Source of the DNA: Sporosarcina trichiuri
GTDB taxonomy: Bacteria; Bacillota; Bacilli; Bacillales_A; Planococcaceae
Length of the DNA stretch: 64,000 nt
Assembly (NCBI RefSeq): GCF_030406775.1
Contig: NZ_CP129119.1
Location: 1,832,001-1,896,000 of the forward strand
Reading direction: 5' to 3'
A program made the translations under genes and the position numbers. Numbering within the stretch: position 1 is the stretch's first letter; every line of letters starts with the position of its first letter. Below the pieces are notes generated by a model. That model saw only the letters and a list, made by a program, of their open reading frames with translations. It was not told the DNA's origin and did not search any database. Positions 1-64,000 of the stretch are shown one piece after another.

Positions 1-670
1 GGGCGATGAACAAATACGTCAGGCCGAGCTCATCTTGAAGGTCCATCATAAGATTCAGCACTTGCGCCTGGATGGATACGTCGAGTGCAGATACGGGTTC
101 ATCGCATACGACGAACTTCGGATTATTGACGAGCGCCCTCGCAATGCTGATCCGCTGCCGCTGACCACCCGAAAATTCATGAGGATACTTTTGGAGATCC
201 GCAACCCGCAAGCCGACTTTCTCAACAATCGCTTCCACTTTCCGTTTCCGTTCGGCTTTCTGCATATCGGTCTGGATGATCAGCGTCTCTTCGATCAGTT
301 CCTGGACACTCATCTTCGAGTTGAGCGAAGAAAAGGGATCCTGGAAGATGATCTGCATGTCTTTCCGGATACTGCGCAGCTCTTTCTCTTTCAGTCCGGT
401 TATGTCCCTTCCTGCGAAAGTGATAGTACCGTCAGTTGCGCTCAGCAGCCTGAGAATCACACGTCCGAGTGTGGACTTGCCAGAACCCGATTCTCCGACG
501 ACGCCAAGTGTTTCCCCTTCCCGGATGCTGAATGACACATCATCAACCGCTTTGACATTTCCGGTCGTGTGACGGATGACTCCGCTTTTGATCGGAAAGT
601 ATTTCTTCAGATGGCGCACTTCCAGCAGATGATCCGCGGAAGCTGCCTGATTAAAGTTCAAATCGCTCAT
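1..670 (-). CDS. Oligopeptide/dipeptide ABC transporter ATP-binding protein (OppF/DppF type), C-terminus cut by window edge
   Basis: Second ATPase of a peptide-type ABC importer; it would hydrolyse ATP at the inner face of the membrane to drive substrate uptake. Visible on the minus strand: Walker [10 protein letters not shown], a Q-loop (IIFQDPFSSLN), the ABC signature FSGGQRQRISIARAL and Walker B FVVCDEPVSALD. The sequence runs off the window in LTYLFIA, just before the expected H-loop His. The ATG (668-670) overlaps the TGA of the preceding ATPase gene in an ATGA, so the two are probably translationally coupled. The AVDDVSF and GLKEKELRSIRKDMQ segments are typical of the OppF/DppF branch. 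The transported substrate cannot be told from the sequence. Confidence 0.93.
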   Translation of the reverse strand, partial: MSDLNFNQAASADHLLEVRHLKKYFPIKSGVIRHTTGNVKAVDDVSFSIREGETLGVVGESGSGKSTLGRVILRLLSATDGTITFAGRDITGLKEKELRSIRKDMQIIFQDPFSSLNSKMSVQELIEETLIIQTDMQKAERKRKVEAIVEKVGLRVADLQKYPHEFSGGQRQRISIARALVNNPKFVVCDEPVSALDVSIQAQVLNLMMDLQDELGLTYLFIA

Positions 671-1647
671 TTCTCCTCCTCCTCATACAAATGGCAGCGG
701 GCGAAGTGGCCGGGACTGACTTCCAGCAGCTCCGGATTGCTTTCCAGGCAACGGTCCATGACGAACGGACACCGAGAAGCGAACCGGCAGCCCTTCGGAA
801 AGTCCGTAGCAGCGGGCACAGCCCCCGGAACGGTCTTCAGGCGGTCTGTATCAGTGGTCAAATCCGGCATGCTGTCGAGCAGCCCCTGTGTATATGGATG
901 TTTTGTATGGCGGAGCAGCTCTTTGGTCGGGGCCTGTTCCACGACCTGCCCGCCATACATGACGATGACCCGGTCTGCATAGTCGGAGACAACCCCTAAA
1001 TCGTGAGTGATCATAAGTATCGACATGTCCATCTTCTTACGCATGTCGTCGAGCAATGTGAGGATTTGTGCTTGGATGGTGACATCGAGTGCAGTAGTCG
1101 GTTCGTCTGCGATGAGTAATTTCGGCTGGCAGGAGATCGCAATGGCAATCATGACACGCTGGCGCATGCCTCCAGATAATTTGTGGGGATACTCATCGAC
1201 GATTTGCTCCGGGCGTGTGATGCCGACTTCTGCGAGAAGCCGGACCGCTTGTTCACGTGCCGCTTTCTTGCCCATTCTCTTATGCTTACGCAGCATTTCG
1301 GTGATCTGACTGCCGATTGTGAATACCGGGTTCAGCGCGGTCATCGGTTCTTGGAAGATCATCGCCATCTCCTTGCCGCGGATCCGCTCCAGTTCCTTAT
1401 CGGATAGCCCTGTCAGTTCACGACCATCCAGCCGGATGGATCCGTCTTCGATTCTTCCCGGCTTGCTGATCAGCCCCATGACGGAATTCGCCGTCATGCT
1501 TTTTCCGCTGCCGGATTCTCCGACAATCGAAAGTGATTCTCCTGGACGGATCTCGAAAGATACATCGTCGACTGCCTTCGCAATCTTCTGGTCGTCCACA
1601 TGAAAGTACGTTTTCAAATGTTCCACATTCAATACCGGACGCTCCAT
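667..1647 (-). CDS. Oligopeptide/dipeptide ABC transporter ATP-binding protein (OppD/DppD type)
   Basis: First ATPase of the peptide importer, 326 aa, the normal length for OppD/DppD. Walker [14 protein letters not shown] lies near residue 45, the Q-loop is [12 protein letters not shown], the signature is [15 protein letters not shown], Walker B is [12 protein letters not shown] and the H-loop is [15 protein letters not shown]. The C-terminal Cys-bearing oligopeptide-family extension ([14 protein letters not shown]) is intact. A ribosome site (GAGGTGGG) lies upstream of the ATG. No permease or binding-protein genes follow it upstream inside the window, so the gene is promoter-proximal here: the upstream interval (1648-1800) is AT-rich and probably carries the promoter. 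The downstream ATPase overlaps by 4 bp. Confidence 0.95.
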
Positions 1648-1799
1648 CTTCCCACCTCACTTTTAAATTTCAAGTTTAATCGCAATTAATTTGTAATCAT
1701 GATTACACAGTTTGATAAATTACATGCTAACATATAGAAATTAAGATAACAATGAGTTTTCAGAACTAAGACAGCGCTTCCAATAGGTGTTCATCACTG

Positions 1800-1925
1800 A
1801 ATTATGTCCCGATGCCGATAAATTCGGCGATATGTCCGATACTTCACGCGAAGTGTCCGATAACTCCGGCGAACTGTCCGATACTGGCGGACATATGGCC
1901 GATACTTCACACGAACTGTCCGATA
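1800..1925 (-). repeat. TATCGGACA array 1 (6 x 21 bp, minus orientation)
   Basis: On the minus strand: five 21-bp units with cores TATCGGACA or TATCGGCCA, then the terminal unit TATCGGCATCG-GGACATAATT. It lies between the divergent ABC ATPase and oxidoreductase genes. Minus orientation, as in arrays 2 and 3. Spacers differ but each unit is exactly 21 bp. Confidence 0.95.
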
Positions 1926-2055
1926 CGCCGCCGCCACCGCTGCCCCCGTGCTGCCTCCACCGTGTAAAACTGCCGGCCGGGCCTCCGCCGCGGCCGCCGC
2001 TCCGTACATATACTACACTGAATTCACCAAACAACCGGAAAGGAACGATGCGATC

Positions 2056-2973
2056 ATGAAAGCGTTTGTCTGACGGAGCGAGGCCACCGACGATATCGTC
2101 CTGCAGGAGGTGGACCGTCCTTCGATCAGTGAACATGAATTGCTCGTCCGCGTCAGGGCGGTCGGTGTCGGCATCCACGATTCCTACTTCCTGCCGCAGG
2201 AGATGGCGTACCCGTATCCGATCGGCATCGAAGCAGCCGGCGTCATTGAACAGACCGGCAGCTCCGTGACGGACTATCAGACGGGAGACCGGATCGCCTT
2301 TGTCAGCATGATGCAGCCGAAGGGAGGCACATGGGCAGAGTATGCCGCTGTCACGGAGGACTCCCTGATCATCCCGATCCCTGACTCCATGGATTTCACT
2401 GAAGCCGCTGCCATCCCGGTCGCCGGCAACACAGTGCTCCATGCGATGACCGCGCTGCCGCTGCAGTCCGGCGATTCCGTCTTCATCGCCGGCGCGTCGG
2501 GCGCCATCGGCACATTCGCCATCCAGATCGCCAAGGCGCGCGGCTGGCATGTGGCGGGTTCCGCCTCTCCGAAGAACCATGACTATATGAAGTCGCTCGG
2601 GGCCGATAAAACGGTCGATTACCGGGACCCGGCATGGGCCGATGTGATCCGCAGCTGGCGGCCGGGCGGTGTGGACGCCGCCATCGCCATCCAGCCCGGC
2701 ACGGGGACCGACAGTATGCACGTCGTCAAGGACGGCGGTACAGTTATCACGATTTCAGGCGACCGTTTTCCGCCCGAGCGCGGCATCCATGTCGCATTCG
2801 TGCCGCACAAAGCGGATGTCCGCAGGCAGCTGGCGGAGTTGTTCGCGTCCATTTCGGACGGTCAGACACAGCTCGTCATCGAAAAGGTCTATCCATTCGA
2901 CCAGGGACTCAGCGCCCTCAAGAAGACGCAGACCCGGCATGCCAGAGGGAAACTCGTCCTCTCCCTGGAATGA
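2056..2973 (+). pseudogene. Quinone oxidoreductase / zinc-type alcohol dehydrogenase family (MDR), in-frame TGA at codon 6
   Basis: An NADPH:quinone-reductase-like MDR protein. The body is intact: GroES-like N-terminal part (AVGVGIHDSYFLPQ, PIGIEAAGVIEQTGSSV), then a Rossmann segment IAGASGAIGTFAIQIAKARGW and the C-terminal helix pattern ending KLVLSLE. The natural start reads ATG AAA GCG TTT GTC TGA CGG, that is MKAFV-stop-R, where relatives have a sense codon after MKAFV. A GGAAAGGA ribosome site precedes this ATG. The only rescue in frame is a GTG at 2110 with poor spacing to the AGGAGG overlapping it; starting there would cost about 18 residues and the first beta strand. Probably a recent nonsense mutation or a sequencing error; function uncertain. 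Confidence 0.75.
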
Positions 2974-3221
2974 CCTGCATGGAATTGCATACCCCAGTTT
3001 CATCATTCAGGCCGCGCCGCATGGATATGGGAACTTCCCCTGCCATGAGGTATTTTCATTCTTCTGAACTTTTTCTACGGAACACGATTATAATCATAAC
3101 ATTCGGGTATGACATATTGATAGCCTGTCAGATGCAATCTGGCAAGGTGCTAAATTCAACATGCAGGAAGGCAGACAGGCTGTGCCGTCTGTCCTTTTAC
3201 CATGAGGAGGGTGTGAACAAG

Positions 3222-4079
3222 ATGGCAGACGAGAAACGGACTCCCGATAAGGAGCCGCAGAGTTCACCGATGAGCCGCCGGACGTTCTTGAAAAACAGCG
3301 GAATGGTCGCCGGCGGCGTCGTCGGTGGTTCCCTGCTCGGCGGTCTGTTCATGAATGACCGCAAAAACGAGAAGGAGAAGAAAGAGGAGAAGACCGAAAC
3401 GACGACCTCTTTCCAGGAAGCCCGCATATTCTTCACACGCGAAGAGGACTTCAGAGCACTGGAAGCGGCAACCGAGTGCATTTTCCCTGAAGACCATCAC
3501 GGCTCCGGAGCGATCGGTCTCGGTGTTCCGTACTTCATCGACAAACAGCTCGCAGGCGATTGGGGCATCAACGCCCGGGATTACCGGAAAGGCCCCTTCA
3601 AAGTATACGAAGCCGGCCAGCTTGCGCCGGATGCCTCCACGGAAGCTGCCAACCCGAAACCGGTCGGGGCAAGCAGCCAGGGGGAAGACCCGTCGGATTC
3701 CCACTTGCAGGACCAGTCCATCCTGACCCGGCGTGAAATCTTTACATACGGTCTCCGCGCACTCAACAGCAGCAGCCAGGACCAGTATAAGAAGCCCTAT
3801 TACGAATTGGAGGAAGACCAGCAGATCGACCTGCTGCACAAATTCGAAGAGGGCAAAGCGAAGATGAAAGGCGTCCCGTCTTCCGTCTTCTTTGCGCTTC
3901 TGCGCCAGGCGACATTGGAAGGTGCCTATTCCGATCCGATCTACGGCGGCAACAAAAACATGGAAGGCTGGAAGATGCGCAATTATCCCGGCGCGTACCC
4001 GTCCTATATGGGCCTTCTGGAGAAAGATGAATTCGCGGAACTGAAGCCGGTCGCCCTGAAAGACACCCAGCATCATTAA
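3222..4079 (+). CDS. Gluconate 2-dehydrogenase subunit 3 family protein (gamma subunit) with Tat signal
   Basis: Small accessory subunit of a membrane-associated GMC-type sugar/alcohol dehydrogenase, 285 aa. The N-terminus holds a twin-arginine motif SRRTFLKNSGMVAGG followed by a hydrophobic Gly-rich stretch, so the subunit is exported folded by Tat, probably carrying its flavoprotein partner along. The rest matches the subunit-3 pattern: FFTREEDFRALEAATECIFPED near residue 70 and YGGNKNMEGWKMRNYPGAYPSY near the end. ATG 3222 is chosen because AGGAGG (3205-3210) is well spaced; the in-frame GTG at 3213 is too close. The flavoprotein gene starts 21 nt downstream. No cytochrome c subunit gene is present. 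Confidence 0.9.
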   Translation: MADEKRTPDKEPQSSPMSRRTFLKNSGMVAGGVVGGSLLGGLFMNDRKNEKEKKEEKTETTTSFQEARIFFTREEDFRALEAATECIFPEDHHGSGAIGLGVPYFIDKQLAGDWGINARDYRKGPFKVYEAGQLAPDASTEAANPKPVGASSQGEDPSDSHLQDQSILTRREIFTYGLRALNSSSQDQYKKPYYELEEDQQIDLLHKFEEGKAKMKGVPSSVFFALLRQATLEGAYSDPIYGGNKNMEGWKMRNYPGAYPSYMGLLEKDEFAELKPVALKDTQHH

Positions 4080-4100
4080 ACGAAACAGGAGGAATGCACC

Positions 4101-5852
4101 TTGGCGAAAAAACTGAAAAAAGCGGACGTTGCAATCATAGGAAGCGGATGGGCAGGAGGCATCATCGGTGCTGAACTCTCGAAGAAAGGGTACAAAGTGG
4201 TCGCTCTCGAACGCGGTGAAGACCGGGAAGTCGCAGATTTCAGAGGAGAGAAAGACGAACTGCGCTACTCCCAGCGCTATGCCCTCATGCAGGACCTTTC
4301 CAAGGACACCATGACATCCCGGGCAACCCAAGACGAAGAGGCCCTCCCCGTCCGGACGAATAAGAACGCAATACTCGGGACGGACAAAGGGGGATCCGGC
4401 GTCCATTGGAACGGTGTCAATTTCCGGTACCGTCCGTATGATTTCGAGATCCGCTCGAAGACGGTCGAACGGTACGGCGAGTCCAAGATCCCTAAGGGGA
4501 TGACCATCCAGGACTGGGGCCTGACCTATGATGATCTGGAACCATACTATGACAAATATGAAAAGACAGCAGGCATGTCCGGGGAACCGAACCCGATCGG
4601 TCCGAAACGTTCGGATGATTACCCGAATGTCCCGTCCCTTGAAACGCCGTCCATCCGGCTGTTCAAGGATGCATCGGAAAAACTGGGCTATCATCCATAC
4701 CAGCTGCCGACCGCAAACGTGACAGAGCAGTATACGAACCCAGACGGCGAAACGATCAACGCCTGTGTCTACTGTGCATTTTGTGAAACCTACGGCTGCC
4801 ATTTCGGTGCGAAAGCCGATCCGATCATCACTGTCCTGAAGACAGCCCAGAAGACCGGCAACTATGAGCTCCGCTACAACGCATATGCTCACCGCATCCT
4901 GCACCAGAATGGCAAAGCGACGGGGGTCCTGTACACCGACACCCTGACCGGCCAGGAATACGAACAGCCGGCGGATGTCGTCGTCGCTGCAGGATTCATC
5001 TTCTCCAACACCCGCCTCATGCTTTTGTCAAAGATCGGGACACCATATAACCCGAAGACCCGCGAAGGGATCATCGGCAAAAATTTCACAGGCCACTTCA
5101 GCAACATCAACTATCTCGGTGCACGGGGCTTCTTCGAGAAGAAGGAGTTCAACACCTTCATGGGGGCGGGCGCACTCGGTGCCACGTTCGACGATTTCGC
5201 TGCTGATGATCTCGACCACACCGATCTCGATTTCCTGCATGGCTTTGAAGTGCAGCATCAGGTGTCGGGTCTGCGGCCGATCGAAAACAACTTCGTCCCA
5301 TCCGGCACACCTTCGTGGGGCAAGGAGTTCAAAGACAAGTCGATCCATTATGCCAATCGTCATCTATACGTCAATGCATTGACCGGCACGATGCCATGGG
5401 ATCATAACTACATGGATCTCGATCCGAAATACACCGATTTCCGCGGCGATCCGCTTCTTCGTGTGACGAACAAATACACCGATCAGGATAAAAACCTCAT
5501 GCGCTACGCTATCGATATCTGTACAAAAATCATGAAGGAAATGGGCGCGGACACCGTGGAACCTGACAAAGTGGAAGATGATACGGAGTTCAACAACTCC
5601 TACACGACCGGTCACTTTGCGGGAGGCGTCATCATGGGGGATGACCCGGCCACCTCCGCACTCAACAGCTATCAGCAGATGTGGGAGATGGACAACCTGT
5701 TCGTCGCCGGTGCCTCCTCTTTCCCGCATTTCGGCAACTACAATCCGACTGAAACCGTCGGGGCGCTCGCCTACCGGACGGCAGACGGCATCGACCGGTA
5801 TCTGAAGGAAGGCGGCCTCCTCGTCCAGGCGGAACAGACTGCCCTTTCCTGA
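4101..5852 (+). CDS. GMC oxidoreductase (gluconate 2-dehydrogenase-type flavoprotein subunit)
   Basis: FAD-dependent dehydrogenase, 583 aa, that would oxidise a sugar or polyol outside the membrane. The dinucleotide fold is at the N-terminus (VAIIGSGWAGGIIGAELSKKG), with a GGSGVHWNG loop near residue 95, an INACVYCAFCETYGC Cys cluster near residue 215 and the C-terminal GMC region ([31 protein letters not shown]). A TTG start (4101) follows AGGAGG by 7 nt. It forms a two-gene operon with the Tat-signal subunit; having no signal of its own, it probably rides out with that subunit (inference). A paralogue at 62558-64000 shares the same Cys cluster and GMC motifs. Substrate unknown. Confidence 0.92.
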   Translation: MAKKLKKADVAIIGSGWAGGIIGAELSKKGYKVVALERGEDREVADFRGEKDELRYSQRYALMQDLSKDTMTSRATQDEEALPVRTNKNAILGTDKGGSGVHWNGVNFRYRPYDFEIRSKTVERYGESKIPKGMTIQDWGLTYDDLEPYYDKYEKTAGMSGEPNPIGPKRSDDYPNVPSLETPSIRLFKDASEKLGYHPYQLPTANVTEQYTNPDGETINACVYCAFCETYGCHFGAKADPIITVLKTAQKTGNYELRYNAYAHRILHQNGKATGVLYTDTLTGQEYEQPADVVVAAGFIFSNTRLMLLSKIGTPYNPKTREGIIGKNFTGHFSNINYLGARGFFEKKEFNTFMGAGALGATFDDFAADDLDHTDLDFLHGFEVQHQVSGLRPIENNFVPSGTPSWGKEFKDKSIHYANRHLYVNALTGTMPWDHNYMDLDPKYTDFRGDPLLRVTNKYTDQDKNLMRYAIDICTKIMKEMGADTVEPDKVEDDTEFNNSYTTGHFAGGVIMGDDPATSALNSYQQMWEMDNLFVAGASSFPHFGNYNPTETVGALAYRTADGIDRYLKEGGLLVQAEQTALS

Positions 5853-5878
5853 TCAGCTCTTTTGCACAAACCATCAGG

Positions 5879-5908
5879 CGGCTCATCCATCCGATGAGCC
5901 GTCTTTTT
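5879..5908 (+). terminator. Intrinsic terminator after the GMC operon
   Basis: CGGCTCATC pairs perfectly with GATGAGCCG, followed by TCTTTTT. Confidence 0.9.
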
Positions 5909-5996
5909 CCGTGTTCCACAGGGAGTGCCGGATGTTTAACTCCGCGATAGAAAGGTAGGTAATAAATAGGAAACTTTATCATCAGGAGGTTATAGC

Positions 5997-7478
5997 ATGA
6001 GTCACATCCAAGGTACCCAGCATTCATTCTGGAAGACGACAGGAGGCGGTGTCAGTTACCCGAAACTGGCAGAGGATATCGAAGTGGATACAGCTGTCAT
6101 CGGCGGCGGGATCTCCGGAGTCCTCGCTGCCTACTGTCTCGCCAAAGCGGGACAATCGGTGGCGCTTGTGGAAGCGCGTGAATTCGGAGCAGGCAGCACA
6201 GGCGGCACGACTGCCAAACTGTCCGCCCAGCATCAGCTGATCTATCACGAAATGATCGGACGCGACGGAGCGGATACTGCAAAACAATACTATGAAGCAA
6301 ACGAAGACGGACTCGGCTTCATCCGATCCGTCGTCAAAGAACATTCGATCGACTGCGATTTCTCGGATATGGATTCCTATGTCTTTTCGCAGGACGGCAG
6401 CCATTCCGACAGCTTGCGGAACGAAGCGGACGCCTACAGACAGATCGGGGCGGACGGCGGACTTACCGATTCGATCCCTCTCGATTTCAACGTCGCCTCG
6501 GCACTCGTCCTGCGGGATCAGGCGGAATTCCATCCGGTCAGATTCCTGCACGGTGTCCTGAAAGAGATCCATAAGTTGGGCGGCAGGATCTATCAGCATA
6601 CCCGCTATATGGACAAGGCGTATCATAGCGATTATCTGACGCTGACAACTGATACACCGTATACGATCACATGCAAACAGGCGGTTCTCGCCACCTTGTT
6701 CCCTGTCGAAGATCCGCACTCGTTCTATTCCAACACCCTGAAACCGATGACATCCCATCTGACCGCTTTCAAAAGCGATAAAGCCTTCGACAAAGGGATG
6801 TACATCAGCGACGATGATCCGAAGCGGACGTTCCGCGGCGCGCATGACGGAGACCAGCCGATCCTCATCGTCGGCGGTGACACGCATCCGACCGGCAATG
6901 ATACGTCCACCATCGATCATTACGAATCGATCCGGGAATTCGCGAAAGCCGAATTCGGTCTCACCGGGATGCTCGCCTACTGGTCGGAGCACGACCTGAT
7001 GACCCCCGACCGCCGTCCCTTCATCGGACCGATCGAAGAGGGCGATGACAAAATGTATGTCATGACAGGCTACAGCAAATGGGGGCTGGCCATTTCAGGC
7101 ACCGCTGCACAGCTCATCACGGATCTGATCACCGGTCAGCAAAACAAATACAAAGAGCTGCTGAGCCCGCAGCGCAGCATGCCGGATGATGAAAGCCGAA
7201 AGCAAGACGAACCGTCCCTTTCGGACATGGCGGACCGTCTGCATAACGGACAAGCGGAGAAGTTCGAACAGGATGGCGAGCCGGCAGGCATGTACAAAGA
7301 CCATAACGGCAAGATCCATTACGTCGACTTATCCTGTACGCACCTCGGTTGTGAAGTCTCCTGGAATGACGGGGATGAAACTTGGGACTGCCCATGCCAC
7401 GGCTCGGTCTTCAGAGGATCCGGTGAAGTCATTGCAGGCCCTGCAAAAAAACCGCTGAAAGGCATCAACCCGTTCTGA
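5997..7478 (+). CDS. FAD-dependent oxidoreductase (DAO family) with C-terminal Rieske [2Fe-2S] domain
   Basis: A 493-aa two-domain redox protein. Residues 1-390 form a DAO/GlpO-like flavoprotein (FAD motif VIGGGISGVLAAYCLAKAG near residue 34; GSTGGTTAKLSAQH near 67). The C-terminus is a Rieske domain with both cluster motifs, CTHLGC and CPCHGS, near residues 447 and 466. The fusion lets flavin and 2Fe-2S centre exchange electrons inside one chain; relatives are annotated only generally and the substrate is unknown. No signal peptide, so cytoplasmic. An AGGAGG site and a well-placed ATG give the start. Single-gene unit, with its own terminator at 7511-7550. Confidence 0.93.
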   Translation: MSHIQGTQHSFWKTTGGGVSYPKLAEDIEVDTAVIGGGISGVLAAYCLAKAGQSVALVEAREFGAGSTGGTTAKLSAQHQLIYHEMIGRDGADTAKQYYEANEDGLGFIRSVVKEHSIDCDFSDMDSYVFSQDGSHSDSLRNEADAYRQIGADGGLTDSIPLDFNVASALVLRDQAEFHPVRFLHGVLKEIHKLGGRIYQHTRYMDKAYHSDYLTLTTDTPYTITCKQAVLATLFPVEDPHSFYSNTLKPMTSHLTAFKSDKAFDKGMYISDDDPKRTFRGAHDGDQPILIVGGDTHPTGNDTSTIDHYESIREFAKAEFGLTGMLAYWSEHDLMTPDRRPFIGPIEEGDDKMYVMTGYSKWGLAISGTAAQLITDLITGQQNKYKELLSPQRSMPDDESRKQDEPSLSDMADRLHNGQAEKFEQDGEPAGMYKDHNGKIHYVDLSCTHLGCEVSWNDGDETWDCPCHGSVFRGSGEVIAGPAKKPLKGINPF

Positions 7479-7510
7479 TCCGCAGGAACCGGACAGCCAT
7501 CCATAAGAAA

Positions 7511-7550
7511 CGCCGCACACAACCCATGCCGGGATTGTGTGCGGCGTTTT
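7511..7550 (+). terminator. Intrinsic terminator after the FAD-Rieske gene
   Basis: CGCCGCACACAA pairs with TTGTGTGCGGCG, followed by TTTT. Confidence 0.92.
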
Positions 7551-7581
7551 CAGTGATGTGGATGGTCCTTTTTCCTGTTCA

Positions 7582-7619
7582 CAAAAAACCTATCTGCCCG
7601 GCAAAGGGGCAGATAGGTT
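7582..7619 (-). terminator. Intrinsic terminator of the oxalate decarboxylase remnant
   Basis: AACCTATCTGCCC pairs with GGGCAGATAGGTT; on the minus strand it is followed by TTTTTTG. It survives although the gene it served is gone. Confidence 0.85.
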
Positions 7620-7627
7620 CTCTGCGA

Positions 7628-7800
7628 TCATTCGAATTTCACATTCGGCCGCTTGTCGCTGTGCAGTGCATTCTTGATGAAATCATCGCTCAGTGGCAAA
7701 TGCTCTTTCAGCAGTTCCGGCGGCGTCTGGGACATCCACTGGTTCAGTGACACGTCTGCGAAGTGGTCGCTGCGGAACATTTCCAGGAATACAAGCGGCG
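7628..7800 (-). pseudogene. Oxalate decarboxylase (bicupin) C-terminal remnant
   Basis: The last 55 or so codons of an OxdC/OxdD-type bicupin remain on the minus strand: LVFLEMFRSDHFADVSLNQWM, then TPPELLKEHLPLSDDFI and a KRPNVKFE tail. This matches the helical C-terminal tail of oxalate decarboxylases, which follows the second cupin. No metal-binding His/Glu motif and no cupin strand survives upstream; reading right from about 7800 the frame becomes unrelated sequence with no start or ribosome site. The native terminator (7582-7619) is still in place. A dead 3' fragment left by a deletion whose other end lies near the next gene. Confidence 0.7.
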
Positions 7801-7918
7801 TTCTTCTAACTCGGCACCCTTCTGCCGGATGGCGGGCGCGCCGGCTTCTGAAACAGGAGACTATCCCCTTCGCAGCCTGCATACAATCCGATAACCATCC
7901 GAATGAGGAGTGATCATC

Positions 7919-8653
7919 TTGAAGACCTGTCCGGTTTGCAGCCATACGCAGCTTGATGGGAATTTCTGCGGGGAGTGCGGGACATCTTATGAGACTGTCC
8001 GAAAACGAACGGAAGCCGTCCCGGAGTCAGCCACCGTCCCCAACAGGGCCTGGAGGGATTTCACAAATGAGGTCCAGTCCTTCCTGCGGTTTGTCATGAG
8101 CCAGGCAAAAGCGCCGTCCGCCCATTTCCACACACAAGAGAACAGCTTTCCGCATAGCTGGATGAGTATTCTGCTGTATGTGTTCCTGGCCGCCACTTCT
8201 TTTTATTCCCTCTTCGCCGTACAGCTGCCAGCCCCGACCTGGCTGCCCGTCCTGTTGAAAGGCGGCTTGCTGCTGCTGTTGTTCCTCACCATCAATCTAT
8301 CGGCCATCAAAGCGACCGCCATGGTTTTTTCAGTACCTCAGCCGCTCCCTGAACTGATCCGGAAACTTGGCGGATTCTTTGCAATGCCCATCATCCTTTC
8401 ATCAGCCGCTTTGCTCCTCACATTCCTCGATGCCCACTCACTCGCAGTGATCCTGCTCATCGTGAGTCTCGCAGTCGCTTACATTCTCGTACCTCTGTAT
8501 GTAATGCTGATGATTCTCTCCGGTTTCCCAGATACAATCGACGGGTTCAATGGCCTCCTGTTCTATGCTTCCTGCACGATCGTCTGTGTGATCGTACTGC
8601 TGGTGCTCATCGACGGCACGGCAATCGGCGGACTGCTCGGCGTCTTCCGCTGA
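7919..8653 (+). CDS. Zinc-ribbon membrane protein, YIP/DUF-type, function unknown
   Basis: A 244-aa protein of a class common in Bacillales. The N-terminus is a short zinc ribbon (CPVC near residue 4, CGEC near 20), then a soluble amphipathic linker (FTNEVQSFLRFV) and five or so hydrophobic segments from residue 85 on (WMSILLYVFLAATSFYSLFA; LLKGGLLLLLFLTI; and three more). TTG 7919 is chosen because GAGGAG lies 8 nt upstream; the in-frame GTG at 7910 overlaps that site. A shorter paralogue lacking the zinc ribbon is at 60649-61197. No partner genes; role not inferable. Confidence 0.8.
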   Translation: MKTCPVCSHTQLDGNFCGECGTSYETVRKRTEAVPESATVPNRAWRDFTNEVQSFLRFVMSQAKAPSAHFHTQENSFPHSWMSILLYVFLAATSFYSLFAVQLPAPTWLPVLLKGGLLLLLFLTINLSAIKATAMVFSVPQPLPELIRKLGGFFAMPIILSSAALLLTFLDAHSLAVILLIVSLAVAYILVPLYVMLMILSGFPDTIDGFNGLLFYASCTIVCVIVLLVLIDGTAIGGLLGVFR

Positions 8654-8720
8654 CAGCCGTTTCCCAACGCCTCACCGTACGGTAGGGGGTCTGAAAGGAC
8701 CGGCCTGCATGGAGAACTTG

Positions 8721-8846
8721 AATTGTGTCCGGATGCCGATAAATTCCGCGATATGGCCGATAACTCCCCGCATTTGTCCGATACTCCGTGCGGAATGTCC
8801 CATACTTCTGCTCAAACGTCCGATACTCTCCCTGATTTGTCCGATA
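8721..8846 (-). repeat. TATCGGACA array 2 (6 x 21 bp, minus orientation)
   Basis: Read on the minus strand: five core units (one TATGGGACA, one TATCGGCCA) and the terminal unit. It is array B of a composite element with array 3; the 127-bp linker is 8847-8973. With array 3 and the short flanks it fills the 590-bp gene-free interval 8654-9242. Confidence 0.95.
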
Positions 8847-8973
8847 CTCTGCCAGCGCCAGGGCCTGACTTGTCCCTTTAATCGCGCCATACAGGAAGCC
8901 TTCACCAGCCCGTTGCCGCGACCATGGACGGCTCCACAGAAAATGAGCACCGCGAGCACCAATCAGGAACTTG

Positions 8974-9099
8974 AATTGTGCCCGGATGCCGATAAATTCG
9001 GCGATATGGCCGATACTTCGCTTGAAATGTCCGATACATCGCCCCGACTGTCCGTTATCGCCGCCCATGTGTCCGATACTTCCCGTGATTTGTCCGATA
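8974..9099 (-). repeat. TATCGGACA array 3 (6 x 21 bp, minus orientation)
   Basis: Minus strand: five units then the terminal TATCGGCATCC-GGGCACAATT, followed by the linker tail. Array A of composite copy 1. Confidence 0.95.
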
Positions 9100-9141
9100 G
9101 TCCCGATCACCGGTGTCTGCAGCCAGCCGCTTCCGCAAATC

Positions 9142-9180
9142 AAAAAAACCACCTGATCCGCCCGGCGGTATCAGATGGTG
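9142..9180 (-). terminator. Intrinsic terminator of the GNAT gene
   Basis: ACCATCTGAT pairs with ATCAGGTGGT around a CCGGGCGG loop, followed on the minus strand by TTTTTTT. Confidence 0.88.
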
Positions 9181-9242
9181 CTATACTGTTGCATTCCAAT
9201 CTCCCCGACGGAAAGCCGACGGGCAACCGGGCCGGGAAATTT

Positions 9243-9725
9243 TCAGGACTCCAAATCTTTCATATACCACGCATCCATCGCCCCGTGCTCCGATCCGTCG
9301 AGCGGGCGGTCCAATTCCTGGAATCCGAGCTTGCCATACAGCCGGTTTGCGGTCGCAAGTTTCGTGGATGTCTCCAAATAGCATGACGCATAATGCCGTC
9401 TGGCGAAGTCGAGTGCCTCCGCCATCAGCTCCTTTGACAGACCGCGCCCCTGTGCTCTTGGTGCGACGTACAGCTTCTGCAGTTCGCAGATCCCCTGAGT
9501 CTCATCAAACGGTCCGATGCCGATGCCGCCGAGTACACGGTCTTCCGCATCCACAGCCACCCAATAGGCAGCGTCCGGGATCCCAGCGTAATGGCCATAC
9601 AGATCGCCGAGCTGCGGGTCTGTATAGGCCGTTCCCGGTATGTCGAGACCGACCGCCTCAAGCGATTGCTTAATGATCCGCTCCATCTCCGCATTGTCTT
9701 TCTGTTCGATTGGACGTATCTGCAT
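9243..9725 (-). CDS. GNAT family N-acetyltransferase
   Basis: A 160-aa single-domain acetyltransferase that would transfer acetyl from acetyl-CoA to an amine. Motif A is seen as LQKLYVAPRAQGRGLSKELM near residue 90, with the Q-G-R-G pyrophosphate-binding turn; motif B is ANRLYGKLGFQELDRP near the end. ATG 9725 follows GAGGGGGAGG. Monocistronic, with its own terminator. The acceptor is unknown; many GNATs of this size act on small metabolites or antibiotics. Confidence 0.9.
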   Translation of the reverse strand: MQIRPIEQKDNAEMERIIKQSLEAVGLDIPGTAYTDPQLGDLYGHYAGIPDAAYWVAVDAEDRVLGGIGIGPFDETQGICELQKLYVAPRAQGRGLSKELMAEALDFARRHYASCYLETSTKLATANRLYGKLGFQELDRPLDGSEHGAMDAWYMKDLES

Positions 9726-9840
9726 TGTGCCTCCCCCTCTTTCAATACTGTCGAGATAATATGAAGCTGTCCCCAGTCTACCATTACCCCCGCCGAGGTG
9801 ACAGCAAGGGAGGGACGGAATGGTGTGTCCGATGAAACAT

Positions 9841-9989
9841 GATCATAAAACCCGGATTCTGCTCATAAAACTCGGAAATTGATCATAAATACCAGATACC
9901 GCTCATAAAGCCAGCAAAATGATCATAAATCTCGGAAAATGATCATAAAATCAGTTTTGCGCTCATAAACGCCAGAAAGTGATCATAAC
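9841..9989. repeat. Second repeat family: GMTCATAAA array, 8 units of exactly 20 bp
   Basis: GATCATAAA or GCTCATAAA recurs at 9841, 9861, 9881, 9901, 9921, 9941 and 9961, with a last, altered GATCATAACT at 9981. The 11-nt spacers vary and often hold a CYCGGAAA-like block. It lies between the GNAT start and the catalase terminator. No other copy in the window. The flanks, 9726-9840 and 9990-10130, hold no gene that I can see. Confidence 0.93.
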
Positions 9990-10130
9990 TTCACACAACC
10001 CCGTTGGATGCGACCCACCGATACCTCGGGCGCGGGGAAATAGCATGCCTGCCACTCTCCCGTGCCGCGATGAATGCTCTTCACCAGCCAGTCCTGAACA
10101 GTCCTCCACGAATTCACTTAAAGGCACATC

Positions 10131-10165
10131 AAAAAGCCCTCTGATCCGTTTCCGGTCAGAGGGCT
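10131..10165 (-). terminator. Intrinsic terminator of the catalase gene
   Basis: AGCCCTCTGA pairs with TCAGAGGGCT, followed on the minus strand by TTTTT. Confidence 0.9.
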
Positions 10166-10182
10166 CCTTCTTCAGCTATCCA

Positions 10183-11830
10183 TCAATAAGGATCGGCGTC
10201 TTTGCCTTTCTCGACGGCGTCTTCCGCCGCATCCTGCATCTTCGGTGTGCCGAAACCGAATTTGGACTTGCCCGATTCACGGCCCGGCACCTGCCCTTGC
10301 TCCATGTTCTTCATCTCTTCCGTTTTCTTCTGGATGCCTTCCTTCACACGGCGGCCATAGTCTTCGTCAGCCTGTGTGAAGTGGCCGATCATCGCTTCCT
10401 GGATGCGCACATCACACTGCGCGAGCGCGTCCGACAGATTTTTGATCAGTTCATCCCGCTCCCAGTCCTCGAACATCCGGTACGTTTCCCCGGCCTGGCC
10501 ATAGTTGTTCGGCCGGTCGATCGGCGCGCTCATCGCTGCTGCGTTGAACGTCGGCCGGTGCGGAGGACGTTCTGCGCCGTCCGCTTCCTGGAGGCCGCCC
10601 AGCATGGACGGTTCGTAGTTGATGTGCGGGTTGTCCCCCGATTCGTCGGGGTTCCGGAAGTCCATCTGACCGCGCTGCTGGTTCGTCCGCACGTGTGTCT
10701 TCGGTGCGTTCGCCGGCAGCTGCAGATAGTTCGAGCCGACACGGTACCGCTGCGTATCGGAATACGAGAATGTCCGGCCCTGCAGCATCTTGTCATCCGA
10801 GAAGTCCATCCCGTCGACGAGGACGCCCGTCCCGAATGCCGCCTGTTCGATTTCTGTATAGAAATCTTTCGGGTTCCGGTCCAGCACCATACGGCCGACC
10901 GGCAGCCATGGGAATTTGTCTTCCGGCCACAGTTTCGTATCATCGAGCGGATCGAAGTCGAGTTCCTCGTGATAGTCATCCTCCATGATCTGGACGAAAA
11001 GCTCCCATTCCGGATAATTTCCGCGCTCGATCGCCGTATACAGATCCTCCGTCGCATGGCCGACCGATTTCGCCTGGATGGCGTCGGCGTCTTCCTGCGT
11101 CAGGTTGCGGATGCCTTCCTTCGGCTCCCAGTGGTACTTCACGAGGACGGCCTCGCCTTTGTCGTTCACACCATTTATACGTATTGACGCCCGAACCCTG
11201 CATATGACGGTACGTCGCAGGAATGCCCCACGGCGAGAACAGGAATGTGATCATATGTGTCGCTTCCGGCGAACGCGACACGAAGTCGAACATCCGCTGC
11301 GGATTCGGCACGTTCGACGCGGGATCCGCTTTGAACGCATGGATCATATCCGGGAACTTCATCGCATCACGGATGAAGAAGATCTTCAAGTTGTTGCCGA
11401 CCAGATCCCAGTTGCCGTCCTCGGTATACATCTTCACTGCGAAGCCGCGCGGATCGCGTGCCGTCTCCGGAGAGTCTTTCGCTCCTCCGACTGTCGAGAA
11501 ACGCACGAGGACCGGTGTCCGCTTGCCGGCGCCCGAGAACACCTTCGCCCGTGTATACTTCTCAACCGGCTCATCGCCGACTTTGCCATACGTTTCGAAA
11601 AAGCCGTGCGCACCTGAACCGCGGGCGTGGACGACCCGTTCCGGAATCTCTTCCCGGTCGAAATGTGAAATCTTTTCAATGAAATGATAGTTCTCCAGCG
11701 TCGCCGGTCCGCGGTCGCCGATCGTCCGGATGTTCTGGTTATCCTGCACCGGATGGCCCTGCCGCGTCGTCAGCGTCTCCCGCTGCACATCGTCATTGTT
11801 CTGCTTGTTCTTGTTCTGTTCGTTATCCAA
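10183..11830 (-). pseudogene. katA: Monofunctional haem catalase with a single-base frameshift
   Basis: Clade-3-type catalase (H2O2 to water and oxygen), about 548 codons in two frames. The N-terminal part (TTG 11830, after GGGGGG) carries [12 protein letters not shown] with the catalytic His, VRFSTVGG, and the distal Asn segment [15 protein letters not shown]. The C-terminal part starts in another frame at [16 protein letters not shown] and carries the haem-Tyr region [12 protein letters not shown]. The break is one extra base at 10-bp precision: GTATAAATGG-T-GTGAACGAC on the minus strand, where removing the T at plus coordinate 11170 restores KWVNDKG. Either a genuine frameshift or a sequencing error; everything else is intact. 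A SigB-like promoter lies upstream. Confidence 0.88.
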
Positions 11831-11888
11831 ACCGAATACCCCCCAGCAAGATTGTAGGAAACAGAAATTTCCTCATACTGGTCACAGT

Positions 11889-11914
11889 GTACCCGGATCA
11901 TCTACATTGTAAAC
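11889..11914 (-). promoter_or_regulatory. SigB-like promoter of the catalase gene
   Basis: Minus strand GTTTAC, 14 nt, GGGTAC, about 60 nt before the TTG start. It matches the general-stress sigma-B pattern GTTT(A)-N12-15-GGGTA(T). Catalases of this clade are SigB-controlled in Bacillus subtilis (katE). Confidence 0.6.
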
Positions 11915-12028
11915 ATTCTAATATAAAAACTAGTAGCAATTCGGATAACCGAACAAGAGTCATTCGGGATTCCGACTGTCCATGTGTTGCGGATGCCGGT
12001 ATAGTGGAGAGGAAGCGAGGTGAAACAA

Positions 12029-12397
12029 ATGGAGCATTCATTCACAGGGATCGACCATGTGCAGATCGCAGCACCTCCGGGGGCGGAGGAACAGGCGCGC
12101 GCCTTCTACGGACAGCTGCTCGGCATGCCTGAGATCGAAAAACCGGAGAATTTGAAATCACGGGGCGGCTGCTGGTTTTCGTGCGGCAGCCAGGAAGTGC
12201 ATATCGGCATCCAGCACGATTTCCAGGCAGCCAAAAAAGCGCATCCCGGATTCACCGTACATGCGCTTCCATCCTTGCGGCATACCCTGCAGGAAGCCGG
12301 CTATGGAATTTCCGAAGAACCGCCGATCGACGGCCGGCAGCGGTTTTTCACACACGACCCGTTCGGCAACCGGATCGAATTCCTGGAGTTCGACTGA
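12029..12397 (+). CDS. VOC (glyoxalase/dioxygenase superfamily) protein
   Basis: A 122-aa protein of two beta-alpha-beta-beta-beta halves, as in single-module VOC proteins: GIDHVQIAAPPGAEEQARAFYGQLLG with the first-strand metal His at the start, and the closing strand FFTHDPFGNRIEFLEF with the C-terminal Glu. HIGIQH in the middle gives a further His. These are the residues VOC enzymes use for a divalent metal; the reaction is unknown. ATG 12029 follows GAGGTGA by 5 nt; an in-frame GTG at 12020 is the alternative. Divergent from catalase and convergent with the coiled-coil gene, whose stop abuts its own. Confidence 0.85.
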   Translation: MEHSFTGIDHVQIAAPPGAEEQARAFYGQLLGMPEIEKPENLKSRGGCWFSCGSQEVHIGIQHDFQAAKKAHPGFTVHALPSLRHTLQEAGYGISEEPPIDGRQRFFTHDPFGNRIEFLEFD

Positions 12398-13348
12398 TCA
12401 GCCGAGGAGAATCCGTTTTTCATCGGCATCCAGGCGGACGAGTTCCGCTTCGGATGCTTCTTTCTTCTGCATCAGCCTCGATTGCACACGCCGGACATCC
12501 TGCAGGACACCATTCAGTTTCTGCTTCCCTTCCGTGATCCGGGAATGGACGGCAAAATCCGAGAAGATGTTATCGAAGAACAGATCCGTGAACGTGAAGA
12601 TGTCGTTGCGGTTCACCTGGAATGATGCGGTCGCCGCTTCCTGGACGTCCATCAGTTCCGTCTCATAATGACGGAGCGCCCGCTGCGCCTGGTGGACGAG
12701 ATCGTCGGAACTGTTCACTTCGGAGTATTTCAGAGCGGATACGAGCAGACCGCCGCCGAGGAACGTATCCCACATCGACAGCCCTTCCGCGTTGCTCAGC
12801 TTGTCGATTGCCCTGTCGAGTGCGCGTTCCGCCTTTTCCCCCGCTTCAAACGCTTCATCCACCTCCCGCATCATCGACCGGATGCGCACACGGTCGTCTG
12901 CGATCTTCTGCAGTGTGGCCTGGGACGTTTCATCATTCATCCGGATCCATAATTCCTTTTCTTCGATGAACGCCGCCCACTCTTCATCCAAATAGGCATA
13001 GTCCGGATCGGCCGCGGTCTTTTTGAGCACCGATACCTCGTATTCCAGATCCTCCACGTGTTTGACCGATTCGTTGTAGGCGACTTCCGCCGCAGCCGCT
13101 TCCGCAATCTCCTTTTCCATCCGGGTATCGAGCGAGCCGGTCCATTCCTTGAGCTTATTCAGGAATGAGAATTTGCCGAGATCCATCACGTCTTTCTGTT
13201 CTTTCGTCAGTGCCCGCTCAAGCTGCCTGTTTTCCGCAACTGCCGCACTGAGCCGTGTCTGTGCATCGTCCAGACGGCGGCAGACCCGCGCGTATTCATT
13301 CCGTTTCATCGTCAGCGCCATCTGACGCTCCTGCATCGTTTCATTCAT
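12398..13348 (-). CDS. Coiled-coil protein of unknown function, third gene of the PlsY-like operon
   Basis: A 316-aa soluble, charged protein with long heptad-like helices: residues 1-60 (RLDDAQTRLSAAVAENRQLERAL), 90-120 and 150-190 (ADDRVRIRSMMREVDEAFEAGEKAERAL), and a C-terminal helix (LQDVRRVQSRLMQKKEASE). A short hydrophobic Gly-rich turn (SMWDTFLGGGLLVSALKYSE) interrupts the helices near 200. No enzyme motif. It starts 15 nt after the acyltransferase-aminotransferase gene with its own AAGGGGG site, so it is co-transcribed. I do not recognise a named family; a scaffold or membrane-shaping partner of the operon is possible but unproven. Confidence 0.75.
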   Translation of the reverse strand: MNETMQERQMALTMKRNEYARVCRRLDDAQTRLSAAVAENRQLERALTKEQKDVMDLGKFSFLNKLKEWTGSLDTRMEKEIAEAAAAEVAYNESVKHVEDLEYEVSVLKKTAADPDYAYLDEEWAAFIEEKELWIRMNDETSQATLQKIADDRVRIRSMMREVDEAFEAGEKAERALDRAIDKLSNAEGLSMWDTFLGGGLLVSALKYSEVNSSDDLVHQAQRALRHYETELMDVQEAATASFQVNRNDIFTFTDLFFDNIFSDFAVHSRITEGKQKLNGVLQDVRRVQSRLMQKKEASEAELVRLDADEKRILLG

Positions 13349-13363
13349 CCGAGCCGCCCCCTT

Positions 13364-14971
13364 TTAGTATTCATACGGGGCTGCAGACGATAAGGTTTCA
13401 CAATCTGAGAGCTTTGCAAGGACAGCCAGGAACCGGTCCGTCTCCCGATCATCCGGGCCGTTCATGACCGCAGCCTGCAGCCAGTTGTGCTCCAATAGAT
13501 AGCCGCTCTCATAGTGGGTCCGGAAGCCGTTCAGGAACAGGTCGTCGCCGAGACGCTGTGCGGACCGCCCCGGCGGCAATACGAACGTCAGGATACCGGG
13601 GCTTGCCGACTCTTCCGAAGCGAGTACGGATATACCGAGCGTCCCGGCACCTTTCCGCAGCCTGTCCGCTGTCCGGCGGAGCTGCCCGTAACGCCTGTCC
13701 GGATCTACGGACAGGTTCCTGAGCGCCTGATCGAGTGCGGCCAGTAAGTTCGACGACTGGGTGAACGGAATCCCCCCGCCCTCTTCATACAGGCCGATAT
13801 CCAGATAGCGCGGCAGTCTGCGGTCCTCCTCCAGTCGCCCATTATGGAATACGAGGGCCAGGCCGGAATAGCCCGCGAGTCCTTTCCCGCTGACGGATGA
13901 TGCGAAATCGACAATCCGGAGATCCAGCGGAACCGTCCCTAATGAGCTGGCGCAGTCCACCGCGACTTTCACCCCTTCATCGCGGCAGATCTGCGAAATC
14001 GTGTCCATATCATTCAGTACACCAGTCGAAGTCTCGCAGTGGACGAACCAGAGCCAATCAAATGCACCCTGATCGAGCTGGCGGCCGATTTCCTTCATCG
14101 GGAACACCTGGCCATCCTGCGTTTCGAACGCAACGAACTCCAGTCCCATCCGCTCGGCATGATCCAGCAGCCGGCGCCCGAACTCCCCGTTGACGAGGAT
14201 TAATCCCTTCCCGTCGATCCTTGAAAGCTGGGCGGCGACCGCATCGTTCGCAAGCGTCCCCGTCCCCTGCAGGACATGGACATAGGCCGCCCCCGTCAGA
14301 TCCGTCAGCTGCCGCTTCACTGAGCCCAGCAGACGGGTGAACGCCGGCGACCGATGGGATATCGGTTCTTCCGCAAGAGCCCGCCGGACATTCTCCGAAA
14401 TCGCTGCCGGGCCCGGCAGTAAATTCACCATCGGCGTAGCAAGACGGCCCGCCGCACTTCCTTCATATGATTCCCGGGATAAAATCATCGGCACGTACTT
14501 CGCCTGTTCCGTTCCGACGGGCTCGGCGAACGGCTTGAATCCGAGGCGCCTGTACAGTTTCAATTCCCGCACCGTTCCGGAAATGACGGCGGCATCATAT
14601 CCCTTTTTCAGACACCAGTTCACGAGCGCCTGCAGTATCCCGAAGAACGGCCGGCCTGTCCGGTGTTCCGGCTCCATCGCAAGCAGCCGGATTTCGACAG
14701 GCCGTTCCGGCGGATTGTTAAGGGACTGCTCGATCGGGCCGATTTTCCGATCCAATGAAAACGGCCGGGCGTCCCGGAGCGCAATCATGCCGGCGAGCTC
14801 CCCGTCTTTCATGCAAAGCAAATATGTATTTTCCTCATGATATGGATCGACGAGCTGGCGCTGATCATTCGGATCGTGCTGCGGGATCTCCTCGACGAAC
14901 GTTCTGTAATTCAGCCGGTGGATCTGTTCCGCATCTTGCGGCAGTCGGGCCAGTCGGTAATAATATGTCAT
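13364..14971 (-). CDS. Fusion of an autoinducer-synthase-like acyltransferase (GNAT fold) and a class V aminotransferase
   Basis: 535 aa in two domains. Residues 1-165 look like an N-acyl-amino-acid-synthase/acyl-homoserine-lactone-synthase-like GNAT: LNYRTFVEEIPQHD, YLLCMKDGELAGMIALRD and VEIRLLAMEPEHRTG. Residues 180-535 are a fold-type I class V PLP enzyme of the aminoethylphosphonate/serine-glyoxylate group: NLLPGPAAISENVRRAL, HCETSTGVLND, DCASSLGTVPLD and a Lys in SSVSGKGLAGYSGLALVF as the PLP anchor. ATG 14971 overlaps the TGA of the PlsY-like gene in an ATGA, so the two are coupled. The likely job is making an acylated amino compound, with acyl chemistry supplied next door (inference). 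Confidence 0.82.
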   Translation of the reverse strand: MTYYYRLARLPQDAEQIHRLNYRTFVEEIPQHDPNDQRQLVDPYHEENTYLLCMKDGELAGMIALRDARPFSLDRKIGPIEQSLNNPPERPVEIRLLAMEPEHRTGRPFFGILQALVNWCLKKGYDAAVISGTVRELKLYRRLGFKPFAEPVGTEQAKYVPMILSRESYEGSAAGRLATPMVNLLPGPAAISENVRRALAEEPISHRSPAFTRLLGSVKRQLTDLTGAAYVHVLQGTGTLANDAVAAQLSRIDGKGLILVNGEFGRRLLDHAERMGLEFVAFETQDGQVFPMKEIGRQLDQGAFDWLWFVHCETSTGVLNDMDTISQICRDEGVKVAVDCASSLGTVPLDLRIVDFASSVSGKGLAGYSGLALVFHNGRLEEDRRLPRYLDIGLYEEGGGIPFTQSSNLLAALDQALRNLSVDPDRRYGQLRRTADRLRKGAGTLGISVLASEESASPGILTFVLPPGRSAQRLGDDLFLNGFRTHYESGYLLEHNWLQAAVMNGPDDRETDRFLAVLAKLSDCETLSSAAPYEY

Positions 14972-15534
14972 TCAGGCCGCCCCTTTCTATGGATGAGTGG
15001 CAGATGGCTGCGGTGGGTGACCAGCAGCAGCCCGATCAGACTGCTCGCTGCGATACCGGAAGCCGTATCATAGACGGTAAAGCAATAGGGAATGAATGCT
15101 GCGGCGGCAGCGACCCCCGCAGCAGTGGTGCGCCGCATGAACGGATACAGCACAGCAAACAGCAGGACGACCGGCACCGCCGCAAACGGGTCGAACGCCA
15201 GCAGGCCGCCTGCGAACGAAGCGGCCCCCTTTCCGCCGCGGAACCGGTGGATGGCCGGGAAGCAGTGGCCGAGCATGACTGCAAGCAGCACCAGCAGCTG
15301 CACAGCCGGACCGCATCCAAGCCAGGCGGCAGCGAGTACAGGCAGTGCACCTTTCAAAGCATCTGCCGCGAGGACTGCCGCAAACGCCCCTTTGCCGAAC
15401 ACCCGCCCGGCATTCCGCGCACCCGGATTCCCGCTCCCGAGTTCGCGCACCGACCGGCCGGACCGCCCGCCGGCATAGAGTGCAGGCAGCACATTGCCGA
15501 GCATATACGAGCCGATCAGCAGCAATCCGATCAT
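14968..15534 (-). CDS. PlsY-like glycerol-3-phosphate acyltransferase (divergent paralogue)
   Basis: An integral membrane acyltransferase, 188 aa, normal for PlsY, which moves an acyl group from acyl-phosphate to glycerol-3-phosphate. All three cytoplasmic motifs are recognisable: RELGSGNPGARNAGRVFGK near residue 35, GHCFPAIHRFRGGKGAASFAG near 95, and the last motif near TVYDTASG is divergent. Five or so hydrophobic helices. ATG 15534 is chosen because GGAGG lies 8 nt upstream; a longer reading would run through the 15.65-kb repeat array. First gene of a three-gene operon. Its operon partners differ from the usual lone plsY, and substitutions in the first motif suggest a specialised acceptor. 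Confidence 0.85.
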   Translation of the reverse strand: MIGLLLIGSYMLGNVLPALYAGGRSGRSVRELGSGNPGARNAGRVFGKGAFAAVLAADALKGALPVLAAAWLGCGPAVQLLVLLAVMLGHCFPAIHRFRGGKGAASFAGGLLAFDPFAAVPVVLLFAVLYPFMRRTTAAGVAAAAAFIPYCFTVYDTASGIAASSLIGLLLVTHRSHLPLIHRKGRPE

Positions 15535-15654
15535 CAGGGCTTCCTCCCTCACAAAGTCTGTCATCCCTCTTTCGACAAACCCCTGAACTATTCCTGTCCA
15601 TGTGGCTGAAAAATCCGCGGCCGCCGCGCGGGAGCGCTCCCTTCCCCGCCGCAG

Positions 15655-15801
15655 CCGCTCCATTCATCGATCGTACCGCTCCATTCCGCCGCGCGACCGA
15701 TCCATTCACCCATGCAATCGATCGTTCCAGAGCCGCAACCGCTCCATTCCGGCCAGCAACCGCTCCATTTCACCTCATGACCGATCCATTCCGTCCCATC
15801 A
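15655..15801. repeat. Third repeat family: CCGMTCCATTC array, 7 units of exactly 21 bp
   Basis: Units start at 15655, 15676, 15697, 15718 (altered, TCGATCGTTCC), 15739, 15760 and 15781. Core CCGCTCCATTC or CCGATCCATTC, then 10 variable nt usually ending in A. A degenerate eighth unit (GCGCTCCCTTCC) precedes it at 15634. It lies between the PlsY-like operon start and the comK terminator. No other copy in the window. Confidence 0.92.
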
Positions 15802-15838
15802 AAAAGCCCGGGCACGGAGATGTCTCCGCGCCCAGGCC
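15801..15838 (-). terminator. Intrinsic terminator of the comK-like gene
   Basis: GGGCACGGAGA pairs with TCTCCGCGCCC (one G-T), followed by CTTTTT on the minus strand. Its T-tract touches the last repeat unit. Confidence 0.85.
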
Positions 15839-15861
15839 ACCCTTCCTTCATTCAGCTCCTA

Positions 15862-16410
15862 TCATTCGCCTTCATAATTCATGCCCTTCTCAGGCTTCTT
15901 CAAGATGTAGGACTGTGTGTAATCTTCCTTCACTTTCATCGCCTGACGGGTGTTCGTCTCGATCGAATACTGCAGCGTGCAGGCTTGGCGGACCCGTTCC
16001 TTGAACTGATACGGACTGAGCGGCAGCTCGGCGACACTGCCGTTCCGCAGACGGACGGTTACGGTCCCGCTGCTGTTGCACACATACGTATCGACATGGC
16101 CGACCGCAAGCCAGATGCAGGCATCCGCTTTCGGCGAACACGTCGGGGTCATATAGATGCTATGTGTTTTGCTGATGCTGACCGGCGCCATGAACGTCCT
16201 GCCGAGAAGTTCATCAGCCCCTTCCGCAGCCCCTTTCAGACTGGAACCGCCCCTGCGGAGGTTGTAGTCGATAATCTCCGTCGGCCTGCTGTCCACGAAC
16301 AGGATCTGGTCGCCTTCCAGAATCATCGACATCAGCCTGCCGCAGCTGTCGTAATACGGAAACAGGATACTTGTCTCTGTCGTGATCACATACTTCTCCA
16401 AAATCAACAT
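15862..16410 (-). CDS. comK: Competence transcription factor, ComK family
   Basis: A 182-aa DNA-binding protein; in Bacillus subtilis ComK (192 aa) switches on the DNA-uptake machinery. The body follows the family pattern: VDSRPTEIIDYNLRRGGSSLKGAAEGA, LGRTFMAPVSISKTHSIYMTPT, SPKADACIWLAVGHV (the conserved C.W....HV), NGSVAELPLSPYQFKERV. The C-terminal tail is shorter than in B. subtilis. ATG 16410 follows AGGGGGA. No neat paired AAAA-N5-TTTT box is present upstream, though the region has A- and T-tracts; autoregulation is therefore not shown. Confidence 0.85.
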   Translation of the reverse strand: MLILEKYVITTETSILFPYYDSCGRLMSMILEGDQILFVDSRPTEIIDYNLRRGGSSLKGAAEGADELLGRTFMAPVSISKTHSIYMTPTCSPKADACIWLAVGHVDTYVCNSSGTVTVRLRNGSVAELPLSPYQFKERVRQACTLQYSIETNTRQAMKVKEDYTQSYILKKPEKGMNYEGE

Positions 16411-16488
16411 GCGGAATCCCCCTATTCTCTTGTAAAAAACTCTTTAAAAATCAGTGAAAAGGGGTATACTAGCAAATAAGCTGGTTAC

Positions 16489-16535
16489 CCAGTGCACTTC
16501 CGAGTGAGTCTGCCCAGACTATGACACTCGGAGGT
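16489..16535. other. Strong nested hairpin upstream of the comK-like gene
   Basis: CCGAGTG pairs with CACTCGG and encloses AGTCTG-CCC-AGACT. It is stable on either strand and followed by TTTCTT on the plus strand. Possible leader structure of comK or a weak terminator. The rest of the interval 16536-16892 is AT-rich; only a weak minus-strand reading frame (16645-16854) without a good ribosome site was seen, and I do not call it a gene. Confidence 0.5.
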
Positions 16536-16892
16536 TTCTTCGATTCACTGACCGTATCCACATCTCACCCCCTTTCGGCCCCACTGAAGTACAGGCAACA
16601 TTCCGCCAACTGATCTTTCACCCAATGCCCGGCACCCGAAATGATCAGAAGGAACGATATCCCTCTATGACTGTTTCACTAATAATACTGCTATTATAGT
16701 AAATATTCCCTCCCTCGTCTACATAGAAAGGCATTATTATATAAATTTTCACTCTTTTTATACGAGTTTGTCGTTTTTCCGCCTGCCAGTCCTCCATTTC
16801 ACCCCTCTTTCGCTGAAACGCGCTCCTCTCAGCATCTTTCCGTAAACTTTTCAAATCGTTAGTTTTATGGATAAATAGGGTTTCAGACCAAT

Positions 16893-16934
16893 TAAAAAAC
16901 AGACAGGGACGGCTGCAGTGCCGGTCCTGTCTGT
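16893..16934 (-). terminator. Intrinsic terminator of the DUF2188-type gene
   Basis: ACAGACAGGGACGG pairs with CCGGTCCTGTCTGT, followed by TTTTTTA on the minus strand. Confidence 0.9.
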
Positions 16935-16947
16935 CCGAAGCGGATAA

Positions 16948-17205
16948 TCATCCTTTTTTGTCCTTGTTGAATTCAAGCTGTTTCTCGATACGGCCATGTT
17001 CGTTGTGGATATAGACCATCGTTCCCGTTTCCTCTGCGAGTTTCTTCGCTTCGTCAATCGCCTCGTCCTGGGATCCCGTCGTGCACACAGGCTCCTCTTC
17101 CCCTTCACGTTTCACTGCCCATTCATCACCATGCGGGACGATATGGTAGCGTGCGTCCTCGGTTCCCGCACGGTCCTCGAAATATTTCTCCTGCTCTTTG
17201 TTCAT
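16948..17205 (-). CDS. Small DUF2188-like protein
   Basis: An 85-aa acidic protein. The second half has the DUF2188 pattern: HIVPHGDEWAVKREGEEEP, a short loop, SQDEAIDEAKKLAEETGTMVYIHNEHGRI. Proteins of this type are common in Bacillales and of unknown role; the fold is a small alpha/beta domain. ATG 17205 follows AAAGGAGGAATC. A single-gene unit ended by a strong terminator. The interval 17206-17542 to the divergent c-di-GMP gene holds both promoters; no repeat array is present there. Confidence 0.8.
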   Translation of the reverse strand: MNKEQEKYFEDRAGTEDARYHIVPHGDEWAVKREGEEEPVCTTGSQDEAIDEAKKLAEETGTMVYIHNEHGRIEKQLEFNKDKKG

Positions 17206-17542
17206 GATGATTCCTCCTTTTCCCATGATGTTCTGTTCCTTCCGTACCCGCTGCCCGCAAATCGAAACGGCTTGCTGCCCTGCTCTGCAGACCGCAGCCG
17301 GAATAGAATACAGGAAACCGGAACAGGACAAAGACAAGTTGTCACGAATAGGTACATGAGCCGCCTGTCCCGGAAATGAATGGAGGAAGCCGCCTTTCCG
17401 TTTGAAACCGTTCACTCAATTTCCCCTTTACCATGCCGCTGCAATCCTGTATTTTTAGAGGACACAACCAGTTAACTATTGTCGTGATTTGTCGAAACAC
17501 TTACTAGATAGTCTGCAAGCAGATGGGAGGGAATTCAATCAT

Positions 17543-19765
17543 ATGCCACACCCGCACTACATCGAAGAAGCCAATGAATTCTGCCGGAACGCCGGGATGG
17601 ATCCGGACGAATTGAGCAGACCGAAGAATTTCCTGGATGATGCAGGATTCCAGGCGCGCAGCCGATCCTATAAAGAGATTTTATCCGTCGTCCGCTTTTT
17701 CTCGGAGAAGCTGCTCGATTCGCTTGCCGGCACACCGATCCTCGTGGTCGTATCCGACGCAAACGGATATCTGCTCTCCGTAGAAGGGGATGAAACCATC
17801 AAGTCGACGATCACCGAACTCGGGATCACGCCAGGAAGTCTGTTCAAAATCGAGGACACCGGCACGAACGTGGTCAGCCTGTCCCTGCAGCAGCCCCACC
17901 CGATCAGCATCATCGGTGACCAGCACTACCACACCTTCCTTCACGGCATCGCCTGCTACGGTTCAGCATTCCGCTACATGGACGAACAGCAGCTGCTCGG
18001 CAGTCTCTCCATCATGATGCCGATCGACTTCCAAAATCCCCTGTTCCTGTCCATGCTTGCCCAAGTCGTCGACACGATCGAACGCGAACTGCAGCTCCGC
18101 AAGCAGAACCGCAAGCTGCTCATCCTGAACCAGATCATGCTCAGCCGCACGAGGAACGGGATTGTCGTGACGGACGAACACGGCATCACACTGGAGTTCA
18201 ACGACTTTGCCCAGCAGCTGTCCGGCAATGCCCGGGAAGATGTCGTCGGAAGGAATATCCAGGATTCCCCGCTGACAGGCAATTACTTCGCGGAAGTACT
18301 GAACCGCGGGGCAGTCTTCGAAAATGAGGAACTGAAATTCCTGGACGGCACCGGCAATCCGGTCGTCTGCCTGTTCGACGCCCAGCCGATCTACCAAGGC
18401 GGTACAATGATCGGGGCATTCGGCCAGTTCCGCGACATTACAGATCGGTACCTGCTGCAGGAACAATACAATTACCTCGCCTACCACGATGATCTGACAG
18501 ACCTGCCGAACCGCAGATTCCTGAATAAGCAGCTTGAGGAGGTCATTCCGAAATTGGCGGACGGGCGTGTCCGGAACGCCGCATTGCTGTTCCTCGACTT
18601 GGATCGTTTCAAGGTCATCAACGACAATTTCGGCCATTCGTACGGTGATCAGCTGCTGCAGCAAGTGAGCCGCCGGCTGCTTCCGTTCGTCAGGAAATCC
18701 GATGTCCTCGCGCGGATGGGCGGCGACGAATTCATCCTGCTTCTGACCGGTTTCACGTCATGTGACGATGTGACGGCGCTCGCACACGAAATGTGCCGCG
18801 TCCTGGAGGAACCGATCGTCGTCAACGGCCGGGAACTGATCACGACCGCAAGTATCGGTGTTGCGCTGTATCCCGACTATCCAATCACGAAGGAGCAGTT
18901 CCTGCTGAATGCCGACAATGCGATGTACGAAGCGAAGTCGTTAGGGAAGAACCGTTATGTCGTCCACACCCCTGAACTTCTGGAATCGATGAAGGCCGAA
19001 TCGAGTCTCACCTTCGATTTACGGAGAGCTGTGGAAGAAGAGGAATTCATCCTCCATTACCAGCCGCAAGTCCATAACTGGACCGGTGAACTGGTCGGGT
19101 TCGAGGCGCTCGTCCGCTGGGAGCATCCATCGCTCGGCCTCCTGCCGCCAGACCGGTTCATCGATCTGGCAGAAGAGAGCGGTCTGATCACACTGCTGGG
19201 AGAGTGGGTGCTCGAGGAAGCGTGCAAGCGGAACAAACAGTGGCAGGACGAGGGAAGGACACCCGTCAAGATGTCCGTCAATCTGTCTGCCCAGCAGTTC
19301 ATGACCCGCAATATCGTCGGATTGGTGCGTACTGTTCTCACCCGCACCGGTCTTGAGCCTCGGTATCTCGTCATCGAGATCACCGAATACATGGCCATGG
19401 ATTACAACTATGCGGTGGATGTGCTGCATGATCTGAAAGCGCTCGGCGTCGGCATCAGCATCGACGACTTCGGCACCGGCTACAGTTCGCTGAATCATCT
19501 GAAGAACCTGCCCATCGACTATATCAAGGTCGACAAATCGTTTGTGGATGAACTGACGGATGACAATAATGACGCCATCATCGTCAATGCCATCATTTCC
19601 ATGGCACACAGCCTGAAGAAGGAAGTGATTGCAGAAGGCGTGGAGACCGCAGAGCAGCTGGAGTCCCTGAAACAGCAGTATTGTGACATTTCGCAAGGCT
19701 TCCTGTTCGGGAAACCGCTGCCTGCTGCACAGATCGAGTCGTCCTATTATCGTCCGACTACTTGA
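17543..19765 (+). CDS. GAF-PAS-GGDEF-EAL cyclic-di-GMP turnover protein
   Basis: A 740-aa cytoplasmic signalling protein. Residues 1-190 form a GAF-like sensor as in AcoR/NifA-type regulators (GTPILVVVSDANGYLLSVEGD); about 205-315 is PAS (IVVTDEHGITLEFNDFAQQLSG); 325-490 is GGDEF with MGGDEFILLL; 500-740 is EAL with EALVRWEH, SVNLSAQQF, EITEYMAM, DDFGTGYSS and IAEGVET. EAL metal ligands look intact, although the usual ELTES is EITEY. Both activities are thus possible; phosphodiesterase is likelier. ATG 17543 is chosen over a TTG at 17489 because GGGAGG precedes it. The ThDP-enzyme gene follows after 16 nt, so both are probably one operon. Confidence 0.93.
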   Translation: MPHPHYIEEANEFCRNAGMDPDELSRPKNFLDDAGFQARSRSYKEILSVVRFFSEKLLDSLAGTPILVVVSDANGYLLSVEGDETIKSTITELGITPGSLFKIEDTGTNVVSLSLQQPHPISIIGDQHYHTFLHGIACYGSAFRYMDEQQLLGSLSIMMPIDFQNPLFLSMLAQVVDTIERELQLRKQNRKLLILNQIMLSRTRNGIVVTDEHGITLEFNDFAQQLSGNAREDVVGRNIQDSPLTGNYFAEVLNRGAVFENEELKFLDGTGNPVVCLFDAQPIYQGGTMIGAFGQFRDITDRYLLQEQYNYLAYHDDLTDLPNRRFLNKQLEEVIPKLADGRVRNAALLFLDLDRFKVINDNFGHSYGDQLLQQVSRRLLPFVRKSDVLARMGGDEFILLLTGFTSCDDVTALAHEMCRVLEEPIVVNGRELITTASIGVALYPDYPITKEQFLLNADNAMYEAKSLGKNRYVVHTPELLESMKAESSLTFDLRRAVEEEEFILHYQPQVHNWTGELVGFEALVRWEHPSLGLLPPDRFIDLAEESGLITLLGEWVLEEACKRNKQWQDEGRTPVKMSVNLSAQQFMTRNIVGLVRTVLTRTGLEPRYLVIEITEYMAMDYNYAVDVLHDLKALGVGISIDDFGTGYSSLNHLKNLPIDYIKVDKSFVDELTDDNNDAIIVNAIISMAHSLKKEVIAEGVETAEQLESLKQQYCDISQGFLFGKPLPAAQIESSYYRPTT

Positions 19766-19781
19766 TAAAGGAGTCTTCCCT

Positions 19782-21416
19782 ATGACAACAGCAGCAGCCG
19801 TTTTGACTGCCAACTTCAAACATTGGGGTGTCCGCCACGTATTCGGAATACCAGGGAAGGCGATTTCCCCGATCCTCTTCGCCCTTCTGGAAGAAGAGAT
19901 GGAATTTGTCCTCAGCAAGCATGAAGCGGCTGCCGGTTATGAAGCGGCCGGCTATTCCCTCATGAACGGAAGCATAGGGGTTGCAGTCGGGACATCGGGA
20001 CCCGGCGGGACGAATCTTCTGTCGGCAGCGGGCCAGGCGAAAGCCTTCTGCGTGCCGCTGCTTCTGATCACTGGACATCCGTCCGCGAAGGACACCGGCA
20101 AACCGATGGGCCAGGATTCCAGCCTGTTCGGCACGGACCTGACCGCGCTGTTCGGCCATGTGACGAAATTCAGCGCCCGCATCGACCGTGCCGATCTGCT
20201 CAGACCGATGCTGCAGCATGCCCTCGAGAAGGCAGTGGAAGGCGTACAGGGGCCGGTCCACCTGTCCATCCCGTTCGACGTTCTCCTGGAAGAGATCGAG
20301 CCGTTCATACTTGAATTCCCTGCCCCCCACCCGCTTATCTCGCCCGACCTGGAAATGGCCGCCGGTCTGATCGATTCCGCTGAACGGCCCGTCCTGTTTC
20401 TCGGGAAGGGGGTCCATGCAAGCCGTGCATACAAAGAAGTCAGGCATCTGGCGGAGTATTACGGGATACCGGTCATCACGACGCCCGGCGGCAAAGGGAC
20501 GTTCCCTTCGAACCATGAGCTGGCACTCGGCGCATTCGGACTGGGCGGCACCCCGGAAGCCGCGGCCTATCTGCAGGAGCCCGCTGACCTGATGATCGTC
20601 ATCGGCACACAGCTGAGTGATATGTCCGTCGCCGGATTGACGGAACCGATGTACCCGGAACGGATCCTCCACTTCGATTACAATCGGGAATTCATCGACA
20701 AGTCACTGCCGGTGCCCGCCATCCCGATTCTCGGGGACATCCGGGCGAACCTGTCGAGAATGATGGCAGACAAGCCGGCAGCGGACAGCGGATCGTTCCT
20801 CTTCCCTCCGAGAAGACCTGCTCTGCCGGTCACTGTGCCCGGCGAACGCATGTCCGCAGTGTCCGCCGTCTCGGCGATGCGCCTCGCACTGCCGGATGAA
20901 GCAATCGTCTTCGGGGATGACGGCAGCCATTCGTTCTACGGCATCCAGAATTTCGACATCGCAAAGGCCGGCACGTTCTTCTTCGATGATATTTTCGGTG
21001 CGATGGGCAATGGGCTCGGCTACGCAATTGGGGCGAAGCTGGCGGCGCCCGGCAAGACCATCGTCTGCCTCGTCGGAGACGGCTGCCTGTTCATGCACGG
21101 CACAGAACTGTCGACCGCCCAGAACTATGACGCCGCCGTCCTGTTCGTCGTCCTGAACAACGGCTGTCTCGATATGGTGGAAAAAGGGATGCGCAAGATG
21201 ATCGGCACCTCCATCGGCGGTACATACGAAACACCGCTCGACGCCGCGGCGTTCGCCCGTTCGATGGGCGTCTGTGCGGAAACATGCCGGACACCGGACG
21301 AGACAGCGGAAGCCATCGAAGAGGCACTGCTCACGATCCGGCGCACGAAAAAACCGGCGGTCGTCGAGGTGCTCGTCGACCAGAACGAAATACCACCGAC
21401 AATGGGGAGGCAATGA
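19782..21416 (+). CDS. Thiamine diphosphate-dependent enzyme (acetolactate synthase-like)
   Basis: A 544-aa ThDP enzyme of the acetolactate-synthase/benzaldehyde-lyase/decarboxylase superfamily. The N-terminal Pyr domain has the catalytic Glu in VLSKHEAAAGYEAAGY; the middle domain is at 190-330; the PP domain holds the ThDP motif GDGCLFMHGTEL ending in LNNG. No regulatory subunit gene is adjacent, so anabolic acetolactate synthesis is unlikely. AAAGGAGT precedes ATG 19782. It runs straight into a carboxymuconolactone-decarboxylase-like gene, suggesting a small catabolic pathway for an aromatic or keto acid (inference). Exact substrate unknown. Confidence 0.85.
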   Translation: MTTAAAVLTANFKHWGVRHVFGIPGKAISPILFALLEEEMEFVLSKHEAAAGYEAAGYSLMNGSIGVAVGTSGPGGTNLLSAAGQAKAFCVPLLLITGHPSAKDTGKPMGQDSSLFGTDLTALFGHVTKFSARIDRADLLRPMLQHALEKAVEGVQGPVHLSIPFDVLLEEIEPFILEFPAPHPLISPDLEMAAGLIDSAERPVLFLGKGVHASRAYKEVRHLAEYYGIPVITTPGGKGTFPSNHELALGAFGLGGTPEAAAYLQEPADLMIVIGTQLSDMSVAGLTEPMYPERILHFDYNREFIDKSLPVPAIPILGDIRANLSRMMADKPAADSGSFLFPPRRPALPVTVPGERMSAVSAVSAMRLALPDEAIVFGDDGSHSFYGIQNFDIAKAGTFFFDDIFGAMGNGLGYAIGAKLAAPGKTIVCLVGDGCLFMHGTELSTAQNYDAAVLFVVLNNGCLDMVEKGMRKMIGTSIGGTYETPLDAAAFARSMGVCAETCRTPDETAEAIEEALLTIRRTKKPAVVEVLVDQNEIPPTMGRQ

Positions 21417-21417
21417 T

Positions 21418-21804
21418 ATGGATCTGAACGGACGATACGAAGAAGGCGAACGGGTCATGGAGGAATTGTTCCCGCCCGACACCCTCGCTTATATGGAACA
21501 CATCAAAGATGCTTCACCGAAAATGTGGGATATGATCGTCGGTTTCGGCTTCGGCGAGCTGTACACTGGCAGTCTGCTGTCCTTGAAGACACGCGAAATC
21601 ATCACATTGACGACGCTCATCACACAAGGCGCGTTCGACCAGCTGCGCGTCCATATGCCGGCCGCCCTCCGCTCGGGGCTGACCGAGGACGAGATCAAGG
21701 AACTGATCATCCACTGCATCGGTTACACCGGTTTCCCGAAAGCCGTCCAGGCAATGGGCCTGGCTGCCGAAGTGTTTGCGGAAACCGCCGAGGAAACGAT
21801 CTGA
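21418..21804 (+). CDS. Carboxymuconolactone decarboxylase family protein
   Basis: A 128-aa all-helical protein of the CMD family, gamma-CMD branch: SLKTREIITLTTLITQG, QLRVHMPAALRSGLTEDEIKELIIH, then IGYTGFPKAVQAM. The AhpD-type Cys pair is absent, so a peroxidase role is unlikely. Members decarboxylate 4-carboxymuconolactone or act on related substrates. It starts 1 nt after the ThDP-enzyme stop, with GGGGAGG inside that gene's end, so the two are coupled. A strong terminator follows. Confidence 0.88.
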   Translation: MDLNGRYEEGERVMEELFPPDTLAYMEHIKDASPKMWDMIVGFGFGELYTGSLLSLKTREIITLTTLITQGAFDQLRVHMPAALRSGLTEDEIKELIIHCIGYTGFPKAVQAMGLAAEVFAETAEETI

Positions 21805-21811
21805 ACCCAAA

Positions 21812-21844
21812 CAACGCACACCGGCGGCCGGTGTGCGTTGTTTT
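21812..21844 (+). terminator. Intrinsic terminator after the CMD gene
   Basis: CAACGCACACCGG pairs with CCGGTGTGCGTTG, followed by TTTT. Confidence 0.93.
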
Positions 21845-21871
21845 CATGTGAAGCTGCAGGGAGGTGGGGTG

Positions 21872-21997
21872 TATCGGACAAATCGTGTTGGGTATCGGAC
21901 ATTTGGCGTGCAGTATCGGACACTTCATCGGAAGTATCGGACATTTGGGTCAAACTATCGGACACTTCACCGAATTTATCGGCATCCGGGCACAATT
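21872..21997 (+). repeat. TATCGGACA array 4 (6 x 21 bp, plus orientation)
   Basis: Five perfect TATCGGACA cores, then the terminal TATCGGCATCC-GGGCACAATT. It sits between the CMD terminator and the NCS1 permease terminator, which face each other. First array in plus orientation going rightward. Confidence 0.96.
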
Positions 21998-22013
21998 CCA
22001 GCAGCTTCCGCTC

Positions 22014-22050
22014 AAAAACGGAACCCCCATGCCAGCTTCGGCATGGGGGT
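22014..22050 (-). terminator. Intrinsic terminator of the hydantoinase operon
   Basis: ACCCCCATGCC pairs with GGCATGGGGGT, followed on the minus strand by TTCCGTTTTT. Confidence 0.9.
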
Positions 22051-22057
22051 TTGATTC

Positions 22058-23401
22058 CTATTGAGGCACCGTTTCTTCCGGAGTATCTTCCGTGAACAGA
22101 TCAGGTGAGACTCTGCGCTTCACACGCATCGCAACGACATACACGAGGATTGATGCAATCAATGACTGGACAGCCGGCAGCCCCATCGGATAGGCATACT
22201 GCGTCAGGTAGCCGATCAGCACACCGGCTGCGACCGCAATCGTCGCCATCCAGTTCCAGCCCGGAATGGCTGCCCACTTCTGCTTGCGGATGATGAAGAA
22301 ATCCCCCATCATCACGCCGGCGATCGCCGGGTACAACAACGCCGTCAGATACAGGAAGTCCTCAAAGTACTGAAGGATTCCGGCGAGCGCCACGATGATC
22401 GCGAGGATTGTCCCTGCCAATGTCAGCAGCGCCCGGCCCTTACTGGAGTTGACGTTGAGCAGGTTCGCAAGTGCCAGCCCCATACTGTAATTGTTCACGA
22501 GCTGGGATGTCCAGGTGGCGAGCCATAAGATCAGGAAGCCCCAGAACGGGAATCCGAGGTTCATCATCACATTGACGATGTCCGCGTCGCCCACCCCGAC
22601 AGACATGATCGCCCCGACGATGAAGAGCGGGAATCCGATGACCGCGATGCCGCTCGGGATGATCCAGTTATCCCGCCATACCGGCCGGGCATAACGGGTA
22701 TAGTCGGAGGCGATCACCCACTGGGATACGTTGACGCCGATGACCAGGCTGATTCCTGCGAGCACGGTCATTGTCGGCTCGGGGTTCCATTCCATGATTT
22801 CATGGAGCCCCGTATTTTTCATCGTCAGGTAGATCCCGCCGATGATGAGCAGCAGACCGGACGGCACTGCCAGGTAATCCGTCCATTTCATCGAGTTGTA
22901 GCCGATGATCGACGGGAGGGCGAACAGAAGACCCGCAACCGTTGTCACAAGCGCCCAGCCGAACCAGTTCGTTTCATAGTCGATGCCGAACATGGCCGAC
23001 ATCGCATTCCCGGCAACTGCTGTCTGCAGCGCCCACCAGCCGAGGGATACAATGAAGATGGTGAAACCGACGATCACCCGTGCCTGCACAGTCCCGAAAC
23101 TTGACTTGGCGATGACGGAAGACGAACGTCCCGTCTTCGCACCGATATAGCCTTGAAGGGCATTGCCGACCCATTGGAATCCGAACAATCCGATGATGAG
23201 GATCAACAGGATCTTGCTCATCCCGAAACTTGCGGTCAGGGACGCGCCGACCATCAGTACCGGAATCGTGAATTCCAGGCCGCCGAAGATGACTGCGGGT
23301 GTCAGCCAGTGCTGCCGCTGATCTTCCGGTACCGGCGCCAGCGCATTATCCTGTCCTAATATATCGCCGCTTGGTTTTTTGCTTTCCTGTACAGTTGCCA
23401 T
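22058..23401 (-). CDS. NCS1 family nucleobase/hydantoin permease (CodB-like)
   Basis: A 447-aa polytopic carrier with 12 predicted membrane helices, of the nucleobase:cation symporter-1 family that takes up cytosine, allantoin, hydantoins and similar rings. Seen: an N-terminal LAPVPEDQRQHWLTPAVIF, GFQWVGNALQGYIGAKTGRSS in the second to third helix region, the ASDYTRYAR motif and a C-terminal HKRRVSPDLF-like basic tail (VKRRVSPDLFTED). Last gene of an operon with a cupin and hydantoinase/oxoprolinase subunits, so the imported compound is likely that enzyme's substrate, such as a hydantoin or a related lactam. Confidence 0.9.
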   Translation of the reverse strand: MATVQESKKPSGDILGQDNALAPVPEDQRQHWLTPAVIFGGLEFTIPVLMVGASLTASFGMSKILLILIIGLFGFQWVGNALQGYIGAKTGRSSSVIAKSSFGTVQARVIVGFTIFIVSLGWWALQTAVAGNAMSAMFGIDYETNWFGWALVTTVAGLLFALPSIIGYNSMKWTDYLAVPSGLLLIIGGIYLTMKNTGLHEIMEWNPEPTMTVLAGISLVIGVNVSQWVIASDYTRYARPVWRDNWIIPSGIAVIGFPLFIVGAIMSVGVGDADIVNVMMNLGFPFWGFLILWLATWTSQLVNNYSMGLALANLLNVNSSKGRALLTLAGTILAIIVALAGILQYFEDFLYLTALLYPAIAGVMMGDFFIIRKQKWAAIPGWNWMATIAVAAGVLIGYLTQYAYPMGLPAVQSLIASILVYVVAMRVKRRVSPDLFTEDTPEETVPQ

Positions 23402-23432
23402 TTCTCCACTTCCCTCTCCCTTCGCCGGCCCC

Positions 23433-23747
23433 TTACACTTTTATTAGTGAAAAGACCAATTCCACAGGCTCATCTCCATCATTCCTGCACCAATGTGCTT
23501 CTCCTGCGGGGATTAATGAAGCTTCCCCTGCGCGGATTTCAAAAGGATTTCCGCCGGATTCACCGGACAAGGATCCCTTGATGATGTAGGAATACTCATG
23601 CTCTTCATGGAAGGTCGTCCCTTCCGCAGGCAGGCGCTCCCCTGCCGGAATGCTGACGAATCCGAATTTCACGTCAGCCCCTGGGTATTGATCGGCAAAG
23701 AGATTCTGTACAATTTCCGCTGTCTGCTGTTTCGCTGTTTTTTCCAT
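23433..23747 (-). CDS. Small cupin protein
   Basis: A 104-aa single cupin barrel. Motif 1 is HEEHEYSYIIKGSLSG (two His and one Glu) and motif 2 is PAGEAHWCRNDGDEP, with the third His. The metal-binding residues are therefore present. ATG 23747 follows AAAGGGGG. It is co-transcribed between hydantoinase beta and the permease. A role in handling the ring substrate or a mutarotase-like step is possible, but no reaction can be assigned. Confidence 0.85.
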   Translation of the reverse strand: MEKTAKQQTAEIVQNLFADQYPGADVKFGFVSIPAGERLPAEGTTFHEEHEYSYIIKGSLSGESGGNPFEIRAGEASLIPAGEAHWCRNDGDEPVELVFSLIKV

Positions 23748-23762
23748 ATGGTGAATCCCCCT

Positions 23763-25496
23763 TTATTTCCTGATGTCCATTTCTTCGTAGCCGTATGTCG
23801 TTTCATCCACCTGGACCCCAAACACCGTACGCGCTTCGTCTGCTGTGAAATACCCGTTCTTGACATCACGGGCCACCTGCCCTGCATCGCGCTCGAGCGG
23901 GTCACCGCAGCCGCCGCCAGTTCCCGTGACGAGCCGGACGACATCCCCTTTGTTCAGCGGGTACCGCGGGTATACTCCGAACGGGCCGTCCGTCGTCCCA
24001 TCTGTCTTGTCGACAAAGAACTCGTTCGGCGAACCATCATGGCCCTTTCCGATCCCCCATGGCTTGTATTGGTTGCGGCCGTACGTGACGGTGACTGCCT
24101 GGCCGTCCGTCATTGCCCGGTAGGAACGGGTGACTCCTTTTCCGCCCACGAATTCCCCTGCACCGGTTCCGTCCCGGTCCTCACGCAGACTGTATTCATC
24201 CAGCATGACGCCGTACCGGGTTTCCGCCACTTCCACCGGGACGTTGTATGTTTCCCCATCCCCCATGCAGAACTGTCCGGAGGCACCGTCGTTCCGATTG
24301 GAGGCACCCCATCCGCCGACGGATGGCTCGACAATCAGGAACGGTTCATCGGTATCGTGGTGGACACCAGAGAGGGTCACCGAACAGACAGACAGGAAGT
24401 GGCCGGCGTTCAGACGGTCCGGCAAGTGCGGGGCCATCGCTTTCCATACGAGGTCGAGGCTGCCGAGCAGGGTCTCGAAATAGTTGGAGACCGGCACCGG
24501 CCGCTCTGCGGACATGATGGATTTCGGGTCTGTGATGATGCGCAGCGGACGGAAGACACCGTCGTTGACGTCCTGTTCCGGATTCGTGATGGCCAGGAAG
24601 ATGGCACGCACCGCGGAGGTCAGACCGGTTTTCGAGCAGTTCATCGGTCCCGGCACCTGCGGCGAACTTCCTCTGAAGTCGCAGATGAATTCATCATCCG
24701 TGATGGTCACCTTGACCTTGATCGGGAACGGTCCGTTGCCGAAGCCATCCGTATCGATGAAGTCCTCGGCATAGAAGTCCCCTTTCGGCAGCTTCTTCAG
24801 CTCTTCCCGGGCCATGATCTCACCGTGATCGAGCAAGTAGTCGATCGCCGCAAGGATCGTTCCGGTCGTATGCTTGCGGCACAGCTCGTTCACACGGCGG
24901 CCGCCTGTTTTCAATGCTGCCACCTGCGCCCACATATCGCCGAGCGAGAGATCCGGGAACCGGACGTTCGCGCGGATCATCTCCACCAGCACGTCGTTCA
25001 GCCTGCCTGCGTCATACAGCTTCAGGCAGGAGAACTGCAGTCCCTCCTGAAAGATATCGACGGAATCATTCGTGAAGGAGCCCGGGTCTTTCCCTCCGAC
25101 CTCGGTCCAGTGCGCCTTGTTGGCGGAGAAGGCGATCAGTTCGCCGTCCACGAAAATCGGCATAACGAGCCCCACATCGGACAGGTGGGACCCGCCGCCC
25201 CGGTATGGATCATTGATGATGATGATATCTCCCTCTTGCAGCTGGTCGCCGGGGTACTTGGCCAGCGTCTCTTTCACCATGAACGTCAGCATGCCGATGA
25301 ATCCGGTGACGCCATTCCCCTGTGTCAGCAAGTTGCCCTTGGCATCTGTCAAACCGCTCGCATAGTCAAGCACTTCATAGATAATCGGGCTCATCGACGT
25401 CCGGGCGAGTGCTGCGAACATCTCATCTCCAGTTGCCAGAAGCGAATCTTTCACGATTTCCAAAGTGAACGGGTCGAGTGTGGTCGTTTTCGTCAT
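23763..25496 (-). CDS. Hydantoinase B/oxoprolinase family protein (beta subunit)
   Basis: A 577-aa subunit of an ATP-dependent hydantoinase/5-oxoprolinase/acetone-carboxylase-type enzyme. Seen: ALARTSMSPIIYEVLDYASG near the start, GDIIIINDPYRGGGSHLSDVGLVMPIF near residue 85, ADVW-like aromatic segments, and the C-terminal Gly-rich TGTGGGCGDPLERD. The ATG follows the alpha-subunit stop by a single base, with AAGGAGG in the end of that gene, so production is coupled one to one. It opens a lactam or hydantoin ring using ATP in the cytoplasm; the exact substrate is unknown. An N-methylhydantoinase role is typical. Confidence 0.9.
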   Translation of the reverse strand: MTKTTTLDPFTLEIVKDSLLATGDEMFAALARTSMSPIIYEVLDYASGLTDAKGNLLTQGNGVTGFIGMLTFMVKETLAKYPGDQLQEGDIIIINDPYRGGGSHLSDVGLVMPIFVDGELIAFSANKAHWTEVGGKDPGSFTNDSVDIFQEGLQFSCLKLYDAGRLNDVLVEMIRANVRFPDLSLGDMWAQVAALKTGGRRVNELCRKHTTGTILAAIDYLLDHGEIMAREELKKLPKGDFYAEDFIDTDGFGNGPFPIKVKVTITDDEFICDFRGSSPQVPGPMNCSKTGLTSAVRAIFLAITNPEQDVNDGVFRPLRIITDPKSIMSAERPVPVSNYFETLLGSLDLVWKAMAPHLPDRLNAGHFLSVCSVTLSGVHHDTDEPFLIVEPSVGGWGASNRNDGASGQFCMGDGETYNVPVEVAETRYGVMLDEYSLREDRDGTGAGEFVGGKGVTRSYRAMTDGQAVTVTYGRNQYKPWGIGKGHDGSPNEFFVDKTDGTTDGPFGVYPRYPLNKGDVVRLVTGTGGGCGDPLERDAGQVARDVKNGYFTADEARTVFGVQVDETTYGYEEMDIRK

Positions 25497-25497
25497 G

Positions 25498-27540
25498 TCA
25501 GTTCTCCTCCTTCACGATGATCAGGTTGCCGTACTCGTCCGCATGCAGGTTCTGCTGCTTGTAGATCAATGTGACTGCCGCTTTTTCCTCGATGACGGCA
25601 GGTCCTTGGACTGTGGCGTTTGTCGGCAGCAGTTCCCGGTCATAGACGTTGGTCTGCACCCAGCCGTCCTCCTCGAAATAGACGGCGCGCTCTTCTTTCA
25701 GTGCGTCCTCCAGCGTCCCTTCCTTGATCTGTTTCTTGATTTGCGGTTTCTCCACTTTTCCGAATGCCGTGACGTGCAGGTTGACGATCTCCGTCTGGGC
25801 CTCTTCCAGCTTGAATGTGTAATTCTTTTCATGGAGGGCATGGAAATCCCGGATGGCCCGCTGCTTGCTGTCTTCTGTCCACTTGTCTGCATCCACCGGC
25901 ACTTTCACGGTATGCTCCTGCCCCAGGTACCGCATGTCCGCGAATCTGTGGAATTCCACACGGTCTGCCGGCATGGCTTCCCCTTCGAACTGTGCCAGGG
26001 CCTGGTCTTCGATGGACTTCCAAGCCGCATTGATGGTCTCTTCTGTCAGCTCATCCATCCGCTTGATGTACGTTTTGATGTAGTCATGGCGCAGATCGGT
26101 CAGCAGCATGCCCCAGGCCGAGAACACCGGGGACGCAATCGGCACGACCACTTTCTTCACGCCGAGTTCGAGCGCGAGTGCCGGCGCGTGCATGGAGCCC
26201 CCGCCGCCGAACGCAAGCAGTGTGAAGTCCTGCGGGTTGTGGCCTTTCCGGATGGAAATCAGTTTCAGGGCATTCAGCATATTGGAATTCGCAATCCGGA
26301 TGATGCCGAGCGCCGCCTCTTCCGCCGTCATGCCGAACCGTTCCCCGATCTTCGACTGCACCGCAGCTCCGACCGCCTCCAGATCGACTTCATAATCGAA
26401 GTTCTTCGCCGACAGACGCCCCGTCAGCAAGTTCGCATCGGTCGTCGTCGGCTCCGTGCCCCCCTGCCCGTATGCGATCGGTCCCGGATAGGCACCTGCG
26501 GACTGGGGTCCGACTTTCAGGGATCCCGCTTGGTCGATCCAGGCGATCGATCCGCCCCCGTTTCCGATTTCCACGATATCGACAACCGGCGTCTTAATAG
26601 GATATCCGGCATGACGGTTGTCCCGTTCGATATAGTAATCCGTCGATACTTTGACTTCGCCGTTTTCGATCAATGAACATTTCGCTGTCGTTCCGCCGAT
26701 ATCGAAGGCGATGATGTTCTCCTCGCCGATCATTTCACCAAGGACCGCGGCGCCGAAGATGCCAGCCACCGGTCCGGATTCGACCATGCTGATCGGTGTT
26801 TCCTTGGCACTGTCGAATGTCGTGGTCCCGCCGTTCGACTGCATGATATACCGGTTCTCCACACCGCTTTCCGCCTTCAGTTCCGACTCCAGACGATTGA
26901 TGTACGAAGTCGCGGCCGGCTGGACGTACGCGTTCAGCACCGTCGTATTCGTCCGCTCATATTCCCGCCATTCCTGGGCGATATCGCTGGAAATCGTCAC
27001 TTTCACGTCCGGCCAGAGTTCCTTTATCCATGCCGCCGTCTGCTGTTCGTGTTCAGGATTGGCATAGGCATGCAAGTAGGACACTGCGATCGCTTCAACA
27101 CCCTCTTTCTTGAAGTGCTCGACACATCGGCGGACGTCCTCCCGCTCGAGGGAAGTCAGGACACGGCCCTTGTAATCCAGCCGTTCCTCCACTTCCAGAC
27201 GAAGATGACGCTCCACGAACGGCTCCGGCTTCCGATAGTTCACATTGAACAGATCCGGCCGGTTCCCCCGGGCGATCTCCAGGACATCCCGGAACCCTTT
27301 CGTCGTGACCAAGCCCGTCTTCGCGCCTTTCCGCTCCGTCAGTGCGTTGATGATCACCGTTGTCCCGTGGATGAACATCGACAGCTGTTTCTGGTCGATG
27401 CCGCTTTTCCGGATGACGTCGAGTACTCCTTTTTCGAAGTTCGGAGGGGTCGTGCTGCTTTTCGCTACGCCGATTTCACCGTTTTCATTCACATATACCA
27501 AATCTGTAAACGTACCGCCGATATCTGTTGCCACTCTCAT
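25498..27540 (-). CDS. Hydantoinase/oxoprolinase family protein (alpha subunit, ATPase)
   Basis: A 680-aa ASKHA-fold ATPase subunit. DIGGTFTDLVYV at the N-terminus binds phosphate; FDIGGTTAKC near residue 285 is the second phosphate loop; GGGGSMHAPALALELG near 475 is the adenosine motif. Together with the beta subunit it phosphorylates the ring carbonyl and opens it. ATG 27540 is chosen because AAGGAG lies 8 nt upstream; an in-frame GTG at 27549 overlaps it. It is the first structural gene after the XRE-cupin regulator, which ends 15 nt upstream. Confidence 0.92.
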   Translation of the reverse strand: MRVATDIGGTFTDLVYVNENGEIGVAKSSTTPPNFEKGVLDVIRKSGIDQKQLSMFIHGTTVIINALTERKGAKTGLVTTKGFRDVLEIARGNRPDLFNVNYRKPEPFVERHLRLEVEERLDYKGRVLTSLEREDVRRCVEHFKKEGVEAIAVSYLHAYANPEHEQQTAAWIKELWPDVKVTISSDIAQEWREYERTNTTVLNAYVQPAATSYINRLESELKAESGVENRYIMQSNGGTTTFDSAKETPISMVESGPVAGIFGAAVLGEMIGEENIIAFDIGGTTAKCSLIENGEVKVSTDYYIERDNRHAGYPIKTPVVDIVEIGNGGGSIAWIDQAGSLKVGPQSAGAYPGPIAYGQGGTEPTTTDANLLTGRLSAKNFDYEVDLEAVGAAVQSKIGERFGMTAEEAALGIIRIANSNMLNALKLISIRKGHNPQDFTLLAFGGGGSMHAPALALELGVKKVVVPIASPVFSAWGMLLTDLRHDYIKTYIKRMDELTEETINAAWKSIEDQALAQFEGEAMPADRVEFHRFADMRYLGQEHTVKVPVDADKWTEDSKQRAIRDFHALHEKNYTFKLEEAQTEIVNLHVTAFGKVEKPQIKKQIKEGTLEDALKEERAVYFEEDGWVQTNVYDRELLPTNATVQGPAVIEEKAAVTLIYKQQNLHADEYGNLIIVKEEN

Positions 27541-27555
27541 TGCGAACACTCCTTC

Positions 27556-28101
27556 TTAAAATATAGTTGGGGTCACGACGCTGAGCACCGTACTCTCGGT
27601 CTCCAGAGGATTTTCCCACTGGTGGATCATGCTGGACGGAAAATGGATCGTATCCCCTTCAAGCAGATGGTGTTTTTCATTGTTCAAGTAGAAGATGACC
27701 TCTCCCTGGAGCACGTAATAGAATTCCTCGCCGCTGTGGCTGTAGGAATGCTCTTCATGCATCCTTGGCGGGAGCGTCACTTTCAGCGGTTCCAGCCGCC
27801 GGTTGCTGAATGTGCCCGTCAGCCGTGCGTAGGTCTGACTTCCTTTTCCTGTCGTGAACGGATGCTGGTCTTCGCTACGCACCACGAAATGCCGGACTTC
27901 CTCTTCGTCTTGGAAAAAATAGTTGATGTGGATGCCGAGCGCATCTGAAATCTTTTTCAAGGAACTGATGGACAGCGAGGAAGCCCCTCTTTCGATCTGC
28001 GATAAAAAGCTGAGTGACAGGCCTGTCTGATCGCTCATCTCCTTCAGCGTCAGGCTTCTTTCGACTCGTAGAGCTTTGATGCGGGTATGAAGTTCTTCCA
28101 A
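27556..28101 (-). CDS. XRE family transcriptional regulator with C-terminal cupin
   Basis: A 181-aa regulator. Residues 1-60 are a Cro/C1-type HTH (LTLKEMSDQTGLSLSFLSQIERG, then ISSLKKISDALG). Residues 100-180 are a cupin (MHEEHSYSHSGEEFYYVLQGEV, FPSSMIHQWENP). The layout is that of PuuR-like regulators, where the cupin senses the pathway substrate. It starts with TTG 28101, nine nt after GGAGG, and heads the hydantoinase operon, which it probably controls. The upstream interval 28102-28317 is AT-rich and contains promoters but no gene. Confidence 0.92.
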   Translation of the reverse strand: MEELHTRIKALRVERSLTLKEMSDQTGLSLSFLSQIERGASSLSISSLKKISDALGIHINYFFQDEEEVRHFVVRSEDQHPFTTGKGSQTYARLTGTFSNRRLEPLKVTLPPRMHEEHSYSHSGEEFYYVLQGEVIFYLNNEKHHLLEGDTIHFPSSMIHQWENPLETESTVLSVVTPTIF

Positions 28102-28318
28102 GATTACAACCTCCGATTACTGTGTGAGTGTAATTTTTATGACTATAGCATAATTATATGGCAGAATGCAATATAAAATTTGAATTATCTAAAATAATAT
28201 ATTTGTGAAAGTATTTATATATTGCAACAATAGATATATTTACATGAAGATGTTCAGGCGAGAGAGACCAGGAGTAATCGTTTTGAAATTCGATACCAAC
28301 CGTAAAGCCGGGCTTCAA

Positions 28319-28444
28319 TATCGCACGCTTCGCCGTAGATATCGGACATTTGGCGTGCAGTATCGGACAGTTCATCGGAAGTATCGGACATTTCGGACAA
28401 ACTATCGGACACTTCACCGAATTTATCGGCATCCGGACACAATT
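28319..28444 (+). repeat. TATCGGACA array 5 (6 x 21 bp)
   Basis: The first unit is degenerate (TATCGCACG); four cores are perfect; terminal TATCGGCATCC-GGACACAATT. It lies between divergent genes, 73 bp from the start of the next one. Confidence 0.95.
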
Positions 28445-28517
28445 CCAGGTCCATCACTTGCCACCGGTCGCGTCTGTGGTAGGATTAGAGAAAATGAGCG
28501 GAAAGTGAGTGATATGC

Positions 28518-28955
28518 ATGCAGATCGATCTGACGAAGGAGCAGTACCGGCATATGCTGGACATGCTGTGTTTAGGGGAATGGACCGCAAACGGCGTCCG
28601 GCTGTACGAGGATCGCCTCACGTGTTACGACGACATGCTCCGGACATTTTGTGCACATGCGGAGGCATTCGGCTTCGGCGACCTGGTCTCCTACGATGCC
28701 GAAGCGGCTGCGTATTATCCGAACGACGCCTATGAACAGGAGATGCGTCCGATTGTGGACCAATATAATAACGCTGTATTCTGGCAGGAGCTCGTGAACC
28801 GGATGGCGGCCAAGGAGGCACTGCAGGCGGGATACGGGTTCCTGTCCGAAGAGGCATATACACGTGCCAAAAGTCAGGCCGAACTCGCATACGAACAGGA
28901 ATTCAAGCAGAACGGACTGCGTCACGTGCAAGTGGCCAAGCCAAAAAATGACTGA
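28518..28955 (+). CDS. Hypothetical protein, 145 aa
   Basis: Soluble acidic protein, rich in Tyr, Glu and Ala; begins with KEQYRHMLDMLCLGEWTANGVR, then a helix-rich part (AFGFGDLVSYDAEAAAYYPND; VFWQELVNRMAAKEAL). I recognise similar lone proteins in Bacillales but know no function. No catalytic motif, signal or membrane helix. ATG 28518 is taken; an in-frame GTG lies 9 nt upstream with no better ribosome site. Array 5 lies immediately upstream. Confidence 0.72.
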   Translation: MQIDLTKEQYRHMLDMLCLGEWTANGVRLYEDRLTCYDDMLRTFCAHAEAFGFGDLVSYDAEAAAYYPNDAYEQEMRPIVDQYNNAVFWQELVNRMAAKEALQAGYGFLSEEAYTRAKSQAELAYEQEFKQNGLRHVQVAKPKND

Positions 28956-29092
28956 CATAGGCAGGATAACTCTGCGGCTCAGCCATGTGGTCAGATAGAA
29001 TATTCACAGGATTTTATTTTCTTATATCTTCTTTTGGCCCTTGCATGATAATATGGAAGAAAAAGCATGGGGAAAGGGGAAAGGTGAATGAG

Positions 29093-29926
29093 ATGAATTT
29101 CACACAACTAGAACAGCAGCTTGGTCTGCTGGCAGGCGGTTCGACAGGTAACGTTTCCATCTGTGTCCGGACGCCGGACGGCACGATCGCCATCGGAGCC
29201 GATGACGTCAAGCGGTCAGCCAGCGTCCTGAAAGTTCCAATTGCGATGGCCTGCCTGGCTGCCGTCGACCGCGGTGAGCTGCATTTGGACACACGCCTCC
29301 CCATCCATGAGCCTGTCGGCGGCTCGGGTGTTCTTGCCTACATGAGCGGGTTCGGGGAGATCAGTCTGCTGAATGCCATCACGCTATCGATCATCGTGTC
29401 CGACAACACGGCGGCGAATCTCGTCATCGAGCATACCGGCCTCGACCGGATCCAATCGTTTTTCAATGAAGTCGGCGCGGCCGGTTCCAAGCTGACCCGC
29501 AAGTTCATGGATTACGATGCCCTTGCGCTCGGGCTGGAAAACGTCGCAACTGCCCGGGATATGGTGCGGTTCCTCGAATGCCTGGACCCGGCCAGCAAGC
29601 ATCTGTCAATGAAAAGCAAGCAGCAGCTGAAAACGATCATGCGGGATCAGCAGCTCATCGACAAACTGCCTGCCTATCAGCCGATTTTCGATGAAACGCT
29701 GATCATCGGCAACAAGACCGGCACTCTTCCCGGCACCGAGCATGATATCGCCTATTTCGAAAATGACCGGATGCGTGTGGATCTGGCCGTGCTCACGACC
29801 GACTGGCAGTATAATCACGACGGCCAGCAGACCATCGCCCAGATCGGCCGCCTCATCATCGACTATATGTCAGCGGAAACACTGTCACCGGATGACAGTT
29901 CGTCACTCGAGCCGCTCGCCCGATGA
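29093..29926 (+). CDS. Class A beta-lactamase-like serine hydrolase
   Basis: A 277-aa penicillin-binding-fold hydrolase. The three active-site motifs are present: SVLK (the SxxK nucleophile) near residue 44, SDN in IIVSDNTAANLVIEH near 105, and KTG in NKTGTLPG near 215. There is no signal peptide from the chosen ATG (29093, after AAAGGTGA), so the protein may be cytoplasmic, unlike true secreted beta-lactamases. An upstream extension in frame (28985) would add a hydrophobic stretch but lacks a ribosome site. Activity on beta-lactams is not implied; many such proteins hydrolyse esters or peptides. Confidence 0.85.
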   Translation: MNFTQLEQQLGLLAGGSTGNVSICVRTPDGTIAIGADDVKRSASVLKVPIAMACLAAVDRGELHLDTRLPIHEPVGGSGVLAYMSGFGEISLLNAITLSIIVSDNTAANLVIEHTGLDRIQSFFNEVGAAGSKLTRKFMDYDALALGLENVATARDMVRFLECLDPASKHLSMKSKQQLKTIMRDQQLIDKLPAYQPIFDETLIIGNKTGTLPGTEHDIAYFENDRMRVDLAVLTTDWQYNHDGQQTIAQIGRLIIDYMSAETLSPDDSSSLEPLAR

Positions 29927-29930
29927 ATGC

Positions 29931-29964
29931 AACCCCCTCCACCCAGCAGGATGGAGGGGGTTTC
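29931..29964 (+). terminator. Intrinsic terminator after the serine hydrolase gene
   Basis: CCCCCTCCA pairs with TGGAGGGGG, followed by TTTCC. Confidence 0.88.
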
Positions 29965-30005
29965 CTATGGCTCCGCAGGCATTCCCCTTCAGCGGAAGGA
30001 CGTAT

Positions 30006-30152
30006 TATCGGCGATTGCTTGTGGAGTATCGGCCATTTCACGCGGGATATCGGCCATAACTTGTGAACTATCGGACACTTCACGTGGGATAACGGACACA
30101 ACCTGTGAACTATCGGACACTTCGCTGAATTTATCGGCATCCAGGCACAATT
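30006..30152 (+). repeat. TATCGGACA array 6 (7 x 21 bp, the longest)
   Basis: Seven units. The first three cores are degenerate (TATCGGCGA, TATCGGCCA twice), one is TAACGGACA. Terminal TATCGGCATCC-AGGCACAATT. It lies between two facing terminators. Confidence 0.95.
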
Positions 30153-30168
30153 TGCCGATGTCCGGCCA

Positions 30169-30206
30169 CAAAAAACCCCTCATACCGGACAATCGGCACA
30201 AGGGGT
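30169..30206 (-). terminator. Intrinsic terminator of the YkyA-like gene
   Basis: ACCCCT pairs with AGGGGT around an inner CCGGAC-GTCCGG-like stretch, followed on the minus strand by TTTTTTG. Confidence 0.8.
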
Positions 30207-30221
30207 GATGCAGCCAGCCTG

Positions 30222-30860
30222 TCAATCCAGGCCGGCCATATTGAAATACGTCTGCTGGGCACCGTTGAACTGTTTCGTCGCCGCATTGAAGCGGTCGATG
30301 GCATCCGTCATCTTGCCAGTCGCTCCGTTGATCGTCTCCACTTGCTCATCGATCGTCTTCAGATCGAATTTTCCCTGCTCCAGCTGATCGAAAAATGCAG
30401 TCTCGGTGTCCAGCTGCTGTTTGTAAGCAGTGAAGTAGGCATCCATCGCTTTCTTCCGTCCGTCTTCCAGCGTCAGCAGTTTTTCGGCTTCCGCCTTCTG
30501 TTCGTCGTCTTTGATGCTGCCGATACTGCTTTCGATGGACATGATCTTTTCATGGACAGCCTGGAAATCTTTGATCGCCGCGTCCAGCTGCTGCTTCTCC
30601 GCCGACACTTCGTGGGAGCCTGCAAGCCGTTGGATGGCATCCGTATCTGCACTCTTCATCGCCAGCACTTTTTCGTAGATGGCTTCCACCTGGTCCCGCT
30701 CGGCGGCAAGTTCTTTCTGATCAGTGCTGACCTGCTGTTCCAGCTGCACCGCGTCATCCAGCGTTGCGCGGATCGTCTCCGCCTTCTTCTGATCCGTCTG
30801 GCATCCGGCCAGCACAGCGAGGACACCGGCCAGCAGCAGGAGTCCTGCGATTCGTTTCAT
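30222..30860 (-). CDS. YkyA family lipoprotein
   Basis: A 212-aa envelope lipoprotein. The signal peptide (MKRIAGLLLLAGVLAVLAGC) ends in a lipobox LAGC. The mature part is almost wholly helical with a long coiled coil (LEQQVSTDQKELAAERDQVEAIYEKVLAMK) and a C-terminal helix pair, as in the putative cell-wall-binding lipoproteins of the YkyA family. ATG 30860 is chosen for its GGAGGG site; a longer reading would hide the signal peptide. It lies 16 nt downstream of a polysaccharide deacetylase gene, so both are probably one operon acting at the cell wall. Confidence 0.85.
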   Translation of the reverse strand: MKRIAGLLLLAGVLAVLAGCQTDQKKAETIRATLDDAVQLEQQVSTDQKELAAERDQVEAIYEKVLAMKSADTDAIQRLAGSHEVSAEKQQLDAAIKDFQAVHEKIMSIESSIGSIKDDEQKAEAEKLLTLEDGRKKAMDAYFTAYKQQLDTETAFFDQLEQGKFDLKTIDEQVETINGATGKMTDAIDRFNAATKQFNGAQQTYFNMAGLD

Positions 30861-30876
30861 GATGGTACCCTCCGAT

Positions 30877-31776
30877 CTACTTGATGGCGTAACAGCGGCC
30901 TTCACATTGGAACGTGACAGGCGGTGTATCGTTCGTGATCACTTTGGTCTTATAGCCCTCCTTCTTGATGTAGGCAAGAAGCGCGGGCAGATGCTGGATG
31001 GTCGCAGGCTTGTCATGCAGCAGGATGACCGGCGCGACACCCGCAGCCGTCATGCTGCGGATGCCATCGATCGTATGCTGAACGAAGCGCTGGTCCTTCA
31101 GTTCCCAGTCCCTGCTGTCGACATGCCAGTCCCATACATGGAAATCCTCCTTATCCAGCTCATCGCGCATCTCCTCCGTCAGATAGGGAATGCTCCCGTA
31201 CGGCAGGCGGACGATATTGGTCGTGACACCGGTCACTTGCTTCACGATGTCCCGGTCATCTGCCATCTCTTTCGCCGGCGTTTCCGGACCGCTGTAGATC
31301 TTGCCGGCCTGGTGGGTGATGCCGTGCAGGGCAAGTCCATGGCCCGATTTCTCCATGCGCTTCAGTGAATCGGGGTACTCCTTGATGTTCGGCCCGAGCA
31401 TGAAGAACGTCGCTTTCATCTGATACTGATCCAGCAGGTCGAGCAGCTGGTTCACATGGCTGGACGGTCCGTCGTCGAACGTCAGATAGATCGCCCGCTC
31501 TTTCGCATCCGCTGCGTTCTGTTTTGCGACAGCTTCCTTGCGTGCCGCCTCTTTGTCCCGGCGGTGTTTTTCCACAACCGACTGGCGGAATGCCGATCCC
31601 TTGAACTCCGCAAGCGGTGCCGCTGAAACCGTCAGTGTCCCGAGCGCCGCCGTCCGGGCATCCTGCTCATTCCCCTCTTTCTGATAGGGCAGCAGCAGAC
31701 CGACTGCCAGCAGCAGTACCACAGCCGCCAATAAAATCGATAACACCCTGCCCTTCCGGTTCAATCGCTTCTTCAT
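30877..31776 (-). CDS. Membrane-anchored polysaccharide deacetylase (NodB homology)
   Basis: A 299-aa extracellular CE4 enzyme. Basic N-terminus and one membrane helix (VLSILLAAVVLLLAVGLLL), a linker, then the NodB domain: YLTFDDGPSSH (motif 1, metal Asp), ALHGITHQ (motif 2, HxxxH), RLPYGSIPYL (motif 3), WDWHVDSRDW (motif 4) and ILLHDKP (motif 5). All catalytic and metal residues are there, so it should deacetylate peptidoglycan or another N-acetylated glycan. ATG 31776 follows GGGAG. Its stop lies 16 nt before the YkyA-like gene. Confidence 0.93.
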   Translation of the reverse strand: MKKRLNRKGRVLSILLAAVVLLLAVGLLLPYQKEGNEQDARTAALGTLTVSAAPLAEFKGSAFRQSVVEKHRRDKEAARKEAVAKQNAADAKERAIYLTFDDGPSSHVNQLLDLLDQYQMKATFFMLGPNIKEYPDSLKRMEKSGHGLALHGITHQAGKIYSGPETPAKEMADDRDIVKQVTGVTTNIVRLPYGSIPYLTEEMRDELDKEDFHVWDWHVDSRDWELKDQRFVQHTIDGIRSMTAAGVAPVILLHDKPATIQHLPALLAYIKKEGYKTKVITNDTPPVTFQCEGRCYAIK

Positions 31777-32022
31777 GTGCTTCACTCCCTGCATCGCAGA
31801 GGAGTCCCGTCCCCTGCTCACAATTCAACTTCAATTTTTTCATTTTACCATGAACAGCCAAAAAACGACACCGCAAGACTGGCAGATTGATAGTTTTTTT
31901 GTCCCGGTCGATATGACGTTACGAAACTATCTAGCCGATTGACCGGACGGACTACCCGCACCTTCGGACTCAGTCCGGCTTACCAGTCCATAAGACAGGA
32001 CCATCCCGGCACAATTCAAACG
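31777..32022. other. Intergenic interval without a gene
   Basis: Between the deacetylase start and the DedA terminator. It holds the deacetylase promoter region, an AT-rich stretch near 31850-31930 and, near 32006-32018, CCCGGCACAATTCAAA, resembling the last bases of a TATCGGACA array terminal unit. No core units precede that, so I treat it as a possible decayed remnant only. Confidence 0.35.
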
Positions 32023-32056
32023 AAAAAATCCTCCTGCCCTGTGAGGGGAGGAGGAT
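32023..32056 (-). terminator. Intrinsic terminator of the DedA gene
   Basis: ATCCTCC pairs with GGAGGAT, followed on the minus strand by TTTTTTCG. Confidence 0.85.
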
Positions 32057-32073
32057 CTGGGTGCAACTCTGAC

Positions 32074-32724
32074 TCATGCCGGTTTGCCGCGGAACTTGTT
32101 TTTCACAAGTCCGACCAGCGGCGGAACGACGGACAGTGCGATGATGAACAGCAGGACTGCCGAGAAATTATCTTTCACGACCGGGATATTGCCGAACAGG
32201 AAGCCGAGCGACGTACAGAGCCCTACCCAGAGGACGGCGCCCGCGACGTTGTACATCAGGAAATGACGGTAGTCCATGCGGCTTGCGCCCGCGACGAACG
32301 GAGCGAATGTCCGGATGAACGGCATGAAGCGGGCGATGACGATCGTCTTGCCGCCGTGTTTATTGAAAAACCGTTCGGCGGCTTCCAATTTGTCCTGGCT
32401 GATGAGCCTCCCGAACCAGCGGGTGGCCGACAGACCTTTCCCAGCCGACTTCCCGATCTGGTAATTGACGCTGTCCCCGATAATCGCGGCCGCAAGGAAT
32501 CCGATGACGAGCAGCCAGATATTGAATGCGCCTGCCGCTGCCAGCGCAGCACTCGCAAACAGCAGCGAATCGCCGGGCAGGAACGGGAACACGACAAGCC
32601 CTGTTTCGACGAAGATGATCAAAAATAATATGGCGTACGACCAGCCCCCGAACATCTGGATGATGTCGATCAGATGCTGGTCGATGTGAAGAATGAAACT
32701 GATCAGTCCCTCAATGAGATGCAT
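32074..32724 (-). CDS. DedA family membrane protein
   Basis: A 216-aa integral membrane protein of the DedA/SNARE-associated family; members act as lipid (undecaprenyl-phosphate or phosphatidylethanolamine) flippases or in membrane homeostasis. Signature segments: FVETGLVVFPFLPGDSLLF near residue 40, GDSVNYQIGKSAGK near 85, FFNKHGGKTIVIARFMPFIRTFAPFVAG near 120 with the conserved Arg residues, and the C-terminal helices. ATG 32724 follows GAGGAG. Single gene, with its own terminator. Sequence alone does not tell which lipid. Confidence 0.92.
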   Translation of the reverse strand: MHLIEGLISFILHIDQHLIDIIQMFGGWSYAILFLIIFVETGLVVFPFLPGDSLLFASAALAAAGAFNIWLLVIGFLAAAIIGDSVNYQIGKSAGKGLSATRWFGRLISQDKLEAAERFFNKHGGKTIVIARFMPFIRTFAPFVAGASRMDYRHFLMYNVAGAVLWVGLCTSLGFLFGNIPVVKDNFSAVLLFIIALSVVPPLVGLVKNKFRGKPA

Positions 32725-32930
32725 AATGGCGCTCCTCTGTCTCCATTTTGTTTCCGGGGCCGGCAAGTCCAGATGTACGGCCGCCTCCTCGGTTTCGATA
32801 AAGTTCAGTATACACGGAACGGATGTAAAACACTCTTATTTTTGTGCGTCATCAGTAGATAATTGGAAAACCGGCATGGACCTTGCGTCCACGCCGCTTT
32901 TTCTGTCGCGTATGATTCTCTGCAAGGGCA

Positions 32931-33056
32931 TATCGGACATTCGGCGCGAGATATCGGACACTTCGCCGGACTTATCGGACATTTGGCGCAAAGTATCGGA
33001 CATTTGGCGCAAAGTATCGGACATTCCACCGAATTTATCGGCATCCAGACACAACT
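32931..33056 (+). repeat. TATCGGACA array 7 (6 x 21 bp)
   Basis: Five perfect cores; units 3 and 4 are identical including their spacers (TTTGGCGCAAAG). Terminal ends ACACAACT rather than ACACAATT. It lies between divergent genes. Confidence 0.95.
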
Positions 33057-33155
33057 CTCCGGCTTTTGGTTTGCCAACATCATATTGTTGAACTATTCCA
33101 ACTGTACTGTAAAATAGGGACAGAGAGAAAACTAGACGAAGAGAGGACGTATGCA

Positions 33156-34946
33156 ATGATTTCGTTTCCAAAACCGCAGGTCGAGCAGTTTTTCAGGACT
33201 TATGCGCTTACAAATTTCGCTGTTTCAAAAGACGAATCCCGCTTGGTGTTCAATGCAAATCTCAATGGGAAGATGAACCTTTGGGCTTTGGATCTTCCCG
33301 GTTCATTCCCCTATCAGTTCGCTCACAAAGATGAGTCATGCAACTTCATTAAAATTGACCCGGAAAACCGCTTTGTGCTGGCCGGCTTTGATAATGATGG
33401 TGATGAGAATTATCAGATCTATGCACTGCCTGCCGCTGGCGGTCTGCCGGAGGGATTGATCACTGGTAATCCCGATGAGAAATATTTCTTCAGCCATTTG
33501 AGTGAGGATGGAAACCGGGTGTACTACATGACGTCCGAAGGCAATCCGAACTTCCTGAATACGCGGGTCCGCGACTTGGATGATGACAGCGATTCGCTGA
33601 TCCATGAAGGGGGAACTGCACCAACCTACCTGGCAGCCGTGTCGGACGAGGAAAAAGCATTCGTTTTCACGCAGTCGTTTGCCAACACGTATGTGACAGC
33701 TTTCGTGAAAACCGAGGACGGCATCCGATATGTGACACCCGATAAAGACAAGGTGCACGTTGTTTTCAATCCGGTATTCACCGACGAAAAGACGGTTCAT
33801 TTCATCACGAACTTCGACAGCGACGATCACTACTTGGCGAAGTATGATCTGGAGCGCGATGAGTTCAGCAAAGTTCTCACAGTGAAAAAAGAGAGCATAA
33901 CATCGATCCAGTGGAACAAGGAGCGCCAAGTGTTTTACATGCTGACAGAAAGAGGAGTGACCGATGCGCTGTATTCCTACTCACCTGCAGACGACAGCCT
34001 GACACCATTGCAGCTGCCGGTCGATACGGTGGATCAAATCCATACTGCAAAATCCGGTAATCTATATGTACTCGGCAGAAGCGCAGCCGTCCCGCCGAAT
34101 ATCTTCTCTTCAGAAGAAGGAAGTTCCTGGAAATCGTTGACCGAAAACCGGGTGCTCGGCGTAACGGAAGATGACATGGTGGAGCCCGATGTGGTGCACT
34201 ATACGTCATTCGATGGCATGGAGATCGAGGCCCTGCTGTTCCGGGCAAAGCCGGAGAACGACAATGGCCATACAATCTTCTGGCCGCACGGCGGACCGCA
34301 GGCGGCCGAACGCAAGAATTTCCGCGCCATGTTCCAGTCGTTCCTGAACCGCGGCTATTCCGTATTCGCACCGAATTTCCGCGGCAGCACAGGCTACGGT
34401 TCGGAATTCGTCAAACTCGTCGAACAGGATTGGGGGCACGGCCCGCGGCTCGATTGTGTGGCCGGAGTGGAATGGCTTGTTGCGAACAAAATCACGGAAC
34501 CCGAGAAACTGTTCCTCGTCGGCGGCAGTTACGGCGGCTATATGGCGCTCCTGCTGCACGGCCGTCATCCGGAGCTGTTCCGTGCTGTCATCGATATCTT
34601 CGGCCCATCGGATCTCTTCACATTCGTCGAATCCGTGCCGCCGCATTGGAAGCCGATCATGGAACGCTGGCTCGGCGATCCCGAGCGCGACAAAGAGCGG
34701 TTCATCAAGGACTCCCCTGTGACGTACCTGGATGGCATGACCAAGCCGATGCTCGTCATCCAAGGGGCGAAGGATCCGCGGGTCGTCAAGAAAGAGTCCG
34801 ATCAGATCGTCCAGAAGCTCCGCGACAAGGGTCGTGAAGTCGAGTATCTGGTGCTGGACGACGAAGGACACGGTTTCTCGAAGAAAGAGAATGAAATCAA
34901 AGTCATCCAGACAATGCTCGAGTTTCTGGAAGCCCACCAGGCTTGA
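33156..34946 (+). CDS. S9 family peptidase (acylaminoacyl-peptidase / prolyl-oligopeptidase type)
   Basis: A 596-aa cytoplasmic serine peptidase. The N-terminal half is a beta-propeller (repeats such as YFFSHLSEDGNRVYYMTSEG); the C-terminal third is an alpha/beta hydrolase with the nucleophile in VGGSYGGYM near residue 458, the Asp in QGAKDPRV near 540 and the His in DEGHGFSKKEN near 572. The triad is complete. Members clip short or acylated peptides. ATG 33156 follows GAGAGG. Monocistronic with a terminator; array 7 lies upstream and arrays 8 and 9 downstream. Confidence 0.93.
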   Translation: MISFPKPQVEQFFRTYALTNFAVSKDESRLVFNANLNGKMNLWALDLPGSFPYQFAHKDESCNFIKIDPENRFVLAGFDNDGDENYQIYALPAAGGLPEGLITGNPDEKYFFSHLSEDGNRVYYMTSEGNPNFLNTRVRDLDDDSDSLIHEGGTAPTYLAAVSDEEKAFVFTQSFANTYVTAFVKTEDGIRYVTPDKDKVHVVFNPVFTDEKTVHFITNFDSDDHYLAKYDLERDEFSKVLTVKKESITSIQWNKERQVFYMLTERGVTDALYSYSPADDSLTPLQLPVDTVDQIHTAKSGNLYVLGRSAAVPPNIFSSEEGSSWKSLTENRVLGVTEDDMVEPDVVHYTSFDGMEIEALLFRAKPENDNGHTIFWPHGGPQAAERKNFRAMFQSFLNRGYSVFAPNFRGSTGYGSEFVKLVEQDWGHGPRLDCVAGVEWLVANKITEPEKLFLVGGSYGGYMALLLHGRHPELFRAVIDIFGPSDLFTFVESVPPHWKPIMERWLGDPERDKERFIKDSPVTYLDGMTKPMLVIQGAKDPRVVKKESDQIVQKLRDKGREVEYLVLDDEGHGFSKKENEIKVIQTMLEFLEAHQA

Positions 34947-34960
34947 CCGACGATGGCACC

Positions 34961-34993
34961 GCCCCCTGACTAAAGTGCAGTCACGGGGCTTTT
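34961..34993 (+). terminator. Intrinsic terminator after the S9 peptidase gene
   Basis: GCCCCCTGACT pairs with AGTCACGGGGC, followed by TTTT. Confidence 0.88.
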
Positions 34994-35015
34994 CTCTGTT
35001 CAGATGCAGCGGGGG

Positions 35016-35120
35016 TATCGGACAAATGATGGCCGGTATCGGACATTTCACGTAGAGTATCGGACATTTGGCGCGAAGTATCGGACATTCCACCGAATTT
35101 ATCGGCATCCAGACACAATT
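35016..35120 (+). repeat. TATCGGACA array 8 (5 x 21 bp)
   Basis: Four perfect cores and terminal TATCGGCATCC-AGACACAATT, then the tail TGGTGCTCAC...GTTCGTTTTCTGT. Array A of composite copy 2. Confidence 0.95.
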
Positions 35121-35243
35121 CAAGGGCCTGAATGGTGCTCACTTCGTTCGTTTTCTGTAGCGATCCCCTCGGACGCGACAGTTTGTTACGTCCATGACGG
35201 CTCGCTGGCGCGATATATGGGACAAGCCATAGAGGCTGGGGCA

Positions 35244-35348
35244 TATCGGACAAATTATAGCCGGTATCGGACATTTGATGCAGCGTATCGGCCATTTCGC
35301 CGGGCTTATCGGACACTTCGCGGAATTTATCGGCATCCACACACAATT
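35244..35348 (+). repeat. TATCGGACA array 9 (5 x 21 bp)
   Basis: Three perfect cores, one TATCGGCCA, then terminal TATCGGCATCC-ACACACAATT. Array B of composite copy 2. Confidence 0.95.
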
Positions 35349-35469
35349 CGAGGGCCTGAATGCTGTTCCTCATGATGACCATCACTACATACATTCGCTG
35401 TGCACAATGCACCTTTATAGCACCTGACGCAGCCTGCATGGTTCATCCCATCAGAAAAGCACACAGAGG

Positions 35470-36435
35470 TTATGTGTGCTTCGCGAGTTCCATGTGCAAT
35501 TGCATTGAATATGTTCTGCCGCGTTTATTTCCGACAGCCGTCAGTTCCATAGCACGCAGGAGACGGAGTGCTGTTCTGGGACAGTCAATTCCCAGCAGCG
35601 CACGGCATGCCGCATTGGTCAGCGGCTTACCCGTCAGCCAGAACCAATCTCGGATGGCCTGCTCGTGGGCAGTCATCGAGCGGCACTTGCACGCCGGGCA
35701 ATACCATCCTTTGCCGCGTTTCCACATACCGAGCCGGTCGCAGTCAGGACAGGCAACCCCTCCTTTGATCACTTCGGTTGGGACATCGAACCTCTCACAG
35801 ATCGGTTTGTGATTGAAACCCTGATGGCTTTCCAAGATCCGTTGGCCGAGCAGCGCCAATTCATCTGTCGTCAGACCGCCGGAGCCAGTCATCAGCTCCC
35901 CGACATATCCCGGCACCAGTTTTGGAAACAAAGTAGGAATTTCAGTATTCGGCAGAGTGATACGCTGCTTGGCATATGCCATGACAACACAGCCATAAAC
36001 AGGCAGATGGACTCCGCGGGCGCGCAGCCAGCCCTCGAACAGCTTGCATGTGGTGTGCACCTGTGCGAGCGGACTCAGGAAACCGCTGAGGGTCCCGTCG
36101 TCCGCTGTCCGGATCAGCTGTGGCGGGTTCTCTGTCACCACCAGATCCCCCGCCATATTCTTCACTTCACAAATCAAGGCGAATTGCTCGGTCAGCAAGA
36201 GGGTATCCATTTGGAACAGGGTGTGGGAAACAAGGGAGAGATCATGGAACTCAAGGATTTCGTGGGGAAACTTGTAGGTGTTCAGCACGCGGTCCAGTTC
36301 AAGTTCACCGCCGTAACCTGCTTTGGCGGCAGACAGCCGGCTTTGCAGATTGGGGGAGACGGGGTGAGACCGGGGAATTCGTCTGACAGCAGCCTCCAGC
36401 CCTTCGATCAGGACGGGTGCTGTCCGCTCTTTCAT
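35470..36435 (-). CDS. NERD domain protein with zinc ribbon
   Basis: A 321-aa protein. The NERD (nuclease-related) domain spans about residues 40-145: GYGGELELDRVLNTY near 40 and TLLLTEQFALICEVKNMAGDL near 78, the latter carrying the E-x-K nuclease core. A zinc ribbon follows near 235-257 (CPDCDRLGMWKRGKGWYCPAC), then a C-terminal helical part ending RTYSMQLHMELAKHT. Nuclease activity is plausible from the residues but unproven for the family. ATG 36435 is taken; a GTG 15 nt upstream, abutting AAAGGAA, is the alternative. Monocistronic; both sides are array-bearing. Confidence 0.88.
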   Translation of the reverse strand: MKERTAPVLIEGLEAAVRRIPRSHPVSPNLQSRLSAAKAGYGGELELDRVLNTYKFPHEILEFHDLSLVSHTLFQMDTLLLTEQFALICEVKNMAGDLVVTENPPQLIRTADDGTLSGFLSPLAQVHTTCKLFEGWLRARGVHLPVYGCVVMAYAKQRITLPNTEIPTLFPKLVPGYVGELMTGSGGLTTDELALLGQRILESHQGFNHKPICERFDVPTEVIKGGVACPDCDRLGMWKRGKGWYCPACKCRSMTAHEQAIRDWFWLTGKPLTNAACRALLGIDCPRTALRLLRAMELTAVGNKRGRTYSMQLHMELAKHT

Positions 36436-36564
36436 CAGTATGGGTGTCACTTCCTTTCATGTTCCTTATTATCATATCACGCTTTTCAGATATCACAATT
36501 CACTCAGCATGTTCCTGTGAGTTCACTTGCATGAGGGGCCGCCTATCCGCCAGATCAAGGCTGT

Positions 36565-36669
36565 TATCGGACACTTGGCGCGAGATATCGGACAGTTCAC
36601 CGGACTTATCGGACACTTGGCGCAAAGTATCGGACACTTCGCCGAATTTATCGGCATCCGGACACAATT
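36565..36669 (+). repeat. TATCGGACA array 10 (5 x 21 bp)
   Basis: Four perfect cores and terminal TATCGGCATCC-GGACACAATT. It lies upstream of the NERD gene and downstream of the terminator of the next minus-strand gene, outside both units. Confidence 0.95.
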
Positions 36670-36696
36670 CAAGCACCCGCATACTCTTTCCGCACC

Positions 36697-36731
36697 ACAA
36701 AAAAGGACACCGCCCCTGTTCGGCTGTGCCC
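36697..36731 (-). terminator. Intrinsic terminator of the MCP / DUF6508-like operon
   Basis: GGGCAC-A-GCC pairs with GGC-G-GTGTCC, followed on the minus strand by TTTTTTG. Confidence 0.8.
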
Positions 36732-36749
36732 TTGTGCGAATATCCTGAT

Positions 36750-37124
36750 TCACGCGTCTTCCAGTTCCTTCATCCGGCGCAGCACCCCGGCGATGAGGCC
36801 GCTGCCCGCATATCGGGCGAGCGCCCCCGTTCCGAACCGCTCTTCCCGCACCATCTGCGTGAGCATCGCCTTCAGCAGCGGCCGATCCGCACCCGAAATC
36901 GCCGCTTCCATGTCCGCCGGCGAGGTGATGCCGGCGCCCGCCAGTGTATCCGGGTATGCCGTGTCCGTCCATTCCGCAGCATAATAAGCATCCAGGAAAT
37001 CATTCATGTCCTGTTCATATTCCACGTAGAACACGCCGGCTTCTTTGATCAGGCGGCGCGGCTCCTGCCCGGCCGTCTGTTCGAAATAAGGCAGATGAGC
37101 ATACAGCTTCGACAAGTCTTTCAT
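36750..37124 (-). CDS. DUF6508-like protein
   Basis: A 124-aa soluble helical protein. The pattern [10 protein letters not shown]...[41 protein letters not shown] and [21 protein letters not shown] fits the DUF6508 family, of unknown function, often found in Bacillales. Its ATG overlaps the stop of the PAS-chemoreceptor gene in an ATGA, so the two are coupled; that may mean a link to the receptor's signal, but nothing else supports it. Confidence 0.75.
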
Positions 37125-37948
37125 ACGATCCCCTCAAATGTCGCCATTGCGGTTTCGATCTCCTGCTGGGTGGCGAACACTGTATTTTGGGAGCTTTCCG
37201 TCAGGCGGCTCACTTTCTCCACATCTGTCGAAATGAGATCGACATTGCCATTCACCTTCGTGATCGCCTTCTCCACATTGCCCGCCAGTTTGCGGACTTC
37301 CGTGGCAACGACCTGGAAACCGCGGCCATGCTCACCGGCACGGGCCGCTTCGATGGCGGCATTGAGCGCGAGTATATTGGTCTGGACTGAGATGCTGCGG
37401 ATCGAGTTGGAAATCTGCCGGATTGATTCGGCCTGATTCTTCAGGGAGCCGATCGCTTTCCGGTTCTCCAGCGCGGTCTCTGTAATGGTGGCACTCAGCC
37501 CTTCCGACAGGGCTTTCAGCTGGGAGACGATGCCGATTGTCTGGTTCTCACGTTCAGTGATGTCCGTTGCAATCTTGAGCACTGCATCCACTTCCCCTGC
37601 ATCGTTCTTGACAGGAATATATGTCGCCTCCAAGGATACGAGCCTGCCCGTCTTGCTGACACGGCAGATTTTCTCCTGGAACTTCCGGCCTTCCCGCAAC
37701 AATTTCCACAGGGCCGTGTATTCCCTGCTGCTCCGGAATTGTTCCGTGCAGAACTGCCTGTGGTGCATTGCCGTGATTTCGGACACCGTATAGCCGAGTG
37801 TCCCTGCGAACTGTTCGTTCCCCCAGAGCACCTTGCCGTCCCGATCGAATTCGATCATTGCCAAATTCGACTCCAGCGCCGCGAGCACCCGTTTCTCATC
37901 CAACACCTGGCCGCTGTTTCCAGTGTCATTCATCCTCTGATCACTCAT
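37121..37948 (-). CDS. Soluble PAS-containing methyl-accepting chemotaxis-type protein
   Basis: A 275-aa cytoplasmic receptor. Residues 20-140 are PAS ([22 protein letters not shown], then a PAC-type [18 protein letters not shown]...[12 protein letters not shown]). Residues 150-275 are a short MCP signalling hairpin with [36 protein letters not shown], the conserved tip. There is no membrane helix. It could report redox or a small ligand to CheA/CheW. Start ATG 37948 after GAGGAG. Promoter lies in the AT-rich 37949-38228, where I see no convincing gene: a 72-codon minus-strand frame (38048-38266) reads through a terminator. Confidence 0.92.
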
Positions 37949-38228
37949 GTCCGCCCACTCCTCACATAAGAAAGTTCTTTCATTAGTTCATGGTCGATTC
38001 GAGACCGGTTCCGTTATCCATAGCCACTTTCTGCAACTTGACGCAAATCAGTTTACAGGGAAATTAGTGCTTGTTATTGTAACATGAATATCTGAATATA
38101 AATACCCATTACCCGCGATGAATTCACTGATTTTCTCCGGACTGAGTATAGGATTGAAAGATGGGGCCATGAACCAGCCTTCCTGGTGTCTCGGTTTTAG
38201 GTACAGATCCATCCTCCTGGTACAAGCA

Positions 38229-38261
38229 CAAAAAACCCATGACAGCGTTATGTCATGGGTT
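38229..38261 (-). terminator. Intrinsic terminator of the diguanylate cyclase gene
   Basis: AACCCATGACA pairs with TGTCATGGGTT, followed on the minus strand by TTTTTTG. Confidence 0.9.
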
Positions 38262-38292
38262 CTCATCTCATATGGACGGTTGTGTGTGTACG

Positions 38293-39276
38293 TTACACCG
38301 GCATACAGCGGCTGCCAGTCCCATCATGCTGCCGCTCCGCTTTATGGCGGTACATTTCCTGATCCGCCGTCCTGAACAGTCTCCCCATGTTCCCTATCGA
38401 ATGCTCCGTGAAAGCGCAGCCGTAGGACAGATGGAGTTCTTCGCCTGCATGTACCGCATTGTACCGGGCAAGTTCGTCAGACAGGATTTCCATGAAGCCG
38501 TCCATGATGCGGTGTGTGTCAGCCCCGCGGACGAGGATTGTGAACTCATCCCCGCCGATCCGTGCCACGGTCGTCTGCTCCGCTGCGAATCTCTTCAGGA
38601 ACCGCGCGCCTCTCTGCAGCAGGACATCCCCCGCGTCGTGGCCGTTCCGGTCGTTCACGGTTTTCAGCTTGTCGACATCCAGCACGATCAGTCCAGCCTG
38701 ATCGGCAACCTCCTGATCCAGCAATTCCATGACACTGTCAAAATAGGTCCGGTTGTGCAGGCCGGTCAGCGCATCATGGGTCGCCTGGTACTCCAGCTGC
38801 TGCTGATAGTCCATGCGGCCATCGATATTCCGCGTCACGCCCTGCAGTGCAATGAGCCGGCCATCTTGATACAGGGGTGTCATCCGCTCTTCGAACCAAT
38901 GGTACACCCCATCGCGGTCCCGCCACCTCTGGATGAGTGGCTCACTGTAGTCGACCTGCCCGCTCACTTTGTCATCCATCTTAGGACGGTCTTCCGGATG
39001 CACCAGGCTGAACGGGACGGAAGGGTCCTGCATGGCGGCAGCCGCTGTGCCTTCACCGAGCCACACGTCGATCGCGGGGCTCAGGTAGATGAATTTCGGC
39101 TCCGGATCTATCAGGAAGTAGTAGATCACGTCCTGCGAATTATCCAGCATGTCCAGCAGTTCACGGCCCGGCAAGGAACCGGTTCCGGAAAATCCATCCG
39201 ATGCCGCAGGCTTCCTGGCAGACCGCTCTGTAAATATGGCAAGTAAATTCTTCAGCAAAGTGATGATCCCCAACAA
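38293..39276 (-). CDS. PAS-GGDEF diguanylate cyclase
   Basis: A 327-aa protein. PAS domain at about 45-150 (DVIYYFLIDPEPKFIYLSPAIDVWLG; WFEERMTPLYQDGRLIALQGVTRNI). GGDEF at 165-315 with THDALTGLHNRTYFD and ARIGGDEFTILV, so the catalytic half-site is intact; no RxxD inhibitory site is obvious five residues upstream. It should make c-di-GMP from GTP. Starts with TTG 39276 after AGGAGG. A small gene of unknown function lies upstream in the same direction. Confidence 0.9.
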   Translation of the reverse strand: MLGIITLLKNLLAIFTERSARKPAASDGFSGTGSLPGRELLDMLDNSQDVIYYFLIDPEPKFIYLSPAIDVWLGEGTAAAAMQDPSVPFSLVHPEDRPKMDDKVSGQVDYSEPLIQRWRDRDGVYHWFEERMTPLYQDGRLIALQGVTRNIDGRMDYQQQLEYQATHDALTGLHNRTYFDSVMELLDQEVADQAGLIVLDVDKLKTVNDRNGHDAGDVLLQRGARFLKRFAAEQTTVARIGGDEFTILVRGADTHRIMDGFMEILSDELARYNAVHAGEELHLSYGCAFTEHSIGNMGRLFRTADQEMYRHKAERQHDGTGSRCMPV

Positions 39277-39310
39277 ATGCCCCTCCTGTCAGCCTCTTGT
39301 CATGGCTATC

Positions 39311-39586
39311 TTACTTAATAGCCTCCTGACACTTTTCCAAACGTTCCAGATATGCCTGGTATTCTATATAGTACCGGATCGTCCGGGGGTACAGATCGAG
39401 CCCCCGCTTATATTCCTTGTCGATCTCCCGCAGCATATGATCCGTGATATCGGACTGCCCCTGGTAGATCCCTTTGCGCTGTAGGTTATGAAGACGGTTC
39501 GCATACTGTTCGGCGGATACGTCCGACAGTCTGCGGGCACCCGGCTGCAGCTCATGCCGGTTTTTCAGATAGTCGATGAATTCCAT
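39311..39586 (-). CDS. Hypothetical protein, 91 aa
   Basis: Charged, Tyr- and Arg-rich helical protein (FIDYLKNRHELQPGARRLSD; HMLREIDKEYKRGLDLYPRT; YQAYLERLEKCQEA). No motif, signal or membrane segment. A GAGAGGAAC site precedes the ATG. It could be co-transcribed with the diguanylate cyclase 34 nt downstream. I recognise no family. Confidence 0.6.
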   Translation of the reverse strand: MEFIDYLKNRHELQPGARRLSDVSAEQYANRLHNLQRKGIYQGQSDITDHMLREIDKEYKRGLDLYPRTIRYYIEYQAYLERLEKCQEAIK

Positions 39587-39862
39587 TGTTCCTGTTCCTC
39601 TCAGATCCCCTCACTGCTCCTGCAATGATATGTAGTCAGTAAGGCAGATACTAGAAATCAAACCATTTCTGAGAGTATACCATTATTCTTCATATAGGTA
39701 AATAGTATATAGTCTTTTTTAACTACCAGTTTGAGAGTTATTACCTTGTAAACTATATTCTCGACATGCAATTCATCTGTCCAATAAGCTGTTGTCCTCT
39801 GAGCAGCAGATTTCCAAGATGCTCACCAGTAAGCATGCACCCCCTGAATGACCGCTGAGCAG
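39587..39862. other. Intergenic interval without a gene
   Basis: AT-rich stretch (39650-39770) with the likely promoter of the 91-aa gene, then array 11. No coding sequence, tRNA or hairpin of note is seen. Confidence 0.5.
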
Positions 39863-39967
39863 TATCGGACACATACCGCTGGATATCGGACACTTGCCGC
39901 GGCGTATCGGACATATCGGGCAAAGTATCGGACATTTCGCTGAATTTATCGGCATCCAGGCACAATT
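39863..39967 (+). repeat. TATCGGACA array 11 (5 x 21 bp)
   Basis: Four perfect cores and terminal TATCGGCATCC-AGGCACAATT. It lies between the upstream region of the 91-aa gene and the terminator of the M20 gene. Confidence 0.95.
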
Positions 39968-40009
39968 CACCACCCAGGACGTCCGCTCCGCAGCTTTTCC
40001 CGGCACGCG

Positions 40010-40043
40010 AAAAATCCTCCAACCCGGCATCCGGTCAGAGGAT
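40010..40043 (-). terminator. Intrinsic terminator of the M20 hydrolase gene
   Basis: ATCCTC pairs with GAGGAT around CCGG-CCGG, followed on the minus strand by TTTTT. Confidence 0.82.
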
Positions 40044-40065
40044 CCTGCAACCTGCTTCACACCAT

Positions 40066-41361
40066 TCAGTCTTCCATCCGTTTCTCGATGAACGCTTTCA
40101 GCACATGGATCCCTTTCACGCAATCGTTCAGATCCGTCCATTCGGCAGGGTTGTGGCTGACGCCGTTCCTGCTCCTGACGAACAGCATGGCGGCCGGCAC
40201 TTTCCGGCCGATCACCATGGCGTCGTGCCCGGCGCCGCTGACGAGGTCCATCGGCGTCATGCCGAGATCCTCGATCGCAGCGTTCATGTCCGCCAGCAGG
40301 TCTTCCTGCACGAGCAGCGGGTCGACCGACAGCATCTGCCGGGTCGCAACATCCACATCATGCATAGTGGCGGACACTTGCGCAGCCCCGATGATCGCTT
40401 CCACCAGCTGCGTCCGCTTGTCCTCATGGATGTCCCGCACATCCACCGTCAGTTCCACTTTCTGCGGGATGACGTTGATGCCGTTCGGGCTGACGGTCAG
40501 CCTGCCGACCGTCGCGACAGCCGTCTCGCTGAATTTGCGCGGCAGCGACGAGACAGCGTGCACAAAATGGCTTGCCGCCACGAGCGGATCGCGCCGGTCG
40601 TCCATCGGCGTATTGCCCGCATGGCCCGCAGTCCCTTCAAACGTCACGTCGATCCAGACGGGACCCGCGATCCCTTTCACCGCTCCGACCGCGAATCCTG
40701 CGCGCTCCAGCTTCTTTCCCTGCTCGATATGCAGCTCGACGAACAGGCCGGCCTCGCGCCAGTCCCGCGCCGCCGAGCAGACATCAGCCACCGACGTCCC
40801 GTACGCATCCATCACTTCGGCGAATGTCCGCCCGTCCATATCCCGGACACTGCCCATCCGCTCACCGGTCAGTTCCCCGGCCATCGCGTGGCTGCCCGTC
40901 AGTCCGGAGCCGAACCGCGAGCCTTCCTCGTCGGAGAAGACGATCACTTCGTATGGTCTTTCCGGCTGATGACCCGTTTCCCGCCACGCTTCCGCCACTT
41001 CGAGAGCCGCGATGACACCGAGCGGTCCGTCGAAATTCCCGCCGTTCGGCACGCTGTCCACATGTGAGCCGGACAGCACGGCAGGACCGACAGCCGATCC
41101 TTCGAGCCTGCCAATCACATTGCCGGCACCATCCTCCCTCACCTGCAGTCCGGCTTCCTCCATCCAGGACGCCACCAGCAGTTTCGCATGCTTCTCTTCC
41201 GGCGAAAATCCCGGCCGGTCCACACCGCCATCCGCCGTCCGGCCGATCTCCGACAGCATGCTCAGCCGCTCGGCGACCCGCTGCCCGTCGATACCCCCGC
41301 GGGACAGCGATTCATTATAGCCCGCTGTCAATCTCGAAAATAATGTATTGGATAAAAGCAT
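40066..41361 (-). CDS. Zn-dependent M20 amidohydrolase (allantoate / N-carbamoyl-L-amino acid hydrolase type)
   Basis: A 431-aa cytoplasmic hydrolase that removes a carbamoyl or ureido group. Metal-site segments: SGSHVDSVPNGGNFDGPLGV near residue 80 (His and Asp), FSDEEGSRFGSG near 125 (Glu pair), ELHIEQGKKLERAG near 195, and SGAGHDAMVIG near 375 with the last His. ATG 41361 is chosen for its GGAGG site; a longer reading lacks one. Together with the hydantoinase operon at 22-28 kb it would complete hydantoin to amino acid degradation, although the two loci are 12 kb apart (inference). Confidence 0.9.
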   Translation of the reverse strand: MLLSNTLFSRLTAGYNESLSRGGIDGQRVAERLSMLSEIGRTADGGVDRPGFSPEEKHAKLLVASWMEEAGLQVREDGAGNVIGRLEGSAVGPAVLSGSHVDSVPNGGNFDGPLGVIAALEVAEAWRETGHQPERPYEVIVFSDEEGSRFGSGLTGSHAMAGELTGERMGSVRDMDGRTFAEVMDAYGTSVADVCSAARDWREAGLFVELHIEQGKKLERAGFAVGAVKGIAGPVWIDVTFEGTAGHAGNTPMDDRRDPLVAASHFVHAVSSLPRKFSETAVATVGRLTVSPNGINVIPQKVELTVDVRDIHEDKRTQLVEAIIGAAQVSATMHDVDVATRQMLSVDPLLVQEDLLADMNAAIEDLGMTPMDLVSGAGHDAMVIGRKVPAAMLFVRSRNGVSHNPAEWTDLNDCVKGIHVLKAFIEKRMED

Positions 41362-41510
41362 CAGTCCCACTCCTCCCGGACACCCGCGGGCATCCTCGTA
41401 CTCATTACCTTGCATATTCGCCACCAATGCCTAAACACCTGCCCGCATGTACTGCCGGACAGGTATTTTCATTTTTCTTTTATTCTATAAACCCGTCACT
41501 CACCACGTGA

Positions 41511-41636
41511 TATCGGCCGTAACTTGTGAACTCTCGGACATTTTGCGTGAAGTATCGGACATTCACCTTGCCATATCGGACATATGGCGAAGCATATCGG
41601 ACATTTCACCGAATTTATCGGCATCTGCACACAATT
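41511..41636 (+). repeat. TATCGGACA array 12 (6 x 21 bp)
   Basis: First two cores degenerate (TATCGGCCG, TCTCGGACA), three perfect, terminal TATCGGCATCT-GCACACAATT. It lies between divergent M20 and pepF genes. Confidence 0.94.
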
Positions 41637-41742
41637 CAATGCGCCCAAACTAATTATTTCCGAACCCGAAAAGTCCGGGTTATGGATTTTCTGTCAAACT
41701 ATCTTTATACTTAGAATATACTTTCAAAAGGGAGCGATTCGA

Positions 41743-43536
<1,794 letters not shown>

Positions 43537-43545
43537 AGGAAAACA

Positions 43546-43591
43546 CCCGGCGCCCCTTCTGATCATCAGGAGCAGCGCCGGGCGTTTTTTT
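43546..43591 (+). terminator. Intrinsic terminator after pepF
   Basis: CCCGGCGC pairs with GCGCCGGG, followed by CGTTTTTTT. Confidence 0.92.
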
Positions 43592-43607
43592 GCGTGGACA
43601 TTTGCCG

Positions 43608-43733
43608 TATCGGACGTTTCGTGTGAAGTATCGGCCATTTCGTGTGAACTATCGGACACCTCGCCCGAGTTATCGGACAGAACTTGTGAACTATCGGCCA
43701 CTTCATCGAATTTATCGGCATCCAGACACAATT
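43608..43733 (+). repeat. TATCGGACA array 13 (6 x 21 bp)
   Basis: Cores TATCGGACG, TATCGGCCA, TATCGGACA twice, TATCGGCCA; terminal TATCGGCATCC-AGACACAATT. It is flanked on both sides by facing terminators. Confidence 0.94.
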
Positions 43734-43734
43734 C

Positions 43735-43766
43735 AAAAAGCGGGCAGCCCGAACCTGCCTGCCCGC
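43735..43766 (-). terminator. Intrinsic terminator of the rpiR-like gene
   Basis: GCGGGCAG pairs with CTGCCCGC, followed on the minus strand by TTTTTG. It abuts the array end. Confidence 0.85.
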
Positions 43767-43782
43767 CTCTTCACTTCCCCTA

Positions 43783-44502
43783 TCACCTGAACCGCGCAAG
43801 CGCCGCGAGCGTCTTCGCTCGCTCCGCCTGCAGATCCGGGTTCTCGAGCAGCCGGTACGTGAGCACATCGAGGAAGAACAGGCTCGAGATCTGCGTGTTG
43901 ATGAATTTATCGTCCGCGGCCAGCACGTGATTTGCCACGAAGACGATTTCGTCCGCAAGATCGGTCAGTTCCTCGGCGCCGCTTGTCGTCACGACGATCA
44001 GGCCGGCGCCGTTCGCTTTCGCTTCGCGGGCCGCAGCGAGCACGCTCTGCGTCTTGCCGGTCGCCGAGAAGCACATGAGCACATCCCGTTCACCAAGCAG
44101 GGCACTCCGCATCACCATCGTATGAGCGTCCGTCATCGCCGCCGTGTCCATCCCCATCCGCTCCGTCCGGCTGTTGAACTCTTCTGCGATCAGCCCTGAA
44201 TTCCCGACACCGCAGAACAGCACCCGGTCCGCCTTCTGCAGACGATCCACAATGCGGGCGATCTGTTCCATCTCGAGGAACTGCTGGGTCGACCGGATGA
44301 CCGTCACATACAGATCCGACACCCGTCTGATGTCATCCTCTTCCCGATCCCGGTCTGCCGATGCCTCGAGCATTGCGTATTTCAGCTGCTGGAAATTGTC
44401 GAACTGCATCCTTTTGCAGAAGCGGGTGATACTTGAAGGAGATACGTCAATTTCCTTTGCTAGATCAGTGATGGATTTCAGCGCCACCTGCTTATCTTCC
44501 AT
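43783..44502 (-). pseudogene. MurR/RpiR family regulator, N-terminally truncated
   Basis: A sugar-phosphate-responsive regulator, 239 codons. The HTH is present from KSITDLAKEIDVSPSSITRFCKRMQFDNFQQLK, and the SIS domain is complete (VLFCGVGNSGLIAEEFNSR, VLMCFSATGKTQSVLAAAR). RpiR proteins usually have some 25-35 residues before the SI-D-LA helix, closing the HTH bundle; here only MEDKQVALK remains. The opposite strand from 44503 on encodes authentic EIIC sequence (LPQYLGFFGGSRF), so the 5' end of this gene has been deleted up to the EIIC join. No ribosome site precedes the ATG. A leftover regulator of the nanE/PTS locus. Confidence 0.72.
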
Positions 44503-45576
44503 CTGCCGCAGTATCTCGGCTTCTTCGGCGGCTCGCGGTTCATCCCGATCGTCACGGCGTTTTCATCCATCATCCTCGGAACAGTCATGTATTTCGTCTG
44601 GCCGATTTTCCAGAACCTGATCGCGGAAGCCGGCAACCTCGTCAACGCAACCGGCGTCGTCGGCACGTTCCTGTACGGTTTCATACTCCGGATGCTCGGA
44701 CCGTTCGGCCTGCACCATATCTTCTACCTGCCGTTCTGGCAGACAGGTCTCGGCGGCGCGCTCGAGATCGGCGGTCATCTCGTCCAGGGGACGCAGAACA
44801 TCTTCTTCGCCCAGCTGAGTGACCCGACGACGACCCGGTTCTTCGAGGGCACGTCCCGATTCATGTCCGGCCGCTTCATCACGATGATGTTCGGCCTGCT
44901 CGGTGCAGCGCTTGCGATCTACCATACGGCAAAGCCCGAACACAAAAAGGTCGTCGGCGGCCTCATGCTGTCGGCGGCACTGACCTCGTTCCTGACCGGG
45001 ATCACGGAACCGCTCGAGTTCTCGTTCCTGTTCGTCGCGCCGGTCCTCTATCTGATCCATGCGATCTTTGACGGACTCGCCTTCATGATGGCGGATATTC
45101 TCAACATCACGATCGGCCAGACATTCTCGGGCGGCTTCATCGACTTCATCCTGTTCGGGGTGCTGCAGGGACAGGACAAGACGAACTGGCTGTATGTCAT
45201 CCCGGTCGGCATCGTCTGGTTCTTCCTGTACTACTTCACGTTCAAGTTCGTCATCCGGAAATTCAACTTCAAAACCCCGGGCCGGGAAGATGAAAAACCG
45301 GCAGCTGACGGCGAAGCAGTACCGTCCGTCGACCCGCAGGGCAGCCGTCCGCACCAGATCATCGACGCACTCGGCGGCAAAGGCAACATCCAGGATCTCG
45401 ACAACTGTGCGACCCGTCTCCGTGTGACGGTCAGCGACCCGGCGCTCGTCGATCAGAACGCGTTCGCTTCTACCGGCAGCAAAGGGGTCATCATGAACGG
45501 CACTGGCGTCCAGGTCGTCTACGGCCCGCACGTGTCGATCATCAAGAACGAAGTGGAAGAGGAGCTGGAACGATGA
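44503..45576 (+). pseudogene. PTS glucose/N-acetylglucosamine-family EIICB, N-terminally truncated
   Basis: C-terminal three quarters of an EIICB permease. In frame from 44503: LPQYLGFFGGSRFIPIVTAF (the conserved LPxYLGFFGG-RF motif), then helices and ITEPLEFSFLFVAPVLY, a linker, and an EIIB domain with phosphorylated Cys in [10 protein letters not shown] near the end. An in-frame TAG at 44461 blocks any extension, so roughly the first 100 residues and the start are missing. The next possible ATG (44587) would leave still fewer helices. Transport is presumably lost. The stop overlaps the nanE start in an ATGA, so it once formed an operon with nanE. Confidence 0.78.
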
Positions 45577-46268
45577 GCAACCGCAACCTGAAACTGCCGT
45601 CCGACCTGATCGTCTCCTGCCAGGCGCTCGAGAACGAGCCGCTGCATTCGTCTTTCATCATGAGCAAGATGGCGCTCGCTGCCTACGAAGGCGGCGCAAA
45701 AGGCATCCGGGCGAATTCGAAGACGGACATCGAAGCCATCCGGCAGGAAGTCACGCTGCCCGTCATCGGCATCGTCAAACGGGACTATGACGGATCGGAC
45801 GTCTACATCACCGCCACCCGGAAAGAGATCGACGAACTGCTCAGCGCGGGCTGTGAGGTGATCGCAATGGACGCCACCATGGCCGCACGTCCCGCAGAGC
45901 CGATTGAAGATCTCGTGCGTTATATCCGCAGTGAAGCACCCGGCATCGAACTCATGGCGGACATCGCAACAGTCGCAGAAGCCGTCCGCGCCGAGCAGCT
46001 CGGCTTCGACTACATCGGCACGACGCTGCACGGCTATACCGCCGATACGGCAGGCTGCAAGATCCACCACGACGATTTTGCATTCCTGAAGGAAGTCATC
46101 GCAGCGGTCCAGACGCCGGTCATCGCGGAGGGCAACATCGAAACCCCCGCCATGCTGAAGCGCGCCTTCGACCTCGGCGCCTACGCAGCCGTCGTCGGCG
46201 GCGCGATCACCCGCCCGCGCGACATCACGAAGAAATTCGTCCGTGAACTGCACGGAGCGGACTTATAA
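45573..46268 (+). CDS. nanE: N-acetylmannosamine-6-phosphate 2-epimerase
   Basis: A 231-aa TIM-barrel enzyme converting ManNAc-6-P into GlcNAc-6-P in sialic acid catabolism. Markers: [16 protein letters not shown] near the start, [35 protein letters not shown] with the catalytic-site Lys, [12 protein letters not shown] and [12 protein letters not shown]. The ATG overlaps the EIICB stop. The gene itself is intact, but its upstream operon partner has lost its 5' end, so its expression is doubtful unless a new promoter formed. No other nan genes are in the window. Confidence 0.93.
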
Positions 46269-46280
46269 GGAGTCACGGTG

Positions 46281-46319
46281 AACAGCCGGCAGGAAGTCGA
46301 TCCCCTGCCGGCTGTTTTT
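46281..46319 (+). terminator. Intrinsic terminator after nanE
   Basis: AACAGCCGGCAGG pairs with CCTGCCGGCTGTT, followed by TTTT. Confidence 0.93.
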
Positions 46320-46335
46320 CTCGAGTCGCATGGTG

Positions 46336-46461
46336 TATCGGACACTTAGCCGGAGGTATCGGACAAATGGCGCGCTGTATCGGACACTTTCGCGGAAGTA
46401 TCGGACAGTTGGCGCACACTATCGGACATTCCGCCGAATGTATCGGCATCCAGACACAATT
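46336..46461 (+). repeat. TATCGGACA array 14 (6 x 21 bp)
   Basis: Five perfect cores and terminal TATCGGCATCC-AGACACAATT, then tail TGGTGCTCGC and GCTCGTTTTCTGT. Array A of composite copy 3. Confidence 0.95.
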
Positions 46462-46593
46462 CAAGAGCCTGAATGGTGCTCGCTGGCGCTCGTTTTCTGT
46501 CGAGCCCCCTCATCCGCGGCGACCTCTCCGAGTGCTTGCCACCCCTCGTGCCGCGCAGAAAACCGGCAAGCCCGCTCTTCTCCCCGCGTGCTG

Positions 46594-46719
46594 TATCGGC
46601 CATAACTCGGGAAGTATCGGACACTCGGCTTGGCATATCGGACACTTCATGCGAAGTATCGGACAGTTGGCGCACACTATCGGACATATCACCGAATGTA
46701 TCGGCATCCATACACAATT
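46594..46719 (+). repeat. TATCGGACA array 15 (6 x 21 bp)
   Basis: First core TATCGGCCA, four perfect, terminal TATCGGCATCC-ATACACAATT. Array B of composite copy 3. One spacer (GTTGGCGCACAC) is shared with array 14. Confidence 0.95.
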
Positions 46720-46729
46720 CACCCACATA

Positions 46730-46767
46730 GAAACCCCCGCCGGCCATCTGTCAGGCCAGCGGGGGAA
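46730..46767 (-). terminator. Intrinsic terminator of the triple-RidA gene
   Basis: CCCCCGC and an inner GGCC pair with GCGGGGG and GGCC, followed by TTTC on the minus strand. Confidence 0.85.
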
Positions 46768-46776
46768 CTGTATTCA

Positions 46777-48048
46777 TTATGCGTTCGGCGGTGTGCCTTC
46801 CGCGTTTCCTACGATGGCATCGATCTGAACCAATGCGCCGTGTGGCAGTGCAGACGCGCCAACCACGCGGCGGGCCGGTGTGCCTTCCGGGAAGAAGGAC
46901 TTGTACGCTTCATTCACCTCGTCGAGATCCGACAGGTCTTTCACGTAGATGTTCACTTTCACCGTATCTTCGAGGACATGATCGATACTTTCCACGATCG
47001 CCTTGATGTTCGACAGACATTGTTCCGCCTGCTCTTTCGCACCGCCATCAACCAGTTTGCCTGTCGCCGGATCCAATGGAAGCTGTGCGGACAAGTGATT
47101 GTAGTGGGAGAAGGCGACTGTCTGCGTCGACAGCGGGTTCTTCGGCGCGTTATCTGTGTTCCGCGCCCAGATCACGATGCCGTGACGGTCTTCGATTTCC
47201 TGCGGCGGCGTGCCGTCACCATGCGAGACGACTGCTTCGATCTGGACGGACGCGCCAAGCGGCAGTGCTGCCGCTTGTACGACCGTGCGCGCCGGTACGT
47301 AGGCAACCGCCCGTGCAATTGCAGAATCCGGGAAGAATGTCTTGTAGACGTCATCCACCACGTCTGCATCCGAAAGATCGGTCAGGAAGATCGTCGTCTT
47401 CACGATGTCATCGAATGGCACGTCGATACTTTCAAGAATTGCTTTGATATTCTTCAGGCACTGGACCGCCTGCTCTTTTGCGCCGCCCGCAACTACGCGG
47501 CCCGTCTTTGGATCGATCGGCAGCTGTGCCGACAGGTTGTTATAGTGGGAGAACGATACAGTCTGCGTCGACAGCGGGCTCACCGGTGCATTCGGCGTGT
47601 TGTTCGTCAGCTTGATGAGATCGCCCGCCTGCGGTGCGTTCGGAATCGTCCCTTCGCCATGCGTCACAAGTGCCTCGATCTGCACCAAGGCATCCATCGG
47701 CAGCGCCGCAACCGCGACTGTCGTGCGGGATGGCACGTAGGTCGGGAAGTACGTCTTGAAGACCTCATCCACCGCATCCACGTCCTGGATATCCTTGACA
47801 AATACGCTGAGGCGGGCAACGTCACTCATGACGTGACCGAGGTGATTCACGATCGCTTCGATGTTCTTAAAACACTGGTCTGCCTGCTCCTTGATACCGC
47901 CAGCGACCAGGTTCCCGGTCGACGGATCGATCGGCAGCTGTACCGACAGGTTGTTGTAGTGGGAGAATGCCGCGCTTTGTGAAGAAAGTCCGTTTCCGCT
48001 CGGTGCATGCTCCGTATTCGTAGCGGATACTGCGTTGAAGTTTGTCAT
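46777..48048 (-). CDS. Three tandem RidA/YjgF domains in one chain
   Basis: A 423-aa cytoplasmic protein built of three Rid domains of about 135 aa, starting near residues 20, 158 and 307. Each repeats SHYNNLSxQLPIDP, GGxKEQAxQCxxNIKAI, VFVKDIQDVD-like and P(S/A)RxxVxxxALPxxAxVQIEA. RidA is normally a 125-aa homotrimer that hydrolyses reactive enamines/imines at subunit interfaces, so this chain looks like a covalent trimer. The substrate-binding Arg (SRTTV, ARTVV, ARRVV) is kept in all three; the usual Glu in VEIEA is Gln in all three, so deaminase activity is uncertain. ATG follows AAGGGG. Monocistronic. Confidence 0.9.
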   Translation of the reverse strand: MTNFNAVSATNTEHAPSGNGLSSQSAAFSHYNNLSVQLPIDPSTGNLVAGGIKEQADQCFKNIEAIVNHLGHVMSDVARLSVFVKDIQDVDAVDEVFKTYFPTYVPSRTTVAVAALPMDALVQIEALVTHGEGTIPNAPQAGDLIKLTNNTPNAPVSPLSTQTVSFSHYNNLSAQLPIDPKTGRVVAGGAKEQAVQCLKNIKAILESIDVPFDDIVKTTIFLTDLSDADVVDDVYKTFFPDSAIARAVAYVPARTVVQAAALPLGASVQIEAVVSHGDGTPPQEIEDRHGIVIWARNTDNAPKNPLSTQTVAFSHYNHLSAQLPLDPATGKLVDGGAKEQAEQCLSNIKAIVESIDHVLEDTVKVNIYVKDLSDLDEVNEAYKSFFPEGTPARRVVGASALPHGALVQIDAIVGNAEGTPPNA

Positions 48049-48264
48049 GAATCTCGTCCCCTTTTCAATGAAAAATTATGTACGGCGTCCGGTGTTCACA
48101 CGTCCGAAGGTATGCCATTTCCGGTCTCACCCATTCAACAACCATACCACGGCAGTTTTCGAAAAATGCTGTTTTTATGAAATTGCAAGACCGCATGAAT
48201 CCTTTTTTATGCGATTGGCGTTCCACGACACGGGAAGCTGGCCAGCGTTCGTCCGCCCGGGCCA

Positions 48265-48390
48265 TATCGGACAAATCACGGGCGGTATCCGACAGATCGC
48301 CATAAGTATCGGACAATCCGCCGGAGGTATCGGACACTCGGCACGCACTATCGGACACTTCGTCGAATTTATCGGCATCCGGACACAATT
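48265..48390 (+). repeat. TATCGGACA array 16 (6 x 21 bp)
   Basis: Second core TATCCGACA, others perfect; terminal TATCGGCATCC-GGACACAATT. It lies between the upstream region of the RidA gene and the terminator of the AAA+ gene. The remaining interval 48049-48264 holds the RidA promoter; no gene is seen. Confidence 0.95.
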
Positions 48391-48406
48391 CACCCGTCCA
48401 GCCCCA

Positions 48407-48437
48407 CAAAAAAAGAGCACGACGCAGCGTCATGCCC
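48407..48437 (-). terminator. Intrinsic terminator of the beta-helix AAA+ gene
   Basis: GAGCACGACGC pairs with GCGTCATGCCC (one G-T and one mismatch), followed on the minus strand by TTTTTTT. Confidence 0.82.
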
Positions 48438-48454
48438 TCCCCTCCACAACCCTA

Positions 48455-51400
48455 TCAACTTTCCAATAAAACAAGATCCTCCTGCGTGATTTCCTTTGCT
48501 GCAGGAAGGCTGTCACCATTCCGGCTCGCGACCGCCAGCCGGTAATCCACCTTCCGTGTCATCTCCCGCGCCACCTTCTTCGCGAGACCGGCGTTGCCGA
48601 AGTTTTCATCCCGCGCAGCATACAGCTGCTCGTAGTGCGCAAGCAGCACTTCCTCCGCTTCCTCCGACAGCGTATAGCCTTCCGCCGACAGCTCGGTGAT
48701 CGCGAGCAGCTCCTCCGGCGTATAATCGTCGAAATGCAGCGTCAGCCCGAACCGCCGGCGCAGCCCCGGGTTGCTGTCGAGGAATTGTTCCATCTCCCGC
48801 TCATACCCCGCTGCAAGCACAAGAAACTCCCCCTGCCGGTCGGACATCTGCTTCAGCAGGACGTCGACGGCTTTCTGGCCGTAATCATTCGCCCCGCCGC
48901 CTGCGAGTGTATATGCTTCGTCGATGAACAGCGCACTGCCCATCGCCCGCTCGATCTGTTCCGCCGTCCGCTTTTCCGTCTCACCGATGTGCGTGCCGAC
49001 CAGGCTGCTGCGGTCGACTTCGATCAGCTCGCCCCGCTCCAGCAGGCCGAGCGCCTGATAGATGCCGGCGAGCACGCGGGCGACTTCCGTCTTGCCCGTG
49101 CCCGGCTTGCCGATCAGCAGCGTATGGTTCATCAGTTTATCGGCCGGATGCCCTTCGCGGCGGTAATACCGTGTCAGCTCGATCAGTTCGTCGATCTCCG
49201 CCTTCACTTGCGCCAGGCCGATGAACCGGTGCAGTTCCTCCCGTTTCCGTGCGAGCAGCGCTTCGTCGATCGGCACCTCATAGCCCGCGTGCTCCCGCTC
49301 ACCCGCAGCACGCAAGACGTCTTCCTCTTCCAGCGTCGTCAGTACCGTTTCGGTCCATTCATCACGCGGAAGTGCAGCAATCCGCATCGATTGCGCCTGC
49401 GTGATCTGTTCAAGCAGCGTACGCACCATCCGGGCGTTGCCGAACGTTTCACCCCGCGTCCGGTACCGCGATGTGAGCACGTCCCGCACCGCCCGCTCCG
49501 CCGCAGCCGTCAGTGAATAGCCGTTCCCGCATTGCATCAGGAAAATCTCCATCAGCTCATCCGGTGTATAATCCGTAAACGTGATCTGTTCCGTGAACCG
49601 GTCATTCAGCCCCGGATTGGCTGCGAGGAAGCGCTCCATGTCCGCCGGGTAGCCTGCAGCGATCACGACAAACCCGCCGCGATGGTTTTCCATTGCAGGC
49701 ACGAGCGTGTCGATGACCTTCTTGCCATAGTCATTGCCGGCTGCGGTCCCCGGAGCCAGCGTGTAGGCTTCGTCGATGAACAGCACACCGCCCATCGCTT
49801 CCTTGATTTTCGCCTTTGTCAGCTCCTCGGAACTTCCGACGTGCGTGCCCACGAGGTCTTCGCGCTTCACCTCGACGAGATGGCCCTTTTCAAGCAGGCC
49901 GAGCCACTTGAAGAACGCACCCATCAGCCGTGCGACAGTCGTCTTCCCCGTGCCGGGATTGCCCGCGAACACCATATGGGGCGCCAATGTCGGGCTTGCG
50001 TTCAACCCCCGTTCCGCCTTGAACTGGTTGACCTCCATGAGACTCATCATGCTCTTCAGCTTATATTTGACGTCCGACAGCCCGATGAACCCATCCAGTT
50101 CTTCCATGAGGAGGCCGAGCAGCTGCGGATCACTGAACGCCATGCTGTCCACAGGCGGCGGAGACTCTGAGACACCCGCCGGCCGCGCCATCGCAAGCTT
50201 CGTGTTGATCAGCTGCGGCTCGCTGCCATCTGCCGCGGCCAAATCGCCTCCGCGGTTTTCCGCAAACAGGCAGTCTTCAAGGACAGGCGCCGACTGTTCC
50301 AGCCGCAGACCCGCTTTCATACCGCCCATAACCTGCACTGCCCGGAACGCAGCGGACGGGCATGCCTGCAGGATGACCTGATCATCCGCATGGCTGTGGA
50401 ACTTGGCATCTGCCACCGACACTTGCTGCACGCGTATCAATTCCAGCCCAGATGCACTGCCGTCGTAGATTTCGCACACCGTCATCGAAATCTCCGCGGA
50501 TTCCTCCGCAGCGAGCTGTGTCCGCCTGTTCCGGAACAGCGCCGTCCGTTCCAATGAAACACGCGCACCCCGGCCCGCCAGCAGCCCGTTCTTCCCGCTG
50601 TTCGTTATCCGGCAGTCGGTGATCTCCGCAGCTGCCGCATAGCCGAGCAGGACGTTCGAACCCTGATGTGCGGATACCGTACTCTCGGACGCCTGAAGTG
50701 ACGATTGTTTCACGAGCACGCCGGAACTGCCGCCGCCCGCGACTTCGGAGGCAGACAGCGTCACATCCGATTCATCGGACGCCGATACCTGCACCCCGGC
50801 ATGCCGGCGGATGACCGAATCGGACACCCGGAGCCGGCTGTCAGCGACAGAGATCCCTCTCTCCCTGCCGTCCGTCACATCACAGTCGATCAGCGTCAAT
50901 GCGCTTTCATTCCTCGCCGACAGCTGCGTGCTCTGGTGATAGTGGACCTTCGAACCGAGGAAGGTGCACGCGGAGCGATCGCACAGCAGACCGCCCGCAG
51001 CCCCTGACAGCAGCTCAGTCCCCTTGACAGTCACCGCACTGCCGTCCGTGCAGAAAAGCTGGTCGCCTGCCTGCCCTTTGAACCGCGAGGCGGAAATCCC
51101 GGCCTTCGATCCGCTCACCATCATACCGGCCGCTCCGCCGTCTTCAAGCACACAGGATACCAGCTGCACATCCGAACCATCAGCCGCTTCGATCTGCGCC
51201 GCTGCCTGCGTCCGGAAGACACAATTCCGCAGGACACCGTCTGATGCGTCGAATGAAAACCCCGCACCGTTGCCGACGAGGACACGGACGTCATCCGCCT
51301 CCACCGAACTTTCCTGTTCCGCACGGAGCTGCGCGCCGCCATTGCCGATGAACGAACTTTTCGTCAGGATCGCCCGGCTGCCCCCCGTCAGCAGAAGTCC

Positions 51401-51928
51401 TTCCTGCTGGCCGCCGAGAACGCCGCACTCCGTCAGCGCAGCCTGCCCGCCGTCGCGCACTGAAATCTGCGCAGTTTCGACCGTCTCCTCGACGATGCAG
51501 CCGAACAGGACCAGCCGCCCGGACACCCGGATGCCGCCGAGATTCTTCCGGAACACCGTCTGCTTTGCGGACACCTTGGCCCCCGCTTCCACCTGCAGGG
51601 GATGCCCCTGGATACCGGAGAACAGGCAGCGGCGGAGGGTCACCTGTCCGGAATCGGCCTGGAGTCCTGCAGGCTGCGCGTCCGCGCCGATCGTGAGCCC
51701 CTCAAGATGGACTTCCCCGGCCGCAGCGACCCGCACACCGCCCGCAAGACGGACAGCATCCGGCTCTTTGCCGGCACTGCTGAGCGTCAGCGGCTTATCT
51801 ATAAGGAGAGTCTCGTAATAACTCCCATTTCCGATTTCAATACGGTCCCCCGGCTGCGCATCGTCAAGCGCAGCCTGTATCGCTGTGCAGGCTGCGTCCT
51901 GGTCCCCTGATACTTGAATCACCGCCAA
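48455..51928 (-). CDS. Giant protein: right-handed beta-helix domain fused to two CbxX/SpoVK-type AAA+ ATPases
   Basis: 1157 aa. Residues about 10-600 form a pectate-lyase-like parallel beta-helix of some 25 rungs, opening AIQAALDDAQPGDRIEIGNG and repeating short turns such as GLLLTGGSRAILTKSSF. Two AAA+ modules follow. The first has Walker A GNPGTGKTT and Walker B GVLFIDEAYTL; the second has GKPGTGKTE and ALFIDEAYTL, with arginine-finger regions NDRF and RRRF. This ATPase type includes SpoVK, CbbX and EccA of type VII secretion. TTG 51928 is chosen since GGAGG lies 7 nt upstream; an ATG at 51961 has no site. No signal peptide; stands alone. Role unknown: perhaps remodelling a surface- or glycan-like target recognised by the helix. 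Confidence 0.9.
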   Translation of the reverse strand: MAVIQVSGDQDAACTAIQAALDDAQPGDRIEIGNGSYYETLLIDKPLTLSSAGKEPDAVRLAGGVRVAAAGEVHLEGLTIGADAQPAGLQADSGQVTLRRCLFSGIQGHPLQVEAGAKVSAKQTVFRKNLGGIRVSGRLVLFGCIVEETVETAQISVRDGGQAALTECGVLGGQQEGLLLTGGSRAILTKSSFIGNGGAQLRAEQESSVEADDVRVLVGNGAGFSFDASDGVLRNCVFRTQAAAQIEAADGSDVQLVSCVLEDGGAAGMMVSGSKAGISASRFKGQAGDQLFCTDGSAVTVKGTELLSGAAGGLLCDRSACTFLGSKVHYHQSTQLSARNESALTLIDCDVTDGRERGISVADSRLRVSDSVIRRHAGVQVSASDESDVTLSASEVAGGGSSGVLVKQSSLQASESTVSAHQGSNVLLGYAAAAEITDCRITNSGKNGLLAGRGARVSLERTALFRNRRTQLAAEESAEISMTVCEIYDGSASGLELIRVQQVSVADAKFHSHADDQVILQACPSAAFRAVQVMGGMKAGLRLEQSAPVLEDCLFAENRGGDLAAADGSEPQLINTKLAMARPAGVSESPPPVDSMAFSDPQLLGLLMEELDGFIGLSDVKYKLKSMMSLMEVNQFKAERGLNASPTLAPHMVFAGNPGTGKTTVARLMGAFFKWLGLLEKGHLVEVKREDLVGTHVGSSEELTKAKIKEAMGGVLFIDEAYTLAPGTAAGNDYGKKVIDTLVPAMENHRGGFVVIAAGYPADMERFLAANPGLNDRFTEQITFTDYTPDELMEIFLMQCGNGYSLTAAAERAVRDVLTSRYRTRGETFGNARMVRTLLEQITQAQSMRIAALPRDEWTETVLTTLEEEDVLRAAGEREHAGYEVPIDEALLARKREELHRFIGLAQVKAEIDELIELTRYYRREGHPADKLMNHTLLIGKPGTGKTEVARVLAGIYQALGLLERGELIEVDRSSLVGTHIGETEKRTAEQIERAMGSALFIDEAYTLAGGGANDYGQKAVDVLLKQMSDRQGEFLVLAAGYEREMEQFLDSNPGLRRRFGLTLHFDDYTPEELLAITELSAEGYTLSEEAEEVLLAHYEQLYAARDENFGNAGLAKKVAREMTRKVDYRLAVASRNGDSLPAAKEITQEDLVLLES

Positions 51929-52105
51929 ATCCCCCGCCTCCTCTCCAATAGTGGACTTCATTTACACACCGAACGCATTACTTTTTAATCAACACCCGCA
52001 CAAGTTCCCGTGCAGAAACATATATTCTCATTTTACCATAATTCACTGTCGCAGTGCTGCATGAACAGCTTTCTCCCCCGCTGTTTTCACGCTCAGCGCC
52101 GGCCA

Positions 52106-52231
52106 TATCGGACACTTCCCGCGAAGTATCGGACACATCGCGCAGAGTATCGGACAGATCCCCCGACTTATCGGACACTTCGCACGACATATCGGACACT
52201 TCGCCGAATATATCGGCACCCGGACACAATT
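52106..52231 (+). repeat. TATCGGACA array 17 (6 x 21 bp)
   Basis: Five perfect cores and terminal TATCGGCACCC-GGACACAATT. It lies upstream of the beta-helix AAA+ gene. Confidence 0.95.
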
Positions 52232-52529
52232 CACTCTCCCCCGAGACCCGACGGATCGCCCTCGGGCAGGCACGGCGAGGGTGGACGAAACGGAAACTGC
52301 GGAACCATCTGACAGCGCAAACGGCTTGTTCCACGCAAAACGGCCGTCCGGAGAACTGTCTCCGGGCGGCTGTCTGCGCGGACAAGGAGAATGCTCATCC
52401 GCTGCGGTCGCAATCATCCTGCCTGTCATAAGCCAATCTGTTCCCACCGATGCGCTTACCGAAATACCGATGTCATAACGGCTTCACAGAGTATCCTCGT
52501 GACAGATTCAAGATCACCCCCTTAACGGG
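52232..52529. other. Intergenic interval with one hairpin, no gene
   Basis: Between array 17 and the glycosylase stop. A strong hairpin (CCGTCCGGAGA with TCTCCGGGCGG) lies near 52346-52371 without a T-tract. Short frames exist on both strands but none has a ribosome site or a recognisable product. Confidence 0.4.
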
Positions 52530-53246
52530 CTATACTGGCTGTTCCGAAGATGCCTTATCCCGCTTCGGGCGGAGGCCTGTGAAGTGCTCGATACACGCGT
52601 GATACCTCGCCCGGCATTTGCTCACATTCGACGGGAATGAGCTGTGGAGCGGATGGGGCAGACTCTCGGCGAGCGGATACTCAAGTTTTCCGGCGTCTGC
52701 CAGCTGCCTAAGCGTACGCTGCACTTCCCCGCTCAGGGGGACGATTGCCGACGGCCGCACAATCGCCATCTCGGCCAGGAAGGAATCGATGAAATGGTGG
52801 CGGACGGACCCAGGGATATTATAGTAATTTAAATTCCTGCCGTTCCGCATGAATCCATACCAAGATATATTGGTCAGGTACACGGCATCCTGGAACCCGC
52901 CCGCCTCATAGGCCTCCATCACAGACAGCATGAACTGGGCAGCCCGCTCCTGTTCGGGCTTGCGGCCGTGCATGTCCACCCCGGGCATCAGCCGGCTGAT
53001 CCCATCAAAATCGATGAACGGGACACCCGTCTTCCCGGCACCGTATTGACCCGGATTGATGCCGCAGAGGACGAGGCGGTGACCCGGTTTGGAATAGAAC
53101 GTATTATAATACCGCCTGCCCAGTTCCGCCTGTTCAGCAAAACCGGGCAATATGTGGATCCCTTCGCGTGCCAGTTCCTCCTGCACCTCCTCTTCCCGCT
53201 TCAGCCAATCCATGAATGACAGATGCAAATCGATGACCCTCTCCAA
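52530..53246 (-). CDS. SMUG2-like uracil-DNA glycosylase family protein
   Basis: A 238-aa DNA-repair-type protein. The uracil-DNA-glycosylase fold is shown by LVLCGINPGQYGAGKTGVPFIDFD near residue 60 (motif A), NISWYGFMRNGRNLNYYNIPG in the middle and LPHPLHSSFPSNVSKCRARY near the end (motif B with HP-x-S). It matches the SMUG2/DUF4918 group, which removes damaged or deaminated bases; the catalytic profile is inferred. TTG 53246 follows GGAG by 9 nt. Monocistronic. Confidence 0.85.
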   Translation of the reverse strand: MERVIDLHLSFMDWLKREEEVQEELAREGIHILPGFAEQAELGRRYYNTFYSKPGHRLVLCGINPGQYGAGKTGVPFIDFDGISRLMPGVDMHGRKPEQERAAQFMLSVMEAYEAGGFQDAVYLTNISWYGFMRNGRNLNYYNIPGSVRHHFIDSFLAEMAIVRPSAIVPLSGEVQRTLRQLADAGKLEYPLAESLPHPLHSSFPSNVSKCRARYHACIEHFTGLRPKRDKASSEQPV

Positions 53247-53425
53247 GAGTCTCCACTCCTTCCTGCAGCACTCGGGGTACTCATCTGGTGCGCTAATGAC
53301 ATACCATACTTTCTCATATTTCCGATTTTATCAGAAAACAAAGGAAAAGGAAGAGTTTTTTACTACGAAAAATAATATATAAATTAATATGATGAGAATT
53401 ACAACAAATACATTCACTTTCACAG

Positions 53426-53607
53426 CCTGACTTCCGCCGGCTGATCGAACAGGCGCTCAAGCAGAACGTGAAATCGACGTGCGAAGCGGCAGGCGCCGAC
53501 TACAAACTGGACTACGTCCGCGACTGCCCGTCCATCTGGAACGATCCGGCGGAGACGGCACACGTGAAAGAGGTCGCTGCGGAGAACGTCCGCTGCACGT
53601 TTTTTTG
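53426..53607 (+). pseudogene. M20D amidohydrolase fragment (about 60 codons)
   Basis: An in-frame piece, PDFRRLIEQALKQNVKSTCE then AAGADYKLDYVRDCPSIWND and AETAHVKEVAAENV, that matches the dimerisation-to-catalytic boundary of M20D amidohydrolases (hippurate / N-acyl-amino-acid hydrolases). Nothing of the metal site is present. It starts without a ribosome site and stops being recognisable near 53607, 26 bp before array 18. A remnant, possibly cut by the event that placed or moved the array. The AT-rich 53247-53425 holds the glycosylase promoter. Confidence 0.68.
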
Positions 53608-53632
53608 TGGGTCACGGCTACTCACGCCACAG

Positions 53633-53716
53633 TATCGGACAGTTGGCGGGTGATATCGGACACTTCAACGAATGTATCGGACACTTCCCCGAATTTATCG
53701 GCATCCGGACACAATT
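53633..53716 (+). repeat. TATCGGACA array 18 (4 x 21 bp, the shortest complete one)
   Basis: Three perfect cores and terminal TATCGGCATCC-GGACACAATT, then the TGGTGCTCGC / GCTCGTTTTC tail. Array A of composite copy 4. Confidence 0.95.
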
Positions 53717-53840
53717 CAACCCCTGACTGGTGCTCGCTCCGCTCGTTTTCCTTGTGGACACGACGACCGCGGCGACTTACCTTCTAAAACAGCTCATCCC
53801 GGCGCGCAGGAAACCGACAAGCCAGCTCTTCTCAAGGCGA

Positions 53841-53966
53841 TATCGGACATATGGCGGGACGTATCGGACATATGGCGCGATGTATCGGACACTTCAACGG
53901 ATGTATCGGACACTTGAGCCAGCATATCGGACACTTCCCCGAATTTATCGACATCCGGACACAATT
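53841..53966 (+). repeat. TATCGGACA array 19 (6 x 21 bp)
   Basis: Five perfect cores, then terminal TATCGACATCC-GGACACAATT, followed by a partial tail (GCTCGTTTTCCGCGG). Array B of composite copy 4. Confidence 0.95.
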
Positions 53967-54340
53967 CAAGAGCCAAACGGTATCCGTCCGCAGCTCGTTT
54001 TCCGCGGCGGCTCAAAAAATGCACCACCGCCGACACGCATTTCACGGAACCTGTTATGCAGAAACCTTTACTATTCCCGGCAAATACCTTAACATTAAAA
54101 GAGTAAACTAATTACACGAAAATCTGTGGCAGGACTATCAACGGGCAGACCGGTAACCTATGTTGTCATCGTCCTGCGGAGTACAAGGTATGGGAGCCTC
54201 CCATATACGCAAACTTGTTGAAGAAGATGCTTCTGTGAGGATCAATGACAGTCCAGGGACACATGATTAGCATTCCCCGGCGGAACGGGTAGATAGTATC
54301 TGACAAGTCAATTCAAAAATACGGATAGGGAGTGGAGCAT
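53967..54340. other. Intergenic interval without a gene
   Basis: After array 19: a tail fragment, an AT-rich stretch (54040-54110), a small hairpin (TATGGGAG with CTCCCATA near 54199) and the promoter and ribosome site of the SDR gene. No coding sequence or tRNA seen. Confidence 0.45.
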
Positions 54341-55114
54341 ATGACAGGAATGATGGAAGGAAAAGCAGGTCTCGTGACCGGAGCAGGTTCAGGGATCGGA
54401 CGGGCGTCAGCACTTGCCTTCGCACGGGAAGGCGCGAAAGTGATGGTTTCGGATGTGAATGAACAAGCAGGCGAAGAGACGGTCCAGCTCATCAAGGACA
54501 TGGGCGGCGAAGCGGCGTTCTTCAAATGTGACGTCAGCGACGAAGAACAGGTCATCGGCCTCGTCGACAAGACAGTCGAGACGTTCGGCCAGCTCGATTT
54601 CGCACATAACAACGCAGGCATCAACAAAGGGCTCGTGCCGATCGGCGACATGGTGTCCAAGGACTGGGACATCACGCTGAAAGTCACACTGTACGGTACC
54701 TTCTACTGCATCAAGCATGAAGTCAACGCGATGCTGAAATCCGGCGGCGGTGCAATCGTCAACTCGGCGTCCGGCGCAGGACTCGAAGGCTCTCCGAACA
54801 TGGCGCCGTACACGGCATCGAAACACGCAATCGTCGGCCTCACCAAGTCGGTCGCACTCGAATACGGTCAAAAAGGCATCACCATCAACTCCATCGCACC
54901 GGGTGCTACGGTCACACCGGCCATCGAGCACTGGGCGCAGACATCGCCGGAGCAGTACCAAGGCGTCCTGAAGACGCTGCCGGCCGGACGCATGTCCACG
55001 GCGGAAGAGCAGGCGGACGCAGCTGTCTTCCTCTGTTCCAATATGGCTCGCTCGATCAGTGGCGTCACGCTCGCTGTCGACGGCGGCTACACTGCCGGCA
55101 AGATGCAGCAGTGA
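54341..55114 (+). CDS. Short-chain dehydrogenase/reductase (SDR)
   Basis: A 257-aa classical SDR using NAD(P). The cofactor loop is VTGAGSGIGRASALAFA near residue 12, the NNAG motif is in FAHNNAGINKG near 90, the catalytic tetrad is seen as SASGAG... and YTASKHAIVGLTK with Tyr and Lys, and the C-terminus ends GVTLAVDGGYTAGKMQ. An Asp after the second beta strand (MVSDVNEQAG) suggests NAD rather than NADP. Substrate unknown. ATG 54341 is chosen; an in-frame GTG 9 nt upstream is possible. Monocistronic with a terminator. Confidence 0.93.
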   Translation: MTGMMEGKAGLVTGAGSGIGRASALAFAREGAKVMVSDVNEQAGEETVQLIKDMGGEAAFFKCDVSDEEQVIGLVDKTVETFGQLDFAHNNAGINKGLVPIGDMVSKDWDITLKVTLYGTFYCIKHEVNAMLKSGGGAIVNSASGAGLEGSPNMAPYTASKHAIVGLTKSVALEYGQKGITINSIAPGATVTPAIEHWAQTSPEQYQGVLKTLPAGRMSTAEEQADAAVFLCSNMARSISGVTLAVDGGYTAGKMQQ

Positions 55115-55136
55115 TCATCACAAAGACAGCTGTTAG

Positions 55137-55176
55137 AAAAGGATCCCCTCCCTGTTTACGGGAGAGGATCCTTTTC
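55137..55176 (+). terminator. Intrinsic terminator after the SDR gene
   Basis: AAAAGGATCC pairs with GGATCCTTTT around a CCTCCC / GGGAGA inner stem. Confidence 0.9.
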
Positions 55177-55206
55177 TCATTGATCATTGAGTGCCCGTAC
55201 TGAGGA

Positions 55207-55332
55207 TATCGGACAAATCCCGTGACGTATCGAACATATGGACGGACTTATCGGACATTTGGCGACGGGTATCGGACATTTCAGCCGGGATATCGGACAC
55301 TTCGCCGAATATATCGGCATCCGGACACAATT
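55207..55332 (+). repeat. TATCGGACA array 20 (6 x 21 bp)
   Basis: Second core TATCGAACA, others perfect; terminal TATCGGCATCC-GGACACAATT. It lies between a terminator and the SLH gene's promoter, which follows within about 110 bp. Confidence 0.95.
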
Positions 55333-55444
55333 CAGTGTATATCCCTCCCCCTTCCGCCCCTCTTGGAAATACTTACAATCAAACTATCAGGCTGTGCACG
55401 CCGTCTGGTATACTGAATCCACCAACAAAAAAGGAGTGATTGCA

Positions 55445-56521
55445 TTGAAGAAATTCGGTAGTTTCCTGCTGTCGTTCGCTCTCGTACTCGGTATCATTTC
55501 CCCATCCGCCAGCGCAGCCACCAACTTCAGCGACGTGAACAAATCCACATCGTTCTACAGCGAAATCCAGTTCCTCGTCGACGCTGAAATCATCAGCGGC
55601 TATTATGACGGTACCTTCAAGCCGCAGAAGAACGTCACGCGCGGCGAGGCGGCGATCATGATCGGCCGTATGATGGAACTGGACGGCACGAAACGTGCGA
55701 CGAAATTCAAGGACGTACCCGCCTCCCACTCCGGCAGCGGCTATATCGCAAGCGCTGTCAGCGAAAAGGTGATCTCCGGCTATCCGGACGGCACATTCCG
55801 TCCGAACCAGCAGATCTCCCGCGGCGACATGGCGATCATCCTCGCGAACGCTTTCGACCTGAACTTCCGCCCGCACTATACGTTCAGTGACGTGACATCG
55901 CGCATGAAAGCGTACGGTCCGGTCCTCGCACTCGCAGCCGAATCAATCACGACAGGTTATGCGAACGGTACGTTCAAACCGCATGATGCCGTCACACGCG
56001 GCCAGTTCTCCGCATTCCTCGCACGCGGCCTGAGCCCGCTGTACAAACAGAAAGCGGCACTCGCCGGCGGGTATGCGCAGAACATGACGAAGCAGTACAC
56101 GTATGCGGAAGTGGATGGCGATGTTGTCCATACGTACAAATATATCGACGGCACGATCAACGGCATGCCGCTTGGCTTCATGTGGGAAGCGAAACGCACG
56201 AAGGACGGCAAAGTCGTTTATTACATGCAGTTCGAGAACAGGGACAGCCTCGCATCCGGCTTGCCGTACTCGGACATCTCCATCGACCTGAAATACCCGG
56301 CGACCCTCCACAAATCATGGAAGTCCTATGGTAATTCCAATGACTATGAAACGATCACCAAAGTGAATACGACGGTGACAACTCCTTACAAGACCTTCAC
56401 GAACGCGATCGAAGTCAAAGGGTCCAGCGGCTACAAGAGCTATTACGTGCCGAACGTCGGACAGGTGAAGACGATCGATCCGTCCGGCAAAACCGTCAGC
56501 CAGCTGAAGTCCATCAAGTAA
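55445..56521 (+). CDS. Secreted SLH-domain protein
   Basis: A 358-aa cell-wall-bound protein. Signal peptide KKFGSFLLSFALVLGIISPSASA, then three SLH repeats (FSDVNKSTSFYSEIQFLVDA; FKDVPASHSGSGYIASAV; FSDVTSRMKAYGPVLALA), each with the GYxDGTFxP-xxxVTRGE-like turn that binds pyruvylated wall polymer. The C-terminal 165 aa (YAQNMTKQYTYAEVDGDVVHTY on) resemble no enzyme known to me. TTG 55445 lies 9 nt after AAAGGAG. A strong terminator follows. Confidence 0.92.
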   Translation: MKKFGSFLLSFALVLGIISPSASAATNFSDVNKSTSFYSEIQFLVDAEIISGYYDGTFKPQKNVTRGEAAIMIGRMMELDGTKRATKFKDVPASHSGSGYIASAVSEKVISGYPDGTFRPNQQISRGDMAIILANAFDLNFRPHYTFSDVTSRMKAYGPVLALAAESITTGYANGTFKPHDAVTRGQFSAFLARGLSPLYKQKAALAGGYAQNMTKQYTYAEVDGDVVHTYKYIDGTINGMPLGFMWEAKRTKDGKVVYYMQFENRDSLASGLPYSDISIDLKYPATLHKSWKSYGNSNDYETITKVNTTVTTPYKTFTNAIEVKGSSGYKSYYVPNVGQVKTIDPSGKTVSQLKSIK

Positions 56522-56535
56522 TTCCAGCGATGCGA

Positions 56536-56572
56536 AAAGCCTGCAGCCTCCCTCATGGGCTGCAGGCTTTTT
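56536..56572 (+). terminator. Intrinsic terminator after the SLH gene
   Basis: AAAGCCTGCAGCC pairs with GGCTGCAGGCTTT, followed by TT. Confidence 0.92.
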
Positions 56573-56601
56573 ATATGCACGCAGAACTGGCGCATGCCGC
56601 G

Positions 56602-56727
56602 TATCGGACAATTCGACGGACATATCGGACACTTGGCGCAGCGTATCGGACACTTGGACCTGAGTATCGGACATTTCGGCGAAAGTATCGGACACTTCGC
56701 CGAATTCATCGGCATCCGGGCACAATT
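56602..56727 (+). repeat. TATCGGACA array 21 (6 x 21 bp)
   Basis: Five perfect cores and a terminal unit that begins CATCGGCATCC-GGGCACAATT. It lies between convergent genes. Confidence 0.95.
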
Positions 56728-56754
56728 CACCTCGGACCGAAGCAGCCACCAACG

Positions 56755-57480
56755 CTAGTCCGCCAGCACAAATTTCACAGCACCTATGCCGACATCCACC
56801 TTCAGCTCGATCACCGTCTCCGCCCCTTCGTACGCCTCGTTGACATAGACACCCTTTCCTTTGTCGATGAACCCTTCGGCATCCACTGTCCCAAGACCCT
56901 TATCGACAGTCACCCGGACCCCGGTCCCTTTTGGCAGGAGGACCTTCAGATCGCCCACGCCCCCGTCGATCTTTGCGTCAAATCCATCCTGCCAGTCCCC
57001 CGCCAGATTCACGGTCATGTCGCCCACGCCGGCATCGACGGACAGCCGGCTCAGCCGGATCCCCGCCAAGTCCAGGTTTGCCTCAGCGACTGCTGCATCC
57101 ACACGGAGATCGACCGGAATCTCGTCCGTCAATCGGAGCGTCCAGTCATTGCGCTTTTTGCCCATCGTCCCGAACGCATTCATCTTCTGATGGATGGTGA
57201 GATGCCCCGTCCCCTTCTTCTCCCGATACCGGACAGACGGCCGCCATTTCTTCACGTTGGTGTCGAGAACACCTTCCGCCCAGCCTTCAGCTCCCCCTTC
57301 GATCTGCAGATTCCCGGCCCCGAACGTCACATCGACGTTCAGCGAAGACGCCGCATCCTTGCCGATATCGACTTCCTGCGCGCCTTTGTCTGACAGGAAA
57401 AATCCGAACGCCCGATTCGCCTGCAGGCCGAGTCCCGCAACAACCGCCAGCACAATCAGCCCGATCCAATACTTCCTCAC
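56755..57480 (-). CDS. Membrane-anchored LiaF / toast-rack-type protein
   Basis: A 241-aa protein with one N-terminal membrane helix (YWIGLIVLAVVAGLGL) and an extracellular beta-rich domain of repeated strands (VDVTFGAGNLQIEGGAEG; LSVDAGVGDMTVNLAGD; AKIDGGVGDLKVLLPKG; VDVGIGAVKFVL). The recurring G-x-G-D/N turns match LiaF and related toast-rack folds, used in envelope-stress signalling. No liaR/liaS-type genes are adjacent, so a specific role is not shown. GTG 57480 is chosen because AAGGGG lies just upstream; the ATG at 57498 lies before that site. Confidence 0.82.
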   Translation of the reverse strand: MRKYWIGLIVLAVVAGLGLQANRAFGFFLSDKGAQEVDIGKDAASSLNVDVTFGAGNLQIEGGAEGWAEGVLDTNVKKWRPSVRYREKKGTGHLTIHQKMNAFGTMGKKRNDWTLRLTDEIPVDLRVDAAVAEANLDLAGIRLSRLSVDAGVGDMTVNLAGDWQDGFDAKIDGGVGDLKVLLPKGTGVRVTVDKGLGTVDAEGFIDKGKGVYVNEAYEGAETVIELKVDVGIGAVKFVLAD

Positions 57481-57598
57481 ACAACCACCCCTTTTCATCC
57501 AGTATAAGCAAGTGTTCTGACAATTACCTCAACCCACTGGATGAAAAGCGGCTCGGACGAAAGGATGAGATCGGCTGCTGCGTCACCTTCGCTTGCGA

Positions 57599-57724
57599 TA
57601 ACGGACATATTCCGTGAAGTATCGGACACTCGGCACGATGTATCGGACAGTTCAGCGGACGTATCGGACACTTCGCGGGAGTTATCGGACACTTCGCCGA
57701 ATTTATCGGCATCCGCGCACAATT
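57599..57724 (+). repeat. TATCGGACA array 22 (6 x 21 bp)
   Basis: First core TAACGGACA, four perfect, terminal TATCGGCATCC-GCGCACAATT; then the tail TGGTGCTCGC and GCTCGTTTCCTGT. Array A of composite copy 5. Confidence 0.95.
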
Positions 57725-57854
57725 CAACCCCCTGATTGGTGCTCGCCTGCGGCTCGTTTCCTGTCGCAGCATCTCTGTGCGCGGCACCTCGCCACTTCCA
57801 ATAAACCCCCTGGCCGCGCAGAAAACCAGACAAGCCAGCCCTCCCCACTGGGCA

Positions 57855-57980
57855 TATCGGACATATCCGGCGAAGTATCGGACAGTTCGCCGCACTTATC
57901 GGACACTTGGCAAGGAGTATCGGACAGTTCAGCCGGCCTATCGGACATATCGCCGAATTTATCGGCAGCCGAACACAATT
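57855..57980 (+). repeat. TATCGGACA array 23 (6 x 21 bp)
   Basis: Five perfect cores and terminal TATCGGCAGCC-GAACACAATT, then tail TGGTGCTCGC and GCTCGTTTTCTGT. Array B of composite copy 5. Confidence 0.95.
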
Positions 57981-58032
57981 CAACCCCCTGATTGGTGCTC
58001 GCTGCCGCTCGTTTTCTGTCAAAACACCAAGC

Positions 58033-58755
58033 TCACCAATCGATCATTTCCGGATAATCTCCCTTGTATTGGAGTTCTTCCACATCGACGCCGTAATGCC
58101 GGGCAGCGTTCAGGAACTGCGTATGCAGCTCAGAGTACCGGGCATTCTTCTCATTCACCCGTTTCACCATGACACTGATCGAATTGAACCGCTCGTCCGC
58201 ATCCATATGCAGGAAGTTCAGGTTCAATTCATCGATGTACTGTGTGAGATAGCGGGAATACGAGTTGCCGCGCCCCGCCCGTAAATAACGCTTGCATCTG
58301 CTGAACTTGCTCTCCGGCAGCGTTTCCGACAGGCATGTCTGGACGGCAGCCTGGAATTTCCGGACAGTCGCCGTGACCGGATCCCACAACGGCGGCTTCT
58401 TCTGGTGTTCCCGGATACCGATGAAATCATTGAGGGCAAAGCTGATGAACAACAGCTCCGGCCACAGGATCCCGCATTGCAGGTAGACATTCGATTCACT
58501 GCACGCGATCGATTGCCGCAGCCGCTTTTCCCGATCCATACCATTCGGGACAAAGCGGGTTCCCCGATTCCCCATCATTGCGTGGCGCAGATCGTAGCAG
58601 AGGCCGAGCACCCGTGTCCGCACGGCATCATAATGGACATACTCCCCTTCCTCCCCGACAATCTCATGCAGGGCCTCGTACAAATCATCGAAATCATTCA
58701 AATCACCCGTCACATAGACCCCTGCGTGATTCGGCGTATCTTCGAGATGGATCAT
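58033..58755 (-). CDS. Hypothetical protein, 240 aa
   Basis: A soluble, mixed alpha/beta protein: MIHLEDTPNHAGVYVTGDL, LYEALHEIVGEEGEYVHYD, LGLCYDLRHAMMGNRG, ILWPELLFISFALNDFI and a C-terminal MVKRVNEKNARYSELHTQFL. I have seen similar Firmicute proteins annotated only as domains of unknown function. No catalytic motif or signal. A GGGGGAG site precedes the ATG. Single gene; the interval 58756-59032 to the divergent OsmC gene holds promoters and no array. Confidence 0.78.
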   Translation of the reverse strand: MIHLEDTPNHAGVYVTGDLNDFDDLYEALHEIVGEEGEYVHYDAVRTRVLGLCYDLRHAMMGNRGTRFVPNGMDREKRLRQSIACSESNVYLQCGILWPELLFISFALNDFIGIREHQKKPPLWDPVTATVRKFQAAVQTCLSETLPESKFSRCKRYLRAGRGNSYSRYLTQYIDELNLNFLHMDADERFNSISVMVKRVNEKNARYSELHTQFLNAARHYGVDVEELQYKGDYPEMIDW

Positions 58756-59032
58756 GCCTGTCTCCCCCTTTTCACTTCCATTCTTTTATTACACTATACG
58801 AAATCGTCTTGATTCCGACAATCCCTCCGACCATCTACCACCGGACCTGTGCAAGCCGTCTGATGCATCCTGCTGCTCGTTGTGATAAGTTAGCAGCAGA
58901 TGCCCGCACGCGGTAAGACTTGAATGCGGCGCTTGGCATTCCGGAACCATCGATTGAATGCATACTAAATACACATAAGACCGAGCCAGACAGACCTCAT
59001 CGCTGCCGGCACTGACAAGGAGACGATTCAAT

Positions 59033-59485
59033 ATGGAAAAACGACCACTCGCAACGCTGCAAGTAAAAGGAAAAATGGAAGACGGCTTGAAGAACAGCAT
59101 TCATGTCAGGGACTTACCCCCATTCACCGTGGATGAACCCGAGCGGCTCGGCGGTACGAATGCCGGTCCGAATCCATTGGAATACTTTCTCGGCGCCTTA
59201 TCCGCCTGTACATCCATCATGGCAGCCTATGTCGCAAAGGACATGGATTTCAACTACACTGATTTTACGTACGAGTCATCCGGAACGCTGGATCCGCGCG
59301 GCTTCAAAGGTGTGGAAGGCGTGCAGACCTACTTCCAGACGGTCCAGCTGGATGTGGTCATCGAAACCGAGGAGACAGAAGCCAGATTGGAGCAGTTCAG
59401 AGAGACCGTCGAATCCAGATGTCCGCTCTACAATCTGCTGAAAGACGCAGGCGTGGAAGTGACCGGCCGCTGGTCGAAGAGGTGA
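59033..59485 (+). CDS. OsmC family peroxiredoxin-like protein
   Basis: A 150-aa OsmC/Ohr-fold protein, which reduces organic hydroperoxides with a Cys pair. First Cys is in ALSACTSIMAAYVAK near residue 59, second in VESRCPLYNLLKDAG near 130, both at family positions; GGTNAGPNPLEYFLGAL precedes the first. Ohr-like Arg and Glu are not clearly placed, so this is the general OsmC/YhfA branch. Start ATG 59033 with GGAGACG upstream. Monocistronic. Confidence 0.92.
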   Translation: MEKRPLATLQVKGKMEDGLKNSIHVRDLPPFTVDEPERLGGTNAGPNPLEYFLGALSACTSIMAAYVAKDMDFNYTDFTYESSGTLDPRGFKGVEGVQTYFQTVQLDVVIETEETEARLEQFRETVESRCPLYNLLKDAGVEVTGRWSKR

Positions 59486-59606
59486 TTGGTTCCCCCCAAC
59501 CGTTCAGGTTTTGAGAAGACGCCTTCCGATAGCCCTCCAACAAGATGGGTAATTAGAATGGCGTCTTTTCCTATCCTTCGATTTTACAGTGCTCCCTCGA
59601 CACCGC

Positions 59607-59640
59607 GAAAAAGACCGCCATCCCCTCGGGACAGCGGTCT
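59607..59640 (-). terminator. Intrinsic terminator of the second SDR gene
   Basis: GACCGC and an inner TCCC pair with GCGGTC and GGGA, followed on the minus strand by TTTTTCG. Confidence 0.85.
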
Positions 59641-59665
59641 CCTTTTGCGCACTATCTTCACATGA

Positions 59666-60391
59666 TCAGAACGGATTCGTCGCGATCAGCGTAGCCGTCT
59701 TCGTATAGACACGCGGGTGCAATTTCAGCTGGCTGACAACCATCTCTGCGATATCCTCCGGCTGGATGGTTTTGGACGTGTCGTTTTCTTTGATCAAGTC
59801 CAGATCGAAGGCCAGATCGGTCGCCACCGTGCTCGGCGCGAGGGCGGAAACCCGGATATTATTCCTGCGTACTTCCTGCGCAAGTGACTCCGTGAAGCCG
59901 ATCACCGCGAATTTCGACGCACTGTACGCACTCGACGTCGCAGCGCCGTTCAATCCGTTCGTCGACGCGATCGTCACGATATCGCCGCCGTTCTTCTCGA
60001 TGAGCTGCGGCAGGACGGCGCGCGTCACATGATACGTCCCCATCACATTCACGTCCAAAATCCGTTTCCATTCCGCCGGTTCCATCTCAAGCACGGTGCC
60101 GAACGAAGCGATCCCCGCGTTGTTGATGAGTATATCAGCTGTGCCGAGTGCGTCCGTCAATGAAGCAACTGCTCTCTCCGCCTCATCCTGTGATGAAACG
60201 TCCGCCATCGCATACGCAGCGTTCACACCGAGCGCTTCAATCTCCGCCGCAACATCCTTCAGCGCGGACTCCGTGCGCGCCAGCAGTCCGACATGGACGC
60301 CTTCCTTCGCGAGTGCAATCGCCGTCGCCCGGCCTATGCCCCGCGCCCCTCCTGTGATGAACGCCACTTTCCCTTGCAATGATTGTGCCAT
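59666..60391 (-). CDS. SDR family oxidoreductase (3-oxoacyl-ACP reductase-like)
   Basis: A 241-aa classical SDR: cofactor loop [20 protein letters not shown] near residue 13, LLARTE after the second strand (an Arg, suggesting NADPH), NNAGIAS near 88, catalytic Ser in IASTNGLNG and Tyr/Lys in [12 protein letters not shown]. It resembles YdfG/FabG-like ketoreductases; it is not in a fatty-acid operon. ATG 60391 with AAGGGG. The upstream reading frame is not used. Monocistronic. Confidence 0.92.
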
Positions 60392-60539
60392 CAGATATAC
60401 CCCTTTTCGATTTTGATTCTGGTCATTTCCAGTATACAGCGCCTCGTGGGCCACTTCACGGAATCGGTTTGACAGATTTTTCACTTGCAAGGAACCAGAT
60501 GTGCAGCTTGGCACTTGTCTCTTCGGCTGCCTCGGTCTG

Positions 60540-60584
60540 TATCGGACATTTGGCGAAAGGTATCGGACTTTTCAGCCGACATAT
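60540..60584 (+). repeat. TATCGGACA array 24, truncated (2 units plus TAT)
   Basis: One perfect unit, one with TATCGGACT, and then three bases (TAT) of a third; the terminal unit is missing. Beyond it the sequence is unrelated and leads into a 5'-truncated gene. The only incomplete array in the window. Confidence 0.85.
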
Positions 60585-60648
60585 TCTTTCTGCGTGCCTG
60601 TGCACCACACAACTCAGACACTATTCTGATTAGTGTCTGAATTGCACC

Positions 60649-61197
60649 GTGCACAGGTACTGGGGAATAAAGAATGCGCTGCTCAGCATGGCCGTCTATA
60701 TCCTGCTGGCTGTGCTGTCCGTCTACTTCATGGCACGGTCCCTGTCGGAGTACTCGTTCGGAATCGTCGAGATCGGCTTCATGGACGTCGCACTGCCGCT
60801 GACGCTTTTCGCCGCTGTCGCGATCGGCATCCATGCGACCGCAATCTTTGTGACATTCAAGCTGTTCTCTGAACCCATTTCCCTCAAGGCGGTCATCCAC
60901 GGTATCGGCGAATTCTATGAAGTGCCGGTCGCACTGACCGCAGTGAGCCTGGTCCTGCTGCTCTTCAAATCGTACACTGTCGGGTTCGGGATCCTGGCTA
61001 TCGGAGCGGGCCTTGCATTCGCGACAATTCCGATGTTCGTCATGATTTCCCAGCTGGTCAGACAGTCGAAGACCATCGACAAATTCTACGCGTTCCTGTT
61101 CTATGCCGTCTTCCTCTTCGTCGCAGGCGCCCTCATCAGCGTGCTGGCGATGGACTCCCAGCTCGGCGAACTCATGAACACACTCAACATGCTGTAA
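60649..61197 (+). pseudogene. Membrane protein related to the zinc-ribbon protein, N-terminally truncated
   Basis: 182 codons of a polytopic membrane protein: NALLSMAVYILLAVLSVYF, then MDVALPLTLFAAVAIG, VALTAVSLVLLLF, FGILAIGAGLAFATIPMF and FYAVFLFVAGALISV. It parallels the membrane half of the 7919-8653 protein (order and spacing of helices), but the CPxC zinc ribbon and linker are missing. The frame starts at a GTG without a ribosome site, with a TAG just upstream; truncated array 24 lies 65 bp before. Probably the 3' part of a once longer gene. It still has a good terminator. Confidence 0.6.
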
Positions 61198-61233
61198 CCG
61201 GCGCGTCCCTGACAGGCCCGCCAGCAGCCGTAT

Positions 61234-61269
61234 CCCTTGCCGTTTCTTGTACGGCAGGGGATATTTTTT
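61234..61269 (+). terminator. Intrinsic terminator after the truncated membrane protein gene
   Basis: CCCTTGCCGT pairs with ACGGCAGGGG, followed by ATATTTTTT. Confidence 0.88.
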
Positions 61270-61335
61270 AGTCGGCTGAAGTCAAACTATAATGACCCCA
61301 GAGACTTCTCTCCTTCACACTTCAACCTGCAAAGC

Positions 61336-61376
61336 GAACAGCCCGCAAGCCGGATACCCGGCTCTCGGGCTGTTCA
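61336..61376 (-). terminator. Hairpin terminator of the tatC gene
   Basis: GAACAGCCCG pairs with CGGGCTGTTC, with an inner AGCCGG / CCGGCT. The T-tract is poor. Confidence 0.7.
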
Positions 61377-61429
61377 CCTTCCTGTGGACAGTTTCATGTT
61401 GGATATCGCTCGATCCCCTGCATAAGCAG

Positions 61430-62335
61430 TCAAGACAGATCGGCATTCACCTGCCGTCGTTCCGACCGGACAACGAGATGGATGCTCACTTCGTAAAGAC
61501 CGATCATCGGCACGAGGATGATCAGCTGGCTGAAGAAATCCGGCGGCGTGATGAGTGCCGACAGGACTGCCAGCACAACATACGACCACTTTCTGACCTT
61601 CTTCAATGTACCGGACGTCAGGATACCGATCGCCGACAGGAACAGTGCCACGACCGGCAGCTCGAACAGAAGACCGATCGGCATGGTGGTCAGCAGCAGA
61701 AACCGTGCATATTCCTTTGCGGACACCATGACGTCGAAATTCATCTCCCCGAGCTTGACCAGGAAGTTATAACTGAGCGGATTGACGACGAAGTACCCGA
61801 ACGCAAGACCGCCTGCAAACAGCACCAGGATGGCAGGGGAATAGAGTCCGAGAAATCCTCTCTCTTTCTCATTCAACCCCGTTTTGACGAACTGCCAGAG
61901 AAAATGGCACAGGAAAGGAACGGAGAACCCGAAAGCCAGGGCCGCTGAGATTGTCGTATAGAAGGAGACGACCTCCATCGGACTCAGCACGATCAGATCA
62001 TAGCCGCGGGTGATATACGGGAACCAAAGATTGATCGTACTGAGCGCTGCCGCGAAGAACAGCAGGAACACGGCGATACTTTTGATAAGCTGTTTCCGCA
62101 GTTCGGTCAAGTGGGCCGCCAGATCGTCCCCTTCCCCGTCTCCGCCCGGCTCTCCGGGCTCCGGCGAAGCTGCGGCGGCGTCTTGAGTCTCTGCAGTTCC
62201 CTTTTCTGACGGCTGGGACGGCGGAGTATCTTCCAGGGTCTTCTGTTTGGCCTGGACGGCCGCATCCGCCTCTTCTTTGTTCTTCTTATCAAGCGGACTG
62301 AGTATTTTCCGGTTATGGTCTTGGTAGGGATCCAT
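61430..62335 (-). CDS. tatC: Sec-independent protein translocase TatC
   Basis: Core receptor of the twin-arginine translocase, 301 aa. Six hydrophobic helices; signature HLTELRKQLIKSIAV at the first helix (the conserved HLxELR motif), a Glu in LNEKERGFLGLYSPAI and FELPVVALFLSAIGIL in the middle. The N-terminus has an extra acidic, Pro-rich extension of about 70 residues (KKNKEEADAAVQAKQ...), longer than in most TatC. Its ATG overlaps the tatA stop. Downstream gene of an operon with a GMC dehydrogenase, so it probably exports that enzyme's Tat-signal partner. Confidence 0.93.
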   Translation of the reverse strand: MDPYQDHNRKILSPLDKKNKEEADAAVQAKQKTLEDTPPSQPSEKGTAETQDAAAASPEPGEPGGDGEGDDLAAHLTELRKQLIKSIAVFLLFFAAALSTINLWFPYITRGYDLIVLSPMEVVSFYTTISAALAFGFSVPFLCHFLWQFVKTGLNEKERGFLGLYSPAILVLFAGGLAFGYFVVNPLSYNFLVKLGEMNFDVMVSAKEYARFLLLTTMPIGLLFELPVVALFLSAIGILTSGTLKKVRKWSYVVLAVLSALITPPDFFSQLIILVPMIGLYEVSIHLVVRSERRQVNADLS

Positions 62336-62538
62336 CAGTCCACCCGCTTTTCAGCCTCAGATGCTTTCTTTGTGTCAGTCTCCTCATCATCCATGACGTC
62401 CTTGGCTGATTTCTTGAATTCGGATAGTGTTTTTCCGACTGCTCCGCCGATTTCCGGCAGCTTGCGCGGACCGAACAGCATCAGGATGATGACGAGGATG
62501 ATCAGAAGTCCCGGGACACCGATCGCTGCAAAATTCAT
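62335..62538 (-). CDS. tatA: Sec-independent protein translocase TatA
   Basis: Pore-forming Tat subunit, 67 aa. One membrane helix ([24 protein letters not shown]) with the [10 protein letters not shown] hinge, then an amphipathic helix [16 protein letters not shown] and an acidic tail. ATG 62538 is preceded by AAGGAGG, 19 nt after the GMC stop. TatAC pairs of this kind (as TatAdCd or TatAyCy in Bacillus) are often next to their main cargo. Confidence 0.95.
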
Positions 62539-62557
62539 CGAATTCCTCCTTAATTCT

Positions 62558-64000
62558 TCAGACGAGCGAGCCGCCTTTCTTGTGGTACTGCAAAATCCCG
62601 TCGGCACAGCGGTAGGCCAGTGCACCGACTGTTCCGGTCGGATTCCGGCCGCTGTTATGGCTGAAGTTGCCGGCCCCGACCACGAAGAGGTTATCCATAT
62701 CCCAGTGCTGCAGGTAGTTGTTGACGACACTCGTTTCCGGGTCCGCCCCCATGATGGTCCCGCCGGTATTGTGCGTCGACTGGTACGGCACGATATCGTA
62801 GTCCTCGATCGGTGCAGCAGCTTCAGTCTTTTTCGCACCCATCTTTTCGGAAACCTCCACCGCTTTCTGTGTCAGATACTTATGGAGATTCCGATCTTGA
62901 TCCGTGAAATTATACGTCAGGCTCAGCAGCGGCACTCCGTACTTATCCTTATAAGTGGAATCGAGTGACAGGTAGTTCTCTTTGTGCGGCATGGACGCAG
63001 CTTGTCCGCCGACGGACAGCGTTCTCGTATAGTTCTGGATGGACGCCTTCTTGAACTCCGCCCCCCACGTCGGGACATCGGACGGAACCGGATTCGTTTC
63101 GATCGGCCGCTTCCCGGTCTGCGTCAGCATGAGCATGGAGCCGTGGATGAAATCGAGATCGCTGTGATCGAAGTTGTCCGCATTCAGATCGTCGAACAGC
63201 ATGCCGAGCGCGCCTGCGCCCATGAACGTATTCATCTGTTCATCGTAATAGCCGGTTGCACCAGGTCCGAGCTGATAGCAATAGTTGCGGCCGAGTGAGC
63301 CTTTGCCCGTATCCGGATCGTACTGCTCCCCGATCTCCGACACCATGAGCAGTTTGGCGTTATTCATGACATAGCTCGTCAGCACGACAATATCGGCAGG
63401 CTGTACGAACTCTTCGCTTGTTTGCGTGTCTACGTACTTGACGCCGGTCACTTTGTCCCCCTGTTTGAGGATTTCCACGACATTCGCATCGAATACGACG
63501 TCATAGTTGCCGGTCTTCTTCGCTGTCGGCAGCACGGTCACTTCCGGTGAGGATTTTGCGCCGTACTCACAGCCGAACCGCTCGCAGAAACCGCAATACT
63601 GGCAGGCATTGATGGTCGAGCCATCCGGATTCTCGTACTGTTCGGACAGGTTTGCCGAAGGGATCATGTACGGATGATAGCCGAGATCCGTGGACGTCTT
63701 CTCGAATTTCTTCAGGAGCGGGGACTTCTTCATCGGAGGGGTCGGATAATCGGAAGAACGTTTCCCTGCGAATGGGTTCTTATCTTCCCCGGACACCCCT
63801 ACCGTCTTTTCGAACTTATCATAGTACGGTTCCAGCTCATCATAGGTGATTCCCCAGTCCCTCAGCAGATAGTCGGAAGACAGCTTATCCTTGCCATACC
63901 TTTTGTCTGTCATCGTCTTGATTTCAAAATCGTACGGAAAGAAGCGGAACACCATGCCGTTCCAGTGCGTCCCTGCACCGCCGAGCCCTTCCCCGAGCAG
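62558..64000 (-). CDS. GMC oxidoreductase (gluconate 2-dehydrogenase-type flavoprotein), N-terminus beyond the window
   Basis: Second flavoprotein dehydrogenase of the same family as 4101-5852; 480 residues are inside the window and the FAD-binding N-terminus is cut off. The visible part starts [20 protein letters not shown] and holds [19 protein letters not shown] (the same Cys cluster), [15 protein letters not shown] and [19 protein letters not shown] near the end. Spaced 19 nt from tatA, so enzyme and Tat pore are one operon. The Tat-signal subunit is expected just outside the window. The two GMC copies differ in many positions, so they are not a recent duplication. Confidence 0.92.

Follow-up and report, generated by a model that had tools for sequence, protein, structure and literature searches.

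The window analysed here, 64 kb of the Sporosarcina trichiuri genome, carries many short intergenic arrays of direct repeats with units of 20 or 21 bp, which we read as helically phased, iteron-like platforms at operon boundaries on which sequence-specific DNA-binding proteins would dock (probability roughly 0.45). A slow family of parasitic repeats is the main rival to this reading. The arrays are best read as also marking junctions of gene exchange. Gain, loss, or relocation of gene blocks affects array loci in modest excess over expectation.

Phase and unit number of the arrays

Family A units, 21 bp each, are based on the core TATCGGACA and form 24 clusters in the window (Table 1). Exact matches to this core number 90, against 0.37 expected and a count reached in none of 100 shuffles, and consecutive exact cores less than 110 bp apart are spaced by 21 bp (59 times), 42 bp (six times), or 63 bp (once) and by no other distance, which confirms the 24 phased arrays of a preliminary description of this DNA. 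Most array finders advance in 21-bp steps, and phase was therefore checked separately. Over 464 kb of the same genome (G000), made up of stretches picked for holding family A, spacings below 70 bp were of 21 bp in 161 cases, 42 bp in eight, 63 bp in four, and 20 bp in one (n = 174). Thus, the strict phase claimed at the outset holds throughout the window but has one exception outside it, so that phase breaks are rare.

Eighteen window clusters have six units, three have five, one has four, one has seven, and one is a two-unit fragment. The preliminary description gave 17, four, one, and one for 23 arrays, the gap reflecting the rule for counting end units; its 126-bp length is indeed the commonest size, but is a mode rather than a rule. 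With the same finder used for all genomes, six units were found in 40 of 54 arrays in G000 (55 finder pieces, two of them being one seven-unit array with a 20-bp step), 23 of 34 in strain S-K12 (G121), 13 of 17 in G065, 17 of 20 in G019, and five of eight in G021. A special last unit closes 23 of the 24 window clusters, in 21 of those with CACAATT at the end, so that the near-invariant end unit described earlier is borne out. On the upstream side, 37 six-unit arrays share no end sequence; what is conserved is the last unit and, in pairs, the linker.

Core letters are 90%–99% fixed across 255 family A units (up to two changes allowed), and spacer letters are far less informative. Mean spacer identity within G000 is 0.51 (i.e., the spacers are not homogenized), so whole-unit copying alone does not explain the uniform core, whereas recognition in trans would. 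Intergenic placement is upheld, as none of 32 arrays in 144 kb around the window extends further than 30 bp into a predicted gene (smaller overlaps being disregarded).

Table 1. Arrays and associated features of the window
Feature	Position	Strand	Remark
Family A array, 6 units	1800..1925	-	
Family A array, 6 units	8721..8846	-	tandem pair with 8974
Linker of array pair, conserved	8847..8973	-	linker alignment
Family A array, 6 units	8974..9099	-	
Family D array, core GATCATAAA / GCTCATAAA, period 20 bp	9841..10001	+	
Family C array, core G[AC]TCCATTC, period 21 bp	15634..15739	+	more units readable to ~15820
Family A array, 6 units	21872..21997	+	left edge of 6.3-kb gene block missing in S-K12
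Family A array, 6 units	28319..28444	+	right edge of 6.3-kb block; units 2-6 almost identical to those at 21872
Family A array, 7 units (6 in S-K12)	30006..30152	+	
Family A array, 6 units	32931..33056	+	left edge of S9-peptidase block missing in S-K12
Family A array, 5 units	35016..35120	+	paired with 35244
Family A array, 5 units	35244..35348	+	left of NERD gene
NERD-domain gene	35470..36450	-	arrays on both sides here; likewise, elsewhere, in two other species
Family A array, 6 units	36544..36669	+	right of NERD gene
Family A array, 5 units (6 in S-K12)	39863..39967	+	
Family A array, 6 units (8 in S-K12)	41511..41636	+	
Family A array, 6 units (S-K12: two arrays, 6 and 5)	43608..43733	+	
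Family A array, 6 units	46336..46461	+	paired with 46594
Linker of array pair, conserved	46462..46593	+	
Family A array, 6 units (7 in S-K12)	46594..46719	+	
Family A array, 6 units	48265..48390	+	
Family A array, 6 units	52106..52231	+	
Family A array, 4 units (5 in S-K12)	53633..53716	+	
Family A array, 6 units	53841..53966	+	
Family A array, 6 units	55207..55332	+	
Family A array, 6 units	56602..56727	+	
Family A array, 6 units (5 in S-K12, exactly one unit missing)	57599..57724	+	
Family A array, 6 units	57855..57980	+	
Family A two-unit fragment	60540..60581	+	in ~75-bp stretch missing in S-K12

Distribution along the genome and other core families

The whole G000 genome holds at least 59 family A arrays, five places lying beyond the 464 kb. 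A strict pattern for the junction of the penultimate and last units matched at 48 places genome-wide, and a looser unit-pair pattern at 225 pairs (none for the reversed-pattern control of either). The family is therefore genome-scale, as was proposed, in that many copies lie beyond the window, but it is not evenly spread: 33 of the 54 arrays in the 464 kb fall within 140 kb (1.80–1.94 Mb).

Family A is not the only family. When lags of 12–33 were scanned over the 464 kb, period 21 gave 54 hits, period 20 gave nine, and all other periods gave none. Sister core families of period 20 or 21 coexist with family A in G000 and its relatives, and the window itself carries two such arrays (families C and D) that were absent from the first list. 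Family D matches occur along the whole G000 genome, and its core is unchanged in 16 of 68 genus genomes.

Arrays have any orientation relative to neighboring genes. Among themselves, 44 loci fall into just 12 runs of like orientation (p = 0.004) despite mixed gene strands. A terminus or fork-trap role, suggested by the strand change in the window, was rejected, given that dnaA (at 2.396 Mb) lies ~0.5 Mb away and orientation runs alternate on that dnaA side. A Firmicute dif pattern was not matched anywhere in the window, even when three mismatches were allowed.

Arrays in related genomes

Related Planococcaceae, in which the preliminary description advised looking, do carry arrays (S-K12, G019, G065, and others). 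At 24 of 25 array loci of G000 (corresponding to 23 S-K12 intervals, as two intervals each serve two loci), the syntenic interval in S-K12 holds an array, always on the same strand, and these loci include ones whose flanks are just 70%–91% identical on at least one side. Unit numbers differ between the two strains at several loci, always by whole units, which indicates that slippage or unequal exchange occurs. Among placed loci (further loci had no placement), 14 array pairs whose flanks are all at least 96% identical could be compared after excluding nine pairs with unequal unit number and seven loci with unequal array number; these differ at four of 621 core positions and 19 of 828 spacer positions, and a single array accounts for 13 of the spacer differences.

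A few loci are shared beyond the two strains. Two array loci adjoining a UvrD-like gene are common to G000, G019, and G065, and a third to G000 and G019. In two other species, the core at shared loci reads AATCGGCCA or AATCGGCAA instead of TATCGGACA. Core letter 1 is T in 98% of G000 units, but A in 86% and 82% of those in G065 and G019, respectively, and letters 7–8 are AC in 89% of units in G000, CC in 90% in G065, and CA in 67% in G019.

The family A pattern matched in 12 of 68 genus genomes (one match for the reversed-pattern control) and had no match in the other 56, so family A is dispensable. The reversed-pattern control of another genus-genome scan matched in 11 genomes. A scan of genome contigs returned 36 stretches, 24 of them from S-K12 and 12 being single matches in other organisms; in these 12, no run exceeds two phased cores.

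Gene blocks at array loci

G000 and S-K12 differ by eight indels larger than 1 kb, and in every case the site that lacks the block carries an array. Given that arrays occupy 25 of 53 gaps of at least 100 bp in G000 and 24 of 55 in S-K12, this corresponds to p of about 0.002 (0.017 if the base rate is 0.6). Two further indels, of 0.7–0.8 kb, have no array (eight of 10 in total, p = 0.03). Three blocks are flanked by arrays left and right, and their empty sites contain arrays only. A NERD gene lies between arrays at one place in both G019 and G065 and at another in G000, where the counterpart of the former place has one array. What these comparisons establish is an association of array loci with gain and loss of gene blocks, not its cause. 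The NERD protein itself was considered as an array-specific factor and rejected, because it occurs in 64 of the 68 genus genomes and is thus unlinked to the arrays.

Docking, parasitic spread, and other explanations

In the docking reading, a putative sequence-specific protein, probably one per core family, would sit on each 9-bp core. Units of 20 or 21 bp, close to two helical turns, would place the copies, usually six, on one face of the DNA, where they could contact each other and bind cooperatively. Most likely, the complex would act as a fixed nucleoprotein block where operons meet, serving insulation or local folding, and array loci would tolerate, or may even promote, gain and loss of gene blocks. 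This reading builds on the phase, the prevailing unit number, the intergenic placement, the constant core beside variable spacers, the sharing of loci with another strain and, at a few places, with other species, and the core that differs by species there. The cooperative DNA-binding protein put forward in the preliminary description fits both the phase and the conservation of the core. Some observations count against docking. A uniform core and phase could equally be maintained by the mobilizing enzyme of a parasitic repeat, closely related strains differ in unit number, and one unit of 20 bp occurs among the 174 spacings. In addition, change of the core is not general, since that of family D is constant across 16 genomes, family A is dispensable, and some A and D arrays, as RNA, are better folded than shuffled sequences.

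The main rival holds that the arrays are a BOX- or MITE-like interspersed repeat, spread by copying and with no host role, whose core and end persist because a mobilizing enzyme recognizes them. Although we consider this rather unlikely, it is supported by the intergenic placement, the restriction to a clade, and the modular build with conserved linkers and tandem pairs. Neighboring arrays are more alike than others in G000 (p = 0.003, arrays of at least 84 bp, 52 of 55 pieces kept), the corresponding values being p = 0.06 in G065, 0.09 in G019, and 0.11 in S-K12, and Croucher et al. (PMC3049150) read pneumococcal BOX repeats in this way. However, 24 of 25 loci are common to two strains, and a few to species, which implies little recent movement, and parasitic spread alone explains neither the period of 20 or 21 across different cores nor the six-unit mode. 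A search of plasmid and phage records with one array pair gave no match, and neither an autonomous partner nor a transposon end (a clear match to which would have refuted the preliminary description) was recognized in this search. The fragment at 60540, present in one strain and absent from the other, shows no clear target duplication (one case, judged by eye).

A less probable alternative is that the arrays are recombination junctions arranged as direct repeats, between which blocks enter or leave in the manner of attC cassettes, by way of a recombinase or homologous exchange. The eight large indels, the three array-flanked blocks with only arrays at the empty site, the differing NERD places, and the orientation runs are all consistent with this. 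On the other hand, the two smaller indels are array free, for five of the eight large blocks a family A array stands on just one side, and array gaps rank among the widest gaps. Scanning 43 of the 51 genes predicted in the window revealed no recombinase, and the spacers are probably too divergent for efficient homologous exchange.

A transcribed RNA element in which each unit is structured seems improbable. Reverse-strand RNA of 37 six-unit arrays does fold better than shuffles (mean z = −2.3, vs. −0.6 for the forward strand), and z is still −1.6 when spacers are shuffled with cores fixed; nine family D arrays also beat shuffles, but with the forward strand favored (mean z = −2.1, vs. −0.8 for the reverse). 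But the favored strand is then opposite in families A and D, the family A fold is not kept in relatives (reverse-strand z = +1.0 in G019, −0.7 in G065, and −0.6 in G037), DNA parameters give z = −0.4 on both strands, the window has no Rfam match, and array orientation to neighboring genes is arbitrary. Covariation within a unit hairpin was looked for and discounted, as the column pairs with the highest mutual information do not correspond to the two sides of a stem but mostly adjoin each other or lie close to where the unit ends. A CRISPR array was also rejected, for the spacers follow a degenerate consensus and the 43 scanned window genes include no Cas family. Finally, remnants of protein-coding heptad repeats (21 bp being seven codons) are barely credible despite one reverse frame in G000 that, by eye, reads hydrophobic-Ser-Asp heptads, because sister families such as family D have a period of 20, every codon position of the core is fixed, linker lengths vary by single bases, and none of the 32 arrays overlaps genes, all of which speaks against the protein-coding repeat family weighed in the preliminary description.

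Comparison with known repeat systems

Integron attC (VCR) sites are of roughly this size, are uniformly oriented over stretches, and have gene blocks between them, in all of which they resemble the arrays. The latter differ in that they consist of phased direct-repeat units and are separated by genes in both orientations, and no integron integrase was detected among the 43 scanned window genes. The REP/BIME elements of Escherichia coli are operon-boundary repeats that have been proposed to bind chromosome proteins; the arrays share their location, but REP/BIME units are palindromic, whereas those here are phased direct repeats.

A close architecture is that of iterons, with head-to-tail repeats at about two helical turns, as the periods of 20 and 21 provide. 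The origin of Vibrio cholerae chromosome 2 has six head-to-tail RctB 12-mers spaced by 10 or 11 bp (PMC6090056), and thus likewise six direct repeats with about two turns per unit. PMC5872114 states that the distance from a DnaA box to the first of the six iterons puts both proteins on one helix face, and that 5-bp shifts impair function. However, RctB iterons form one origin beside an initiator gene, whereas here there are at least 59 family A arrays and several families. Judged by position and window genes, no origin or initiator was recognized at the arrays, as dnaA is remote and the 43 scanned genes include no replication initiator.

Pneumococcal BOX elements are described in PMC3049150 as small, modular, interspersed, and clade-limited repeats with inner tandem modules that vary in number, and to that extent the arrays are similar. 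BOX elements have boxA and boxC ends and predicted RNA stem-loops, whereas the arrays have a 20- or 21-bp phase, a dominant count of six, and no fold common to species (family A z for the same strand ranges from −2.3 to +1.0 between species). The boxA-boxB(n)-boxC layout is not seen in the arrays, a distinction drawn from descriptions of BOX and not from its sequence.

Implications

It is conceivable, though we think it unlikely, that some Planococcaceae mark their chromosomes in an addressable fashion, with several array families, each having a co-evolving putative binder, that label the borders between operons and act as docking junctions for block exchange, one region being a cassette store free of integrase. 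If a protein does read the arrays, this clade would have a class of chromosome-wide binding platforms of which we found no description in the open PMC literature (which does not prove that none exists). The code that differs by species at shared loci would then be a natural experiment in protein-site co-evolution, and the array positions could guide ChIP directly. If the arrays are junctions of gene exchange, a Gram-positive chromosome would be building a cassette region without a known integron.

Abundance, phase, and clustering of family A arrays

The preliminary description of arrays in the window was of something real that belongs to something larger than it stated. The window spans positions 1,832,001-1,896,000 of its genome (G000, a single contig of 3,056,487 bases). 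It contains 90 copies of the exact family A core where 0.37 would be expected, and neighboring exact cores <110 bp apart are always spaced by 21, 42, or 63 bp. The window has 24 clusters (18 of six units, three of five, and one each of four, seven, and two), 23 of which carry the special last unit. Length and phase are both strongly centered but not absolute, because unit counts vary among clusters and one of the 174 spacings in the 464 kb of G000 examined is 20 bp. This single phase break is a 20-bp step among 21-bp units (table).

Those 464 kb contain 54 family A arrays, of which 33 fall in the 1.80-1.94 Mb interval, and five more places occur elsewhere in the genome. A strict junction pattern matched 48 places genome-wide and its reversed control none, and an end-of-array scan recovered the same arrays in the comparison strain, Sporosarcina koreensis S-K12 (taken to be G121, a genome of the same species as G000). 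Location of the array-rich region at the terminus was considered and rejected, because dnaA lies at 2,396,185. Among the unit pairs listed for two related Sporosarcina genomes, 27 of 43 fall within 479-617 kb of G065 and 20 of 30 are on one 215-kb contig of G019. Both stretches carry orthologs of genes from the G000 region, so the clustering is common to the three genomes despite much rearranged gene order.

Family A core letters are 90%-99% fixed and spacers are degenerate, and the arrays terminate in a near-fixed last unit. The linker of tandem pairs, judged from the gaps between arrays, is ~123-151 bp in S. koreensis, with two shorter cases of 58 and 74 bp. In relatives it measures 68-71 bp, and a similar motif occurs within the linkers of both. 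One 12-unit S-K12 array has a repeated 42-bp double unit (table); thus, expansion can proceed two units at once. Array orientation is clustered (12 runs among 44 loci, p = 0.004). Considering gaps of at least 100 bp, arrays are present in eight of 11 convergent, six of 18 divergent, and 11 of 24 co-directional gaps, and the excess in convergent gaps is not significant (p = 0.06).

Inheritance of loci and change of the core

For 24 of 25 array loci in G000, the syntenic interval of S-K12 also contains an array, which has the same strand in every case (neighborhoods covered by both genomes were compared, and two S-K12 intervals each count for two loci). The sole locus lacking a counterpart is a two-unit fragment. 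Sharing holds where flanks are 96%-100% identical and where they are 70%-91% identical on at least one side, and unit numbers frequently differ by whole units. Identity of S-K12 to G000 is 81%-90% over about 1.79-1.88 Mb and 96%-99% over 1.88-1.908 Mb, with a sharp switch near window position 48254, which points to a probable exchange of a large divergent segment within the array-rich region.

G000 and G019 have in common the order gene, array, UvrD-like gene, array, glycine-betaine-type transporter genes, MarR-like gene, array, chemoreceptor gene. G065 also has the first two of these array loci; an array at the third was not observed there. At these shared loci the arrays are oriented alike with respect to the genes, and the prevailing core differs by species (TATCGGACA, AATCGGCCA, or AATCGGCAA). 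With one finder used for all genomes, core letters 7-8 read AC in 89% of G000 units and 92% of G121 units, CC in 90% of G065 units and 89% of those from G021 (a further genome), and CA (67%) or AA (28%) in G019. Spacers within G000 are dissimilar.

Gain and loss of gene blocks

We listed twelve differences between G000 and S-K12. In all eight with a length difference above 1 kb the empty site carries an array, whereas the two of 0.7-0.8 kb lack one; the remaining two are an additional copy of an array and a diverged gap whose length is almost the same in both genomes. The chance of eight of eight is 0.002, and that of eight of 10 is 0.03, at a base rate near 0.46; at a rate of 0.6, as in gaps of at least 200 bp, eight of eight has a chance of 0.017. 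Array-bearing gaps also rank among the widest. The association of arrays with gene blocks is real but modest.

Of these eight large blocks, three are flanked by arrays at both ends (table) and five at one end only. The arrays bordering the 6.3-kb block have 0.83 of spacer letters in common, the top value among non-tandem pairs, equaled by one distant pair. A NERD gene that lies between arrays in G000 is likewise flanked by arrays in G019 and G065, at a different location, and the G000 counterpart of that location has one array. This gene looks like a passenger, because NERD genes occur widely in the genus (in 64 of 68 genomes).

Other core families and taxonomic spread

A lag scan of G000 for an 8-base core present four times at periods 12 to 33 gave 54 matches at period 21, nine at period 20, and none at the remaining periods; the matches are families A, C, and D. 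The window family C array sits just 3' of a comK-like gene. In two other stretches, L060 and L061, a similar long hairpin-like repeat lies directly downstream of family C arrays (17591-17740 and 3986-4091). Unlike family A, family D matches are scattered over the entire chromosome (40 candidates scored); the family occurs in 16 of the 68 genomes of the genus and in none of 193 from other genera of the order.

Individual features and their positions
Feature	Source	Position	Description
Family D array	Window	9841-10001	Cores GATCATAAA/GCTCATAAA, often alternating, 20 bp
Catalase gene	Window	10183-11169	C-terminal part only of Pfam model
Family C array	Window	15634-15820	Core G[AC]TCCATTC, 21 bp
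comK-like gene	Window	15862-16410	Minus strand
PTS EIIC gene	Window	44587-45576	C-terminal part only of Pfam model
1157-aa protein	Window	48455-51928	Beta-helix (NosD-like) repeats, two SpoVK-like AAA domains
Phase-break array	G000	1644161-1644306	Seven units
Double-unit array	L026 (S-K12)	7226-7477	
Back-to-back arrays	L130 (G399)	14038-14307	Unrelated cores TTATTCTCGTTT and TATTTCGACTCTGCAC, both period 21
Permease/hydantoinase block	G000		6.3 kb
S9-peptidase block	G000		
1.3-kb block	S-K12		

The catalase and PTS EIIC genes look N-terminally truncated or called short, because only C-terminal Pfam parts match.

In relatives, family B (TTCTCCGACAC type) occurs upstream of family A, with a common end. 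Further cores of period 20 or 21 occur in other Sporosarcina species and also in G289 and G399, which belong to different genera of the family. Of 16 stretches from such genera, one has a core of this kind, and there is one additional weak, A-rich match; 16 stretches from other families gave no period-20/21 arrays, only a masked run. The few lag matches in relatives at multiples of three (12, 18, 24, 27, 30, 33, 36) were taken for coding repeats and those at 40 for 2 x 20.

The family A pattern matched 12 of 68 genus genomes, in two of which the only match could be fortuitous; the reversed control hit one genome. Across the class it matched 16 of 398 genomes, and the reversed control 11. Besides those of G000, the matches in G399 (five, four of them consecutive) and G289 (two) look genuine; the two in G294 are isolated, and the remaining genomes have one each.

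What the arrays may be

The best-supported reading, to which we give a probability of roughly 0.45, is that the arrays are protein-docking sites; our search found no protein that recognizes them. A parasitic repeat or a recombination junction would be a serious alternative, and each is compatible with docking; the one array pair compared with known mobile elements had no phage or plasmid match. A structured RNA element is improbable: z is -2.3 on the reverse strand for S. koreensis family A arrays and -2.1 on the forward strand for nine family D arrays, but +1.0 (G019) and -0.7 (G065) for family A arrays of relatives, and there is no Rfam match within the window. Derivation from coding sequence is unlikely because some families have period 20.

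The nearest architecture, in geometry, is the iteron array of the Vibrio cholerae chromosome 2 origin, for which PMC6090056 gives six 12-mers arranged head to tail at a spacing of 10 or 11 bp; BOX elements (PMC3049150) are nearest in genomic behavior. The arrays are assigned to neither, because no initiator or origin was recognized at them and they have neither boxA/boxC-like ends nor a fold kept between species. We found no description of such arrays in the open-access literature searched and, as far as that literature goes, the system is undescribed.

Under the docking reading, a candidate trans-acting protein would recognize the core and leave the spacers free. Recognition in trans by such a putative protein would give what is seen at inherited loci, where the core is uniform and the spacers vary freely.
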